From Owenia fusiformis (Eukaryota > Annelida > Polychaeta > Sabellida > Oweniidae), in assembly GCA_903813345.2 (NCBI GenBank), contig CAIIXF020000004.1, positions 11,680,196 to 11,744,195 on the forward strand: a DNA stretch of 64,000 nucleotides, given 5' to 3'. Below are positions 1-64,000 of the stretch, one piece after another (position 1 is the stretch's first letter; every line of letters begins with the position of its first letter). Under the pieces are notes generated by a model. The model was given only the letters and a program-made list of their open reading frames with translations, was not told the DNA's origin and searched no databases. Position numbers and translations under genes: made by a program.

Positions 1-103
1 TTATGAAATCTATTTTGGCCTTTAAAAGATTTTAATCAAAGAAATTAAAAAAAGAAGCTGGGAAATTTTTGAGATGTCACAAATCCCGGCTGCTTTATTT
101 CAA

Positions 104-263
104 AATCCTTCTACTACATTTTTATTTATAGCAAAAATCGTAAAACAACACACATAAAAATGGGCACTATTTTCAAAATGGTCACTCACTAGCCAAATTG
201 TCATTAGAAAGTGTAATAAGAAGTAGGCACATGTAAAACTTCATCCGATGGGATAATAAAAAT
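104..263 (-). mobile_element. Truncated family A element (CCCATCGAAC type)
   Basis: The right edge reads TTATTATCCCATCGGATGAAG on the minus strand, close to the left end of the full elements at 6795-7787 and 37339-38495. Upstream is one core unit with the TAGCAAAAATCGTAAAA and GTCATTAGA blocks. The element's terminus starts about 7 bases inside the PCYT1 intron, right after the donor of exon 4. Confidence 0.65.
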
Positions 264-269
264 GTGTAC

Positions 270-3200
270 CTTGTGGTAATTGAGATACTCATCAGTAAGA
301 CTCCAAGGAGCATCAGTGACAACCTCATCTACATATCTACAATGTCTTAGTGCCTCGTATCTCTCTTTCTCATTCATTACTGTACGCCCTTTCCTGGCGT
401 GAGTCAGCTCATCATTACAAACTAAAAAAAATTAATCAAAAAAATATTTCATGTCATGCATTTCATACTGAAATCTACACAGGGTCAAGTAAGGTATAGA
501 TCTATTGTATATCAACTTCTATTGGGAATGAAGAAAACTGTTTCAGGGCCACATAAAAAATTACCTGTCGTCAAACAATATTGTCCGTAGCCAGGGGGAG
601 TGGGGTTTAGGGGATTCGAGCAATCCCCCCTAGCCAAAAATTCTTTTAAAATCATGCAGTTTTTCAACATTCTGGGCACCTTGCAAGTGATTTTGGCAAT
701 TTTTTCGGCCATAGTTGTCAAAAGTGTGACCCACCTGGAAATTTTTGAAAAGTGACCCCTCTCTTGGCAAAAGCTGGCTACGGGCCTGACAATGGTCACA
801 CTGAACATTCTATTTTTTCAGAGTTCTAAATAATTAAAGGTATATCGAGTTCTACAAGTACATGGCTCAGATTAAAATAAATGAGATTATCTGTTAACTC
901 GTTGCTGACCAACTCCGAGATATTTCATCTATGACTTCATAATCGTATCTGACCAACCCCGAGATATCTCGGGGTGTTGTCCAATAATTGTCACATAATC
1001 TATCCCAATTATCTTATCAAATATTGTTTTGGGTTACTAGGGGAACATGGTTGGGTGCCAGTCATCAGCAGAAAACGTCCAAAAATAGCTTTGGTCAGCA
1101 ATGAGTTAATTACCCCAGTGCTTTTTGAAATCACAATAATACAGTGTATGTTATTCACTGAGATGAGGTGCTTATCATTAAAAACAAAGCTTGAGTGTTT
1201 GACTTACCTCCAACAATGAGGTACACATTTGGGAAGACTGCCTTAGCTTGCATTAACTGTCTAGCATGCCCCGAATGGAACATGTCATATATACCATCAG
1301 CATAAACTCTCACAGAGCGACCCGCTGAAAGTGAACATATATATGTTTATATACACATTTAGGAAGACTGCTTTAGATTGCATTAACTGTCTAGCATGCC
1401 CTGAATGGAACATGTCATATATACCATCAGCATAAACTCTCACTGAGCGACCCGCTGGAAGTGAACATATATATGTTTATATACACATTTGGGAAGACTG
1501 CTTTAGATTGCATTAACTGTCTAGCATGCCCCGAATGGAACATGTCATATATACCATCAGCATAAACTCTCACAGAGCGACCCGCTGAAAGTGAACATAT
1601 ATATGTTATATACACATTTGGGAAGACTGCTTTAGATTGCATTAACTGTGTAGCATGCCCCGAATGGAACATGTCATATATACCATCAGCATAAACTCTC
1701 ACAGAGCGACCCGCTGAAAGTGAACATATAATACGTATATGTAAGCATCACTAATTATTCTTACTGAGCATTCCCATGAAAGTGGAAATTATGTACATAT
1801 CATAGTCTAGATACCAGCTGCATAAATTCTCACAGAGCGACCCACTGAAAGTGAACACATATGAAAATTATATACAATATAGTCTAGATACCATCTACAT
1901 ATATTCTCACCGAGCGACCCACTGAAAGTTAACATATACTTTCAGCAGGTTGCTCAGTGAGAATAAACATGTATGCAGTTGGTTTCTCGTATTTGTATAC
2001 AGCATCAGTATTTATTCTTAATGAGCATTTCCATGAAAGTGAAAATTATGAACATATCATATATACGATCAACATATATTCTAACTAAGAGCAACCTCCT
2101 GAAAGTATGAATTATAAACATATCATAGTCTCGATATATAATCTGCATATATTCTCACCGAGCGACCCACTGAAAGTGAACATATATGTTACAGCATCAC
2201 TATTTATTCTTACAGAGCATCCCGATAAAGTGAAAATTATGAACATATCATATATACGATCAACATTATATTCTTACTAAGAGCAACCTCCTGAAAGTAT
2301 AAATTATAAACATATCATAGTCTAGATACCAGCTACATATATTCTCACCGAGTGACCCACTGAAAGTGAACATATATATGTTACAGCATATTTATTTTTA
2401 CTGAGCATTCTCATGAAAGTATAAATTATAAACATATCATAGTCTAGATATATAATCTGCATATATTCTCAATGAGCAACCCACTGAAAATGAACATATA
2501 TATGTTACAGCATCACTATTTATTCTTACAGAGCGTCCTGTTGAAAGTGTACATTATGAACATACCATAGAGAATCACTGAAAGATGAACACATATTCAC
2601 CTCAATATAAATATTTGTTTTATTATTCACTGTTATAAACTCCACCAAGCAAAATAAGGAACAAGTCAAGTTCTACAGCTGGGCAATGTTCTCAATTTAA
2701 CAGTTCCTTCTTACTGACAGCATACCCTTGAGCAGGAATATACACCCTAAAATGTCAACACCTGCCATTTGTTACAGATGCCAAATGCTGACTGCCAAAC
2801 ACCAAACATCAAACAGAAACTGCCGAATGTCGAACACCATTCACAAAAAAGACACACCTAGTGGTGGTGACATAGTAAAACCGTTTCCTCTGTGAAAACC
2901 AAAACAATTTACCTTTGCCTGACTCTGCCATTTGTTTTGTGATGCGTATGCTGTAGTCCACAGAGTCCCTCTCTATTTTGGCAAGGGGGTCTGTTGCAAG
3001 GGGGGCAGGGGAGCAACATGTCTGAAACACAAACAATCCCATAAAAAGGCCATAGTTGTTTTATTTTATACAGTGTGCGGTTTGTTATGACATTGTGACG
3101 GTATGATCTGTTCAATGAAACCCAACCTCAAGTTACTATGACAAGCACTACAGTGCGAATTATATATATCAACAATCTTGGCCAAATTTCAGGATATCTA

Positions 3201-6200
3201 GTGAAATGTATCATGCTACTCCTGTGTAAATGTGAACGGAAAATATTTAAGCAATGCATTTGTATGAGTGATTGGTCATACGTATAGGTTGGTATTTCTA
3301 TTTTATGCAAGCTTAAACTCCCTATTAATGAAATTGGTAATCAGTTTTCCAGACAAATGTACACACACTCATCAGCATAAGATGGTGACAACGATGCACT
3401 TTTCATATTGTGATAAAAATGTACATGTAACTTATCTGAAGTCTGAATCATCAAATAGTTAATCACAAGCAAATACCCCATGCAAATTGCAAAAAGTACC
3501 TCTTTAAATGTTTTTATAAGCATTAACAGCTGAATAAGAATTGATAAAAAAGGTATATGGGGGATAAAGTTATAAAATTGAATTTAAAGTTGTATCCAAT
3601 GAGGAATCTGAAATAGAAGACTAGGACCATTAAAGCAGGACCCTTGATTTCTATAAAGACACTAATTAGCTCAGTGCCAGGATGCTTGACTTGGCCAGAA
3701 AATGGGCTGCCTACAGGGAAATAAAACTGGTAAATGAAATTTAAACTGCATTATGATTTAAAGGGGCAAGAGGGAGGGGAGGATTTCATAACACACCGCC
3801 ACTTTGTGGGGGTAAGGAGATGTTTTAAACAGCTAAAACCCCATGTGCAAATCCTAACTTAAGCACATGATCTTATATTATACAAGGTTGGATAAAAGGG
3901 AAATTAGAGTGTTGACCTTGAACTATTTGGTAACAAGCCTACCTTTAACTTGTATCACATTTGCTTCATCTCTCTAAATCTAAATGATGAGAGCACAACT
4001 CCCTATCTTCTCTTTACAAAATTTGAATAGAAACTACCAGATTTGAAGGGGGGGGGGGGGGGGGGGTAATGAGTCAAGGATGTAAAGTAATTCAATTATG
4101 AAAAAGGTTGTATTTTTCACAAAATGGACCTTATATGGAAACAATTATATAATGCCAACTCCATTCTTAGGGCAGGCTATGGTGTATCAGTTATGAATTT
4201 GTCCAACAGCACCCTCTAAATATGGAATAATTTGTGTCAAATGTAATAGACCTTGCATCAACCCCCCCCCCTCCCCCCCAATTAGTTCTCCTTGCCAATC
4301 CAAAATCCATGATGGTCGTGAGATATATATTATTCAAACATGACTGTATTCATGCCTTCTATAAACAGTGAACAAAGTCAATGCTTCAGCTTGGTTATAT
4401 TAGGGATCAGTTCCCCAGCTCTGTACTAAGTGTTTCGTTCAGTGCACTCATTGGTCGGTTTAGGCCGTTTTGTTCTTTTCGCATCCCCTTTCATCTGCAA
4501 ACTTCAAAGGGAAAAATTGTCCGGAGCCAAAATTTTCTGTCAGAGCATTTGTAAACTCTAATCTCAATAATTTCAATAATAATCAATGTAGTAGCTATGC
4601 GTGAAACCAATAAAATAGGCCGAAATGTCAATAAAAAAAGGAGGTAAGTAAACAAATTGGAACAGCCAAACGCTCAACCAGAAGTAAAAATGAAAAAAGT
4701 GGAAACGAGCATCGAAATTGACGATTTTGCAATATTCTGGTGAGTTTTCATGTTTGAATCGTAATATAGACCTCAGAGCAGGGCTACTAGTTTCGAATAC
4801 ACCCCTTAGGTCTAGGCACTAAAGCTTTCGAACCCCTTACTCCCTTCGGTCGTTCGGGATACAGAAAACGTTTGTGCCTAGACAGGCCCGTAAGACACTT
4901 TTCTCCAAGGGGGGTGCGGTTTTTAGCTTACTAAAGAGAATATAAAATTGTCAATTTTTTTGCCGCGTAAATCAAATCGCGTAAGACAGAGGGGGGGGGG
5001 TCAGTTACTCCCTGTATTGGTTTGGAACTAACAAAATGCAACTTCCAAACATTCCGATTGTTTTGTGGGGGGTGTGAGGAGTGGTCCACTCCCCCTAGAA
5101 AATTTTACAGTTTCAAAGTGTAAGTTTCTAAGTAGTATGCCACCACCACGGGAATAAGAGTTGAGTGAATAAAAAACCGAGCATTCAGGGGGGTCTGGGT
5201 TCTCCCCCAGGAAAATTTTGAAATTTGGTTGTATTTGGAACGAATTTGCAACCATCTGGTACGCCTGTGCGTTATGAGTCAAGAAGAAAAATGTGATTTT
5301 TTTTTCAAATTCTTTTGGGGGTGTCAAAGAGGATGAGAGTGTGAAGTGGGTTGGGGTGCCAGTAGGGGAGCAAGGGGTTGTCCCCCAGAAACATTGACCA
5401 TATCAAGGTGCTATTTAATGATGTCTGGGCACTTAAAAAATGTCTGAGACAATACATGAAATTCAGAATATTTTCTTTTGTTTTGTGGGGGATGTGAGGG
5501 GTGGCTAACTCTCCTAGAAAATTTTACAATTTAAAGATGATATTTGGTGCTTCTGGGCACTTTTAAAGTGTATTAGTCAATAAAAACATTGAAAAACAAT
5601 CACAATTTTTTTCAAATTTTGGGTGTGTCAAAGGGGGGGGGAGGAATGCCAGAGGGGGAGGTGGGGCTGGGGTGCCAGAGGGGGAGCAAGTGTTTGTCCC
5701 CCATATCAAAATTTACAATATCAAGGTGCTATTCGATGAAGTTTGGGCACTTTAAAAGTGTCTGTGCCTAAAAGTGCCTATTTCCCAAGAAAATTTTACA
5801 ATTTTAAGATGCTATTTGGTGCTTTCTGGGCACTTTCAAAGGGTATGAGTCAATAAAAAATTTTGAAAAATCTCAATCTTTTTTTTTGGGGGGGGGGGGG
5901 GGGGGTGTTAAGGGGGGGGGCTGCCAGAGGGGGAGGTGGAGTGGGGATGCCAGAGGGCGAGTAAATGTTAGTCTTCCAGAATCATTAACGTTATCAAGGA
6001 GCTATTTGATGATGTCTGGGTAATTTAAAAGTGTCTGAGACAATACATAAAACAAATTCAGAACTTTTCCATTGTTTTGTTTGGGGTGTGAGGGGTGGCC
6101 CACTCCCCCTAGAAAATTTTACAATTTTACGACGCTATTTGGTGCTTTCTCGGCACTTTCAAAGTGTATGAGTCAATTAAAGAATTTGAGAAAATCACAA

Positions 6201-9200
6201 TTTTTATTAAGGAGGGGGGGGGGGGTCAAGGGGGTGCGCCAGAGGGGGGAGGGGGTTATGCAAGTGCAAGATGCAAGAGGGGAGCAAGTCCCCCAGAAAC
6301 ACTAACTACAGTGTATATTAAGGAGCTATTCGATGATGTCTGGGCACTTTAAAAGTGTCTGAGACAAAACACTAAAATAAATTTAGAACTTTTCCATTGT
6401 TTTGTGGGGGAGTGTGAGGGGTGGCCAATACCCCTAGAAATTTTTACAATTTTAAGATGCTATTTGGTGCTTTCTGGGTACTTTCAAAGTGTATGAGTCA
6501 ATGAAAAAAAATTACAAAAAAAATATTTTTCAAAAAAAAAATTTTCAAAATTTTTTTTTCAAATTTATTTTGGGGGGTGACAAAGGGGGGTGCGGTCGCA
6601 CCCATCGCACCCCCCCCCATCTGACGGCCCTGCTAGACCTGCGGGGTGTATTCGAAACTAGTAGCCCTGCTCTTCGGTCTATATTTCTTAAATAAAGAGG
6701 CTGGGGGTTTATGCAAGACTGGTTTGTAACAAGGTGCATTTATTCTATAAATAAATATGTAGAGTATGTGAAACAATCCCAAATCCTTACAGTCAAACCA
6801 GAACAACGGCAACGCCAAAGCGTAGCGAATCCCATCGAACATTTTTCAAAAGGGGCACCTTCTACCAAAAGTGTCATTAGACAGTGTGCCATGCTTATAA
6901 TATTCACATACCAAATATATTCAAAATCGCTCTACTACTTTTCGAGTTATAGTAAAATACGTTAAAATGGTGGCCATTTGAAAAATGGCCGCCTTCTACT
7001 AAAAGTCTCATTAGACAGTGTGCCATGCTTATAGTATTCACATACCAAATATGAACAAAATCGCTCCACTACTTTTCGAGTTATAGTAAAATATGTTAAA
7101 ATGACGGCCATTTTGAAAAATGGCTGCCTTCTACCAAAAGTGTCATTAGACAGTGTGCCATGCTTATACGTATTCACGTACCAAATATGAACAAAATCGC
7201 TCCAATACTTTTCGAGTTATAGTAAAATAAGTTAAAATGGCGGCCATTTTTCAAAATGTCCACCATTTTTCAAAATGGCCGCCTTCTACCAAAAGTGTCA
7301 TTAGACAGTGTGGCATGCTTATAGTATTCACATACCAAATATGAACAAAATCGCTCCACTACTTTTCGAGTTACAGCAAAAATCGTAAAATAACGAGAAA
7401 AGGCCGCCATTTTTCAAGATGGCTGCCATGTGCTTTTTTAATATCTACATTTCTAGCTTTATTAATGTCCTATATAATTTTTTTTTACATTTAAAACATA
7501 TTGCTATTACAGTTTTACATATTGCACCTAAATTACTGTAAAATCGGCACTAAAATGGCCGCCATTTTTAAATGAGCGGCCATTTTGAAAATCGGCTTTC
7601 GAGCAGAACTTCTATCCCCATAGGGTATATGTATACAAAATATGAATAAAATCGGGCCAACGGTATTTGAGTTATTGCCCGGACGGACGGACGGACGGAC
7701 GGACGTACGTACGGACGGACGTACGTACGGACGGACGGACGGAGGCGTTCCCTATATCCCTCCGAACTTCGTTCGATGGGATAATAACCACATGTAATGT
7801 AAACATAGGGTTTATTCAGATTCATGAAATGTTCATATTAATGTTCAACAAAAGTCCATTTGTTCTGCTCATTTGTTTATAATTTAGAACGTAACCTAGG
7901 TAATACCTGTTTATTTTATTTCTCTATACTCAATTTTGAACTGAAAAAATTAAACAATATTTGAACCAAAATGACATCTGAACAAACCCAAAGTACTGAC
8001 ATTTTATCACAGATTAAAGCAAACCAACAGGAAAATAAATGCAATTTCAGCTCAATCTGACAATTTTCTGATGCTTTGCTTTAAACTGACCAAGGTTGAT
8101 ATGGACATTTAAATACAGTATCTATGAAAGCTCCAAACATTTCACCAGTAATTTGGTCCCAAAATTCCTTACCTCTCGCTTTCCTTGCTAAAGTGTGAAA
8201 ACAGCATTTGTTAGTAGTTTGTTATTTAAAGCAATGCCAATGTGACATTGTAAGTAAATGTTAGATATGCCAATGTTATTCATGTTATTGTTAAGTAAGC
8301 CACTGTACCAATGTTAGAAATACCAAACCAATTGTTACTCATTCCATTGTAAGGAATGCCAATGTTATCGGTAAGTAAGCTACAATTAGATAATGTTAGC
8401 TTAATTAATAATGTTAGTTACATCAATGTTATGTATGCCAATGTTAGGTATGCCAATGCCAATGTTAATTTAGTTGACATTAGAAGGAGATCATAGAAAA
8501 GCTCTTACTAAAAATGTTTGATGCAGTTACGTGACCATATATCTAGTAATATGAATTTTTGCTTCAACTGAAAGATGTCACCCCTTGCAGGCTTTTCAAT
8601 AAAATAAAGCTCAATATGGCAATCATTGGTTACCATGTTGCAATAATCCTAAGGTACATTATTTGTTTTGATAAATTCAGATGCAACAAAGCAAATTTCT
8701 TCACATCAAATTAAAAGCAAATTAATTGTGACGCCAAAAAGTTAAAAATGGATCATTTTTACGATTTCATTCAAAATTTGCCAGAATATTTTTTAATTAA
8801 CTGTTGTCCAAAACAAAAGGTTTCTAGCTTGAGAATGCACCTAAAAGAAGAATGTGTTCCGTTTTTGAACTCACTTCTTGTCGTGAAGTTTGTCTTGTTA
8901 TCCTAAAATCTCCAGGTCCCTTCATTGTTAGCAATAGATATTAGATAAATTCTCAAATCAAAATTCTTAATCCAATTTTAAATAAATTCTTTTTTGTTGT
9001 TTCAATTTCCAGATTTCTCCAATGTGTTGAGTTAGAATCTGTCTTTTCTGGTGAGTAATTGTGTTATATTTGCAAAAAGTATTTTTCAGAATTTTGTGTT
9101 CTTCTGAGCAAAATCCAATTCTCAGTAGAAAAAAATTCAATTTTTATATAACATAATTCTTTAAAATCAAAGTCAAGTCCATTTACAAATTATCTCATTC

Positions 9201-12200
9201 GACAAATGAATCATTCAAGAGAGGACAAAATTCAACTATTTTGAATTAAAACATTATTACTTGTTTAATTCAAAGTTAATTATTTACCCAAGCATATGTC
9301 TCATTAAAAATAGATAAGTAAAACTTGATATAGTGAAAATTAGAATCATGAACATCAGAGCATATGCTATATACAGAGTGACAGAAAAAATGCCAACTAC
9401 TTGATGTTGCATTACTTTTACACTTCCTAAGCAGGTGTACAGAATCTGTACCTCCTTCTTCCCGCTGCTATAACCAATTTGGACACGCCCGATTAAACTG
9501 AATCACGTGATCTAATTATGCGCCGATGACGTATACATGATTTCTGTCGTGGTGTTGCAACAGCCAATCAGATTGCTCATTCTTAATTGGGGAAATGCTA
9601 ACTGCTTATAGCAGGGTGTAAAAAGAAAGAATATATTCTGGATTTTGAAGCCCTGTGATCGGAGGATGTACTTTTAAGTCTGCATAAAATTCTGACTTTT
9701 TCTTTAGCACATTAAAACTTAAGTCCATGGAGCAACTCCAAAAAAGATTTAAGATTACTCAAACAGATGCACTTTTATGAGTGTTACAAGATATGTGCTC
9801 TAAATGAAGTGGGTTGCATTATTGTGTCACCCTGTACCTAAAACATCCGCTGGTGAACAAATTTTAACATACAAGACACACTTTACTGAATACATAACTT
9901 GATATACTAGTAAACATCATTAATTTGAATCAAGAAAGGATTTTTCAGATTTTTTAGTTTACCCCTCAATGACAATTGTAAAATAACCAGCCGTCCTTTA
10001 TTATAGTCAAAGCTTTTCGGGCTGTGGGAATTATACTGAGGGAAAGATGTAACGCAGGCCCGTAGCCAGGATTTGGCAAGGGGGGTTCAGTTTTCAAAAA
10101 TTTCCAGGGGGTGCACATTTGATAATTTTGGCCCAAATATGGCTAAAATCACTTGAGAAGTGCTCAAAATGGTGAACAACTGCATGATTTTGAAAGAATT
10201 TTTGGCCAGGGGGGGGAACGAACATGAACTCTGCGAACCCCCCCCCCCCCTCCCCCCCCCCCCCAATGACTAATACCAAGTGATTTCTGTCGCAGTGTTG
10301 CAACAACCAATCAGATTGCGAGTTCTTAATCGGGGAAATGCTAACTGCTTATCGCAGGGGGTAAAAAGAAAGAATATATTGTGGGAAAATTTCATTTTTT
10401 GAGTTTATCCTTTTTTTAATTTTCCCACTGGTGCAGTTTTATGTTTAATTGGTCTATTTATGCAAGGGATAGGGAAACCCCTGCTCACAAGTGGGTATTC
10501 CAAGAGAGGAAGGGGAATCCCCTCAATTGCTGCAATGCAGTGCCCCTGATTTCAAATAGTGATAACCTGTGCCTGTATGACTCATGCCATCACGAGAAGA
10601 GAAGGAAGGTCGCTATTTTGAATGAAGCAGCGTGAATGAAAGGTTGGGAGAAAATCCACAATTATCACACTCTGGAGTAGCCATCAGCCAGTGATTCGGG
10701 ATTAATTAAGAAGGATAAAGCGGGAAGACACACCAGGAAGTTTCTGAAGGAGAACCAAGAGAGAAAACCTGAATTTTTGGGAACTTAGAGAAAGCAACAT
10801 TTATTCGGGTGAGGTTTTTCCTTTTTGTTGATTTGATTTCATGGCCAGCATGCTACTAGATGCCTCTGACTGACTGTAATTGTTAATTTCATGTGTACCA
10901 GAATTTGTAACTTCATGGCCAGCATGCTACTGAGATGCCTCTGACTGACTGTTAGTTTCTAATTCATCGGGTATTGGGATCTACTGTGTGTCGCCATTTT
11001 GTGTCCCAGGCTTTCTAAAGTGAGATATTTGTCAGATTGAATGTATAGCAACACTGTGTCATTGATTGCCTTAGCGGGTCCCTGACGGAGTATGTTGGAA
11101 TAGCTTCATGCTTCAATTTAAAGTGTTGTCAAGAATTTTTCAGAGTTCAGTTTTGTCCTTGAGGAAGCAGCAAGGAACAATCTGGAAGCAACCTTGCATT
11201 ATAGTTAGTTCGGTTCCACCACTAGCTGTAAGGTGCAATTGAGAAACTTCCCAACACAGCGAACTATTTTGTCAGTTCGGTTTCACCACTGACGATAGAT
11301 AGTTCCAGGAAGACGTCTATAGCAACGAGCAGCTAGGAGTCTTCCCAGCAAGAACAGGGGCTGAGCAAAGAGACAGTGTGAGCTATTTTGTCAGTTCGGT
11401 TTCACCACTGACGATAGATAGTTCCAGGAGGACTTCTAGAGCTACGAGCAGCTAGGAGCCTTCCCAGTAGGCTTACGAGCCAAGCCAAGCTCAAGAGCCA
11501 GAGGAGCCAGGCTAAAGAGTCAAAGAGCTGAACGAAGAGCCAGAGGAGCCAAGTTCAGGAGCCAAAGGAGCCAGGCTAAAGAGCTAGAGGAGCCAGGCTA
11601 AAGAGCCAAAGAGCTGAACGAAGAGCCAGAGGAGCCAAGTTCAGGAGCCAAAGAAGCCAGGCTAAGGAGCCAAAGAGCTGAACGAAGAGCCAGAGGAGCC
11701 AAGTTCAGGAGCCAAAGGAGCCAGGCTAAGGAGCTAGAGGAGCCAGGCTATAGAGCCAAAGAGCTGAACGAAGAGCCAGAGGAGCCACGTTCAGGAGCCC
11801 AAGGAGCGAAGCTCAAGAGCCACAGGAGCCAGGCTAAAGACCCAAGGAGCTGAACGAAGAGCCAGAGGAGCCAAGTTCAAGAGCCAGAGGAGCCAGAGGA
11901 GCCAGGCTAAAGAGCCAAGGAGCTAAACAAAGAGCCAGAAGAGCCAAGTTCAAGAGCCAGAGGAGTCAGGAAAGAGCTAAGGAGCCAGAAGAGTTGAGCA
12001 AAGAGCTAAAGAGCCATTGGAGCCATAGTAGCTGAACAAAGATGCAGAGGAGCCGAGCAAAGAGCTTAAGAGCCATAGGAAGCAGTAAGAAAGCAGTAAC
12101 GGCCACTACCAAGCTTATAAAGAGAATTTTAAAGTGACATTTTAAGCTATGAACATTGAACTGTGTTATTTTCTTGTATAGTTAGTGCGTGTTAAAATAT

Positions 12201-14043
12201 ATGTATTAAATTTGAAGCCATTTGTGACTGTCGTTTCATCCAGTCCACCAAACCAGGACTGGGCCCACAAAGAAGTATAAGGTAGAAAATTACTCATCGC
12301 TTCCAGACTATCGGCAAAAGTCTGGAACGCGACAATATTCTGGATTTTGAAGCCCTGTGATGGGAGGATGTAGAAGTCTAGTGAACTACATGTCTATACA
12401 TACGAGGGACAAATACTGTATATGAGATCAATCTAATATTATTGCACATCAACTTGGTGATATTGTTATCGATTCAGACTAAAGCTCAGAATTAATTAAT
12501 ATATGAAACATTCACTCTTTACATTTCATTTATGTGTTGATTGTAGTTATTTCTCTTACAGTGGTGGATATGTGAGGGACAGCCTCATAGGCGTAGCCAG
12601 GGGGGGGGGGTGCGATCGCTTGTTTATGCCACAATCACACCCCCCCAACTGAAAACCGAAATTTTTTGGCGATCACACCCCCCCTGACTGAAAGCTGGCT
12701 ACGCCCCTGAGCCTGGAGACCCCCATTTGGTGGGCCCCAAAGAAATTTCTGTGGTTGTGAAGAAAAAAAACATTGAAAGTTGCCATCCCTGAATTCTAAT
12801 AATTATGAACCTTTTTATCATTAAAGTTAAAGATGAGGATACAATGAAAACCTGGTAGTTACTAGGATCCAACAACAGGGTGGTAAAAACAGCAAACAAA
12901 TGACAATTTGAAAGATATGAGGGAAAACTAGGGTTTCCATTTGTTTACCACCCTATACCTCTTGATTGCCCTAAGCAATAACGCAGATGCGAGTAGGTAG
13001 TTACCAGTTTCGCCACCAGGTGGCTCGTTCGGGTCAGATAACATGGCGGGTATAGTAGAAAGTTCCCTTTAACTTAAATTACATCTGTTTTAGTGGTTCA
13101 ATTTTTGTATAACCCTTATGTATCTAATAGTTATGCAAATTAAAATATGTCCAGTAAAAGAAAATGTTATCTGTCCAATACAAGAAAAGATATTTCACTT
13201 TTTGTGATTTTGTAACATGGGGTCTATGAGGAATCAACCCGAGCTAGAAGTCACATTTTCAAAAAAAATTAGATTTTCAAAGTTGATAAACAATTTTCGA
13301 AACCATTTTTCTAGATGTACTTTTACATGTAGATTTCAAATATGACATCACTTTGGCTGAATTTTAAATATTTGATGACGTAAATCAAGATTATTTCTAT
13401 TCGCATCTAGTCTATTGAATCTATCCCATTGCTCTTGTGATTTAACAAGGTGATCAAGGTGATCACGATCATGCCCGTACTAGCCAGCTTTTGCCAAGGG
13501 GGGGGGCACTTTTGAAAAATTCAAGGGCGAGTTTACATTTGTCAACTTAAGGCAATTGTTCTTGTGATTCAACAAGGTGATCAAGGTGTTCAAAAAAAGG
13601 CCGGTAGCCAGCTTTTGCCAGGGGGGGGGGGTAACTTTTGAAAAAATTCCAGGGTGAGTTTACAGTTTTACTAGTTACAGTTTGCCCATAATCACTTAAA
13701 AAGTACTGCATGATTTTGAAAAAAATTTCATCCAAGGTGGGGGGGGGGTCCGGGGGGTTGGAATCCCCCTGGCTATGAGCCTGAGGATTTGACAAGATTC
13801 ATCATCATGCTCTATTCCAATTACCCCCCCCCCCTCAAATAGTAGATATGCAATTTCTGTTGATGTTCCTCCTTTAAGAGAGCTCACACTAGATCTATGC
13901 TTAAGCTGATGACTCGAAAAAAGCAGCTGAAGATATATAAATACTGTTGTTACCTGTCGTCTTTTAGCAGGAGTCCCGGAAGAAGTCCCCTCTTGTGCTC
14001 CGTCCTCATCACCGCTACTCCAACTCCTCTTTCTTGAAGACAT
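270..14043 (-). CDS. PCYT1: Choline-phosphate cytidylyltransferase, 5' half (four coding exons, gene runs off the left edge)
   Basis: This enzyme makes CDP-choline from CTP and phosphocholine, the rate-limiting step of the Kennedy pathway to phosphatidylcholine; it moves between nucleus or cytosol and membranes. Exons read on the minus strand: 13954-14043, 2913-3021, 1208-1324 and 270-421. Their phases join into 156 residues. Residues 1-30 are basic and Ser-rich, with RKR and KRR clusters like the nuclear signal of vertebrate CCT. The catalytic fold starts near residue 71 with [20 protein letters not shown], where HSGH (83-86) is the CTP-binding signature of cytidylyltransferases. Exon 4 continues through [16 protein letters not shown] and APWSLT. 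All introns are GT-AG. The rest of the catalytic domain, the amphipathic lipid-sensing helix and the Ser/Pro tail must lie left of base 1. A 12-codon N-terminal extension from an ATG at 14,079 is possible. Vertebrate-style A and B paralogues cannot be told apart here. Confidence 0.93.
580..788. mobile_element. Palindromic MITE, family D (CAGGCCCGTAGCC type)
   Basis: A 209-bp copy has a right end GGCTACGGGCCTG and a decayed left end TCCGTAGCCAGG. It is flanked by ACAAT on both sides (575-579 and 789-793), a 5-bp target duplication. The inside holds the family's GCAATCCCCCCTAGCCAAAAA and TCATGCAGTTTTT blocks. No protein is encoded. Confidence 0.8.
894..1109. mobile_element. 216-bp MITE with 19-bp terminal inverted repeats
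   Basis: Left end TTAACTCGTTGCTGACCAA and right end TTGGTCAGCAATGAGTTAA are inverted copies with one mismatch. Inside is a palindrome around CCCCGAGATATCTCGGGG (956-975). It sits in PCYT1 intron 3, about 100 bp downstream of the exon 3 donor. No coding potential. Confidence 0.8.
1208..1324 (-). CDS. PCYT1: PCYT1 exon 3, HSGH catalytic exon (authentic copy)
   Basis: This is the only copy of the exon with both splice sites: acceptor TTTCAG and donor GGAG|GTAAGT. It encodes the first strand-turn-helix of the nucleotidyltransferase fold and ends after YLIVG, the expected junction before the VC(N/S)DE segment of exon 4. It carries MQAKA, while the three tandem copies to its right carry MQSKA, so these copies are closer to each other than to this exon. 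Confidence 0.93.
1340..1713 (-). repeat. Three tandem partial copies of PCYT1 exon 3 (about 130-bp period)
   Basis: Reading on the minus strand, copies begin at 1713, 1584 and 1454, spaced 129 and 130 bp apart and 130 bp from the authentic exon start at 1324. Each keeps the acceptor (TTTCAG or close) and about 100 exon bases through FPNVY, then passes straight into the next intron tail; the exon's last bases and its donor are missing. The first two copies stay in frame with each other, but the 130-bp step then shifts the frame to a stop. They are therefore decoy acceptor units and not usable alternative exons. Confidence 0.9.
1735..2560 (-). repeat. Degraded satellite made of PCYT1 exon 3 acceptor sequence
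   Basis: At least eight further units repeat the first 15-20 exon bases plus the acceptor, seen on the plus strand as variants of CTCACCGAGCGACCCACTG followed by AAAGTGAACATATAT. They occur near 1830, 1909, 2157, 2346, 2468 and 2530, with more decayed ones between, and one reversed unit near 1939-1965. Spacer blocks with TATTTATTCTTAC and ATAAACATATCATAGTCTAG repeat with them. This is a continuation, older and more decayed, of the 130-bp exon array beside it. Confidence 0.75.
2752..2875 (-). mobile_element. Short family B element (TGTCACCACC type)
   Basis: On the minus strand it starts ATGTCACCACCAC and ends near TGTAACAAATGGCAGGTG then TTGACATTTT. The body has the GTTTGGTGTTTGG microsatellite-like stretch. 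It lacks the tandem units seen in the long copy at 32283-33812. It lies about 40 bp downstream of the PCYT1 exon 2 donor. Confidence 0.65.
2913..3021 (-). CDS. PCYT1: PCYT1 exon 2
   Basis: It codes for residues 31-66, ending in [10 protein letters not shown], between an acceptor GTTTCAG and a donor AAAG|GTAAAT. In the family this is the variable linker before the catalytic fold. The phases match exon 1 (0) and exon 3 (1). The reading [20 protein letters not shown] has no strong motif of its own; its position and phase are the main evidence. Confidence 0.85.
3022..4763. other. PCYT1 intron 1, proximal part: nothing recognised
   Basis: AT-rich intron sequence without exon, RNA or clear transposon ends. 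It has a run of about 19 G at 4048-4066 and a C-rich tract near 4261-4280. Confidence 0.5.
4764..6692. mobile_element. 1.9-kb foldback-type DNA element with about 40-bp terminal inverted repeats and G-rich tandem units
   Basis: The ends match as inverted repeats: AGAGCAGGGCTACTAGTTTC on the left (from 4776) and its complement on the right (about 6653-6673), extending out to ATATAGACC on both sides. Between them, a unit of a few hundred bases recurs about five times: a GAAAATTTTACAATTT block, then GGTGCTTTCTGGGCACTTTC, a G run of 8-20, CCAGAGGGGGAG, and GATGTCTGGGCACTTTAAAAG. There is no transposase, so it is non-autonomous. Confidence 0.75.
6795..7787 (-). mobile_element. Family A element, full length, minus orientation
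   Basis: On the minus strand it begins TTATTATCCCATCGAACGAAG, passes through an ACGG/ACGT microsatellite (7678-7742), then about four 120-150-bp units with GAGCGATTTTGTTCATATTT and GTCTAATGACA, and ends GTTCGATGGGATTCGCTACG then GCCGTTGTTCTGGTTT. CCCATCGAAC and GTTCGATGGG form subterminal inverted repeats. No coding potential. The plan fits HINE or pearl-like non-autonomous Helentron relatives of marine invertebrates; that link is an inference. Confidence 0.75.
7788..9360. other. PCYT1 intron 1: AT-rich with a short ATGCCAATGTTA minisatellite
   Basis: Between about 8230 and 8480 the words ATGCCAATGTTA and GTAAGTAAGC repeat irregularly. The rest shows no exon, RNA or transposon end that I can support. 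Confidence 0.5.
9410..9680 (+). mobile_element. Family F repeat, copy 1
   Basis: About 260 bp are shared with the interrupted copy at 10275-12372 and, inverted, with 39019-39272. Shared words are CTAAGCAGGTGTACAGAATC, ATGCGCCGATGACGTATACA, AAATGCTAACTGCTTATAGC and CCTGTGATCGGAGGATG. It has no ORF. The outer words TACAGAGTGACA (9373) and TGTCACCCTGTA (9826) are inverted and may mark a larger 470-bp element. Confidence 0.65.
10055..10262. mobile_element. Family D palindromic MITE, right end lost
   Basis: It starts CAGGCCCGTAGCCAGG and has the GCTAAAATCACTTGAGAAGT and TTGGCCAGGGGGGGG blocks, then ends in a C-rich tract where the matching right terminus should be. It abuts the family F copy. Confidence 0.65.
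10380..12334 (+). mobile_element. LTR-like insert (probable solo LTR, 1,955 bp) inside a family F repeat
   Basis: It begins TGTGGGAAAAT and ends CGCGACA, the TG...CA ends of long terminal repeats. ATAT flanks it on both sides (10376-10379 and 12335-12338). The uninterrupted family F copy at 9410 reads GAATATATTCTGG across the site, which confirms the insertion point and a 4-bp target duplication, as made by many Ty3/Gypsy integrases. Inside are a start-proximal hairpin, a 77-bp and a 122-bp tandem duplication, and a long purine-rich minisatellite. No gag or pol and no second LTR is present. Plus orientation is guessed from the AT-rich ATGTATTAAATTTG segment near the end. Confidence 0.65.
11455..12085. 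repeat. GAGCCAGAGGAGCC minisatellite
   Basis: About 630 bp are built from GAGCCAGAGGAGCC, GAGCCAGGCTAAAGAGCC and GAGCTGAACGAAGAGCC units, strongly purine-biased on the plus strand. It lies within the LTR-like insert. No frame is a plausible gene. Confidence 0.85.
12585..12710. mobile_element. Short palindromic G/C-tract MITE related to family D
   Basis: Left GGCGTAGCCAGGGGGG and right AAGCTGGCTACGCCCCTG are inverted. C and G homopolymers and a GCGATCGC-type centre lie between. Confidence 0.6.
13470..13788. mobile_element. Family D-related repeat, compound
   Basis: Two left-type ends (GTACTAGCCAGCTTTTGCCA near 13476 and GGTAGCCAGCTTTTGCCAGG near 13602) precede one right end CTGGCTATGAGCCTG (about 13770-13785). 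The nearby AAGGTGATCAAGGTG words repeat at 13446 and 13574, so this looks like a partial tandem duplication of one insertion. Confidence 0.55.
13954..14043 (-). CDS. PCYT1: PCYT1 first coding exon
   Basis: From ATG at 14043 it reads 30 residues, [15 protein letters not shown] to PAKRRQ, and stops at donor CAG|GTAACA. Basic clusters near both ends of the peptide match the nuclear-localisation role of the CCT N-terminus. A further in-frame ATG lies 12 codons upstream; I chose the inner one because the extension has no family resemblance, but this is not settled. Confidence 0.75.
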
Positions 14044-14099
14044 TTCTGTTTGGCTAATTTTTCTCCGTGGTTGTTTCAAGTGTGTCTTGTCTAAGTCTG

Positions 14100-15290
14100 G
14101 CCACTTTCAGTTCCTTTTTCAAAAATTTCAGTTAAAGTTCTTATGTTTTCATCGTTTGGCCTGTATCTTTATGGGCAATTATCTGAAACAACAATTAAGA
14201 CAGTTCCATCATTACTTGATGTAAAGAATTGAAGAGATGAAGAACAAGCCTATCAGACACAAAGAAGTATAGTCGTATGATGTCATAGTTACTATGATTT
14301 CAGTGTGATCAAGCCCAACAACCCCCCCCCCCTCCCCGCTAATCCCCCTGCCCTGTCAACCCTCACGCATTAAGCGTGATCGACACTCATTTGCTGGAAA
14401 AATTGAAATAACGCATCAATTTTGCGTGTACGATGAAATGTCACCCAAATCACGCATTATGTTGAAGTTCACTTTTGAACCAAGGTGTCCACAAATTGAA
14501 GGAAGGTGATCAACATTTGTAAGTCACGCATGTTAAATGTTCCCAAGTTGATAGGCCTGCTCCCCACATCCGAAGGGCCTGGATAGTGTAACTGTTGGAA
14601 ATTACATTTTCCAAAATCATGTCATATGCTTTCTTGCTGACAATACTAATTTCATTTTCTGGAAAAAAGAGTTGAGATATCAGATCAAATAAAGATGCTG
14701 TTGAAGATTTAAGATGTTGAAATCTATATTTTCATTAAACAAATTAGATGTCCCCTTTCAAAAATATTGCAAAATAAACTTACACATATAATCATTACAT
14801 AACATTAAATAATCCTGAAAAAAAGTCAGAACTGTAAATGACTTGACTTTAAAGGGACTAGACATGACATGGAAAGAGAGCCAAAAATATAAGAACACTG
14901 AGTATATTCAATTATCGTGTGATCTGTAAAATGAAGCCTTCTGATTGGTCAGTTCTTGTGCTGTACCAATCTGTACGGAATTTCTCGAGCAGAATATATC
15001 CTGTATTGCACTTCAAATCATTCAATAACTTTATTATTTCAATTTCTTGCTCTCTTTTTTACTTCCTTTTACGATGCATCAAAAATTATCCTTGCTAATA
15101 AGTCAATCAATGCATACAAGGAAACCTGCATATGTGAACACCTCGCAAATTGGAACACCTCTCAATCTGAACATATTTAATTAGTCCCAAATTTGTTTTC
15201 TTCCATTGACTTATTTATACCTTTGAAATGAACATCTGCTAATCTGGACACTTTGGATTGGATTTGAAAAAGGATAACCTAGTATATATA
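14100..15290. other. Intergenic, 5' of PCYT1: no gene recognised
   Basis: It may hold the PCYT1 5' UTR and promoter. There is a C-rich tract at 14322-14335, followed by a region with repeated CACGCAT words (14364-14530) bordered by GCCCTGTCAAC and GTTGATAGGCC, perhaps a small decayed MITE. Confidence 0.4.
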
Positions 15291-15296
15291 ATCATA

Positions 15297-15507
15297 CAGG
15301 CCCGTAGCCAGGGGGGGGTTCGCAGGGTTCGGGCGAACCCCCCCCCCCCTGGCCAAAAATTCTTTCAAAATCATGCAGTTTTTGACCATTTTGAGCACTT
15401 CTCAAGTGATTTTAGCCTAATTTGGGCCAAAAATTGTCAAATGTGAACCCCCCCTGGAAATTTTTGAAAGTTGAACCCCCCCTTGGCAAATCCTGGCTAC
15501 GGGCCTG
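15297..15507. mobile_element. Family D palindromic MITE, intact copy
   Basis: It starts CAGGCCCGTAGCCAGG and ends CCTGGCTACGGGCCTG, perfect 16-bp inverted ends. TCATA is duplicated on both sides (15292-15296 and 15508-15512). This is the reference copy for the family in the window. Confidence 0.9.
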
Positions 15508-15512
15508 TCATA

Positions 15513-16539
15513 TCTTAATCATATTTAAATATATGTTCAACAATGCATTCTACTATGTATAAATATAATTCTGTCTTCTAATTGATTTTGTGAGGAAGTC
15601 AATTGTTTGGCTTGAAACACATTGAAATCTTGAATCTTGGTCCCAGTCGTGTTCAGATTAGACAGGTTTTATTGTACTATAGTACTGTGCCTTGTAGCAT
15701 TTCCTTGTTATTCTATAGAACTTGAATTAATAGGGATAGATGCGAAGTACATGCAATCAGTTATATATTGTACCCCCCTTCTTCAGCTGAAACCTATGAA
15801 TATCACAATATACTAAGGAGGTTGTATCAAAGGTCCATGTGTAATAATTGTACCTGGGCTCTCCTAAAGAGTTTCCATCACATAGAATTTTTTTTACATT
15901 TTCTAGTTAGGAAATGTTCAAAACATTCCAATTTTGATGATTATTTATTTGATGATTATTCAGATTCTCAACTGGAGTACCTGGAGGCAGTTTCTATGTA
16001 AGAGTGATTACATGGTACGCTTAGTAAAATATATGTAGAGGAACAAAGATGGAGAGGGAGCTAGTTTTGTAGCTCCTTCTTCAAGAGACAATGGGAAGAC
16101 ATACTTCATTTTCTTCCAGATTACAGCCTTTATCAAACAAACAAACAAACAAACAAGCAAGCAAGCAAACAAACAAACAAACAAACAAACAATCATCAAT
16201 ATTTCAATATGAAATCAAACAAACAGACTGATAATATATCAACCATGTTTTCTTTAGATGTTTATAGACATTAAGCCAAGCATCCTTGAGATGATCCCTC
16301 AATATGAGATCAGAATTACAGAGGGCTAAAGTCTAATCCAGAATGTACCATGGCCTGATTAGCTATGTCATATGTTAACACATCCCTTACAAAATGCTAT
16401 TTCAGCCAAATATTCTGTTCTCTATGATTATATTGATTACCGGATTAGTAAGATTCTTCAGTACTTGAATATGGTTCTGTTTAACTAAGAATTTCCCCAG
16501 AGTTTGATCAAATGGTTGCAGTTTTATCAAATGGGTGCT
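15513..16539. other. Intergenic: AT-rich, with a CAAA/CAAG microsatellite
   Basis: A (CAAA)n/(CAAG)n tract spans about 16137-16191. Short open frames such as 15768-16001 have no recognisable motif or splice context. Confidence 0.5.
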
Positions 16540-16554
16540 GCACCCTACTGAGCA

Positions 16555-17020
16555 TTAGAAAATTACATGGCACCCTGTTGAAAATCTGTTTGCGCCCTGC
16601 CTCAATGATAAAATATTAAGATATTGACAAAAGCAATAACTTTTAGAAACAATCTGGAAAAGTCAATGAAGGTTCATATAAACTCCCAATGCTGTTGCAT
16701 ACATTTTGAGATGAGTAATATAGTTGAGATTGTGAGCTCAAAGGGGCCAAGGGGGGGGGGGCGTTAATAAATATCTAGGCAGCTATAATAAGATTATGTG
16801 ATTAACATGTACACATGTTATTATTATCATAAGAGCATACTGTAAACCACTTCAATTATGCAATGTTTTCATTTTATGTTTAACTTGCATTGACCAAATA
16901 ATTAAAGTTGCTCAAAAGCATATATCTTCGCCTATCTATGTGAATCTTCATGACTTTTTCAGATTGTTTCTGAGGCAGGGTACAAACAGATTTTCAATGA
17001 GGTGGCATGTATCAGGTAAA
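16555..17020. mobile_element. Imperfect foldback element
   Basis: ATGGCACCCTGTTGAAAATC plus TGTTTGCGCCCTGCCTCA on the left (16573-16611) is inverted on the right as TGAGGCAGGGTACAAACAG then ATTTTCAATGAGGTGGCAT (16971-17009). A second inner inverted pair, AGAAACAATCTGGAAAAGTC, lies at 16645 and about 16970. No protein. A related GGTGCAGATGGATTTTCAGG piece is at 22660-22735 in POLA1 intron 3. Confidence 0.6.
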
Positions 17021-17025
17021 ATTCG

Positions 17026-19403
17026 TATTTGCGTGACATATTCTGTCACACAAAAAAACCTGGGGTGATTGCAATTTCTTCAGCAACTGCGTGACAAATA
17101 CGCAAATTGCGGGACAGTTGGACAGCCTGCTCACATGGTGAAAATGACTAAAAAAACAACAGTAAGGAGCTAACGGGCCAATTGTTTTTTCCAGTATGGA
17201 CCCCTAGCTGTAAAAAAGATATCAACATAATTGCAGACAAATGGTAGTTTTCGTTTGATCAAAATCTGTTGACGGACAAGCAAATAGGACTAATGGGTGA
17301 TAGGCTCACCATGTGTGCCACATAATAGCCAAAATTTGATTGACTGAATTCTCAAACATGATAACAGTGGAGTTGATTAGGTTTACATGATGTAATTGGT
17401 TTGGTTTTACCAAGCAAGATGATGATAAAGAATAATCAATTTCCCTGGGAGATAATTAATTGAACAAGAGTTCAAGTTACACCTACTTTCAAACTGTTCA
17501 GAAAACAATTTACTGATTTTTTTTGTCAAGCCAATCTGCATCTCCCATCTATCAGCCCCCCCCCCTCCCTTCCACTTTCCTTTCACATCTCTTCCTCTGA
17601 AATTAAATTGCCTAAATGTATTTTAACCTTCACTCGCTATTCACTGCTATGGTTTTTCCAAAATGAAAGAAATTGTGAAATTAAACTAAAAAAAATAAAA
17701 ATTTCAGGAGCTGGGCTATTTTCATTTAGAATGGTGTCCATTTAACCTGACTGTCAAATTGACGATAATAACTACCACTTTTGAAAATCACAAAATTTTT
17801 GTCTTGGTTGATCAAGCATATTGATACCTCATACCACACTGATGAATAAGTACTGTACTGCCGATAATTTTCGCGTATTATTAAATTTCATGCTTTTCGG
17901 GAGGTTTAATCTGAAGTATTATGATAAAATGTTTATAATTCATGAAAATTAATAGCATATAGAATACCAGGCTTACAGTACACAATATAGATCATTGTAC
18001 CACTGTACCAGCATTGTGTTCTCATAAATAGTTCATGATAATGAAAAACAAAGTTCAGGTACAAAAGCCATTTAAAGTTCAAGTCCAAAATACAAGTACA
18101 AAAAGTTCAGATTTTAATGTGACCAAATCATTACATTTAAAAAGCACTTGACTGTGATGAGGAATCTCTTCACACATTTATTTTTAACTTTCATATAAAG
18201 AAAAAACATCTTGTTATGATCCTGGAATATGCGTCAGATATTCAACAAAAAAAAACAATTAAATACAATTTTCCCAACCAGGTATCAATTCTACTATTTC
18301 GGAGAAAGAACAAGTGTTTTGTTAGAATTTCTGGTTTGAAAAAGCAAAAATGATTTTCCTAATTGAGATAGTTCACCACGTAGGACATTTCTAGTGCCAA
18401 GGTTTTAAATTTGAAAACCATACAAAATAGATGTCTTCACATCACACAACATGGAGACATTTCCAATATGTAGTTTAATATTTAGGTGAATTGCAAATTT
18501 TGTGCACAGCTTATAATATTTTTCTATTCATATCTCTGTAGTTGAACTTGACACTCATGAATGTAAACACTATTGATTAAATCAGACAATGCAATACAGT
18601 ATACTCATACAGTAAAACCACAGTGGAACAGCTGTAAAAGCTCAGAATTATGTTTTATTTACAGGGGCTCATTTTAATTTAAGTAATAACATGGGCTCTA
18701 TCAGATGGTAATAAGTAACATAATTTTGAAGTATTTCCCATACGAGGAGGTGATTCATTTTACAGGTTTTACTGTATACAGGGTGGTCCAAAAAAGTGAA
18801 ACCTTGCATCAAGCTACACGATTAGTTATTAATTGCATTAATGGACTAATATTTTCACATCTTTTAGAAGAAGGTCTAAAATTTCTGTAGGTATCATAAA
18901 GGTCACTCAATCTGAAATCTTGCAGAAGTTACATGGCATCAACAGACATGCCTGATTAATAGATGATATGCTCAATCCATGCTCCAAAGTTCTGGAAAAC
19001 TGCTGCAACGCAAATGATGAAGTTGTCTATCCAGGGGTATTTTTTAGTATCTCTAATGCATTTTTCAAGAAAAATGGCATTAATCGAAAAACTGGACGAA
19101 ATGTAGTTGACATCTGACATTAGTAACTGGCTGTAAATTCTAAGTTAGCAATCCAGAAGATGTGAACTAATAGTGAACTAATACATTGATCACTTCATGT
19201 GTGTTTTGGAATTTTTGGTGAGGTAATAAGACCAAAACTCGCAATTCAAATTGTGATGTGGAAAAATGGCGGACACTTGATTTCAAATTTTATGATTATG
19301 ACACGACCCGTATACAGCAGTAAAAAACATGCAGGGATTTATCTTTGAACAAAGGCCACGATATAGTGGCCTTAGAAGAAGGTATGTGTAAGCTATTTCA
19401 TTC
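17026..19403. other. Intergenic: no gene recognised
   Basis: AT-rich, with a C run near 17556. A mariner-type end (TACAGGGTGGTCCAAAA) occurs at 18777-18793 without a matching right end that I could find. Confidence 0.45.
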
Positions 19404-19434
19404 ATAAACAGGCCCATAGCCAGGGGGGTTCGGG

Positions 19435-19782
19435 TAGTATGTATCCAACAGACTGACTAGAAGTCAGTTTGTTATGATGTACTATTTTCCTTCGGAAATT
19501 GCAGTGAAATTTTTTCAATCAGAGGAACCATTTCTTCAATAAAATAAACATTACAAAATTTCAATTAAATAGTAAGGTACAATTAAATGCAATAAAAAGT
19601 AACACAGCAAATTGTCAAGTGGAAATAAAGCTAGTTGAAATAACAAATGTGCAAATTGATTTTAGCCAATCGGCCATTTTGAATAGCACTTCCTATATGT
19701 AAACAAATATTTAGAATTACCAAACTTTAACATAGGTGCCTTATAGTCTGAATATAATTCAGACTAAATAGGATATAGTCTA
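19435..19782 (+). mobile_element. Family E hairpin-ended element, copy 1
   Basis: It starts TAGTATGTATCCAACAGAC, followed by a hairpin (GACTGACTAGAAGTCAGTTT), and ends with a second hairpin AGTCTGAATATAATTCAGACT then GGATATAGTCT. TGTATCC and GGATAYA are short inverted words near the ends. GGGGTTCGGG borders both sides (19425-19434, 19783-19792). No ORF. Confidence 0.7.
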
Positions 19783-19792
19783 GGGGTTCGGG

Positions 19793-20584
19793 TAGTATGT
19801 ATCCAACAGACCGAATATAATATTCGGTCTGTTATGATTGATATATTTCCTGTGGAAATCGCGGTGATATTTTTTGCACACAAATTTCCCGTTTATTACA
19901 AGAATGTTCACCTTGAAAATTGGTGAATATGTTGAAGAGATGTTCATCTTAAACTAGAAGCAAAAATATTTGTATAAGGCGGGTACAAGTTGATATAAAA
20001 TAATGAAATGTTCAGACTCACCAAAACTTCAGGATGTGTTCATAAGTAGATCGCGAAATCAATGTCAAGGACGTTTGAGTTCACGAGATCCAAACGAGAT
20101 ATGCAAATTTTTGAACTTTGACAACACATGACCACTTGATTACCTCGGCCTTCTTCATGAATATTTCCGCTCTATTTACTATAAATGAAGAAAATTAATC
20201 GGGATAATGATAATAAATGACTAGATCTAATAAATTCCCGCACAAATGGAATTTATCAATACGCTTCCGTAATGTTGCTCCGTCCGCTCCACGTGTTATT
20301 TGTTTACAAATAGACTGACGTCACTGGCTAAATCTCGTTTATCGTGAGAATTGGCATTGCCAAAATGGCTTGACCTAATCAATGGCTTCGCTACAAGAAG
20401 CGTCTGTACATTTTATGAATATCTTCAGTAAGAGGACAATATACGAAAAAATAATATTGTAAGTTCTTTATAAGGTAATCATTTTATCATTAAACAAACT
20501 TATTTGTAACATTTATACAACACCACATTTTACAATAGGTGACTTACAGTCTGAATATTTATTCAGACGAAGGATACAGTCTTT
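19793..20584 (+). mobile_element. Family E hairpin-ended element, copy 2
   Basis: It has the same start TAGTATGTATCCAACAGAC, here with a stronger hairpin (AACAGACCGAAT then ATTCGGTCTGTT), and the same end, AGTCTGAATATTTATTCAGAC then GGATACAGTCT. It is about 450 bp longer inside than copy 1. A third GGGGTTCGGG follows at 20585-20594. It contains a CRE-like TGACGTCA at 20316-20323. No ORF. Confidence 0.7.
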
Positions 20585-20927
20585 GGGGTTCGGGGGGCTC
20601 GGTTTTCACCATTCTGGTCATTTTTAGTGTGATTTTTGGCTAAATATGCCAAAGTGAACCCCCCTAGAATTTTTGGGAAAAGTGAAAAAGGGGCCCCCTT
20701 GAAAAATTCTGGCTACGGGCCTGATAAATGTGTAGAAATTATGTTGGAACCCAGTTCTGATCAAATACGAATATATCGATAATGACAACGCAGACATACT
20801 GTACTCCGAAAGATGTTTTTTCTATTATGGGACAAGCAAGCCAGTTGGCAGAATCACAATCAGAATTATTCAATTGAATCAGATTGGTTTTCCTGGTAAA
20901 AAATTTGATCAATTTTTAAACATCCAA

Positions 20928-20987
20928 ATTATACAACAGACGGCACGAAACCGAATGATATCGGTTTCGTGCCGTCTGTTGTATAAT
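20928..20987. repeat. Perfect 27-bp inverted repeat with a 6-base loop
   Basis: The arms (20928-20954 and 20961-20987) are exact complements; the core is CGGCACGAAACCGA and its inverse. The words ACAGACGG and CCGTCTGT resemble the family E hairpin. It lies about 370 bp upstream of the POLA1 ATG. Confidence 0.9.
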
Positions 20988-21323
20988 CATTGATATACCA
21001 GATCATAGTACACTATATATTCATGTTTAATAAAACTGCGCGTACATGACTCAACCATTACATACCTGGCAGTAATCAGCGAACACGTATCACAAATATT
21101 CAATATTGTTTTCAGAAAATTTGTTTCCGGAAGTTATAGCAAAATTGTCAACTCCTTTCTGAAACGGAAATCAAATATATTAGAAATTTTAAACATTTAA
21201 GTGCATTTTTCTATTCGTTTTTTCTGATTTATTACTATAGAGTCTAAACGAATATATTAATAAAATTATTGTTTTGTAAGACGAATTTCAAAAAATGTTG
21301 TTTCGTATGAAATTCCCATCATA

Positions 21324-21335
21324 TTTTCGCGCCAA
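21324..21335 (+). promoter_or_regulatory. E2F/DP binding site of the POLA1 promoter
   Basis: TTTTCGCGCCAA is a full match to the E2F consensus (TTTSGCGC), 26 bases before the chosen start codon. POLA1 is a classic E2F-controlled S-phase gene in animals, so this fits G1/S control. It also argues that the in-frame ATGs at 21295 and 21310 lie in the promoter or 5' leader. Function is inferred from the match and the position. Confidence 0.7.
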
Positions 21336-21360
21336 TTTTTTTTCACAACAATTTGGAAAA

Positions 21361-24300
21361 ATGGCGCAAGTTGAAAAAGAAGAATCCGCATCAGGTTTGT
21401 ACTGTTTTATCGGTATATACATGTATGATTGCATTATTTTGTATCTATTTATACTCTGCACTATATGTGAATCATAGCAAACTCATATTTAACACCCATT
21501 GTATCTTTTATATCTGGTAAAACTTACTTCAACTTCAGTTCATTTCAAAAAATAAAAATATTTTCTTTGATTTTCTTCATCTTGAGCAGACAGCTGCAGC
21601 TGTGAACGAACCGTACTTTAGTTGAATGTTATACACATTAGTTGCTATTATATTTGATTGATTTCTTTTATTTAAGCTGAGGCTAGTTTATCCACTGGTC
21701 GCAGTCGCCGAGCAAAGACTGATCGAACAGGGCGAAAAGCTGCACTTGAAAAGTTCAAGCAGGCTAAAGCAAAAGGCAGAGTCAAGTATGAGGTAAGACA
21801 TTTTCACGGCACTTCAGGATATGATATAACTTTTAGATCAATTTTTAAAATGATGATTTAACTGGAAGATCATTTTGGGTATATCTTACCAGATGACCAA
21901 GATTAGGAGATTGATGGTGAATTCTGGGATGACGTACATTACCTCTTGTACTTCAGCTAGGAGAGTAAAATGTTTGTGGGGTGGTAAGAGGAGGGAAAAC
22001 CCCATGATTCAATTGATGACATACGATTTCCTCCTTTGCCCACCTCCTTTCCCGGAAGTACGTATGTTTATACTTCCTGCAATCTTGGTTTTCAAAGTTT
22101 TCAAATTGACCTAGTTTTAAACCAATCAACGATCGACTCGCTAAACCAATCAGCGACGATGTCATCTCAATACAGATTTACATTATAAGCTTATGTCATC
22201 TTTGAACCCTGGGGTTTCTCCCCCTCTTTGGGGTGGTTGACATTGTGGGTACATCTTTCCTCTTCTGTTTCAGCTGGAGGATGAACAAGATGTTTATGAA
22301 GAAGTGGGTGAAGATGAATATTCTGAGATTGTCAGAAACAGACAAGAGGACGACTGGATTGTTGATGATGGTAGGTACAGATGTTCAAACTTCCACAATT
22401 TCAAAATTCAATCCTCAATATTTCAATCCAAATCTTCAAAAGTTCAAATCTTCAGAAGCTCAAAATTTCAACAGCATAAAAATTCAGAAATTGAAATACA
22501 TGTACGTTCAAACCTTCAGAAATTAATGCGTACTCAACTTGAAACTATACTCAGTGAACTCCGCAGGATTTTTTCTCAAATGGGTGTGAAATTCTCATTT
22601 TCACAATTCAGACCAAAATTGGTCAAAATATGCCAACTTTTTATGATTTTCTCATTTTCAAGAGGGTGCAGATGGATTTTCAGGTGGGTGCAATCCTATT
22701 TTCAAAATATCAGATTGGTGCTGCGCCCACTTGCTTTATGCTAGGGAGATCACTGATACTATACTCTCGTAAATTTTCGCTGGTGTAGTTCGTAGAGTCA
22801 AGAAGCCCAAAAAGTGGTGAAATAACATTTCCCATATTTAAGAGGTCATATCTGTTTATGTATTAATTGAGTGAAATGCTTTTTCAGATGGTGGTGGTTA
22901 TGTCGAAGATGGCAGAGAGATATTTGATGATGACATTGATGCCCCAACAGAGAAAGGTAAACTATATACCCATATTTATCCCAATGAACGAAGTTCAGTA
23001 GGTATATAGTGAAGCCCTCCATCTGTCTGTCCGGAAGATAACTCGAATACTAGTTACTAGTTGGCAGATTTTCTTCATATTAGGCGAAAAGATGTATATT
23101 AGTTAATTGTTTTACGCAAAAAAATAATTTTTCAAGATGGCCGCCGGTATATTTGACCAATATGTGCAAACGCTAAAGCTGAAACAAATATTCAGGATGA
23201 GAATTTAGTTTTCATTTCAGCCCATAGTTTGGGATGTTTTAAGAGATTTTAAGAGATGGTATGGAAACATTCATTGTGACAAATGTTGAAGGGAATTTTT
23301 AACAACTTTCAAATACTTTCACTTTCGTTACAAGAGCAATTTCACATTTGATTGGAAAGGGAACATGTATATATTGCATTTAATTGATGAAACAGAATCC
23401 AGTTGATTATATTTTCTCCAAAAACTAATTTTTCTCGTCTTCCTAGCCCTTGATAGTTATATTCATCCTTTAAGATAAATTTTGAAAAGGAAAAATTATT
23501 GCCTTGTTTTAATTCACTATTTTGATGGAACCTTAATATTTCTGCACCCTTATATTACAAGCATTTTATTTAGAATGATATTTAGTTGAGACATTGAAGA
23601 ATGAATTACATGTACATACATCTTTTGTTTGTTTTTAGCTGCGAAGGCCAATGAAAAGAAGCAGCGTAATGTGAACATACGTAAGCCAGGCACTAAACCG
23701 AAGAACATCAAGTCAATGTTCGCAGCCCAGGCAGCCTCGGGTAAAGTAAAGAGACGCACAGAGGTGAGTGAAAAATCTTAATTGTAAAAAAAACATCTTT
23801 ATAAAATTTATATTTATTATATGTTCTCAAAACTGATCAAATAATGAAATATAAATTAATATATAATCTGAAAACTGATGTGTAATGTACAGTTGTTAAG
23901 AGATCCAGTCAAAAAGTTTTTGTCAGTCGTCTGCAAATTAAAATGCATTATGGGTATCTCCATAATCATGGGAAATTATTTCATTATTCTTGTGTACAGA
24001 AAGAAGTCAGTGTAGCAGAGGATGATCTCCTTGGTGACATTATGTCAGAACTTCATGGTGATTCGTCAGATACAATCAAACCAGCACCAATCAAAATGGC
24101 AACAAATGTCAAGGCAGCAACTTTTTCAAAGCCTAGGTAAGCACAGATCATTGTTTGTTAACTGAAATAATTTTATGAAAAAACTAAAGAAAATAGACTG
24201 ATAGAAATAAAAGCAATTTTAATATGTCAGAATACTCAGAACTAACACTCACTAAAAACAAAATATTTAATTTCAGAGCCCAACAAAATCCATTCGCAAG

Positions 24301-25458
24301 CTCGAGTACCCAGAATTCTCGGAGCAGCGTCATCAATAAACCAAGTACGCTATCGGTGAAGCCTAGTGCCAAAAGAGCACCTGTTGCGACTGCCCAATCT
24401 GCCCCAAAACGTAGACACGTAGAAGAAGTGACTGAGGTCGATGAATCGCCAGATATTGAGGAATTTGAGTCCCAAGTAGAACCAACCATCCAGCCGAAAT
24501 CTCCTGAAGGTAGGGCATTTATATGAGTAATTCTCTTCCTATCCATATTATTTTTTGCCCAAAGTTGCCTTGGTTGATTCTCCTTGTTTTGGATATTTAG
24601 CCCTTTTTCTCATACACCGATTTCAAAACATGATCAAAATTTTAACTTAGACTAACACCTGACCAAAATCACCACTGAAAATGAATATAATATGTTATCT
24701 ATAAAATCAACTTTTATCATACATATACTTTTCCTCGGATTATTGAAAAAAGGAGTTTTTTAGTAAACATTTCAGACATCTATACTTCAATGATTCCAGC
24801 CCAAGATACAAATTCTATGGAGATGGGTGATATCGACTTTGATGATGATATGGAAGTACCAGAAGTCCAGGAAAAAGTCACACCAAAGCAAGCCCCAAAA
24901 CCGCCTCCAAAACCAGCTCCTGTAATCCAGAAGGAAACTGAGGAGACAGCATTTGTGAGTGGCTGGGAGGGTGCAAATGTTGGTCAGACCACTGAGATTG
25001 ATGTCCAGGTTGACTCAAGTAAACTGCCTCTTGTCACCAATGAAGCTGGGGAACAGGTATGTGTACATTATGTCGCAGATTTTGATTAAGTTATCCGTCT
25101 GCTCATGCATTTCTATACAATTTATATGAATATGGCTTTTAAACCAAGTGATAAGGCACTGTGATGATTGAAGGATTATAAGAGGTTAAAACATACACAA
25201 ACACCAGCCATAGAAAAAATGTTCTATTCATTTTCCTTCAAACCTCTTGTGATGGTCATTCTTGTTTCTTTAATAGATATTGATTGGTTTTAGGTTTTGA
25301 GAATGTACTGGTTGGACGCTTACGAAGACCCCTTCAAACAACCAGGAGTGGTTTATCTCTTTGGAAAAGTCTACATAGAAAATGCAAATACTCACGTCAG
25401 TTGTTGCGTTACTGTGAAAAACATCGAGCGAAGAGTGTATCTGTTGCCCAGAGAGACA
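21361..25458 (+). CDS. POLA1: POLA1 exons 1-9: N-terminal region
   Basis: Exons: 21361-21394, 21677-21792, 22274-22370, 22888-22956, 23639-23763, 24000-24136, 24277-24509, 24776-25056, 25294-25458. They encode residues 1-419. Exons 2-4 carry the conserved pol alpha N-terminal domain ([43 protein letters not shown]). Exon 6 encodes [14 protein letters not shown], which resembles the short motif by which yeast Pol1 binds Ctf4 (AND-1 in animals); this is an inference. Exons 7-8 are low-complexity, Pro/Ser/Glu-rich linker. Exon 9 starts the folded part ([20 protein letters not shown], then [20 protein letters not shown]), nearly identical in animals. The first exon is only 34 coding bases, so its start rests on the in-frame [11 protein letters not shown] reading and on context. 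Confidence 0.9.
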
Positions 25459-28400
25459 GTAAGTAGAATTGACCTTTAGAGTTTGATGAAAGTACATTTT
25501 TTGATATTGTTATTAAGTTCATTTCCCTGCTTGTATTAAGAGAATGTGAAAGCCCATGATTATAATCAAGTATTCAGCATATATATTATAGTAACATTTT
25601 CTGAACATTTTCTTGTCATGATTGCATATATATTATAGTAACATTTTCTTGTCATGATTTACGAGGTGATTCATTAAAAGGAGGGCGAGTTGTTTGTAGA
25701 ATGAATCGGGGGATTTTTTTCATGAATTTCGCTTATGTATTTCATCCAAAAAACATCAATACACTTTAAAACATTTTGTTTACTTTAAGATTACACCATG
25801 TAATCCAAAAATATATTTCTCATTTTCAAAGATAATCCATGGATTAACACCCAGGTATTTTTATTTTTCAATCTTCAGAGGGCTGGGAATCAATGATGCT
25901 CAACGCTTTTGAATACGATAAATGCTGTTTTAAATAGGTTTTACGTATGCCAATAACTTCTCAAATTATGTAAGCTGAATGCATTCCTTAATCCCTAGAA
26001 TGCCTATCATAATAACATTCTTTTATCTTGGCCACTTAATATGTTTTGTTGCTGTCTGATCATCAAATCAAATTGTTGTTATTTAAAGATGTCAGTCAAA
26101 TCTGGTGAAACAGCACAACATTTACCTAAATAGCACGAGTACATATTATGTAACTCATTCATAATATTTCATGCATCAGGTATTAAGGCTTAGGGGATTA
26201 ACTTTTACACATAAACTGAACTGACAGATGTGCGCGCTTACATGTACAACTTCCAGGATTGTAAGAATTCAAAACTTGTTGATAGCCATATTTTCCTGAA
26301 TGTGACATCGAGATATTATGGCATTTATGAGTGGTAAAACATGAAAAAAAGCATTTTCATTTAAAATTAGCATATGATTTGAATTGATGCCAAGAAATGT
26401 ATTAGTTAACTGTATCCGTTTTACATCCATTGCAGTTGGCTACATTATAAGACAAGGCATTCACATGCAAAATGTCAACACCTGCCATTTGTTACAGACA
26501 CCAACTGCCAAACACCAACTGCCAAATGATAAACACCAACCACTGAACACCGTCCACAAAAAAGTTTGAGACCATAACAATATGTCACCACTTGTGGTGG
26601 TGACATAAAAATGATCATGGAAAATTGTATTTTTTTTAAAAAGTAGGAACTTCTGAGGTTATTAGAAAATTGGAAGACAAGGAAGGATTCTGGGAAGGAT
26701 ATTAGGGTTATAAATTGCAATGAAACTAAAACAAAACATTCTTTTTCTCAAATATCACAGTGTACATTCAAATCACAAATACGATATCATACAATTACAA
26801 TAAGGGTCTAGTGCACTTTCCATTATGATATCCCCATGAACAAAATGAATCATTTTTAGGTGTAACATAAAGAATTCAATGTCACATAATACTGTGGAAA
26901 ATATTTGGGCGTTTGGACCCACATGGGCTGAGGTTGAGGTCATTTAGTTCAGCAAGGGTGTATTGACTTGCCATTGAATGGGCTCCATTGACTTAAGGAC
27001 AGAGTGCATGTTGGGAAATTTTCTGCATTCCTCAATTGAGTCACATGTTATTTTTCAAACAAGAATAACTCCTTCCCGACATTGTCTACATCTTCCAAGT
27101 TTGCACAAAGAGTGTACTTATGTGCCTAGAAAAGCCTTGTGAGAAGGTTTGTTTTGTAAAATGTATAAAAAATGAGAAAATTCAGTGAAAAAAATTTCTG
27201 AAATTTTTCTGATTTTTTTCACTGAATTTTCTTGTTTTCTATACACTTTATTAAAACATTCTTCTCACAAGTCTTTTCTAGGCACATAAGTGCACTCTTT
27301 GTGAAAAACTGAAAGATATAGACAATGTGGGGAAGGAGTGATTCTTGTTTGAAAAATAACATGTGACTCAATTGAGGAATGCAGAAAATTTCCCATCATG
27401 CACCCTGGCCTTAACATGTGGATATCATCAATTCCAATAGAGGCCATTGGTTTCGATTGATTTTCACAAAAATACCTAAAATACACTATGACCTGAATCG
27501 ATTGCAAATTAAATAATTTCACAGTATGACACAAATGGTATATCACATCAGATGTGCAAATATTAAGTTTGCAATCGATTCAGGTCATACTTCAAATTAA
27601 AAGATTATACATTTTTTCCATCATTTTTTCCAACAAAAAGGCTATAGAAAAATGCTTCAAAAGCAACTTTTATACTAATGAAATCCCATACAACTTTCTA
27701 AATCCAAAGATTATACTGTTATGTTTCATTAATTAATAACATATTTGGATAATATGTTGGGATGTGTAGGATGCAAATGGATTTTGACAGACACAAAAAG
27801 ACTTCTTGGTTTGGCATCTCTACCCCTGTACACTTTATGATTGAATATTGGCCCTAATAAGTGGCTCATTCATCAATACAGTGCTGAATATAGGTCAACA
27901 AGATACTAGTGTACATATAAATGTAATAATACCTATAGCTAGGTCTGAATATTAAACTCCAGCCAAATAGAGCCACCACAATATTTCAACCTTTGTAACC
28001 CTTGCAAAAAGATTTTCTTGCAATAAAAATGTAAAAATAGCTTAGGGTACTTGTAAGCCAATTTGATTTTAAGGTAGACATGTCTCGATATTTTTCAATA
28101 ATTTCCATGATTATAAATACCGATAATCAATGAAAGGGACAATATTTTCACATTTGTAATTGTATGTGTATGCATGGTCCATGTGTATGTTACCATAATT
28201 CTTTATATCCACTTAAAATGTAAAACATTTTGCCCAATTTATAAATATCAGATAATTTATTCATCACCAAAATTAGTAAAAATTTTCAACATGCAGAACT
28301 ACCTTAAAGAGTTTAATCTCTCACTCAGTCACAATCATGTCAACCAAAACTGTACTCGTGTTACATAATATAGGATTATACAGCTTACCATACGTGTGCA

Positions 28401-31400
28401 ATCTATATAGCATCCACACTGACATCTTTACAGAATCATATATAATTTTTGAATATAAACTAACTCAACCCAATAAGGCGAGTACTAAAGAATTTACTTA
28501 CCTGCCATCTAAAAATCTGCATGGAACTACCATTGGATTACCATTGGATTCCTCCAAGAGAATATTCTAGGGCGCATTCAGCTTACATAATTTGAGAAAT
28601 TAATGGCATACGTAAAACCTATTTAAAACAGCATTTATCATATTCAAAAGCGTTGAGCATCAATGATTCCCAGCCCTCTGAAGTTTGAAAAATAAAAATA
28701 CCTGGGTGTTAATCCATGGATTATCTTTGAAAACGAGAAATATATTTTTGGATTACATGGTGTAATCTTAAAGTAAACAAAATGTTTTAAAGTGTATTGA
28801 TGTTTTTTGGATGAAAAACATAAGCGAAATTCATGAAAAAAATCCCCCGATTCATTCTACAAACAACTCGCCCTCCTTTGCATTTAAAAATGTTTCATAA
28901 TCGATGTAGAAATTGAGTTTCCGGCTGCCTGCTTGTTTCCTTTTTGGAATATGAATTTCAAATCAGTATTGCTCCTAATATTTAACAATTTTTTGTCATG
29001 ATGTAATAGTAATTATTTTCTTGTCATGATTTAGCGCGTAAGCAGAAAAGATGGCGAAGATATGGGGACTCCTATTAAGATGATGGATGTTTATAATGAG
29101 TTCAACGAAAATGTAACTGAGAAGTATAAAATCACCAAGTTTAAATCAATGGTAAGTGTACCAAGATTACTATGTCGAAGTTGAATAAAGAAAACTTTCT
29201 AAGTTTAATTGTATAGGTAAAATTATGATTAAGGGGATAATTTTGATGATTTTGCAACATTGTTGGTGTTTCTTTTATATTGAAAAGGGTGACAGATATG
29301 ACTTCATACCAACATTTTAAACATAGAAAGTATTCCAAATCAAAATTGCATTTGCAATTAGTTTTCTGGCAATTTGTTATTTTTCAAATTTCAGAAGTTC
29401 CAAATCACTATGCATTTGAGATCACTTAAGATCATTCTTGAGATCATTTATTTTAAATTGTAATTTTGTTTTATTCAGAAAAGCACAAGGTAATATGCAT
29501 TTGAGATCATATGATGACATTTATGTTAATTTGTACACTTTGTTTTATTCAGAAAGTGACGAGGCAATACGCATTTGAGAAGGCTGGTGTTCCAGTAGAG
29601 TCAGACTATCTAGAAGTCCGATATGCTGTAAGTTATCAAACACAATTAAAAAGTATCATGAGCATTTCTTAAATATATTTTGAAAATGTTTGTTTGAATA
29701 TTACTAGATGTTAAGTTCAGTATGTGAAAGACTTTGTCCTTACCCCCCCACCCCCCATATCCACCCCAGCTTAACCTCCTCCACCACTGATATAGTCTCC
29801 TTATGTGGCTTTAGGCTCTTGAAGAGGCTACTTTGACAACTAGTGTGCACAAAAAATAAAAATAAAGTTTCATTGTTTACTTTAGGCAGACCTCGGGAAA
29901 CTTCCAGCAGATTTGTCAGGCGAGACGTTCTCCTGCGTATTTGGTACAAACACATCTAGTCTTGAACTCCTGCTTCTCGATCGTAAAATGAAAGGTCCCG
30001 GCTGGATTGACGTCAAACTTCCGCAACTTTCATCGCCCTCTATAAGCTGGTCAAAGGTTGAGGCGACAATTGCAAAACCAGTGTATATCAGTGTTACACC
30101 CAATCCTCCCGCTATACCGCCATTGGTCGTTATGACGTTGAATCTCCGAACTATGACCAATAAAAAGACACATCAAAATGAGGTATGTACATCATATATC
30201 ATATAACCTGCACCACAGCCTGTGATGACTAGATCTGATTTGATGTTTGAAGTTACGACATAAAAATTGTTTATATACATGTAGAACTAACCAGCTCCAA
30301 AACTGGCATTCGCACAACACTTATCAGTCATGATTTAGACCATGTGACGGAATTTTCCCCTTAGATTTTTAGCTTACTGAAAATTAATCTTGTTGTGTCT
30401 TCAGATTATTGCAGCTACAGGGCTTATTCAGCCAAATTTCCAGATAGATAAACCGGCTCCAAAGCCAGCCTTCACACAACACTTCTCGGCCATGACTAGA
30501 CCATCTGATGGAATTTTCCCCTTTGATTTGAAAGATCGTTTGAAAGCCCAGAAAGGGCGTCTGACAACAGAACTTTGTCAAAACGAGAGGATGTTACTCG
30601 CTTTCTTATTGGCTAAGATTCATAAGATCGACCCTGATGTCATAGTGGTAAGTTTTTGTGTCGTCTGCTTGTAAAATTGCATTATGGGTAATAAAGACAA
30701 TCCTTCATTGATGCCATTATTTAGATATGAATTGAAAGCTACTAATTCTGACATTTAATTGTTGAATTACTTGAATTGTTCAGACTCCACTGCATTTTAT
30801 AAATATGTATTTTAACATTTCTGTCAACAAATCTTTTAAGCAGCATTATTAAAACACAACGACTGTTTTTGAAACAAAAACAGATTTTTATTGAAGACAG
30901 CTGCCAATTTTTGCTTTCTGGGAAACGAGAATGGATCTAACTTATTTCATTTTCAGGGTCATGATATATTTGGATTTGAGCTGGAAGTTCTGCTACAGAG
31001 GATAAGTGCAAATAAAATACCAAACTGGTCAAAACTCGGCAGATTGAAAAGACAAATCATGCCAAAAATTGTGAGTAAAAAAACTTTTCTTGAAATTTGC
31101 GCTGTATTTTATATTAAAGGCCCACTACTTATACTTAATTCAGAAGAAAAAAGAAAAAAATTGTCATTGAAACATATTACTGACACACTTGCTCAAATAT
31201 GAAACAAAGTTTGATTTGCTTTAAAGCTGCTGTTTGCCCTGAAATGCAATCTTGGGTTGTTTAGGGGGTGAACTTTATCATTTTGACCTTAATGAAAGAT
31301 TATAGAATGATGAATAAATGGGGCAAATCGTGTTTATACAAACTTATGATAAATGTGTCATTTCACAGATTGTTCATTGAATTGCTTCGATTGGTGACGA

Positions 31401-34400
31401 CGATAAGATTTTGGAAAGGTTTCTAAATTAAGAATGTGACGTCACTTCCGAATTATAGCATTCAACATAAGTAGCGTTTAATTACACTTGTCATTCATAA
31501 TATCTCGGTGGCCTTGTGGTAGAATGCTCGCTCAGCACGCAGGGAGCCCGGGTTCGAATCCTGCACTAACTTTTTTTTTTAACTAAATGATTGTTCTTTG
31601 ATATTACGCAGAAAAACAATTTTTATTTACATGAACTTTATATTAGAGCTTGAAAATGTAAAAACAATATGTCAACATATTGCGTTTTGGAGCGATGTGC
31701 AGGTTTAATATTGAACCAAGAAAAAATAACTTGCATAGAAAAAAGCATTTGAAGTTCAGAGATCATTAGACATGCATGCACATGCAAAACAAAGTGCATG
31801 TTTTAAATGTCCTTTTGATTTTAAAGATGGCGTCACTTCTATAAAAAAATAAAAATGAATGTACATGTATCATGTAATACAAACAATTTCGCCATCTTTC
31901 AATGATATTGATAAAAACTTGATATAGAAAGCTTGACAGCTTTTGATAATTTATTGTAAGCTTTAATGTGGTCCATTTGAGCTGCGGTTGGGACAAATGA
32001 AAGATAAGGTTCTTATCAATACATTGTATACAATAAATGTAACTCTTTATGTATGTAAAAGGTGAGAAAATTAAAAAAAATTACAGCTGGTGAGCTGGAT
32101 AGCATTATAAATTGCAAACATACATGTGATGAACTGAAGTCTTATCAATAACATTGGGTTGTTTGATAATTTTATGATAAATGTATGTGTAACATACATA
32201 ATGTTCAATTTTCTGTTTTTGATGTTATTTCTCTCTCATCTGTATGCTGAACATTTTAAAGTGTGATACACTCTCAAGTTTTATTATGTCACCACCAAAA
32301 GTGGTGACATATTGTTATGGTCTCCGTTTTTTTGTTATGTCACCACCAAAAGTGGTGACATATTGTTATGGTCTCCGTTTTTTTGTGACGGCGGTTGGTG
32401 GTTGGAGGTTGGCGGTTGGAGGTTGGAGGTTGGCGTCCGGCGTCTGTAACAATTTCTTCTTACAACTTCCTATAACTTAACAAATACTGTTTAGACTGAC
32501 TTCAATTTTTTTCTAAATCATCTACATGTTCTCAGAAGTTCAAATCTGACTTTAGATTTGACATTTGACCTTCAATGACCTTCTCAAGGTCAAAAAGGTC
32601 TTTTTTCAACTTGCTTCACATTGACTAAATTTTTTTCAAAATCATCTACATGTTGTCAGAAATTCAAATCTGAATTTAGATTTGACTTTAGATTTGACCT
32701 TCAAATCTGACTTTAGATTTGACATTTGACCTTCAATGACCTTCTCAAGGTCAAAAAAGGTCAAAAAGGTCTGTTTTCAACTTGCTTCAAATTGACTAAA
32801 AGTTTTTTTCAAAATCATCTACGTGTTCTCAGAAATTCAAATCTGACTTAAGATTTGACTTAAGATTTGACATTTGACCTTCAATGACCTTCTCGAGGTC
32901 AAAAAAGGTCTGTTTTCAACTTGCTTCAAATTGACTAAAAAAAATTTTCAAAATCATCTACGTGTTCTCAGAAATTCAAATCTGACTTTAGATTTGACAT
33001 TTGACCTTCAATGACCTTCTCAAAGTCAAAAAAGGTCAAAAAGGTCTTTTTTCAACTTGCTTCAAGTTGACTAAATTTTTTTTTCAAAATCATCTACATG
33101 TTCTCAGAAATTCAAATCTGACTTTAGATTTGACATTTGACCTTCAATGACCTTCTCAAAGTCAAAAAAGGTCAAAAAGGTCTTTTTTCAACTTGCTTCA
33201 AATTGACTAAATTTTTTTTTCAAAATCATCTACATGTTCTCAGAAATTCAAATCTGACTTTAGATTTGACATTTGACCTTCAATGACCTTCTCAATGCCA
33301 AAAAAGGTCAAAAAGGTATTTTTTCATCTTGCTTCAAATTGACAAAATTTTTTTTCAAAATCATCAACATGTTCTCAGAAATTCAAATATGACTTTAGAT
33401 TTGACTTTAGATTTGACCTTCAATGACCTTCTCAAGGTCAAAAAAATTCAAAAAGGTATTTTTTCAACTTGCTTCAAATTGACTAATTTTTTTTTTCAAA
33501 ATCATCTACGTGTTCTCAGAAATTCAAATCTGACTTTAGATTTGACATTTGACCTTTAATGACCTTCTCAAGGTCAAAAAAGGTCTGTTTTCAACTTGTT
33601 TCAAATTGACCAGATTTTTTTTTCAAAATCATCTACATCTTTTCAGAAGTTCAAATTTGACTTTACAAGTTCTCAGAAGTTCAAATCTGACTTTAGATTT
33701 GACCTTTGACCTTCAATGACCTTCTCAAGGTCAAAAGGTATTTTCCAACTTGCTTTAAATTGACCAAATTGTTTTTAGGTGGTGACATTTTGTCATGTTA
33801 ATGCCTTGTTACTGTCTATATGCTGTACTCTCTGCTTTCATAATCATGATACTAAGTTAATTCCAAAAATAAGTTGTGCATTCAAAAAAGATGAATTTTG
33901 GAAAATGTTTATAATATCAATACTTTATCAAAGATAAACATTTGAATATTGAATCCAAAATGTGAAAGTAATTTGAAAAAAATTTAAACTCGAATTACAA
34001 TTTGTAAAGGGCAGATCACTCATTTTGCCAGATTGCTATCTTTATGTCAGGGAGAGTTCCTGGGATTTAAATCTTTTTTTGCTGTAATTTTGGTTAATAA
34101 TTTGAAATGATTAAATATTTTTCAATTTTATTGCAATAATTCTGACCCTTTTGTGTCTGACATGATGTTTTAGTGATATAAGTCCTTATTGTAACAAAAT
34201 TCCCTATTTTCTAATTTCTAAAATAATTCTGAGCAGAAAAGGGTTTATCGCAAAAGCAATGGTTTTTCCACATGACATAAGTGAAATAATTACAGCTTAA
34301 AGCAGACAAATTAAAGCCTGCAACACTTGACATCAACCTTTGACATCAACCTTTGACATCAACTTTGACATCTATGACCATTTATGTCATTATAGCTGTC

Positions 34401-37400
34401 CTATTTACAGGTAATAAAAAGTCAGTTATCGATTTGTTTATTGCAGCAATGATGAACCAAATTCAATATATTTTGTCTGAATCTAAAACATACATGATTT
34501 TCCAAAATATGAATTTTGTACTGAACTACAAGGCTAATTCAAAAACAAAAGTTTATAATGTTGATTTTCTTAGGCGGGCCAAGATCATAATTTACCCTTT
34601 CCCATAACAGAATTAACTACTTTTCCTTAACTGTTCACAATTCAGGGCATCATTCGTAAACTATATGAAGTATGAGTGATAGTTATATCTTTAAGTTACC
34701 AAAAACATGGAAAAGTGTGGAATCGGCAAACTGCATAATATTAAGATTGCACCAAACTTGACATTATAATGTATAATGAGATATGTCATCAAATGGTATA
34801 AAGTATAAAACAAATTCTAAAATTTGACATTGTGTTTAATATTAATAATGTTTTTAAGAAACAATAATGACTTGATACATTCAACATTATACAATATGTA
34901 TAACTATTAAACATAACATCATGTCTTATGAAACTTGCACACACTGTTATGTAATATTATATATATGTTACATAATATTATTATTATATTTTAATAAATT
35001 TAATAACAGGCAAAACAGATGTTTTGTGCAACAAAGCTTTGGTAAACATGTGCGCGTGATAAACATAAATAGCATTATATCTTATAAAATACGACATTAT
35101 ATCTTATAAAATACAACATTTTGTTTGTTTTGTTTTAAATTTTTGGGGTAAATTGATACAAAGTAAAGCAACAAGTAGTTCCATTTATAAACCTATGCTT
35201 CAATTACATATAAGGGGTATATACAGCTCACCATGGTTAAGTACAGTAGAAAAATTTTTAAATGACTGTGGATTTTCATATATTTGGAATAGACAAGAGT
35301 TTATATCAAGGGATGCATTGAAACATATGGTGAAGAGGAAACTAAAAAATCAATTCCTACAGCAATGACTATCAGACTTAGATAAATCTAAAACTTCATA
35401 TTTTACATATTGTAACATTAAGAACAAACTTATTTTTGAACCCTATTTATGTCAACCAATAAGCACTAGATTATATATAACAAAACTTAGAACTTCAAAT
35501 CATAATCTTCCTATAGAAACAGGGAGATACATAAAAAGACCAAGGTTAGAGAGATTGTGTACCAAATGCAACAGACTAGGAGATGAATACCATTATATTT
35601 TAGAATGTAAACTTTTTGAAGATGAGAGACTAACACTCCTTGATAGCTACTTCATTAGACAACCAAATATGTTAAAATTTAAAAGTTTGTTGTCAAATAT
35701 TAAATATTCTGTGCAATTAAGTAAATTGATGAAGATTATTGGTGGTAGTGAATTAAACTAAACTGTATTATCATTGTATGTATATGTACTATTTTATACT
35801 CACAAGTGTGGGTAGGAATAAAGAATAAAAGAAAAAGAATAAAATACAACATGATATGTTATAAAATACAATATTACAGCTTATGAAATACAACATCAAG
35901 TCCAAGAGGGAAACTACCGTCCTTGCCAAGTACACCCCACTCTGTGTAATTACGCTGGGTGAAAAATTGCCGCATTCTATCCAACTTAAAAGCGTCTTCT
36001 TGTTTACTACCTGACCCTGAAAATTCTATTGTAAATACCCTTATATGGACATCATCAAACGGAATCGTCTCTAGTATAGCTTCTTCAGCGCCCTCTACAT
36101 CTAATGAAAAATAGTCTATAGTTGTCCAATTCAGGGCTTTTAGTATTGTCGAAAATGGAAAACATTGTACGATGATTTTTGATGTTTTATTCTCTTTTGC
36201 TTTTTTAATGTTACGTGGTAATATTGCGTCCTGTAGACCTGACCATCCCCAATTCATTGGTCCAAGCTGGATTATGCTTTGTTGAATTTGTTGATTAATA
36301 CCAATACATGCATTTAGAAGCCAGGCATTTCTGTCGTGTTTTAAAATCCCTTCAAACTCAGGCGTCGGTTCTACTAGTAAACCAATCCAGTTGCGGTAAT
36401 TTTCAAAATATTCCGTATTTGATATATGTCCATCTGATGCGCCACATTCAATGTATATTCCATTTGTTTTTCCATTTAGGATTTTATCGACAACTTTTGA
36501 TTGGCCAACTTGAGAAAAATCATGATCATTCATGTTTGGTTCAATGTTGACACTCGGAGGAATCAGCCAGTATTTTCTTAATATTTCAATATCCATTTGA
36601 GCTCTAAGATCATTTAGATCAAATCCATCATTACGATAACTAATTAAAACTGGGAAGTTTGTTCCAAGTTTAAAAGTTCCAAATAACACAACGAAACAAA
36701 GCACAGCTATAATTATCATCTTCATTATAAACACATTTAAATATGATTTCATTTTTTCAACTTTGATTTCCTTTTTACTGTTAATTAAGCTTTGAACAAT
36801 GTAGATATCTTTTCAAATATGTTCTAACATTTATTCTACGTGTAAGCAGTCTAAATATTTTTATTGTTTTGAGTTTATTCTTTCCCCAGCAGTAAAACAT
36901 AACTTGTACTAGTTTATGTTTTTAAAATTCAAATAAAGAAAAAAATTAATAAATTAAGCAAACAGGCTTGACGTCAACATCCTAAATTGTAAAGAAATGC
37001 AAGAAAATTGAACGGTTAATTGAATTTTAGAGAGATAAAATGTGAAATTGCATGGCTACCATATCTTTTTATTCAAGGGTTAGCCATATGTTTTTTTCCC
37101 TTTATAAACATGGTAAGTTAACCCCATCAGTGCTAAGTCCGATTTAATCGGCTTTGACATCATACCTGTGCATGCTAAGTCCGATTAAATCGGCTTTCAG
37201 AATCTTCAGCAGGTTTATTAAAAATTATGGATTGTAGTATAGTTTCAGTATGAAGCAATAAAATTTAAACTGTAGAACCTGTGTATCTGAATTTCATTCT
37301 TATCTGAACACACTCTATACTAATGCTTTTTTGTCTAATTATTATCCCATCGAACGAAGTTCGGAGGGATATAGGGAACGCCTCCGTCCGTCCGTACGTA

Positions 37401-40400
37401 CGTACGTCCGTCCGTACGTACGTACGTCCGTCCGTCCGTCTGTACGTACGTCCGTCCGTCCGGGCAATAACTCAAATACCGCTGGCCCGATTTTGTTCAT
37501 ATTTTGTATACATATACCCAATGGGGGTAGAAGTTCTGCTCGAAAACCGATTTTCAAAATGGCCGCTCAAAAAAATGGCGGCCATTTTAGTGCCGATTTT
37601 ACAGTAATTTAGGTACTGCATATAAAACTGTAATAGCAATATGTTTTTAATGTAAAAAAGTTATATTAAACATTGATTAAGCTAGAAATGTAAATATAGA
37701 AGAAATACATGGCAGCCATCTTGAAAAATGGCTGCCTTTGCATGTCATTTTACAATTTTTGCTGTAACTTGAAAAGTAGTGGAGCGATTTTGTTCATATT
37801 TGGTATGTGAATAACTTAAGCATGGCACAATGTCTAATGACATTTTTACGTGTGTTATTTAACATTTTTTACTGTAAGTCAAAAAGTATTGGAGCGATTT
37901 TGTTCATATTTGGTATGTGAATACTTTAAGCATGGCACAATGTCTAATGACATTTTGGGTAGTAGGTGGCCATTTTGAAAAATGGCCGCCATTTTTACGT
38001 GTGTTATTTAACATTTTTTACTGTAAGTCAAAAAGTATTGGAGCGATTTTGTTCATATTTGGTATGTGAATACTTTAAGCATGGCACAATGTCAAATGAC
38101 ATTTCGGGTAGTAGGCAGCCATTTTGAAAATTGCCGCCATTTTTATGTGTGTTATTTTACATTTTTTACTATAACTCACAAAGTATAAGAGCGATTTTGT
38201 TCATATTTTATATGTGAATACTATAAGCATGGCACACTGTCTAATGACACTTTGGGTATAAGGCGGCCATTTTGAAAAATGGCCACCATTTTTATGTTTT
38301 TTACTATAACTTGTAAATTAGTGGAGCGATTTTGTTCATATTTGATATGTGAATACTTTAAGCATGCCACATTGTCTAATAAAACTTTGGGGAGTAGTCG
38401 GCCATACTTCTTCTGATGACAACTTGGCTAGTGATGATTTCTGTTCGATGGGATTCGCTACGCTTTGGCGTTGCCGTTGCCGTTGTTCTGGTTTAATCTG
38501 TAATAGACGTCCATGTTAAAAAAGTTTGAAAGTATGTTTTTATCATTCATTTATTATTATTCATGACTTTTTATTGATTTTTTGACTTATTTTAAAGATT
38601 TTTGAAAAAAAGTTGTCAGCTTTTTATTTCTCAAATATTAAACTTATATGGGGCCTTTAACCTCTTGAATCCCAGGCTCTAAAGTCAGTTGAAACCAGAC
38701 AATTTTTCATTTTAATATTGCCAACCTTTGACAATTTACTACATACCTATACAACTTCAGATGCTCAACTTAGTAAGGTTAGACGACAGAGATCATTTCT
38801 ACACATTTTAAAACAATTTTTATGTAAATTGAATGAAAATTGTTGAAATATGAGCAACTTTATTCAAATAAGAGCAACTTTATTGGAAAAAATTGTGACA
38901 GATTATCTCCTCATGCTAGGTTTCGAGGTCTTTTCTGAGGTGATGGGAAATCTCGTCACTCCAGGTAGTCAAGAAGTTAATGAGAGTACCTGCCAATACA
39001 AACACTTTTTGTTATTACTTTTACTGCATCCTCCAATCACAGGACTTCAAAATCTTTCTTTTTACCCCCTGCTATAAGCAGTTAGCATTTCACCGATTAA
39101 GAATGCGTAATTTGATTCGCTGTCGCAAAACTGCGACAGCAATCATGTATACGTCATCGGCGCATAATTAGATAAAGTGATTCAATTAAATCGGGCGCTT
39201 CCAAATCGTTTATAGCAGGGGGGAAGAAGGAGGTACGGATTCTGGACACCTGCTTAGGAGGATGCTTTTACTGGAGCTCCATATTTCTACATGTTAAAAT
39301 GATTACATGAAAATGTAATTGTCATTGTCATTTCTGAGTTGATTAATTGTATAACATAACAATGGAAAATGATATTGATACCAATATTGAAAACTGCTCT
39401 GACTCTTAGTATTAATATGCAACGTGTCTAAAGGAACACTGAAAGTGTTCACATTCTTCAGAGGTGTTCATATTTAAATGTACATTTCATGCAGACTCTC
39501 ACATTTGTGGAGTCTTGTGTGAATAACATTTGAATTTTTTAAAAGGGTAAAAATGAAATATTTATGTGTTTTTTCTGTTACTTTGTTCGTAAAAAATCCA
39601 GCCATGGCTGTTCGATGGGATTTGCTACGCTTTGGCGTTGCTGTTGTCTAGTTTTAAAAAGGGTAAAAATGAAATATTTGTGTGTTTTTCTGTTACTAGG
39701 GTGGACCTGGAGGAAAAGGAGGTGGCGGAACCAAGAATGTTACATGTGGGAGGCTATTGTGTGACGTGAAAATCTCATCGAAGGAGCTGATTCGCTGTCG
39801 CGCCTATGATCTAAATGAGCTTGTCAGCCATATATTGAAGTCTAAACGGGAAGAAATTGATATGGAAGACATTCCTTCCTTACTCAAGTGAGTCTTGAGG
39901 TGTTTTTTGAATTCCAAATTAAGTGTATTATTTAAATTAGTGTAACACCTATGTCCAGTGTAAAATTCAAATCAAGTGTTAAATATAAAGAAATTTTAAA
40001 ATCGATATGCCAATGTACAAGGTGACCATTTTTAATGTGAAATATCTATTGTCTCGTTAGTATGGCAGCTTTTTAATATTTGACTGTTTGTTGTAGTACC
40101 TCTGCTGGCGTGTTGCGGCTGCTTGAGTTGACCTTGGTGGATTCAACGTACATCTTGCGTATTCTCTATGATCTTATGGTCCTTCCTCTTGCCTTACAAA
40201 TCACCAACATCTGTGGAAATGTCATGGTGAGTGAGTCCCTTTGGTTTGTTTTAAAGTCCCCGTCTAAAGTTTGAAAATATTTTTTTATCATTCATTTACT
40301 ATTTGTCAGGACTTAAAAAGTGATTTTAGAGATTTTTGAACAAAAAAAATTTTTTGAAAAAAAAGTTGTGAGCATTTCATTTTTCAAATATTCAAATTTC

Positions 40401-43400
40401 CCGCCATTTTTCAAAAAAAGTTGAAATTTCTTAATCATCAAATATTTCTTAATGCATTTCAAAAAAGATTATCTTTTTAACACCAATGCAAAGATTGAAC
40501 AAAGAACACACTATTTCAATAATAAAATGCCATATTTAATGGGCCACTTCAATGTTTTAGCATATCAAAAATATTTTGAAACATTAGTGATGTCACTAAG
40601 GTACCAAAAACTTTTTGAAAAAAATTGAAATTTTTTTTTCAATGTCAAACTTTCCTAAATATGCTAGACTTTCATAAAAAACAATGTTGATTGTCTAACC
40701 AGGTTAAAAGGAAGAATAAATTATGTTTTAGATTTCATTGTACCATTGGTTTCTATGAGAACTAAAATTTTGAAATGCATTTTTCTCAGAACCATTTTCA
40801 TGCACTAATAAGTTCATTTCTCGCTTATTTATGAACCGATTTTCTTAATTTTTTCGGCAAAAAACATGGGAGGATGAATGCTATGCATTGGTATGAATTG
40901 TGGCTAATTAGAAGATATGAGTGACCTCTAAAAGTTGGTTTTAAATAAATTCACAAATTTCGGAACAAAAAGTCTATCAAAAACCACTTTTTGAAATTTA
41001 AAAAAAAAGTTTTACATATCACACTTTGATAACATTGGGTAAGACTACAATATAAGCCAAAGTGGTTTAAACTTTATATGGGGCCTTTAAGGGAAAAAAT
41101 ATTTTAAGTAAAATGTAAGGCAATGAAATGATTTTTATGTCCGCACTACAATCTCCAACATTTTTGTGGATGGTGTAGTGTACGGCAGTCAGCATCTGTA
41201 ACAAATGGCAGGTGGTGACATTTAGCATGTTGATGCCTTGTTTGGGTTCTGTTCATATATCTCATAAGTTTTTTATTTTTTGAGTGATTTTCTGAAATAA
41301 TTGATGAATCCCGTTATGTCAATGGGATTTTGAATTACATTATTTATAAAATTAGAACCTCAAAGAATGATGTTTGTATACAATGTACATATGTAGTATT
41401 CAGAGTAAACCATGTTATGTGCATATTTCAAGTCAAACCCTGTTATGAGGGTGAGATTGCACATATGTATTGTTAACAATTTTGCAGATCTGAAACATTG
41501 TGAAAGTGAGGCTGTATCAGGGGTTTACACTAGAATTTCTCACAACAGGCTAAATATATGAAAACAGGCAGAATTAATGGAAATCATAGATTTAACATAG
41601 AATATTAGTTGAAAAGTCCCTTAAAACAACAGGCGATTTTGTGAAAACAGTTGGTGAAAATCGCCTGTTGCCTGCTGCTAATGAAACCCCTGCTGTATAT
41701 ATAATATATATCGTACACACCCTGTTATGCAGATATTCAAGTGGAACCCTGCTATGAGACTGATACTTTTTGTGTGCATTTGTATATATTTCATTTGCAG
41801 AGCCGAACCCTGTTAGGAGGCCGGTCAGAGAGGAATGAATTCTTGCTGCTTCATGCTTTCTTTGAGAAAGGATTTATTGTTCCTGATAAGACATGGAGCA
41901 AGAAACCTGTACAGGTAAGGCCCTTTAATATTAATTGTCCGTTTGCCTTAACCTGTCAAATTTGATTTATTGACCAGTCGCCATGCTATTTTCCAAAATC
42001 AGTAATAGGGAAGTAATTCTGGGTCCATGCTGGTTATGCAGTGGTATATCAATGTAATAGTGTGACACAGATTTCTCACCTACCCCTGAAACTTTGATCC
42101 ATGAAAGAAATTCTCATCAAAATAAACCAACCATTGATTTTTCAACTCCAGTCTTTATGATTTAAATACTGAGCAAATCACTGAACCCTCTTGTTCTTGT
42201 GAATTTTGATGATTTTTAATTTTAATATTTATTGATTTACTCATGTGCCTAGAATGAACCCAATGAGGACGGTGAAGAACAACAACCTGCAGCTGCCAAA
42301 GGACGTAAAAAACCTTCATACTCCGGTGGTCTCGTACTTGAACCGAAGAAAGGTTTCTACGATACGTTTATCCTCTTACTTGACTTCAACTCCCTCTATC
42401 CTTCAATCATACAGGAGTATAACATTTGCTTCACGACCATCAAGAGTAGCGATGAAAAAGTAAGAATTAGATTAAATGTAGGGCTATTTTAAGGACCAAA
42501 GGCAACCAAATACTCGGCTTTTTGTCATTTTTAGAAATGATCGTGTTTTGGGTGCATGATAAGGCATTTTAATTCAATTTCCAATGTTGTCTGGAAAGTA
42601 TGTTTTTTGTTGTAGGATTTATGGCTTTTTTTTCATTTATTATTTCAAATTTGAATGTGATTTCTTTTACGCACTTTTGAAAGGTATTCAATTTTCGGCA
42701 AATGGTTTGTGGGAGTTTGTTTTGTCTTTGGAATTTCCTCAATGATATTTACCAAATGTCAAATATCATTGATGACATTCTTGCATGTTGAATTGTTTCA
42801 GGGGGAGGATGTTGAATCAATAGAACTGCCTGACCCAGATTTAGAGCCAGGGATTCTTCCAACTGAGATTCGTAAACTGGTAGAGAGTAGAAGACAGGTA
42901 CGGGAAATTATTTAGAATATTGAACATTTACATGTGAACATTTGCATTCTGGGAAAGTACATGCATATGTTTGTAAAATATTATGTTTCAAAAATATGGG
43001 TTATATCCATCTGCCTAATAAAAAATTACATTATGGGAAAACATATTCATTACATAAAGGGATGTATATCCGTCTGCTTTTTTGACAGTGCATTATGGGA
43101 TACTTTCAGGTGAAGGGTCTTATGAAAACGCCCAATATTAGTCCAGATCTGTATGTCCAGTATGACATCAGGCAGAAAGCCCTCAAGTTGACTGCCAACA
43201 GTATGTATGGTTGTCTAGGATTCTCATTCTCAAGGTATGTCCTTCATCCGTCTGCTTCTTTGATATTGCATTATGGGATACATGTGATGTACTCATGATT
43301 GGTTAAGTTGACTGCCAACAGTATGTTTGGTTGTCTTGGATTCTCATTCTCAAGGTATGTCCTTCATCCGTCTGCATCTTGAATATTGCATTATGGGATA

Positions 43401-46400
43401 TATGTGATGTACTCATGATTGGTTAATATTGCACACATTCAAGTCTAATTATGTAAAAGTATTAATTTAAATGTTCCAAACATGTTAAAACTTTACCTTA
43501 TTTTCTATAGATGGCATCACACCAACTCAATGTTTCAAATAGACACAAAGATGGCAACACAAAAAGAAATATTATATGTCAATTGGAAAAAAACGTTTTA
43601 ATTCATTAATGTTACCGAGGAGAAAATATTGGCTATGAGCCTGGAAAAAATCTTAATTTTAAGATTTGATGACCTTGTAGAACAGATGAGATGAGATCAG
43701 ACCTTTGAAACATAGAATATGATTCTGTTTTGTTTACTTCATTAGATTCTATGCAAAACCTTTGGCTGCTCTTGTAACAAGTCGTGGAAGAGAAATCTTG
43801 CTTCAGACCAAAGACCTGGTAGAAAAGATGGGACTAGATGTCATATACGGAGACACAGATTCCATCATGATCAACACAAACTCTACTGATATTGAAATGG
43901 TTTTCAAACTTGGTAACAAGGTAAAAAATAGGATTATTGTCTGATTAGAATTCTATTCAGTCTTGTATTTTTCTTAATATTTTAAACTGTTTTATATCCC
44001 CACAAGAAGTGGTGACATTTTGTTATATAGTATCTGACTCTTTTATGGATTGTGTTTTCGGCTGTTGGTGTCTGTAATGAATGGCCAATAGTGACACTTT
44101 GCATGTTAATGCCTTGTCATTATTTTGTTTCATTCCAAAAGTTTTGGTTAAACAATACAATGAGTTGACCTCTTTGAGAGATATATCCAAATAAATGGAA
44201 ATTACAAAACAAAATGACTCCCTACCAACACTTTCAAAAATATTCAATCTTTTGTGAAACTTGATACAACATAGGATTTCTATTTCTCTGTAAGACATTG
44301 AACATTGAAAAAGTTATCATTTAGATTAAACTGCTGTTTAGCTTGACTAAATTGAACTTTTTTAGTCCTTCCCCAACAACGCCTCTTGTCATTAGTCAAA
44401 CTGATACATTTATATTTGATTAAGCCCCCAAATTCTTTCTATTACTCATATTTGTATTTCAGGCAATGACTCAAATTTTCATCCCTTGTATTTTGTTTAA
44501 TTTTTAGGTAAAGAGCGAAGTAAATAAATTATACAAACTGCTGGAGATTGATATAGATGGCGTCTTCAAATCAATGCTGCTTCTGAAAAAGAAAAAGTAC
44601 GCTGCACTATGCATGACAAAAGTCGGGAACGAATATGTCACAAACCAGGAGTTGAAAGGTTTGGACATTGTCCGTCGTGATTGGTGCCAGCTCGCAAAGC
44701 ATGCTGGTAATTATGTTGTCAGTCAGATTCTGTCTGGGGAAAACAAAGACATCATCTTGGAGAACATCCATGCAAAATTGACGGAAGTTGGGGAACAAGT
44801 GGCAGAAGGGAAGATTGACATGGAATTATTTTACATCACCAAGGTATGAATAAGTGTTCCCTCCCATTTTTTGGCTTACACAGTGGGACCGACTAGGTGT
44901 CTGTCCGTGGGTCCATTAGTCTGTCCGTTGGTCCCTCCATCTGTCAGACTGTCAACATTGTGTAACATGTTGTAGAAATATTACAATTTTTTATTTTCGT
45001 ACCACGTATTTTTTCATTCATTCTAAAATCAATTCTCAATTTATTGATCAGTCTTTGAGAAGGGAAATTTTAGAATATGTCAAAAAGATTTAGCTTTCCA
45101 AATCCTATATAGACTAACAAATAACAAATTGCAGGTGATGACATTAAACATATTAATGCCTTGTATTTTGTTGTAGGCACTAACAAAAAATCCTGAAGAC
45201 TACCCAGATAAGAAGAGTCTCCCTCATGTTCAGGTTGCAATGAGACTCAACTCAAAAGGCGGGAAAAAGTTACGTGGAGGTGACACCGTGTACTACGTCA
45301 TATGTGAGGTAAATGTTAAATGAAAATACATGGGATGTCAAGGGTGTCATTAACAGCAGGCAACTGGCGTTTTTAGAGACTTCAAGTCAATACCCAGACT
45401 CATTCCCAGACTCATCCTTTTAGAATATGCCAAAAAGATTTAGCTTTTGCCATTTAACATGTTCATATGTGAGGTAAGTGTTAAATGAAAATACATGGGA
45501 TGTCAAGGGTGTCATTAACAGCAGGCAACAGGCGATTTTCACCAGTTGTTTTCACAAAATATCCCGTTGTTTTTAGAGACTTTTCAACCTTTGCATGTTA
45601 AATTTATGATTTCTATTAAGGGTTCTATTAATTTTGCCTATTGTTTTCATTTATTTAGCATGTTGTGAGAAATTCTAGTGAACCCCTTGGATGTTTACAA
45701 CAGTGTTTCATGTCAGTGGTCTTCCCAGGATCTAATTAAATGGAGCTTAATCCTGTTGGTTCATATCACCCGCCCTGTTCAAAACATTCCCCCGCCCACT
45801 CATCACTGGGCCCCTGGGAAAAGTAACAAGAGCTCCCTAGTGGGCCAGGCCATACAAAATTGGGTGAATGTATAGTACCTTCATATGTTAGAAAAATATC
45901 AAGACATCCCCAGGCCATGCAAAATCGAACTTATATAACACCTACACCTTTATATTTTAGGATGGTAGCAACCAGGCTGCAACACAGAGGGCATATCACC
46001 CAGATGAACTAGCCAAATCTGAACATTTGAAAATAGGTAAGCAGCTTTTCCAGCTTCAAGAAAGTTATGTTGCCAGACTCTTTGGATCTTTTTAAATATA
46101 AAAGGGAATAAAAAATTCATCTACTTTTATTTTGATCACTGTAAATACACAAACTATAAAAGCAGCAGTTTTTTTGCTAGCTTTTTTCAAGTCATAATTG
46201 TCAGTTAAGGCATGTGAGTTCGATCATTTACATCCAGAGCATTAGAGTATCATTGTTGTGACAACGAACAGTCTTTCTCACTTGTTGAAAATTTAGTTTC
46301 CTTTGTATAATATTGTATTTTGTATTGTATAATATGTAATTGTTTGAGATGAATGCACATTTTAGATTTGTCTTACAATAATAAAAAAACATGTAACATA

Positions 46401-49400
46401 TTAATCTGAATCTGGCAGTTGGTCTTTAGTCAAATAAACATAATTCACACTGTCTGATGAGAAAATATCACAGGGTCCCAAAATTGTCCCCACTAACAGG
46501 CAATGACCCTTTGTTTATTTAGATTGTGACAATGAACAGTCTTTCTCACTTGTTAAAAATGTAGCTTCCATTGTATAATATTGTATTTTGTATTGTATAA
46601 TATGTAATTGTTTAAGATGAAAAATAAATAATGCATATAAAAGTTTTGTCTTACAATAAACAAAACAAGTAACCTATTAATCTGAATCTGGCAGTTGGTC
46701 TTTAGTCAAATAAACATAATTCACACTTTTTTAATGAAGAAATATCACAGGGTCCCAAAACTGTCCCCACTAACAGGCCCCACTAACAGGCAATGACCCT
46801 TTGTTAATCTAGTTTCCTTTATTTAGTATAATATTGTATTTTGTATGGTATAATATTGTATATTGTATTTTATAATATGTAATTGTCTAATGATGAGATG
46901 AAAAATTAATTCTTATAATGTACATACTTCACTTTTGTTGTTCAATCAAATAAACACTTATATAAGAATCTGAAAGTTGGTCTTTAGATAAATAAACACG
47001 ATTCACACTTTTTAATGAGAAAATATCAGGGGGTCCAAAAATTATCCCCCGCTAATACAGGCAAATTGGCTCTTTAAAAAAACATTTAAACACATTGTAA
47101 AATTTGTAATATGATGTTCTTTGTAGACACAAAATATTACCTTGCCCATCAAGTCCACCCTGTTGTTTCCCGATTATGTGACCCAATAGATGGCACTGAC
47201 GCAGCCCGAATTGCGGAATGTCTCGGACTTGACGCGGCGGGTTATCGTCATGCCATGAATCAACATAGCAACACTGAGGAAGATGCGTTGCTAGGGGGAT
47301 GTGCCGAAAGTGAAGAGGAACGATACAAAAATTGTCAGCCATTTTGTTTTAATTGTACAGCATGTTCGACTCCTATTACCTTGGAAACGCCAATAAAACA
47401 GGTGAATTTTTAAATTAAATTCACAATTTCTTATAATAGCATCAACCTTTGGGAAGATGCGTGCAGCCCCAAGTCGTATTTCTGTGTACTATACTTGTCA
47501 TCTCTCAGATATTAGTTTATAATTTTAATTTCATAAGCATTCAGTTGAGCTCTGTTTTGTCTACCGTAGATACACTTAATTTTACGCTACTTAATTAAGC
47601 GGATTTGCTCAATTTTAAATATTGGCGGCTATTTAATTTGGCGAATTCGGGCTGAGTTAAGTTTTATTGTGGATCTGTAAATAAGCATTTCAGATTCATG
47701 TGTACAACTTACAGTAAGTCTTGATATAGCACTGAAATCCAAATAGGAATACTATACAAGTGAAAGCTTAGTCTAGTTTCAGTGATTTGGGAATTTTCCA
47801 AAATACATCTGAAAATTGGCAAATTTTGTCAATCCTCCAATCCGTCAAATTTAGTGTATCTACAGAATATGGTTTATTTAAATTTTGACAATATTGCTGT
47901 AATGTATGAAAAATCTAATAATAGAGTCATGTTAGGGCATTTTTCATAAATGATTTTCATGCATCTTTTAAAATATGAAGAATCTTCACATTGTCAGGGT
48001 TCCACTGTGGAATTGTCCTTAGAAAGATGCAGCAATAAGGATTGTCCGTCACGCCCCATCGACACAATCAAACCAATCATCAACAAGCTTACAAGGGAAA
48101 TACGAGCCTGCATGAAGAAATACTATGAGGTACTTAATTTCTGTTTTTTTTTTTATTATTATTATTAATTAATTTTTGTTATGCAAGTTATAATATCACA
48201 ATTATTTTACATGCCTAGAATTAGCACCTTCATCGTTGATAATGATTGACAAATTGATGAAGTCATCATGTAGAATATAAAATTAATGAAAATCAACATA
48301 TTTGTTATTAATTTTCAACTCAATGGTCTTCCGTTAAGTCCCTGTGTTACATGCAATGTAAATACCATTGGAAAGGTAAAGGTAAAGGTATAGGCATTAG
48401 GGATCCTGCGAGTCATTATTTTTCAATTTGATTCACATCTCAATATTAAGAACGCGATGACCTACAAATGATAAGATTCAGCATTGTATAAGTGAAAATA
48501 GGTTTTCTTTCTTTCTCTATGTTTCACAAACTCCTATGATTTGTTGTCTGTTCTGAATTCCTGATCACAAACTTTTACACTGGAACATTGTTTTTATCAG
48601 CAATCAATCTAGTCCCATTTCAATATAGGGAAAATAGCTGTTTCATGCAGTTTAGGAGTAAGTCAATTTGAAAAGTGATTAGCAATAAAAAAGGATCAAG
48701 ATTGTTGAATTGAATCGGAGATGATTTTTTGGGATTATGCTTCTGAAGTTGGTAGTTAAGGTCACCCTGTGTGTACATCTTGTTGTTTTATTACAGGGTT
48801 GGTTGCTATGTGAAGATACAGCGTGTGGTGCAAGGACCAGGCGTGTTTCACTACAATTCCACAGAGGTCACCCTGTGTGCACATCATGTAACAGGGCAAC
48901 CATGCACCCAGAGGTAAATTACCCTTAAATAATCTGAACTTTGTCTACACTCTTTGAAAGAGAGATGATTTTTTACCTCGCATATGTCCGATCATAATGT
49001 GTTTTCTGTCTATAAATAGCTAATATGTATTTACATTTAAACTCTTAAAAAAGTCCTTAGAGCTCAATTTAAGGTCATTAAGATTGTAATGGCTTCAAAA
49101 CTTTAAAATCATCGTAATATCCAGAGGCCCGAATGACTAGCCAGTAGGAATTAAGTGAAGAGGTAAAAAATATGCATTTGAGTTATAATTACTAAACATT
49201 AATTTTGTCCAGCTAAACATTAATTTTGTCATAAAAACAACAAATCAACAATTTTAGCAGAAGAGTTGGAACACTTATCTAATCTGAACACCTCTCGATG
49301 TTAACAATTTTTCTCAGTCCCAAATTTGTTATCTCCCTTTGACTCATAGTTTAGAAAACTTAGTGTGGACACCTGCTGATTTGGACACTTTTGGCCAGTC

Positions 49401-52400
49401 TTAGTGGCATTTACTTGTAGATGATATAAGTTTTACTTTATAAGTAAATATAAATGAACATGAACTCGACTTCCAATTTAAAAATATCAAGGGGTACCAA
49501 AATCATCCAATCTTACTGACATTACCTCTTTAGTAATACCTCTTTAGTATTGCCTCTTTCCCTTTCCCAATATCTCCCTAATAACTATTTTTTATTTTGT
49601 TTCTTTAAAGCACCCTGACCTTTAATTACTCATAGTATATATCATTAGCCTCTTATCAAATTGAGTTATTTGATTGCTTATAATTTATTGTATAAAGAGT
49701 TGCAATATTTGTTGCCACTTTATAAATCTGAAGCTAATCTAATAATATCCATTAATTAGCCCACGGGGCTGTAATTAAGTAGAGACTTCTTGAATTTGCC
49801 ATCTAATGACAAAGGATGTGTGATCCCATATTGCAAGGCAGGATTATAATTTGCTGACCAACCAATCATATTTTAGTATTTGAAATATGACAGTTTGTCT
49901 TTTTCCACCCAAAATACACTGAAAAGCAAACTAAACAAAAAATGTTATGAACACAAAAGTATATATTCCAAATTATATTAAAGTTAAACCGATATTTATT
50001 TATATAATACTATGAAGAAATGATGAAATAAGCATGATCTGATAAATATTTAAGTCAGGTAGGGGCTGATGGGATTGTTGCAGGTGTAGTGTTGTAATTA
50101 AGTGGAGGGAACTTGAATCTTGCTGTAATGAGCCTATAAATTAGAAGCCTCTTCAACAAATATTTAATGAGGGTCACTTTTGGAAATTCAAAATAGAGTG
50201 GAAAAGAGTGGAATCAGCATGGAATAAACTAATCAGACATGTGGATAATACTCTAAATTATATAGAAATGCAAGAAAATCAGGTACTTTATTCAAATTTT
50301 AGAGAGAAATTGAGTGAAATAAGCATGAGCAGACGGACAATTTAAGTGCAGGTGATTTTCAAGCAGCTGTTTGTGCCCCAGGCTTTGAAGGGCCACCAAG
50401 ATACAAATTGTAAAATAATTGATAATGATCTTGTTTTATATTTATTAAGTAGATTTAAAGAAAATACTAGAGGGACACTTTTAAATTAGAATAAGGTAGA
50501 AGGGGTCATAAAAAATAAGGTTTATGAGATCTTGACAACATATAGAGCCCCACATGAGAGATTAAGACGAAGAGCAAAACAGTCAGACCTGCTCGCCTTT
50601 TTATGTCCCCACCACATAGTGTGGGGCCATATTGTCGGCCTAGGCGCGTCCGTCTGTCTGTCCGTCTGTCTGTCCGTACGTCCGGCAGTTTTCTCCAAAA
50701 CCGCTACAGATATCACCTTCAAATTTTCAGGGATAACTTATGAGTGCATACAGATGTGGATGAAAAAAAATTAACTCGATACCTACTTCCTGTCGGCCAT
50801 TTTGAAGTCAAATGCTAAAATCCTTGTCTGCAAACTTTAAGAAAAACTGCTTCACAGTTGCTTTTAAAACTTTAACATCTTGTTCAGCTCACTTCATTCT
50901 AGATCTGATTAGGTTTTGGACCTGCTAGCTCAGTCATGTCAGCCATTTTGAATGTCTTAAGAAAAGTTAGCGCGCGATAATACTTTGTATCATATTGAAT
51001 GGTGTTTTTGAGTTTTCATACTTTAACTATTTAGTAGCTTTATAAATAATTTCAGATGTACTTTGCTGTAAAAGCCTACTTTATTGTTAACAGTAGTTAT
51101 ATGTGATAATTTTGTAAAAAGAAATCAGCAAAAACTCATAAGGACTTTTTTATTGTCGGCCATTTTGGATTTTTCGGTCCTAAAATCTTGTCTGTGAAGT
51201 CTTGTCTGCGCGTTTTCAGGTGAACCGTTTGGTGGATCAATTTCAAATTTTCAGGGATGATTCTTAGTATAAAAATCTAGATCTCATTAGTTTTTTGGCA
51301 TTCTGGGTAAATGTCAAGGCAGCCATTTTGGATTTTCCGTCCTAAAATCTTGTCTGTAAAGTCTTGTCTACTCGTTTTCAGGTGAACCGTTTTGTAGATC
51401 AATTTCAAATTTTCAGGAATGATTCTTAGTATGAAAATCTAGAACTGATTAGTTTTTTTGCATTCTGGGTAAATGTCAAGGCAGCCATTTTGGATTTTCC
51501 GTCTTAAAATCTTGCCTGTAAAGTCTTGTCTACGCGTTTTTAGGAGCACAGTTTGATAGATCAATTTCAAATTTTCAGGGATGATTCTTTGTATGAAAAT
51601 CTACATCTGATTACTTTTTTTGCATTCTGCGTAAATGTTAAGGCAGCCATTTTGGATTTTCTGTCCTAAAATCTTGTCTGTAAAGTCTTGTCTACCCGTT
51701 TTCAGGTGAACCGTTTGGTAGATCAATTTCATATTTTCAGGGATGATTCTTAGTATGAAAATCTACAAACAGATTAGTTTTTTGACATTCTGGGTAAATG
51801 TCAAGGCAGCCATTTTGGATTTTCCATCCTGAAATCTTGTCTGTAAAGTCTTGTTTACACGTTTTCTGGTTAACTGTGTGACGGATCAATTTCAAATTTT
51901 CAGGGGTGGTTCTTAGTATGAAAATCTAGAACTGACTAAATTTTTGGCATTCTGGGTAAATTTTAAGGTGGCCACTTTGGATTTTCCGTCCTCAAATTGT
52001 GTTGGTAAAGTCTTGTCTACTCATTTTCAGGATAACCATTTCACGGGATCACCACTTGGTGGGGACATTTTGTACACATTTGTGTTCTTGTTTCTCCTTA
52101 TCTTCTCTCCTTATATTTTCCCCTTGTCTTCTACAATTGAGTTTCTTTTTCATAGAGATAAGGTCATAGGAAGACATAGGCCAATTTTCAAGAAAGTAGA
52201 AAGTAGGAGCATTAAAATAACTCAAACTATTTCTTAAAGGATTGTTCTCAAAAAGTATTTTGATAAGAAAAGAGAGAGAAGTCAGCAAGAAATAAAATTG
52301 CATATAGGACATACTTAAAACGAACCCCATTCCCTTACATATAGTAAGTACCTTCGAAATAATATGCATGGACATTTCTTTCAAAGGGAATAATTCCCTT

Positions 52401-55400
52401 TATCTTACTTTCAATTAAATGCCCAGAGCATCATTTTCCGTCTGCTGTTTAATACAATGCATTATGGGTATTTATTTGTAGTACACAGACTTCCATCTAT
52501 ACATCCAACTGAGCTACTACCAGTTTCTCTTTGACTTGGAGAAGGCCCGTAACTACAACAAAGACAAAAGTAAGTTTTGTGACATCACTTTATGTTAAAA
52601 CGACATCTTCCCAGCACTAAAGCAAATGGTCACTGAAAAATGAAAATCCATTTCCACCCATTAGGAAACAGAGAAATCTTGAAAATGGCATATCAATGCC
52701 TCTGTTAATAACAATTGAATATAATATTTATACTGCTATGAAAAAGAGAAAGCTCTGATTTGTTCTAGTATGAAAGGGCCATTATTGTTTGACAAATGTA
52801 TATATATTCCTTTTTACTCACGAGTCTTCAATATTCAAAATAGATTTCACCAAGATTACTTTTTTTTATTCAAGACTCTGAATGCATCAATAACACAACT
52901 ATTTACTACAATTAGAGTATTATATTATAACTATAGTACTAATTTTCAAAGTACTAATTGCGCAAGGATCCACTTTCGTACAGAAAGTACAGCCATAAAG
53001 TACACAGAGTACATGCATAAAGTACATGCATAAAGTAATAAATTGGTTGACAACATTAATGTTTCTAATTGATTTCATTTTAATAATTGATGAATTATGA
53101 TATAAAAGTCTTAGTACATGTAGTGCACTCTGACTTACGTTATTAAAAACATGGGCATGATATCTTACTCTGAAAACACTATTAGCATTTTGCTTTGTTG
53201 AATCACTGATGCCTGGGTCACATTTTTCCGGCGCCTGGTGATTGAGTATGAGTAGGTAAAGTTGAAGCAATTGAAATCTTGTGAATCAAGATGTAGTCGG
53301 GTTTGAATAGGAGATAAGTTCACAGAATATTTCAAAAATATATAGAAGCAATCTTAAGGTGGATTTCAAAACTTCATACCATCCTTTTGAGAACCTGAAG
53401 TGGCACCAAGCAATCCATTGACTTTTTCACCAAAAATCCAAGATGGCCGCCACAATTTATCGAAAAATCATAAAAATTGACTAAAGTTGTGATTTAATAA
53501 GTCAAAATAGTTGTATACTGATCAAACATGACTAATAATAGTACCTATTAGATGTTCATATGGATTTAAATTCATTGGATAATTTTTGTATGAAAACTGG
53601 AGTCCCACAAGGCTCAATTTTATGTCCGCTACTTTTTTTGTCTAATGATTTGCATTGACCATGGCATTTGCACATAGCAGTGGATACTTATCCATTTTTG
53701 TAATGTGTGCACCCAGGACCAAATTTCACCTTGCACCCATACTTGACCAATGCCTGGCATGCCTTGGCTGCTTGAGGAAGGGATGTGAATAGTGGCACCA
53801 GTAGAGCCATGTCATACTTCCAGCCCCATGTTGTGAACTCCTATACCAATTTTAGATGGAGATTGTACAGTTGCCCTCAAACAATACCACCTTGGTTAGC
53901 AAGTTCTTAAGATTTTCTGAGCAAGGCTTCCTCTTGTTGGTGGTATTCTACTCTATGGCCATCACAGAACATTCGTGCTGTATTGATATCTATCTGGTTG
54001 CTGGTTCGATCGTATAATAGAACACAGTAAAGTGTTCTAGGGACTGAATGGCCTGAACTGACAAAGCAAGGTTTGTTGTAACCATTTGTACCACTTGTAA
54101 AAAAGCTGGAGTAACTTCAATGAGCACATTCCATAGCTTGAAGGCATATTTTTTGCTATGGCCAAAGAATGGTGAAGCTAATATAATATAATTTAATACC
54201 TGTAATTTTTGAGAGGTCCGAAGGCAATCCAGATTGACACTTATTGCGCCCTTAAATGCTGCAGCCATGGCAAAAGCAACTACATCAGTATCTCAACTTC
54301 TGATTGTGAAGTCTTTTACCCTCTGAGGTCATGTTTTATATGAACAAAGAGTCTCGTGTCAGTTTCTTCATGAGTACAAGGTCCAATCATTGCTGTATCT
54401 GGCAATTGAGGAAAGCACTGAATAGATTCTCCAATAGAAGTTATCATTTGCTTGTCATTAACATCAAACTCAGACATAGAGTTGGCCAGGAATGCAAACA
54501 GCCTAGTCTTGTTCCGTTGATTATTAGAAAAGCTGGGCAATTCTTAGGCATCGGATTCTCTGCATAAACTATCCTTCTAGCACCAGTGCCACAATGAATC
54601 CTTGTTAGGGACTTCTCACTGTTTTGTGGGTAAACATTCCAGACAACATCTAGGAACACCTTCCATAAGCTACCTTAACTTGGGATGAAAGGACCAGTTT
54701 CTAGACATTTAAGTAAGTCTGTCGTAGGTCACATGGCTCTGTGCATAGCTAGGGATGACGGGATGCCAATCAAGACACGTTGACATGTCTGAGTTTTTCA
54801 AACATGAAAAACATGAGTTCCGGCCATCCTTAGCTAAGCACAGAGCCATGAGACCTACAAAGAAGCAGACTTACTTAAATGTTGAGAAGCTAAGCCAGAT
54901 GGATTTGAAGTATTGGAAAAAACCTGCAGATGCAATTTTAATAGATGGCGCCCTTCTGGTCTATGTGATGCGTCCTGGTGTGTCTACCAACTTCCAAGAA
55001 TATGCTACCAATGTCTCATCCCAAGTTAAGGCAGCTTATGGAAGGTGTTTCAAGATTAGATGCTATCTGGGATGTCTACCAACAAAACAGTGGGAAGTCC
55101 CTGACAAGGATTCATCGTGGCACTGGATGGTTTATGCAGAGAATCCGATGCCCAAGAATTGTCTAGGCTTTCTAAGAAATGGCCAGAACAAGACTGAGCT
55201 GTTAGCATTCCTGGCCAACTCTATTTTTGAGGTTGATGTAAATGACAAGCAAATGATAACTACTATTGTGGAATCTGTTCAGTGATTTCCTCACTTGCCA
55301 GATACAGCAATGATTGGACCTTGTACTCATGAAGAAGTTGACACTAGACTCTTTGTTCATGTAAAACAGATGACCTCAGAGTCAAGGTTACCAATATCGC

Positions 55401-58400
55401 TTGCCCCCGGGTTCGATTCCCGGTTCAGACAAGTTTGTGTGTGCGTCATGTAATTCTGGGTGTTTGACTGAGTGGTTCATGACTCGTATAAAAGGCTGTG
55501 GTGTGTACCTGTATGTCTGTGTACCTGTGCACACAAAAGAACACAGGGCTCCTCCAAGGAGGGGTTTCTGGCTCTGTCTTCGAGTGTAAAATATGTAAAG
55601 TACGGAATACCAATGAGGCATTGCTCGCCAAATATGGCGGTAACCAAGATATAATAATAATAATTATTAGGGCCCAATAAGTGTCAATCTGGATTGCCTT
55701 CGAACCTCTCAAAAATTACAGATATTAAATTATATTAACTGCATCAATCTTTGGCCATAGCAAAGGATCTGCCTTCAAGCTATAGAATGTGTTCAAGGAA
55801 GTTACTCCAGCTTTTCTACAAAAGAGTGGCACAAATGCTCACAACAAACCTGGTTTTGTAAATTCAGACCATTCAGTCCCTAGTCTGTTTTACTGTTCTA
55901 TTATATGATTGAACCAGCAACCAGATAGATATCATACAGCACGAAGGCTAATGTTCTGTGACGGCCATACAGTCATTGAAAGAATACCACCAACAAAAGG
56001 AAGCCTTGCTCAGAAAATCTTAAGAACTTGCTAACCAAGGTGGACTTGTTTGGGGGCAACTGTACAATCTCCATCTAAAATTGGTATAGGAGTTCACAAC
56101 ATGGGGCTGGAAGTATGACATGTCTCTACTGGTGCCACTATTGACATCCCTTCCTAAAGCAGCCAAGGCATGCCAAGCATTTGTCAAGTATGGGTGCAAG
56201 GTGAAATGTAGTCCTGGGTGCTTACATTTCAGAAATGGATAAGTATCCACTGCTATGTGCAAATGCCATGGTCAATGCAAGTCATTAGACAAAAAAAGTA
56301 GCGGACATAAAATTGAGCCTTGTGGGACTCCAGTTTTCATACAAAAATGATCCAGTGACTTTAACTGCATATGAACATCTAATAGGTACTATTATTAGTC
56401 ATGTTTGATCAGTATACAACTATTTTGACTTATTAAATTACAAGTTTAGTCAATTTTTATGATTTTTCAATACATCGTGGCGGCCATCTTGAATTTTTGG
56501 TGAAAAAGTCAATGGATTGCTTGGTGCCACTTCAGGTTTTCAAAAGAATGGTATGAAGTTTTGAAATCCACCTTCAAATTGCTTCTATATATTTTTGAAA
56601 TATTTTCACCTAAATATTCCTGACTAATGATGTATTCATGGAAAGGATAGGACGTATCGATATGGTGAACTGAATTCAACAATGTTTTTCTCTTAAACCA
56701 ATTATTGAAAACATTCTGCAAAAACACGATCCTTTATTATGTCCCCACCACATAGTGTGGGGCCATATTGTCGGCCTAGGCGCGTCCGTCTGTCTGTCCG
56801 TCCGTCTGTCTGTCCGTCCGTCCGTCCGTCCGTCTGTCCGTCCGTCTGTCCGTACGTCCGGGAGTTTTCTCCAAAACCGCTACAGATATCACCTTCAAAT
56901 TTTCAGGGATAACTTATGAGTGCATACAGATGTGGATGAAAAAATATTAACTCGATACCTACTTCCTGTCGGCCATTTTGAAGTCAAATGCTAAAATCCT
57001 TGTCTGCAAACTTTAAGAAAAACGGCTTCACAGTTGCTTTTAAAACTTTAACATCTTCTCGCTCACTTCATTCTAGATCTGATTAGGTTTTGGACCTGTT
57101 AGCTCAGTCATGTCAGCCATTTTGAATGTCTTAAGAAAAGTTAGCGCACGATAATACTTTGTATCATATTGAATGGTGTTTTTGAGTTTTCATACTTTAA
57201 CTATTTAGTAGCTTTATAAATAATTTCAGATGTACTTTGTTGTAAAAGCCTATTTTATTGTTAACAGTAGTTATATGTGATAATTTTGTAAGAAGAAATC
57301 AGCAAAAACACATAATCACTTTTTTATTGTCGGCCATTTTGGATTTTTCCGTCCTAAAATCTTGTCTGTGAAGTCTTGTCTACGTGTTTTCAGGTGAACC
57401 GTTTGGTGGATCAATTTCAAATTTTCAGGGATGATTCTTAGTATAAAAATCTAGATCTGATTTGTTTTTTGGCATTCTGGGTAAATGTCAAGGCAGCCAT
57501 TTTGGATTTTCCGTCCTAAAATCTTGTCTGTAAAGTCTTGTCTACGCGTTTTCAGGTGAACCGTTTGGTAGATCAATTTCAAATTTTCAGAGATGATTCT
57601 TAGTATGAAAATGTAGAACTGATTAGTTTTTTGGCATTCTGGGTAAATGTCAAGGCAGCCATTTTGGATTTTCCGTCCTAAAATCTTGTCTGTAAAGTCT
57701 TGTCTATGCATTTCCAGGTGAACCGTTCTGTAGATCAATTTCAAATTTTTAGGGATGATTCTTAGTATGAAAATGTAGATCTGATTAGTTTTTTGGCATT
57801 CTGGATAAATGTCAAGGCAGCCATTTTGGATTTTCTGTCTTAAAATCTTGCCTGTAAAGTCTTGTCTACACGTTTTTAGGTGAACCGTTTGGTAGATCAA
57901 TTTCAAATTTTCAGGGATGATTCTTAGTGTGAAAATCTACATCTGATTAGTTTTTTGGCATTCTGTGTAAATGTCATGGCAGCCATTTTGGATTTTCTGT
58001 CCTAAAATCTTGTCTGTAAAGTCTTGTCTACGCGTTTTCAGGTGAACCATTTGGTAGATCAATGTCATATTTTCAGGGATGCTTCTTAGTATGAAAATCT
58101 AGGAACAGATTAGTTTTTTGACATTCTGGGTAAATGTCAAGGCAGCCATTTTGGATTTTCCATCCTAAAATCTTGTCTGTAAAGTCTCGTTTACATGTTT
58201 ACATGTTTTATGACCTCAAATTATCACCCATTGGTGGGGACATTTTGTACACATTTGTGTTCTTGTGTAATGTTGTCGGAAATTTAAGTTAATTTGAAAA
58301 GAAAAAAACCTGAGCATCCAATGTACTTGAATTAGTAATACTGTAATTCTAATTTTTAAGTAAACTTCTTTCAGAATGCAGCGAGCCTTAAATCAGGGAC

Positions 58401-58665
58401 CTGTCAATTTGAGCTTAATTGTAACTAAATTATGTATTAAATGGAAACCTGTCAAATTATGCTGAATGGGAACCTGTCAGTATGTACTGAGCGTTCATTA
58501 GAAATGTAATTCTAAATTTCTATTCCAGATGTTCCAAGTAAAGTTCTCTCAGACTGCAGCGAGCCTTATAGACAATTAAAACAGCATGTGGACAGAAAGC
58601 TCAGAGAGAGTGCCTACTCCCAAGTCAACCTGAATAAACTGTTTTTTGGACTGGGAGTCGTGTAA
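21361..58665 (+). CDS. POLA1: DNA polymerase alpha catalytic subunit (complete, 29 coding exons)
   Basis: POLA1 is the polymerase of the pol alpha-primase complex; it extends the primase RNA primer with about 20 deoxynucleotides to start leading strands and Okazaki fragments in the nucleus. The joined exons give 1,476 residues (human: about 1,462), with every phase consistent and a TAA at 58663-58665. Order: acidic N-terminal region with a DDWIVDDD block (about 75-100), the [11 protein letters not shown] motif (155-165), exonuclease-fold domain (from about 365), polymerase domain with DFNSLYPS (889-896), KLTANSMYG (972-980), YGDTDS (1022-1027) and KKKKY (1073-1077), then two four-Cys zinc sites (C1304, C1307, C1330, C1335; C1368, C1373, C1391, C1394) in the C-terminal domain that binds POLA2. 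Start chosen by family length and the E2F site just upstream. Introns are GT-AG, 76 bp to 8.6 kb. A polyadenylation signal AATAAA lies at 59300. Confidence 0.96.
22979..23200 (+). mobile_element. Diverged family A-like left end in POLA1 intron 4
   Basis: TATCCCAATGAACGAAGTTC followed by CTGTCTGTCCGGAAGATAAC and a TTTCTTCATATTAGGCG block follows the order of family A (end, microsatellite, first unit), but with many changes. No right end is seen. Confidence 0.5.
26452..26607 (-). mobile_element. Short family B element
   Basis: On the minus strand it starts TATGTCACCACCACAAGTGG, then ATATTGTTATGGTCTC, a GTTGGTGTTTGGCAGTTGG stretch, TGTAACAAATGGCAGGTG and TTTTGCATGTGAATGCCTTG. It is the whole family plan without the tandem units. 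It sits inside the 3.2-kb foldback. Confidence 0.75.
26993..27419. repeat. About 200-bp-arm hairpin nested in the intron 9 foldback
   Basis: Left (26993-27195) and right (27205-27419) are inverted copies with few changes: GTGCATGTTGGGAAATTTTC pairs with GAAAATTTCCCATCATGCAC, and TATGTGCCTAGAAAAGCC with its complement. The loop is only a few bases near AATTTTTCTGATT. It should form a very stable stem in RNA or single-stranded DNA. Confidence 0.88.
27489..27583. repeat. Perfect 22-bp inverted repeat pair
   Basis: TATGACCTGAATCGATTGCA (from about 27489) and its complement (to about 27583), separated by about 50 bases. It lies next to the 200-bp hairpin and may mark a further small foldback. Confidence 0.75.
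29035..31070 (+). CDS. POLA1: POLA1 exons 10-14: exonuclease-fold domain
   Basis: Exons: 29035-29151, 29553-29627, 29886-30182, 30405-30647, 30957-31070; residues 420-701. Landmarks are [43 protein letters not shown]-type [11 protein letters not shown] and [16 protein letters not shown]. As in other pol alphas, this domain keeps the fold of the proofreading exonuclease but lacks its metal-binding acids, so the enzyme has no proofreading. Partial copies of exons 11 and 13 occur just upstream of them (29466-29506, 30286-30362). Confidence 0.93.
29400..29506 (+). pseudogene. Fossil partial copies of the POLA1 exon 11 edge
   Basis: 29466-29506 reads TTGTTTTATTCAGAAAAGCA then CAAGGTAATATGCATTTGAG, matching acceptor plus first 30 bases of exon 11 (29542-29583) but with an in-frame TAA. 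A shorter remnant, CAAATCACTATGCATTTGAG, is at 29400-29420. Confidence 0.7.
30286..30362 (+). pseudogene. Fossil copy of the middle of POLA1 exon 13
   Basis: AACCAGCTCCAAAACTGGCA, then CACAACACTTATCAGTCATG and GACGGAATTTTCCCCTTA, matches exon 13 bases 30446-30523 at roughly three quarters identity, with an in-frame stop (TGATTTAG). It ends 42 bases before the true acceptor. Confidence 0.75.
31501..31580 (+). other. tRNA-like sequence (SINE head or tRNA relic)
   Basis: A-box-like TGGCCTTGTGG (31509-31519) and a perfect B box GGTTCGAATCC (31551-31561) sit at tRNA spacing, followed by a T10 run as a pol III stop (31571-31580). The acceptor strands ATCTCGG and ACTAACT do not pair, so I do not call a working tRNA. 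The loop would show AGC (Ala). Confidence 0.6.
32283..33812 (+). mobile_element. Family B element, long form with about nine tandem units
   Basis: It starts TTATGTCACCACCAAAAGTG; the first 52 bases are present twice in tandem. A GGTTGGCGGTTGGAGGTTGG stretch follows, then about nine units of 130-145 bp (CAAAATCATCTACATGTTCT, CTGACTTTAGATTTGACATT, CCTTCAATGACCTTCTCAAG, CAACTTGCTTCAAATTGAC), and the end AGGTGGTGACATTTTGTCAT then GTTAATGCCTTGTT. ATGTCACCACC and GGTGGTGACAT are subterminal inverted repeats. No protein is encoded. Confidence 0.8.
35120..35838 (+). mobile_element. 3' end of a non-LTR retrotransposon (5'-truncated)
   Basis: One frame runs from about 35129 to a stop at 35759-35761, broken by a single TGA at 35366. 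It encodes the C-terminal region seen after the reverse transcriptase of invertebrate non-LTR elements, including [20 protein letters not shown] and ECKLFEDER, a CxxC...HxxxxC putative zinc-binding module. The copy ends in an A-rich (AATAAAGAATAAAAGAAAAA) tail. ATAAAATACAACAT occurs on both sides (35106-35119 and 35839-35852), a 14-bp target duplication. The clade (CR1/L2 or Jockey-like) is not resolved. It is dead on arrival. Confidence 0.75.
35874..36752 (-). CDS. FkbM-type methyltransferase, type II membrane protein, single exon
   Basis: A 292-residue intact frame lies antisense in POLA1 intron 14. Residues about 10-29 ([18 protein letters not shown]) form one membrane anchor after a short N-terminus, so the enzyme domain probably faces the Golgi or ER lumen or the outside. 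Residues about 95-270 match the FkbM/Methyltransf_21 fold: [19 protein letters not shown] is the SAM-binding motif, followed by [18 protein letters not shown] and [17 protein letters not shown]. FkbM domains transfer methyl groups from SAM to oxygen; in animals a related membrane-anchored group includes Drosophila Star, an EGF-ligand trafficking protein. The substrate cannot be inferred. The absence of introns in an intron-rich genome suggests a retrocopy or an expanded single-exon family. The frame is intact, so it is probably functional, but I see no clear promoter or AATAAA. Confidence 0.88.
   Translation of the reverse strand: MKSYLNVFIMKMIIIAVLCFVVLFGTFKLGTNFPVLISYRNDGFDLNDLRAQMDIEILRKYWLIPPSVNIEPNMNDHDFSQVGQSKVVDKILNGKTNGIYIECGASDGHISNTEYFENYRNWIGLLVEPTPEFEGILKHDRNAWLLNACIGINQQIQQSIIQLGPMNWGWSGLQDAILPRNIKKAKENKTSKIIVQCFPFSTILKALNWTTIDYFSLDVEGAEEAILETIPFDDVHIRVFTIEFSGSGSKQEDAFKLDRMRQFFTQRNYTEWGVLGKDGSFPLGLDVVFHKL
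37133..37199. repeat. Two tandem copies of a CCGATT-type palindrome
   Basis: GCTAAGTCCGATTTAATCGG (from 37134) recurs 36 bp later as GCTAAGTCCGATTAAATCGG. Each holds a near-perfect CCGATT/AATCGG palindrome. Short foldback ends are one explanation; no larger element is visible. Confidence 0.7.
37339..38495 (+). mobile_element. Family A element, full length, plus orientation
   Basis: It starts TTATTATCCCATCGAACGAAG, has a TCCG/TACG microsatellite (37384-37462), then five or so units with GAGCGATTTTGTTCATATTT and CATGGCACAATGTCTAATGA, and ends GTTCGATGGGATTCGCTACG, CCGTTGTTCTGGTTT. It is about 750 bp downstream of the start of the nested FkbM gene, on the other strand. No protein. Confidence 0.82.
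38519..38665. mobile_element. Family G element, short copy
   Basis: It runs from AAAGTTTGAAAGTATG through TTTTTATCATTCATTTATTA to AAACTTATATGGGGCCTTTA, the same order as the long copy at 40250-41098 with the inside deleted. Confidence 0.55.
39019..39272 (-). mobile_element. Family F repeat, copy 3 (inverted)
   Basis: GCATCCTCC (39026-39034) and GGAGGATGC (39257-39265) are inverted ends; TTTTACT flanks both sides (39019-39025, 39266-39272). The inside is the reverse of the copy at 9410-9680, including TGTATACGTCATCGGCGCAT. Confidence 0.75.
39538..39697 (+). repeat. 45-bp direct repeat of the exon 15 acceptor tract around a family A fragment
   Basis: AAAAGGGTAAAAATGAAATA plus TGTGTTTTTTCTGTTACT (39538-39582) is repeated as 39652-39697, directly before exon 15. 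Between them is a family A right end, GTTCGATGGGATTTGCTACG (39610-39656). Confidence 0.8.
39700..45308 (+). CDS. POLA1: POLA1 exons 15-23: palm, fingers and thumb of the polymerase
   Basis: Exons: 39700-39887, 40097-40226, 41801-41914, 42253-42459, 42802-42897, 43110-43234, 43746-43920, 44508-44843, 45177-45308; residues 702-1202. Exon 18 has motif A ([10 protein letters not shown]; Asp889 is the first metal ligand). Exon 20 has motif B ([14 protein letters not shown]), which contacts incoming dNTP and template. Exon 21 has motif C (YGDTDS; Asp1024 and Asp1026). Exon 22 has KKKKY and [12 protein letters not shown], the DNA-backbone-binding thumb region. All catalytic residues are intact, so the gene should be functional. 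The exon 20 donor region is duplicated downstream, as is that of exon 23. Confidence 0.95.
40250..41098. mobile_element. Family G element, long copy in POLA1 intron 16
   Basis: Left CCCCGTCTAAAGTTTGAAA and right TTTAAACTTTATATGGGGCC are approximate inverted repeats. The inside is A/T homopolymer-rich with TTTTTGAAAAAA words and no ORF. Confidence 0.55.
41161..41242 (+). mobile_element. Family B right-end fragment
   Basis: It reads CATCTGTAACAAATGGCAGG, TGGTGACATTTAGCATG, TTGATGCCTTGTTT, matching the right third of family B. Confidence 0.65.
41517..41696. mobile_element. Small MITE with CAGGGGTTT ends
   Basis: It starts CAGGGGTTTACACTAGAATT and ends AATGAAACCCCTG. The inside has AACAGGCGATTTT and its complement as a hairpin. 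An inverted relative lies at 45345-45690 in intron 23. Confidence 0.65.
43185..43425 (+). repeat. 120-bp tandem duplication of the end of POLA1 exon 20 and its donor
   Basis: Unit 1 (43185-43304) holds the last 50 bases of exon 20, its donor and 70 bases of intron; unit 2 (43305-43425) repeats this with few changes. In unit 2 motif B reads NSMFG instead of NSMYG. It keeps a donor, but upstream has only GGTTAAG, without a good acceptor tract. Confidence 0.92.
43991..44119 (+). mobile_element. Short family B element
   Basis: It runs from TTATATCCCCACAAGAAGTG through GTTGGTGTCTGTAATGAATG to ACACTTTGCATGTTAATGCC. It has no tandem units. Confidence 0.65.
44876..45168 (+). mobile_element. Family B/C-like fragment ending at the exon 23 acceptor
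   Basis: It starts in a GTCTGTCCGTGGGTCC microsatellite (44900-44950) and ends CAGGTGATGACATTAAACAT then ATTAATGCCTTGT (45133-45165), the family B terminus, 12 bases before exon 23. Confidence 0.6.
45299..45690. repeat. Duplicated exon 23 donor region fused to a MITE
   Basis: CATATGTGAG, donor, then GTTAAATGAAAATACATGGG and GTCATTAACAGCAGGCAAC occur at 45299-45372 and again at 45464-45536. The second copy has a stronger donor (GTAAGT versus GTAAAT). From about 45345 a relative of the 41517 MITE follows, reversed, ending GTGAACCCCTTGG. Confidence 0.8.
45961..58665 (+). CDS. POLA1: POLA1 exons 24-29: C-terminal zinc-binding domain
   Basis: Exons: 45961-46036, 47127-47401, 47998-48129, 48797-48913, 52482-52569, 58529-58665; residues 1203-1476. 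Exon 25 reads [20 protein letters not shown], the conserved end of the polymerase module, then starts zinc site A (CTAC), completed by CSNKDC in exon 26. Exon 27 holds zinc site B (CEDTAC ... CTSC). Together these bind the B subunit (POLA2) and link to primase. Exons 28 and 29 are less conserved ([35 protein letters not shown]) but align in length and position with the human tail. Exon 29 is isolated by a 5.96-kb intron that holds a large palindrome and a family C element. Confidence 0.93.
46245..47050. repeat. Three tandem units of about 270 bp in POLA1 intron 24
   Basis: Each unit has ATATTGTATTTTGTATTGTA, AATCTGAATCTGGCAGTTGG (or close) and TATCACAGGGTCCCAAAA with CCCCACTAACAGGCAATGAC. The third is the most diverged. 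No coding content. Confidence 0.8.
47563..47866. mobile_element. MITE with GTAGATACACT ends in POLA1 intron 25
   Basis: Left CCGTAGATACACTTAATTTT and right AAATTTAGTGTATCTACAG are inverted. The inside is AT-rich without ORF. Confidence 0.6.
48758..48780 (+). pseudogene. Short fossil copy of exon 27 sequence
   Basis: AAGGTCACCCTGTGTGTACA, 17 bases before exon 27, matches AGAGGTCACCCTGTGTGCAC inside that exon (48862-48885). It is too short to judge alone, but fits the pattern at other exons. Confidence 0.55.
48914..50600. other. POLA1 intron 27, first part: no feature recognised
   Basis: AT-rich intron without clear element ends; TAATCTGAACACCTCTCGAT-like words near 49283 resemble 15150-15180 in the intergenic region, so an old repeat may be present. 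Confidence 0.4.
50601..52090 (+). mobile_element. Family C element, copy 1 (TGTCCCCACCA type)
   Basis: It starts TTATGTCCCCACCACATAGT with a GTGGGG hairpin, then a TCCGTCTG microsatellite (50646-50682), two different leader blocks, about six units of 150 bp (CGTTTTCAGGTGAACCGTTT, TTCAGGGATGATTCTTAGTA, GGCAGCCATTTTGGATTTTC), and ends CACTTGGTGGGGACATTTTG then TACACATTTGTGTTCTTG. TGTCCCCACCA and TGGTGGGGACA are subterminal inverted repeats. No protein. Confidence 0.85.
53640..54745 (-). pseudogene. Pseudogene of a multicopy invertebrate protein family, left arm copy
   Basis: Broken frames on the minus strand give, in order, [49 protein letters not shown] and [20 protein letters not shown]. The HEE(x)DTR motif and Cys-rich end recall a large uncharacterised family found in many copies in cnidarians, molluscs and echinoderms; that link is from memory. 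Stops and shifts make it non-functional. Confidence 0.65.
54785..56270 (+). pseudogene. Pseudogene of the same family, right arm copy
   Basis: It begins with an intact stretch of about 175 codons (54755-55285) with [37 protein letters not shown] and [20 protein letters not shown], then stops. After it come [16 protein letters not shown] (about 55320-55365), the SINE, and a decayed tail ending in Cys-rich [14 protein letters not shown] and CKCHGQCK (56190-56285). Same family as the left arm, opposite direction. Confidence 0.68.
55383..55671 (+). mobile_element. tRNA-derived SINE inserted in the right arm
   Basis: It has a B box, GGGTTCGATTCCCGG (55410-55424), near its start, a body with a GTACCTGTATGTCTGTGTAC tract, and an ATAATAATAATAATTATT tail. 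The matching site in the left arm lacks it. The tRNA 5' part with the A box is missing or decayed. Confidence 0.7.
56737..58266 (+). mobile_element. Family C element, copy 2
   Basis: It has the same start, leader, units and end as copy 1 (50601-52090), with a longer TCCG/TCTG microsatellite (56783-56858). Leader sequences are nearly identical, so one of the two moved recently, or one was copied from the other. The tandem units leave a periodic open frame on the minus strand (57451-57906), which is not a gene. Confidence 0.85.
58346..58412 (+). pseudogene. Collapsed copy of POLA1 exon 29
   Basis: It joins AAGTAAACTTCTTTCAGAAT and GCAGCGAGCCTTA (exon 29 start, 58541-58573) directly to AAATCAGGGACCTGTCAATT (sequence after the stop codon, 58664-58684), lacking about 90 bases between. 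It lies 117 bases before the true exon. Confidence 0.78.
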
Positions 58666-59060
58666 ATCAGGGACCTGTCAATTTGAAATGTTTTGACGCA
58701 TCAATTTGTATAGATGAAGAACTGGTCATCTCGACTGAAAATGGGATCAGTCAATTATTCAAGGATTTGGACACTTGTAGATGATATTAATGAGATCAGA
58801 TGGTGATTGATCAATGGGGATATGTCAATTTATGCTGAATGGGGACCTGTCAATATGTACTAAATTGTAACCTGTCATTATTATGCATTAAGTGGAGACC
58901 TGTCAATCTATGCTGAACAGGGATCTGTCAATATGTACTGAATTGGGACCTGTCAATATGGGCTGGATGTGGACTTCTCAATATTTGCTAAATAGAAACC
59001 TGTAAATTACTAAATGTGTACTGAAATGGGACCTGTCAATATGGTGACCTGTCATCTTGA
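58400..59060 (+). repeat. GGGACCTGTCAATATGTACTG minisatellite around the last POLA1 exon
   Basis: Units of about 26-30 bp, GGACCTGTCAATATG plus TACTGAAT or GCTGAATG, occur at 58398-58495 in the last intron and about ten times in the 3' UTR. They are transcribed with POLA1. Confidence 0.8.
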
Positions 59061-59320
59061 TTTGAACTCAGACCTATCAGTTCCAATACAGACATAGTAT
59101 TGTAAATTGTCGATGAAATTGACACAATTCGTTAAATAAGTATCAATTGATTTGACTAAAATGTGAACCTGTGAATGTCTATAGGGAGAGACCAACCAAG
59201 ACACTTTGCTTGATTGATCAGGGACCAGTTTGTAAGATATTGTAAATATTGTCAAATATATGTAGAATGTATTTGTGATATGTAAATTATATTATTAAAA
59301 ATAAACAACATGTTATTAAA
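58666..59320 (+). other. POLA1 3' UTR with polyadenylation signal
   Basis: AATAAA at 59300-59305 is the first clear signal after the stop codon, at about 640 bases. The cleavage site itself is inferred. Confidence 0.6.
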
Positions 59321-61320
59321 CATAATAACAATTTGTCTGTGAATGTAGAATGAAATACAAAAGTCATACTCAATATTTTTTGTAGTCCTGCTCTTTAGGT
59401 TTTTATGTTAGGTAAATATTGAGATCTGTCCAGTGTCACGTGTTTTAAATGCAAACTTAAACAAGAGAGAACAACAAGTTAAACAAGTTATGTAATCCGA
59501 AAGTATGAACTGCATTGCCGTCTGCTAAGAATGATGCATTATGGGTTATGGGTAACAGATGCTCTGTGATAGATGCCTATCAAATTTTTGTTTGGGGACA
59601 TGAAGTCAAATAATAGTTTAAACCAAGGTAACATACTAATACATAAATGTCATAACTAAATTTCGTTTCTAAAACATGTCTTGTAATCTAAATGCATAAA
59701 AATACCTGACGTTTATATTATGTACTAGATACTGAATGTAGAGTATTGACTACATGCCTGTTCACTTAAATTGCTCTGTTTTCAACTTTATTTTTAAACA
59801 CTATCCCAGTGAATTTTTAATTCTTGTTGAATATGTTATTATAGTCTCCCATCTTGAAGTAGTCATTTTGTAAATAATCAAAGACGCCTAAAGATATTAA
59901 TTCAGTTCATTCAGTTAAATATGATACACTGCCGTCTGCTAAGAATGATGCATTATGGGTAACAGATCCTCCGTATTATATATTAAATCAGTTCATTCAG
60001 TTAAATATGATACACTGTCTGAGATTGTAATGGTATACATATTTACTCACTTTTACCTGATTTTCAATTTGAAATATAAGCGCATAAATAACAAAGTGAA
60101 AAAACCACAGTCTACTTATATTTGTGTTTCATTTTGATAAGTTCTATTATAATTTAAATGGTCAATATTTAATGTTTCAATTTTGACTCATTGACCGAGA
60201 AATTGGATCTTTATTAGATTTGCTATTCTCTTACAAAAATTTTGTAACTGAAAAAATGATATCCAAAGAGTTTGATGTAAAAGATTCAATAATTGGCAGA
60301 CCAAAATGTTTAAAGTGTTTTTGAACAATAATTCAGTTTATTTGTAAATTATTACAAAAATCTGATTTTCATTCTAATTTCAGGAACATTTTTGGTAATC
60401 GCCTATTTCAAATTGTTAAATTAAAGTAACTGTATTGACATTCTGTGTAAAACGGATTTAAATCGAAGTACCCTTCATGCTATCATATTCCGAAAATAAC
60501 TGGATATAAGTGTTTGCCCATCAACCTATTGAAGTTTAAGTATTGACGAAGAAACTCTCGAGTGCACAAAAAACCTGTAGCAGAATATTTCGCCAAAAAC
60601 AGCTCAATGTGACATACTTATCCCATTTACAAAATTATATTTTAAAGTATGTAATGCATTAGCCTTGCCACAAGTCGGTATTTTTTACTTATCTGATCTT
60701 GAATTGGTCATAATAGAAATCAAGATAAGCAAGCGACCGACTTGGGGCCACGCTAGTATAATGAATCTAGCCGTCAATTTGAAATTAAAGATCCAAAACG
60801 TAAATTGTAATCACTAATTGGCGATTCTCTCATCAATCTACCAGGTGCATAACAGGGTACATGGTTCAAAGTGGGTAATTACTAGGGAGGTTGGGCTTCA
60901 CGTTTTAAGAGAATTTGTACGTCCCAAGGATTAGTTCTTCCCTTCGTAATATTAACATGGTAACCACAGCTCTGGAATTTTTAAACATTTACATGAAGAT
61001 TCGACTCTGGTGTTTTAATTCAATTTTTGTGCTCACCCTAGTTTTCTTCCAGGAAACCAATTGGTATTTGATAATTGGAAAAAAACTTGAAGAGATGACA
61101 ACAATCTCCCTGAGCGTATTACACGTTTAAAACGTGTACTTGTGCATGTAGCTAGCCATCTATTATTGAAATAAAAATCGAAAAAAAACACTAAAATAAT
61201 ATGAAACAGGAAGTGACAAGATAAGCTTATCCCATAATTTGTAAACATGAGTAGAATATGATAGCAGTAATATTGAAGATAGATATCGATGTTGTATGCA
61301 TTGAATTCCCTGTCATAAAA
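59321..61320. other. Downstream of POLA1: no gene recognised
   Basis: Contains two GTCTGC...GCATTATGGG motifs (59518-59545, 59933-59960) and a directly repeated TCAGTTCATTCAGTTAAATA (59901 and 59989). Short frames have no recognisable product. Confidence 0.5.
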
Positions 61321-61327
61321 AGTAACT

Positions 61328-61451
61328 TTCTTGTTGACGGTGTTCGGCGGTTGGTGTCCGGAGGTTGGCGTCTGTAACAACTGTCATGTGTAATAAATAG
61401 CGTATGTAACAAATGGCAAGTGGTGACATTTTGCATGTTATTGCCTTGTAT
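61328..61451 (+). mobile_element. Short family B element, right half
   Basis: It reads GACGGTGTTCGGCGGTTGG, GGTTGGCGTCTGTAAC, then CAAGTGGTGACATTTTGCAT and GTTATTGCCTTGTA. Confidence 0.7.
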
Positions 61452-62420
61452 TAAATTCTGTTATAATTAATTATAAATCATTCGACTTTATATGATATCA
61501 TTTAATTACAGAACAGTTATTAACCAATCATAATGTTGGGTTTTAATGAGGAGAATGATAATGTGAAATACTGCACATTTACTTCTGGGAAGTATATTGA
61601 ACTGTTTTTGGCTTATTGTATGAAATATACACTACTGGAAAACAGTGGCGATGTCAACGCTGTTGGCCTGACAGTCGCCACCGGTGTACAGGTGTATCTT
61701 ATCCGTTCAATTTTAAAATGATTTGAAACCAAACCATAGATCTATTTTTAAATGTTAAGGTATAAATTATATTCTATTCAAATTCTATCATCGCTAAATG
61801 GTCTTGTAAGACTTTTGCAGATTATTGACATAGACATTAAGAATTAAGAATTCAACTGATCCAATAACAAAACCCATGTTTTTAAAAGGAAAATAATTAT
61901 TTGTATTTATTTATGAGTATTCGCAATCATTTTTTGCCTACAATCTAGATCTTTGTTCATATACGCAAGGTGGGGCAAAACTACGTTTGGCCCACCCTGT
62001 ATATATACGTTACGTAAATCATTATAATATTCTTAGTGTATTTAAAATATTCAATAGTCTTGTATCAAGATAATTTGGGCCCCGGGGATTAAAATCCCAG
62101 GTCTATGCTGCCATCTATAAGCCTAAGTGGGTCACCATGTAAATGTATTGGAACTCGGACAATAAATACTTGGACAATTAACACTTGGACAATAAACACT
62201 GGTTCACCGCACACTCAAGGAATCTAAATATACATGTGGGGAAAGGTTGTGGGTGGTGATTTAGTGATTTGATGCAAGACCATTTATAAATGACAATATT
62301 CAAGATCTCAATATTCATACTTATCAAATATTGAATAATACATCATCGATCATACACCCTTATACTCACTATTTTACATTTTGAATAAATATACGTGCAC
62401 GAACATTGCACAGCAACAGA
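61452..62420. other. Right flank: no gene recognised
   Basis: A 62-codon frame at 61533-61721 has no recognisable motif. A short inverted pair, GGTGGGGCAAA and TTTGGCCCACC, lies at 61970-61996. GGACAATAAACACTTGG-type words repeat near 62158-62200. Confidence 0.4.
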
Positions 62421-62439
62421 AAAACACGGGAATCAAATA

Positions 62440-62700
62440 TGCCATCAATTGTCAGCTTTTTGTGAGCTCTGTTTTTATGAGCTCTGGGAATCAAATGTGC
62501 TATCAATTGTAAGCGTTTTGTGAGCTCTGGGAATCAAATATGCCATCAATTGTAAGCGTTTTGTGAGCTCTGAAAGTCAAATGTGCTATCAATTATAAAC
62601 GTTTTGTGAGCTCTAGGAATCAAATATGCCATCAATTGTAAGCCTTTTGTGAGCTATGTTTTGCGTGCTCTGTTTATGTGAGCTCTGAGTCTACATCGCT
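62440..62700. repeat. Tandem units ending TTTTGTGAGCTCTG
   Basis: Four to five units of about 60 bp: GGAATCAAATATGCCATCAA, TTGTAAGCGTTTTGTGAGCT. Alternate units read GTGCTATCAATT instead of ATGCCATCAATT, so the array has a two-unit higher-order pattern. Confidence 0.85.
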
Positions 62701-63235
62701 TCTACCATGGGCTTTTCAGATAGGCTTAGAAAGTCCATGCTTTTACTAATAAGTTATAAAAAATCTCACTGAATCATTTATGATGTTTAGCAAGCTGTGT
62801 CTCAAATAAAGTTATCCCTTGCTTAAAATGTCATGCTAGTCATGTAAATTCCACGCAATTTCTCTCCAGTTTCTCAATGCAATACTCAATTTCTACACAA
62901 TTCATCATGTACATTTCCTGCTCGTTTACTAAATTCCTTGTTTATTCCTCCCTTTTCAAGTGAATTTATACTTTAAATCGTGATCATAAAATATAGATTT
63001 TACTCAAAGGTAGATAAGCGCTTATTGGATTCAAAAAGATGGTATCAACATAAATGGATTGAAATATCATTTCCGATACTCAAGATGAAATATTAATACA
63101 CATTTTAAATAAGGCAATGAAATTATAAGACTGTATGATAAATATTTGTTATAAATATATAATTGAGTTTCTATAAACACTACTTGCTAGAAACCCCGAG
63201 ATAGCTGAAACGTTTCAATTTTTATTCCAAACACT

Positions 63236-63571
63236 CACTCTTAAAAATTATTACTTGGATTTCCTTATATTGAGAAATTGTACTATTCATTTTAAGTCAA
63301 AAATTACTTAAATAATCTTGAACTACTGAATAATTTTAAAGTAATTTTTAAGTAATTCATTTATGGTGAATTTACTAATGCAAGGAGAGAAATTGAAATA
63401 CTTACTGTAGTAATTGTAATACTCATTTACATAATTAAGCAATTAAAAACTCAAAATGACAATATAAGTTAAACCTAAGTAAAATGAAGTAAAACTAAGT
63501 GTTTAACTTTAAGTAATTTTTATACTGGGAAATACTTGGGAAATACTCAAGTAATTCATTTTTAAGAGTGC
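63236..63571. mobile_element. AT-rich MITE with CACTCTTAAAAAT ends
   Basis: Left CACTCTTAAAAATTATTACT and right AGTAATTCATTTTTAAGAGTG are inverted repeats about 340 bp apart. TTAAGTAATTTTT words repeat inside. Confidence 0.65.
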
Positions 63572-63579
63572 TTTTAAGA

Positions 63580-64000
63580 TTGATAACTTGACATAACTGT
63601 TTTTCAACCAGTTTAGATTGATAACTTGACATAACTGTTTTTCAACCAGTTTAGCCAGTTTTTGATGCGTCAACTGTTGAACTGTTGATATTCCTGACCG
63701 AATCAGCATATTTCTTTTGCAAAATACTTTTATTACACATATATACATAGTATAAAATATTTAATTACCACCTTTAGTATGATTGGTACAATACACTCAA
63801 TTTGATTATTTTAATTACATTATGTATATACAATAGATCATGTACAATAAAACATATACAATAGATCACATACAATATATCATGTACAATATCACGTACG
63901 ATAGAATATATTAGTTTTTACATATGTTTTAAGTTTTTAACTTGCTACGTAGATGAATGAAATACATGTATTCTACATTGCACTAATTTCCACATGACAT
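63580..64000. other. Right edge: short tandem repeats only
   Basis: TTGATAACTTGACATAACTG then TTTTTCAACCAGTTTAG is directly repeated (63580-63614, 63616-63652). TACAATAGATCA-type repeats fill 63825-63905. No gene is seen. Confidence 0.6.

Follow-up and report, generated by a model that had tools for sequence, protein, structure and literature searches.

The genes PCYT1 and POLA1 lie head to head in the annelid Owenia fusiformis, and an earlier note on this stretch of DNA had drawn attention to the same arrangement of PCYT1B and POLA1 in human, suggesting that the pairing either predates the split of vertebrates from this lineage or arose twice. The locus therefore raises two questions. Is the arrangement inherited from a common ancestor, and, if so, what has kept the genes together? 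In order to address them we have considered the gene models themselves, the sequence between the two start codons and the neighbors of the pair on both sides.

Materials and Methods

The window is a stretch of 64,000 nucleotides of the 498 Mb Owenia fusiformis genome (contig CAIIXF020000004.1, referred to as C4, positions 11,680,196-11,744,195). It was examined together with 130 kb of flanking sequence, 194 kb in all. Forkhead domains (38 match rows) are distributed over nine contigs of the genome, C1, C3-C6 and C8-C11, and are closely grouped on C8 and C10; for Owenia fusiformis, PMC9539403 gives Fox genes on nine of 12 chromosomes, with tandem foxQ2 genes on two of them, in a chromosome numbering that differs from that of the contigs. 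Coordinates are those of the window, with the numbering continued past both of its ends, negative values lying to the left. Spliced alignments of POLA1 and PCYT1 were computed with an aligner that permits just GT/GC-AG introns, so that splice sites in these models are canonical by construction. Splice matrices were built from 27 POLA1 and 4 PCYT1 exons, providing 31 donors and 29 acceptors. Repeats were measured as local self-similarity inside the 194 kb alone, a measure that is biased to tandem repeats, and CpG observed/expected ratios (o/e) were computed with these local repeats masked. For chance expectations the gene number was set at ~27,000 in Owenia fusiformis and at 20,000 in human.

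Results

The PCYT1 and POLA1 genes. PCYT1 occupies the minus strand and extends leftward past the window edge to about -2,050; its 3′ end was not located. The features of the gene are as follows.

13,954-14,182, minus strand: first coding exon, with 5′ UTR from the strong acceptor at 14,182, ATG at 14,043-14,041 and donor after 13,954
2,914-3,021, minus strand: second coding exon from the spliced model, with the acceptor at 3,021 picked by eye
1,208-1,324, minus strand: catalytic exon with the HSGH motif, a full copy with acceptor and donor
1,222-1,730, minus strand: tandem array with a 130-bp period, 3.9 copies and 96% matches
270-421, minus strand: catalytic exon VCNDELTH...YHK from the spliced model
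-176 to -397, -875 to -1,042 and -1,916 to -2,029, minus strand: exons left of the window from the spliced model

The best solved match to the encoded protein, in which the second coding exon contributes 36 letters, is choline-phosphate cytidylyltransferase A, at 350 bits. Eight of the ten matches of a 220-residue PCYT1 query to the genome fall here; the other two, both partial, are located at C7:9284183-9284427 (minus strand), where they cover query residues 137-217 and leave the catalytic start uncovered, and are perhaps a gene fragment. Model exons at 14,528 (leading), 4,897 and 3,650 (both tiny) and -2,476 (last) looked spurious and were dropped. Within the tandem array three partial copies, in which the acceptor and the 5′ part are kept and no donor was seen, lie upstream of the full HSGH exon. 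A second, partial copy of a PCYT1 exon, 66% identical, is found beside the original at -820 to -644, and farther to the left two long open frames (-29,850 to -22,838) resemble, by eye, a Ty3-type LTR element.

POLA1 was modeled on the opposite strand by spliced alignment to the human protein.

21,361-58,665, plus strand: POLA1, DNA polymerase alpha catalytic subunit, ~30 exons, with ATG at 21,361 and stop codon at 58,663-58,665

The model is colinear and without stops over 32 exon rows, three or four of which, tiny or terminal, are uncertain; one tiny row and the last rows were dropped as spurious-looking. When the last 100 residues are removed, the model matches polymerase alpha chains with 1,594 bits as compared to 206 for the best chain named as polymerase delta, and a 267-residue POLA1 query has all four of its genome matches at this locus. 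At 43,185-43,426 (plus strand; 120 bp, two copies, 95%) the exon carrying the KLTANSMYG motif has its 3′ part and donor tandemly duplicated, and one 162-bp satellite is found in two separate introns, at 51,159-52,031 and 57,333-58,194. A single-exon open frame without stops that encodes an FkbM-type methyltransferase (PF05050) is nested in an intron on the minus strand (35,874-36,812); it has 15 matches in the genome, itself included, and the best of the others, on C6, is 69% identical.

As had been claimed from the letters of the window, PCYT1 and POLA1 are divergent and adjacent, with 7,318 bp from ATG to ATG in the spliced models. None of the 20 listed open reading frames of at least 60 amino acids in 14.2-21.3 kb matches a Pfam family above cut-off, a DUF3963 match between the two genes (E 0.0047; 17.3 bits, the cut-off being 25) having been dismissed, and an Rfam scan of the window returned no family at gathering score. 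The boundaries proposed earlier hold on the right, the end of POLA1 included, and fall short on the left, where PCYT1 runs on beyond the window.

ARX, the third gene of the block. A whole-genome homeodomain search (139 matches) places a match ~5.4 kb past the right end of the window. The corresponding gene, ARX, is on the minus strand at 64,857-69,850 (L004:857-5850), just outside the window and tail to tail with POLA1; its 5′ end was not found. Two features connect it with the window.

58,666-64,000, continuing to 64,853, no strand: POLA1-ARX gap, with the two stop codons 6.2 kb apart
60,001-64,000, continuing to 90,000, no strand: left edge of a CpG-preserved, repeat-poor domain, with CpG o/e of 0.79 and 0.78 in 2.5-kb bins

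Reading the listed open reading frames alone, we recognized no gene in the gap. Three exons encode the ARX homeodomain: a first one whose end is at 69,375, a middle one comprising 46 bp (L004:3,403-3,448) and a last one starting at 65,417. They supply 30 protein letters, then EELAMRIDLTEARVQ and then VWFQNRRAKWRKKEK; a homeobox split by a 46-bp middle exon is the layout of human ARX as well. A C-terminal OAR motif, above the Pfam cut-off, reads from 64,943 down. Over a homeodomain region of 64 residues the protein agrees with human ARX at 62 positions, with fly aristaless at 56 and with ALX4 at 53. A whole-genome homeodomain search with 79 matches has a C7 gene at the top (86% over 51 residues) and places the C4 gene ninth, because an intron splits the homeobox of the latter at residue 31; compared by letters to human ARX the C7 homeodomain reaches 43/50 and the C4 gene 62/64, and the former was rejected as ARX. 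In this comparison six other PRD-class genes of the genome are less ARX-like than the C4 gene, and the nearest of the six is the C7 gene, a second, more divergent ARX-like homeodomain at C7:17910178-17910330 (minus strand). No N-terminal octapeptide was found in one regular-expression scan of the minus strand of the 40 kb of L004-L007, the 5′ exons of ARX being unlocated.

To the right of ARX there is a protein kinase and then an NKAP C-terminal domain (118,880-119,122, minus strand, L009), which are not human Xp neighbors; the kinase resembles STK24/25/26. An arginine-serine-rich open reading frame at 123,212-123,868 may be the other end of NKAP.

CpG o/e amounts to 0.41 in the PCYT1 body and to 0.50 and 0.45 in the two halves of POLA1, and local repeats make up 0.46 of the 3′ part of POLA1 (39.7-58.7 kb), where CpG o/e is 0.45. 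The ratio rises to 0.66 in the POLA1-ARX gap and to 1.00 over ARX, is still 0.98 and then 0.84 over the two 10-kb stretches that follow, and drops to 0.41 beyond 90 kb, while the repeat fraction is 0.03 over ARX and 0.09 upstream. ARX has its own CpG-preserved domain of 25-30 kb that begins just past POLA1 and, at 60,001-90,000, covers the gene and ~20 kb upstream of it. High ratios are not confined to the three-gene block, as can be seen from the flanks (far left 0.78, left 0.53, 104.5-124 kb 0.51, 124-134 kb 0.73).

A candidate promoter between PCYT1 and POLA1. The region between the two start codons contains one sole CpG-rich block, located at the POLA1 end. The features of this end are as follows.

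19,751-21,500, no strand: CpG-preserved block, candidate bidirectional promoter, CpG o/e 1.04
21,324-21,335, plus strand: E2F-type site TTTTCGCGCCAA, 25 bp before the POLA1 ATG
21,066-21,300, minus strand: predicted non-coding PCYT1 exon 1, with donor CAG/GTATGT after 21,066 and a 5′ end that is not defined

The CpG o/e of the block compares with 0.30 in 14,183-19,750; in the far left flank, which is rich in repeats, single 500-bp windows commonly reach ratios of at least 1 as well. Inside the block are a CACGTG box at 20,290 (one of three occurrences in the window) and the CRE-type sequence TGACGTCA at 20,316 (one of four). The E2F-type site contains, starting 36 bp before the POLA1 ATG, the sole exact TTTCGCGC on either strand of the 194 kb; the looser E2F consensus TTTSSCGC occurs 12 times in the same 194 kb.

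Additional information is provided by the splice signals. Among the 372 GT sites on the minus strand between 14.3 and 21.36 kb the donor at 21,066 ranks first, with a score of 10.39 as compared to a mean of 8.2 for the sites used, and it is positioned 295 bp from the POLA1 ATG, the coding starts of the two genes being 7.3 kb apart. Its presumed partner at 14,182, 139 bp before the PCYT1 ATG, scores 10.24 (mean of the 29 matrix acceptors 9.54), followed by 9.59 at 14,393 and 8.65 at 14,658 for the next-best acceptors nearby. Donors as strong as that at 21,066 occur at 0.05-0.09 per kb per strand, corresponding to a chance of ~2%, in a test chosen post hoc, of finding one less than 300 bp from the POLA1 ATG; equally strong acceptors occur at 0.23-0.27 per kb.

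Together, the CpG block, the E2F-type motif and the splice signals make a shared E2F-type promoter the likelier layout; to judge from the sequence, one CpG-rich promoter at 19.75-21.5 kb probably serves both PCYT1 and POLA1. On the assumption that CpG loss is a trace of germline methylation, the ratios along the locus would delineate one promoter block for the divergent pair and one broad domain for ARX.

Discussion

Is the block inherited? From left to right the order PCYT1 (minus), POLA1 (plus), ARX (minus), spanning ~51 kb between the ATG of PCYT1 and the stop codon of ARX, is the order of the human X chromosome. The three genes are immediate neighbors and are orthologues of three human genes, not tandem duplicates of one another. 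On the human side, at Xp22, PCYT1B is on the minus strand. The remaining information comes from passages of two papers, which place the terminal exon of POLA1 next to ARX and imply, through a table of duplications, that PCYT1B is on the other side of POLA1 (PMC8955779), and which list ARX, POLA1 and PCYT1B together by enhancer hs123 (PMC3826498). To the extent of these passages the orthology groups and their order are the same in the two species, POLA1 and ARX are tail to tail in both, and the 5′ end of POLA1 points towards PCYT1B; the human block extends over several hundred kb, judging from the duplication sizes in PMC8955779, as compared to ~51 kb in Owenia fusiformis. PDK3, a neighbor in the human block, is absent beside PCYT1 in Owenia fusiformis, and a wider block that includes PDK was rejected on the Owenia side, where the six PDK-domain matches are all on C1 and C12.

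Two explanations would remove the need for common ancestry. The pair could be the product of an incorrect assembly, and repeats are indeed present in the PCYT1 body and in the POLA1 introns; however, an assembly join at 14-21 kb, a possibility raised in the earlier note, left no sign when it was checked, there is no N in the window or in its 130 kb of flanks, local repeats take up little (0.13) of the interval of 14.2-21.4 kb, and it is hard to see how an erroneous join would have reproduced the order found in human. An artefact is, in our view, extremely improbable, and we attach equally little weight to the notion that the pair was assembled twice. The latter would be of some concern for a lone pair, since ~0.4 shared oriented pairs are expected by chance over the two whole genomes, but with ARX included the expectation drops to ~7e-6 oriented triplets, and the order and all three orientations match. 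Because ARX completes the triplet, chance is practically excluded and common descent is by far the best reading. With ARX in the human position and orientation, the suggestion that the pairing predates the vertebrate split is strongly supported, and we infer with high confidence that the PCYT1-POLA1-ARX block goes back to the last ancestor that protostomes and deuterostomes had in common. In flies and nematodes the linkage appears to be lost, a point against this reading.

What has kept the genes together? We consider it likely that the ancestral three-gene block has been kept as two regulatory units placed back to back. In the first of these units the promoter at 19.75-21.5 kb would fire rightward into POLA1 and leftward into the predicted non-coding exon 1 of PCYT1, whose splicing to the coding exon at 14.18 kb would bridge 6.9 kb; breaks inside this unit would harm the promoter of an essential gene. 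The second unit would be the ARX domain, beginning just past POLA1. For the layout in Owenia, the sequence signals incline us, by a little more than an even chance, to a two-way promoter bearing an E2F site that would raise phosphatidylcholine synthesis and replication priming together at S phase. By analogy with mammals, the link between POLA1 and ARX would probably be kept because ARX regulatory elements are situated in or beside the 3′ end of POLA1, an account that we put forward tentatively; the 3′ introns of POLA1, repeat-rich (0.46) and CpG-poor (0.45), argue against a dense population of ARX enhancers there. It is doubtful that the complete regulatory triplet, an E2F divergent promoter together with a POLA1 3′ end that anchors the ARX domain, predates the protostome-deuterostome split. 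Were it to do so, the ultraconserved ARX enhancers of mammals would sit in a domain layout that was already in place in the bilaterian ancestor.

A shared S-phase regulatory region had been proposed in the earlier note as the reason for the retention of the pair. The CpG block, the sole TTTCGCGC and the splice signals speak for such a region in Owenia fusiformis, where a shared S-phase promoter is a plausible prediction. A shared promoter is ruled out as what both lineages have kept, because the human promoters of PCYT1B and POLA1 are ~20 kb apart, as opposed to what is probably one block in Owenia fusiformis. The proposal also overlooked a rival in which it is ARX that holds the block, instead of cell-cycle coupling. 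It should also be kept in mind that the S-phase control known in mammals concerns Pcyt1a, the copy unlinked to POLA1. Co-regulation of PCYT1 and POLA1 is biologically sensible, given that Sp1 and E2F1 activate the Pcyt1a gene of mammals during S phase, according to passages and reference titles of PMC10411742; the likeness to this control is the E2F-type site in the candidate promoter here. Repression of Pcyt1a by an Sp1/E2F-retinoblastoma complex in quiescent cells is described in PMC4232400; the same paper found Pcyt1 levels to be similar in quiescent liver of E2F2-mutant and normal animals, which counts against coupling.

The main rival to the shared S-phase promoter is a genomic regulatory block in which ARX is the constrained target, its enhancers reside in the introns and flanks of POLA1, and POLA1 and PCYT1 are functionally unlinked bystanders. 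ARX, a developmental regulator, sits exactly where this model needs one; passages of PMC8955779 place all but one of the annotated ultraconserved ARX brain enhancers of mammals downstream of ARX, in the stretch that separates it from POLA1, and microsyntenic units of such a type have been described across animals (PMC5429095, in part). However, the CpG-preserved, repeat-poor domain extends over ARX and the region upstream of it and leaves out both POLA1 and PCYT1, and a regulatory block alone leaves unexplained the retention of PCYT1, ~50 kb off beyond POLA1. We regard the bystander model as a serious contender, if somewhat short of an even chance. It and the shared promoter are not mutually exclusive, as each could hold for one link of the chain. 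It is also conceivable, and in our estimation rather unlikely, that no selection is involved and that a slowly rearranging genome has simply kept some old neighbors. Owenia fusiformis is called slow evolving, and bilaterian chromosome linkage is overall conserved in it, in the passages of PMC9539403; macrosynteny does not preserve gene order, however, and the same passages report that ancestral Fox microsynteny has been lost in this species. Neutral retention would, in addition, require as a second coincidence that the block survived the vertebrate genome duplications on the human side. An ancestral block kept as two regulatory units is thus the reading that we retain.

Comparison with Known Systems

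Conserved ancestral microsynteny is an established kind of organization that is already known, and the main catalogue of conserved ancestral pairs is reportedly that of Irimia et al. 2012, Genome Res. The locus described here resembles those pairs in that unrelated neighbors are kept across animal phyla, and may differ from them in combining, in one triplet, two types of microsynteny. In one type neighboring genes have cis elements in common; in the other a developmental regulator lies beside a gene to which it is not related. No paper describing PCYT1-POLA1-ARX in an invertebrate was found in the literature searches, and the list of Irimia et al. may include the pair. Both types of microsynteny are described in passages of PMC5429095. 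POLA and PCYT genes are absent from the main texts of PMC8851819, PMC10719294 and PMC2688929, and POLA1, PCYT1 and ARX from that of PMC13317027.

The presence of the triplet in a protostome implies that the neighborhood is far older than vertebrates, and points to PCYT1B as the one, of the two PCYT1 copies of vertebrates, that retained the ancestral position. ARX is a major human brain-disease gene with enhancers between it and POLA1, and Owenia fusiformis offers a compact block, less than 100 kb with the CpG domain included, that lends itself to tests of ARX regulation and of a coupling of membrane synthesis to S phase. The likeness to the mammalian locus of ultraconserved ARX enhancers, as described in passages of PMC8955779, is one of gene layout: in both cases the 3′ side of ARX faces POLA1, and, unlike in the mammalian enhancer locus, the CpG and repeat profile indicative of a regulatory domain is found here mostly over and upstream of ARX.
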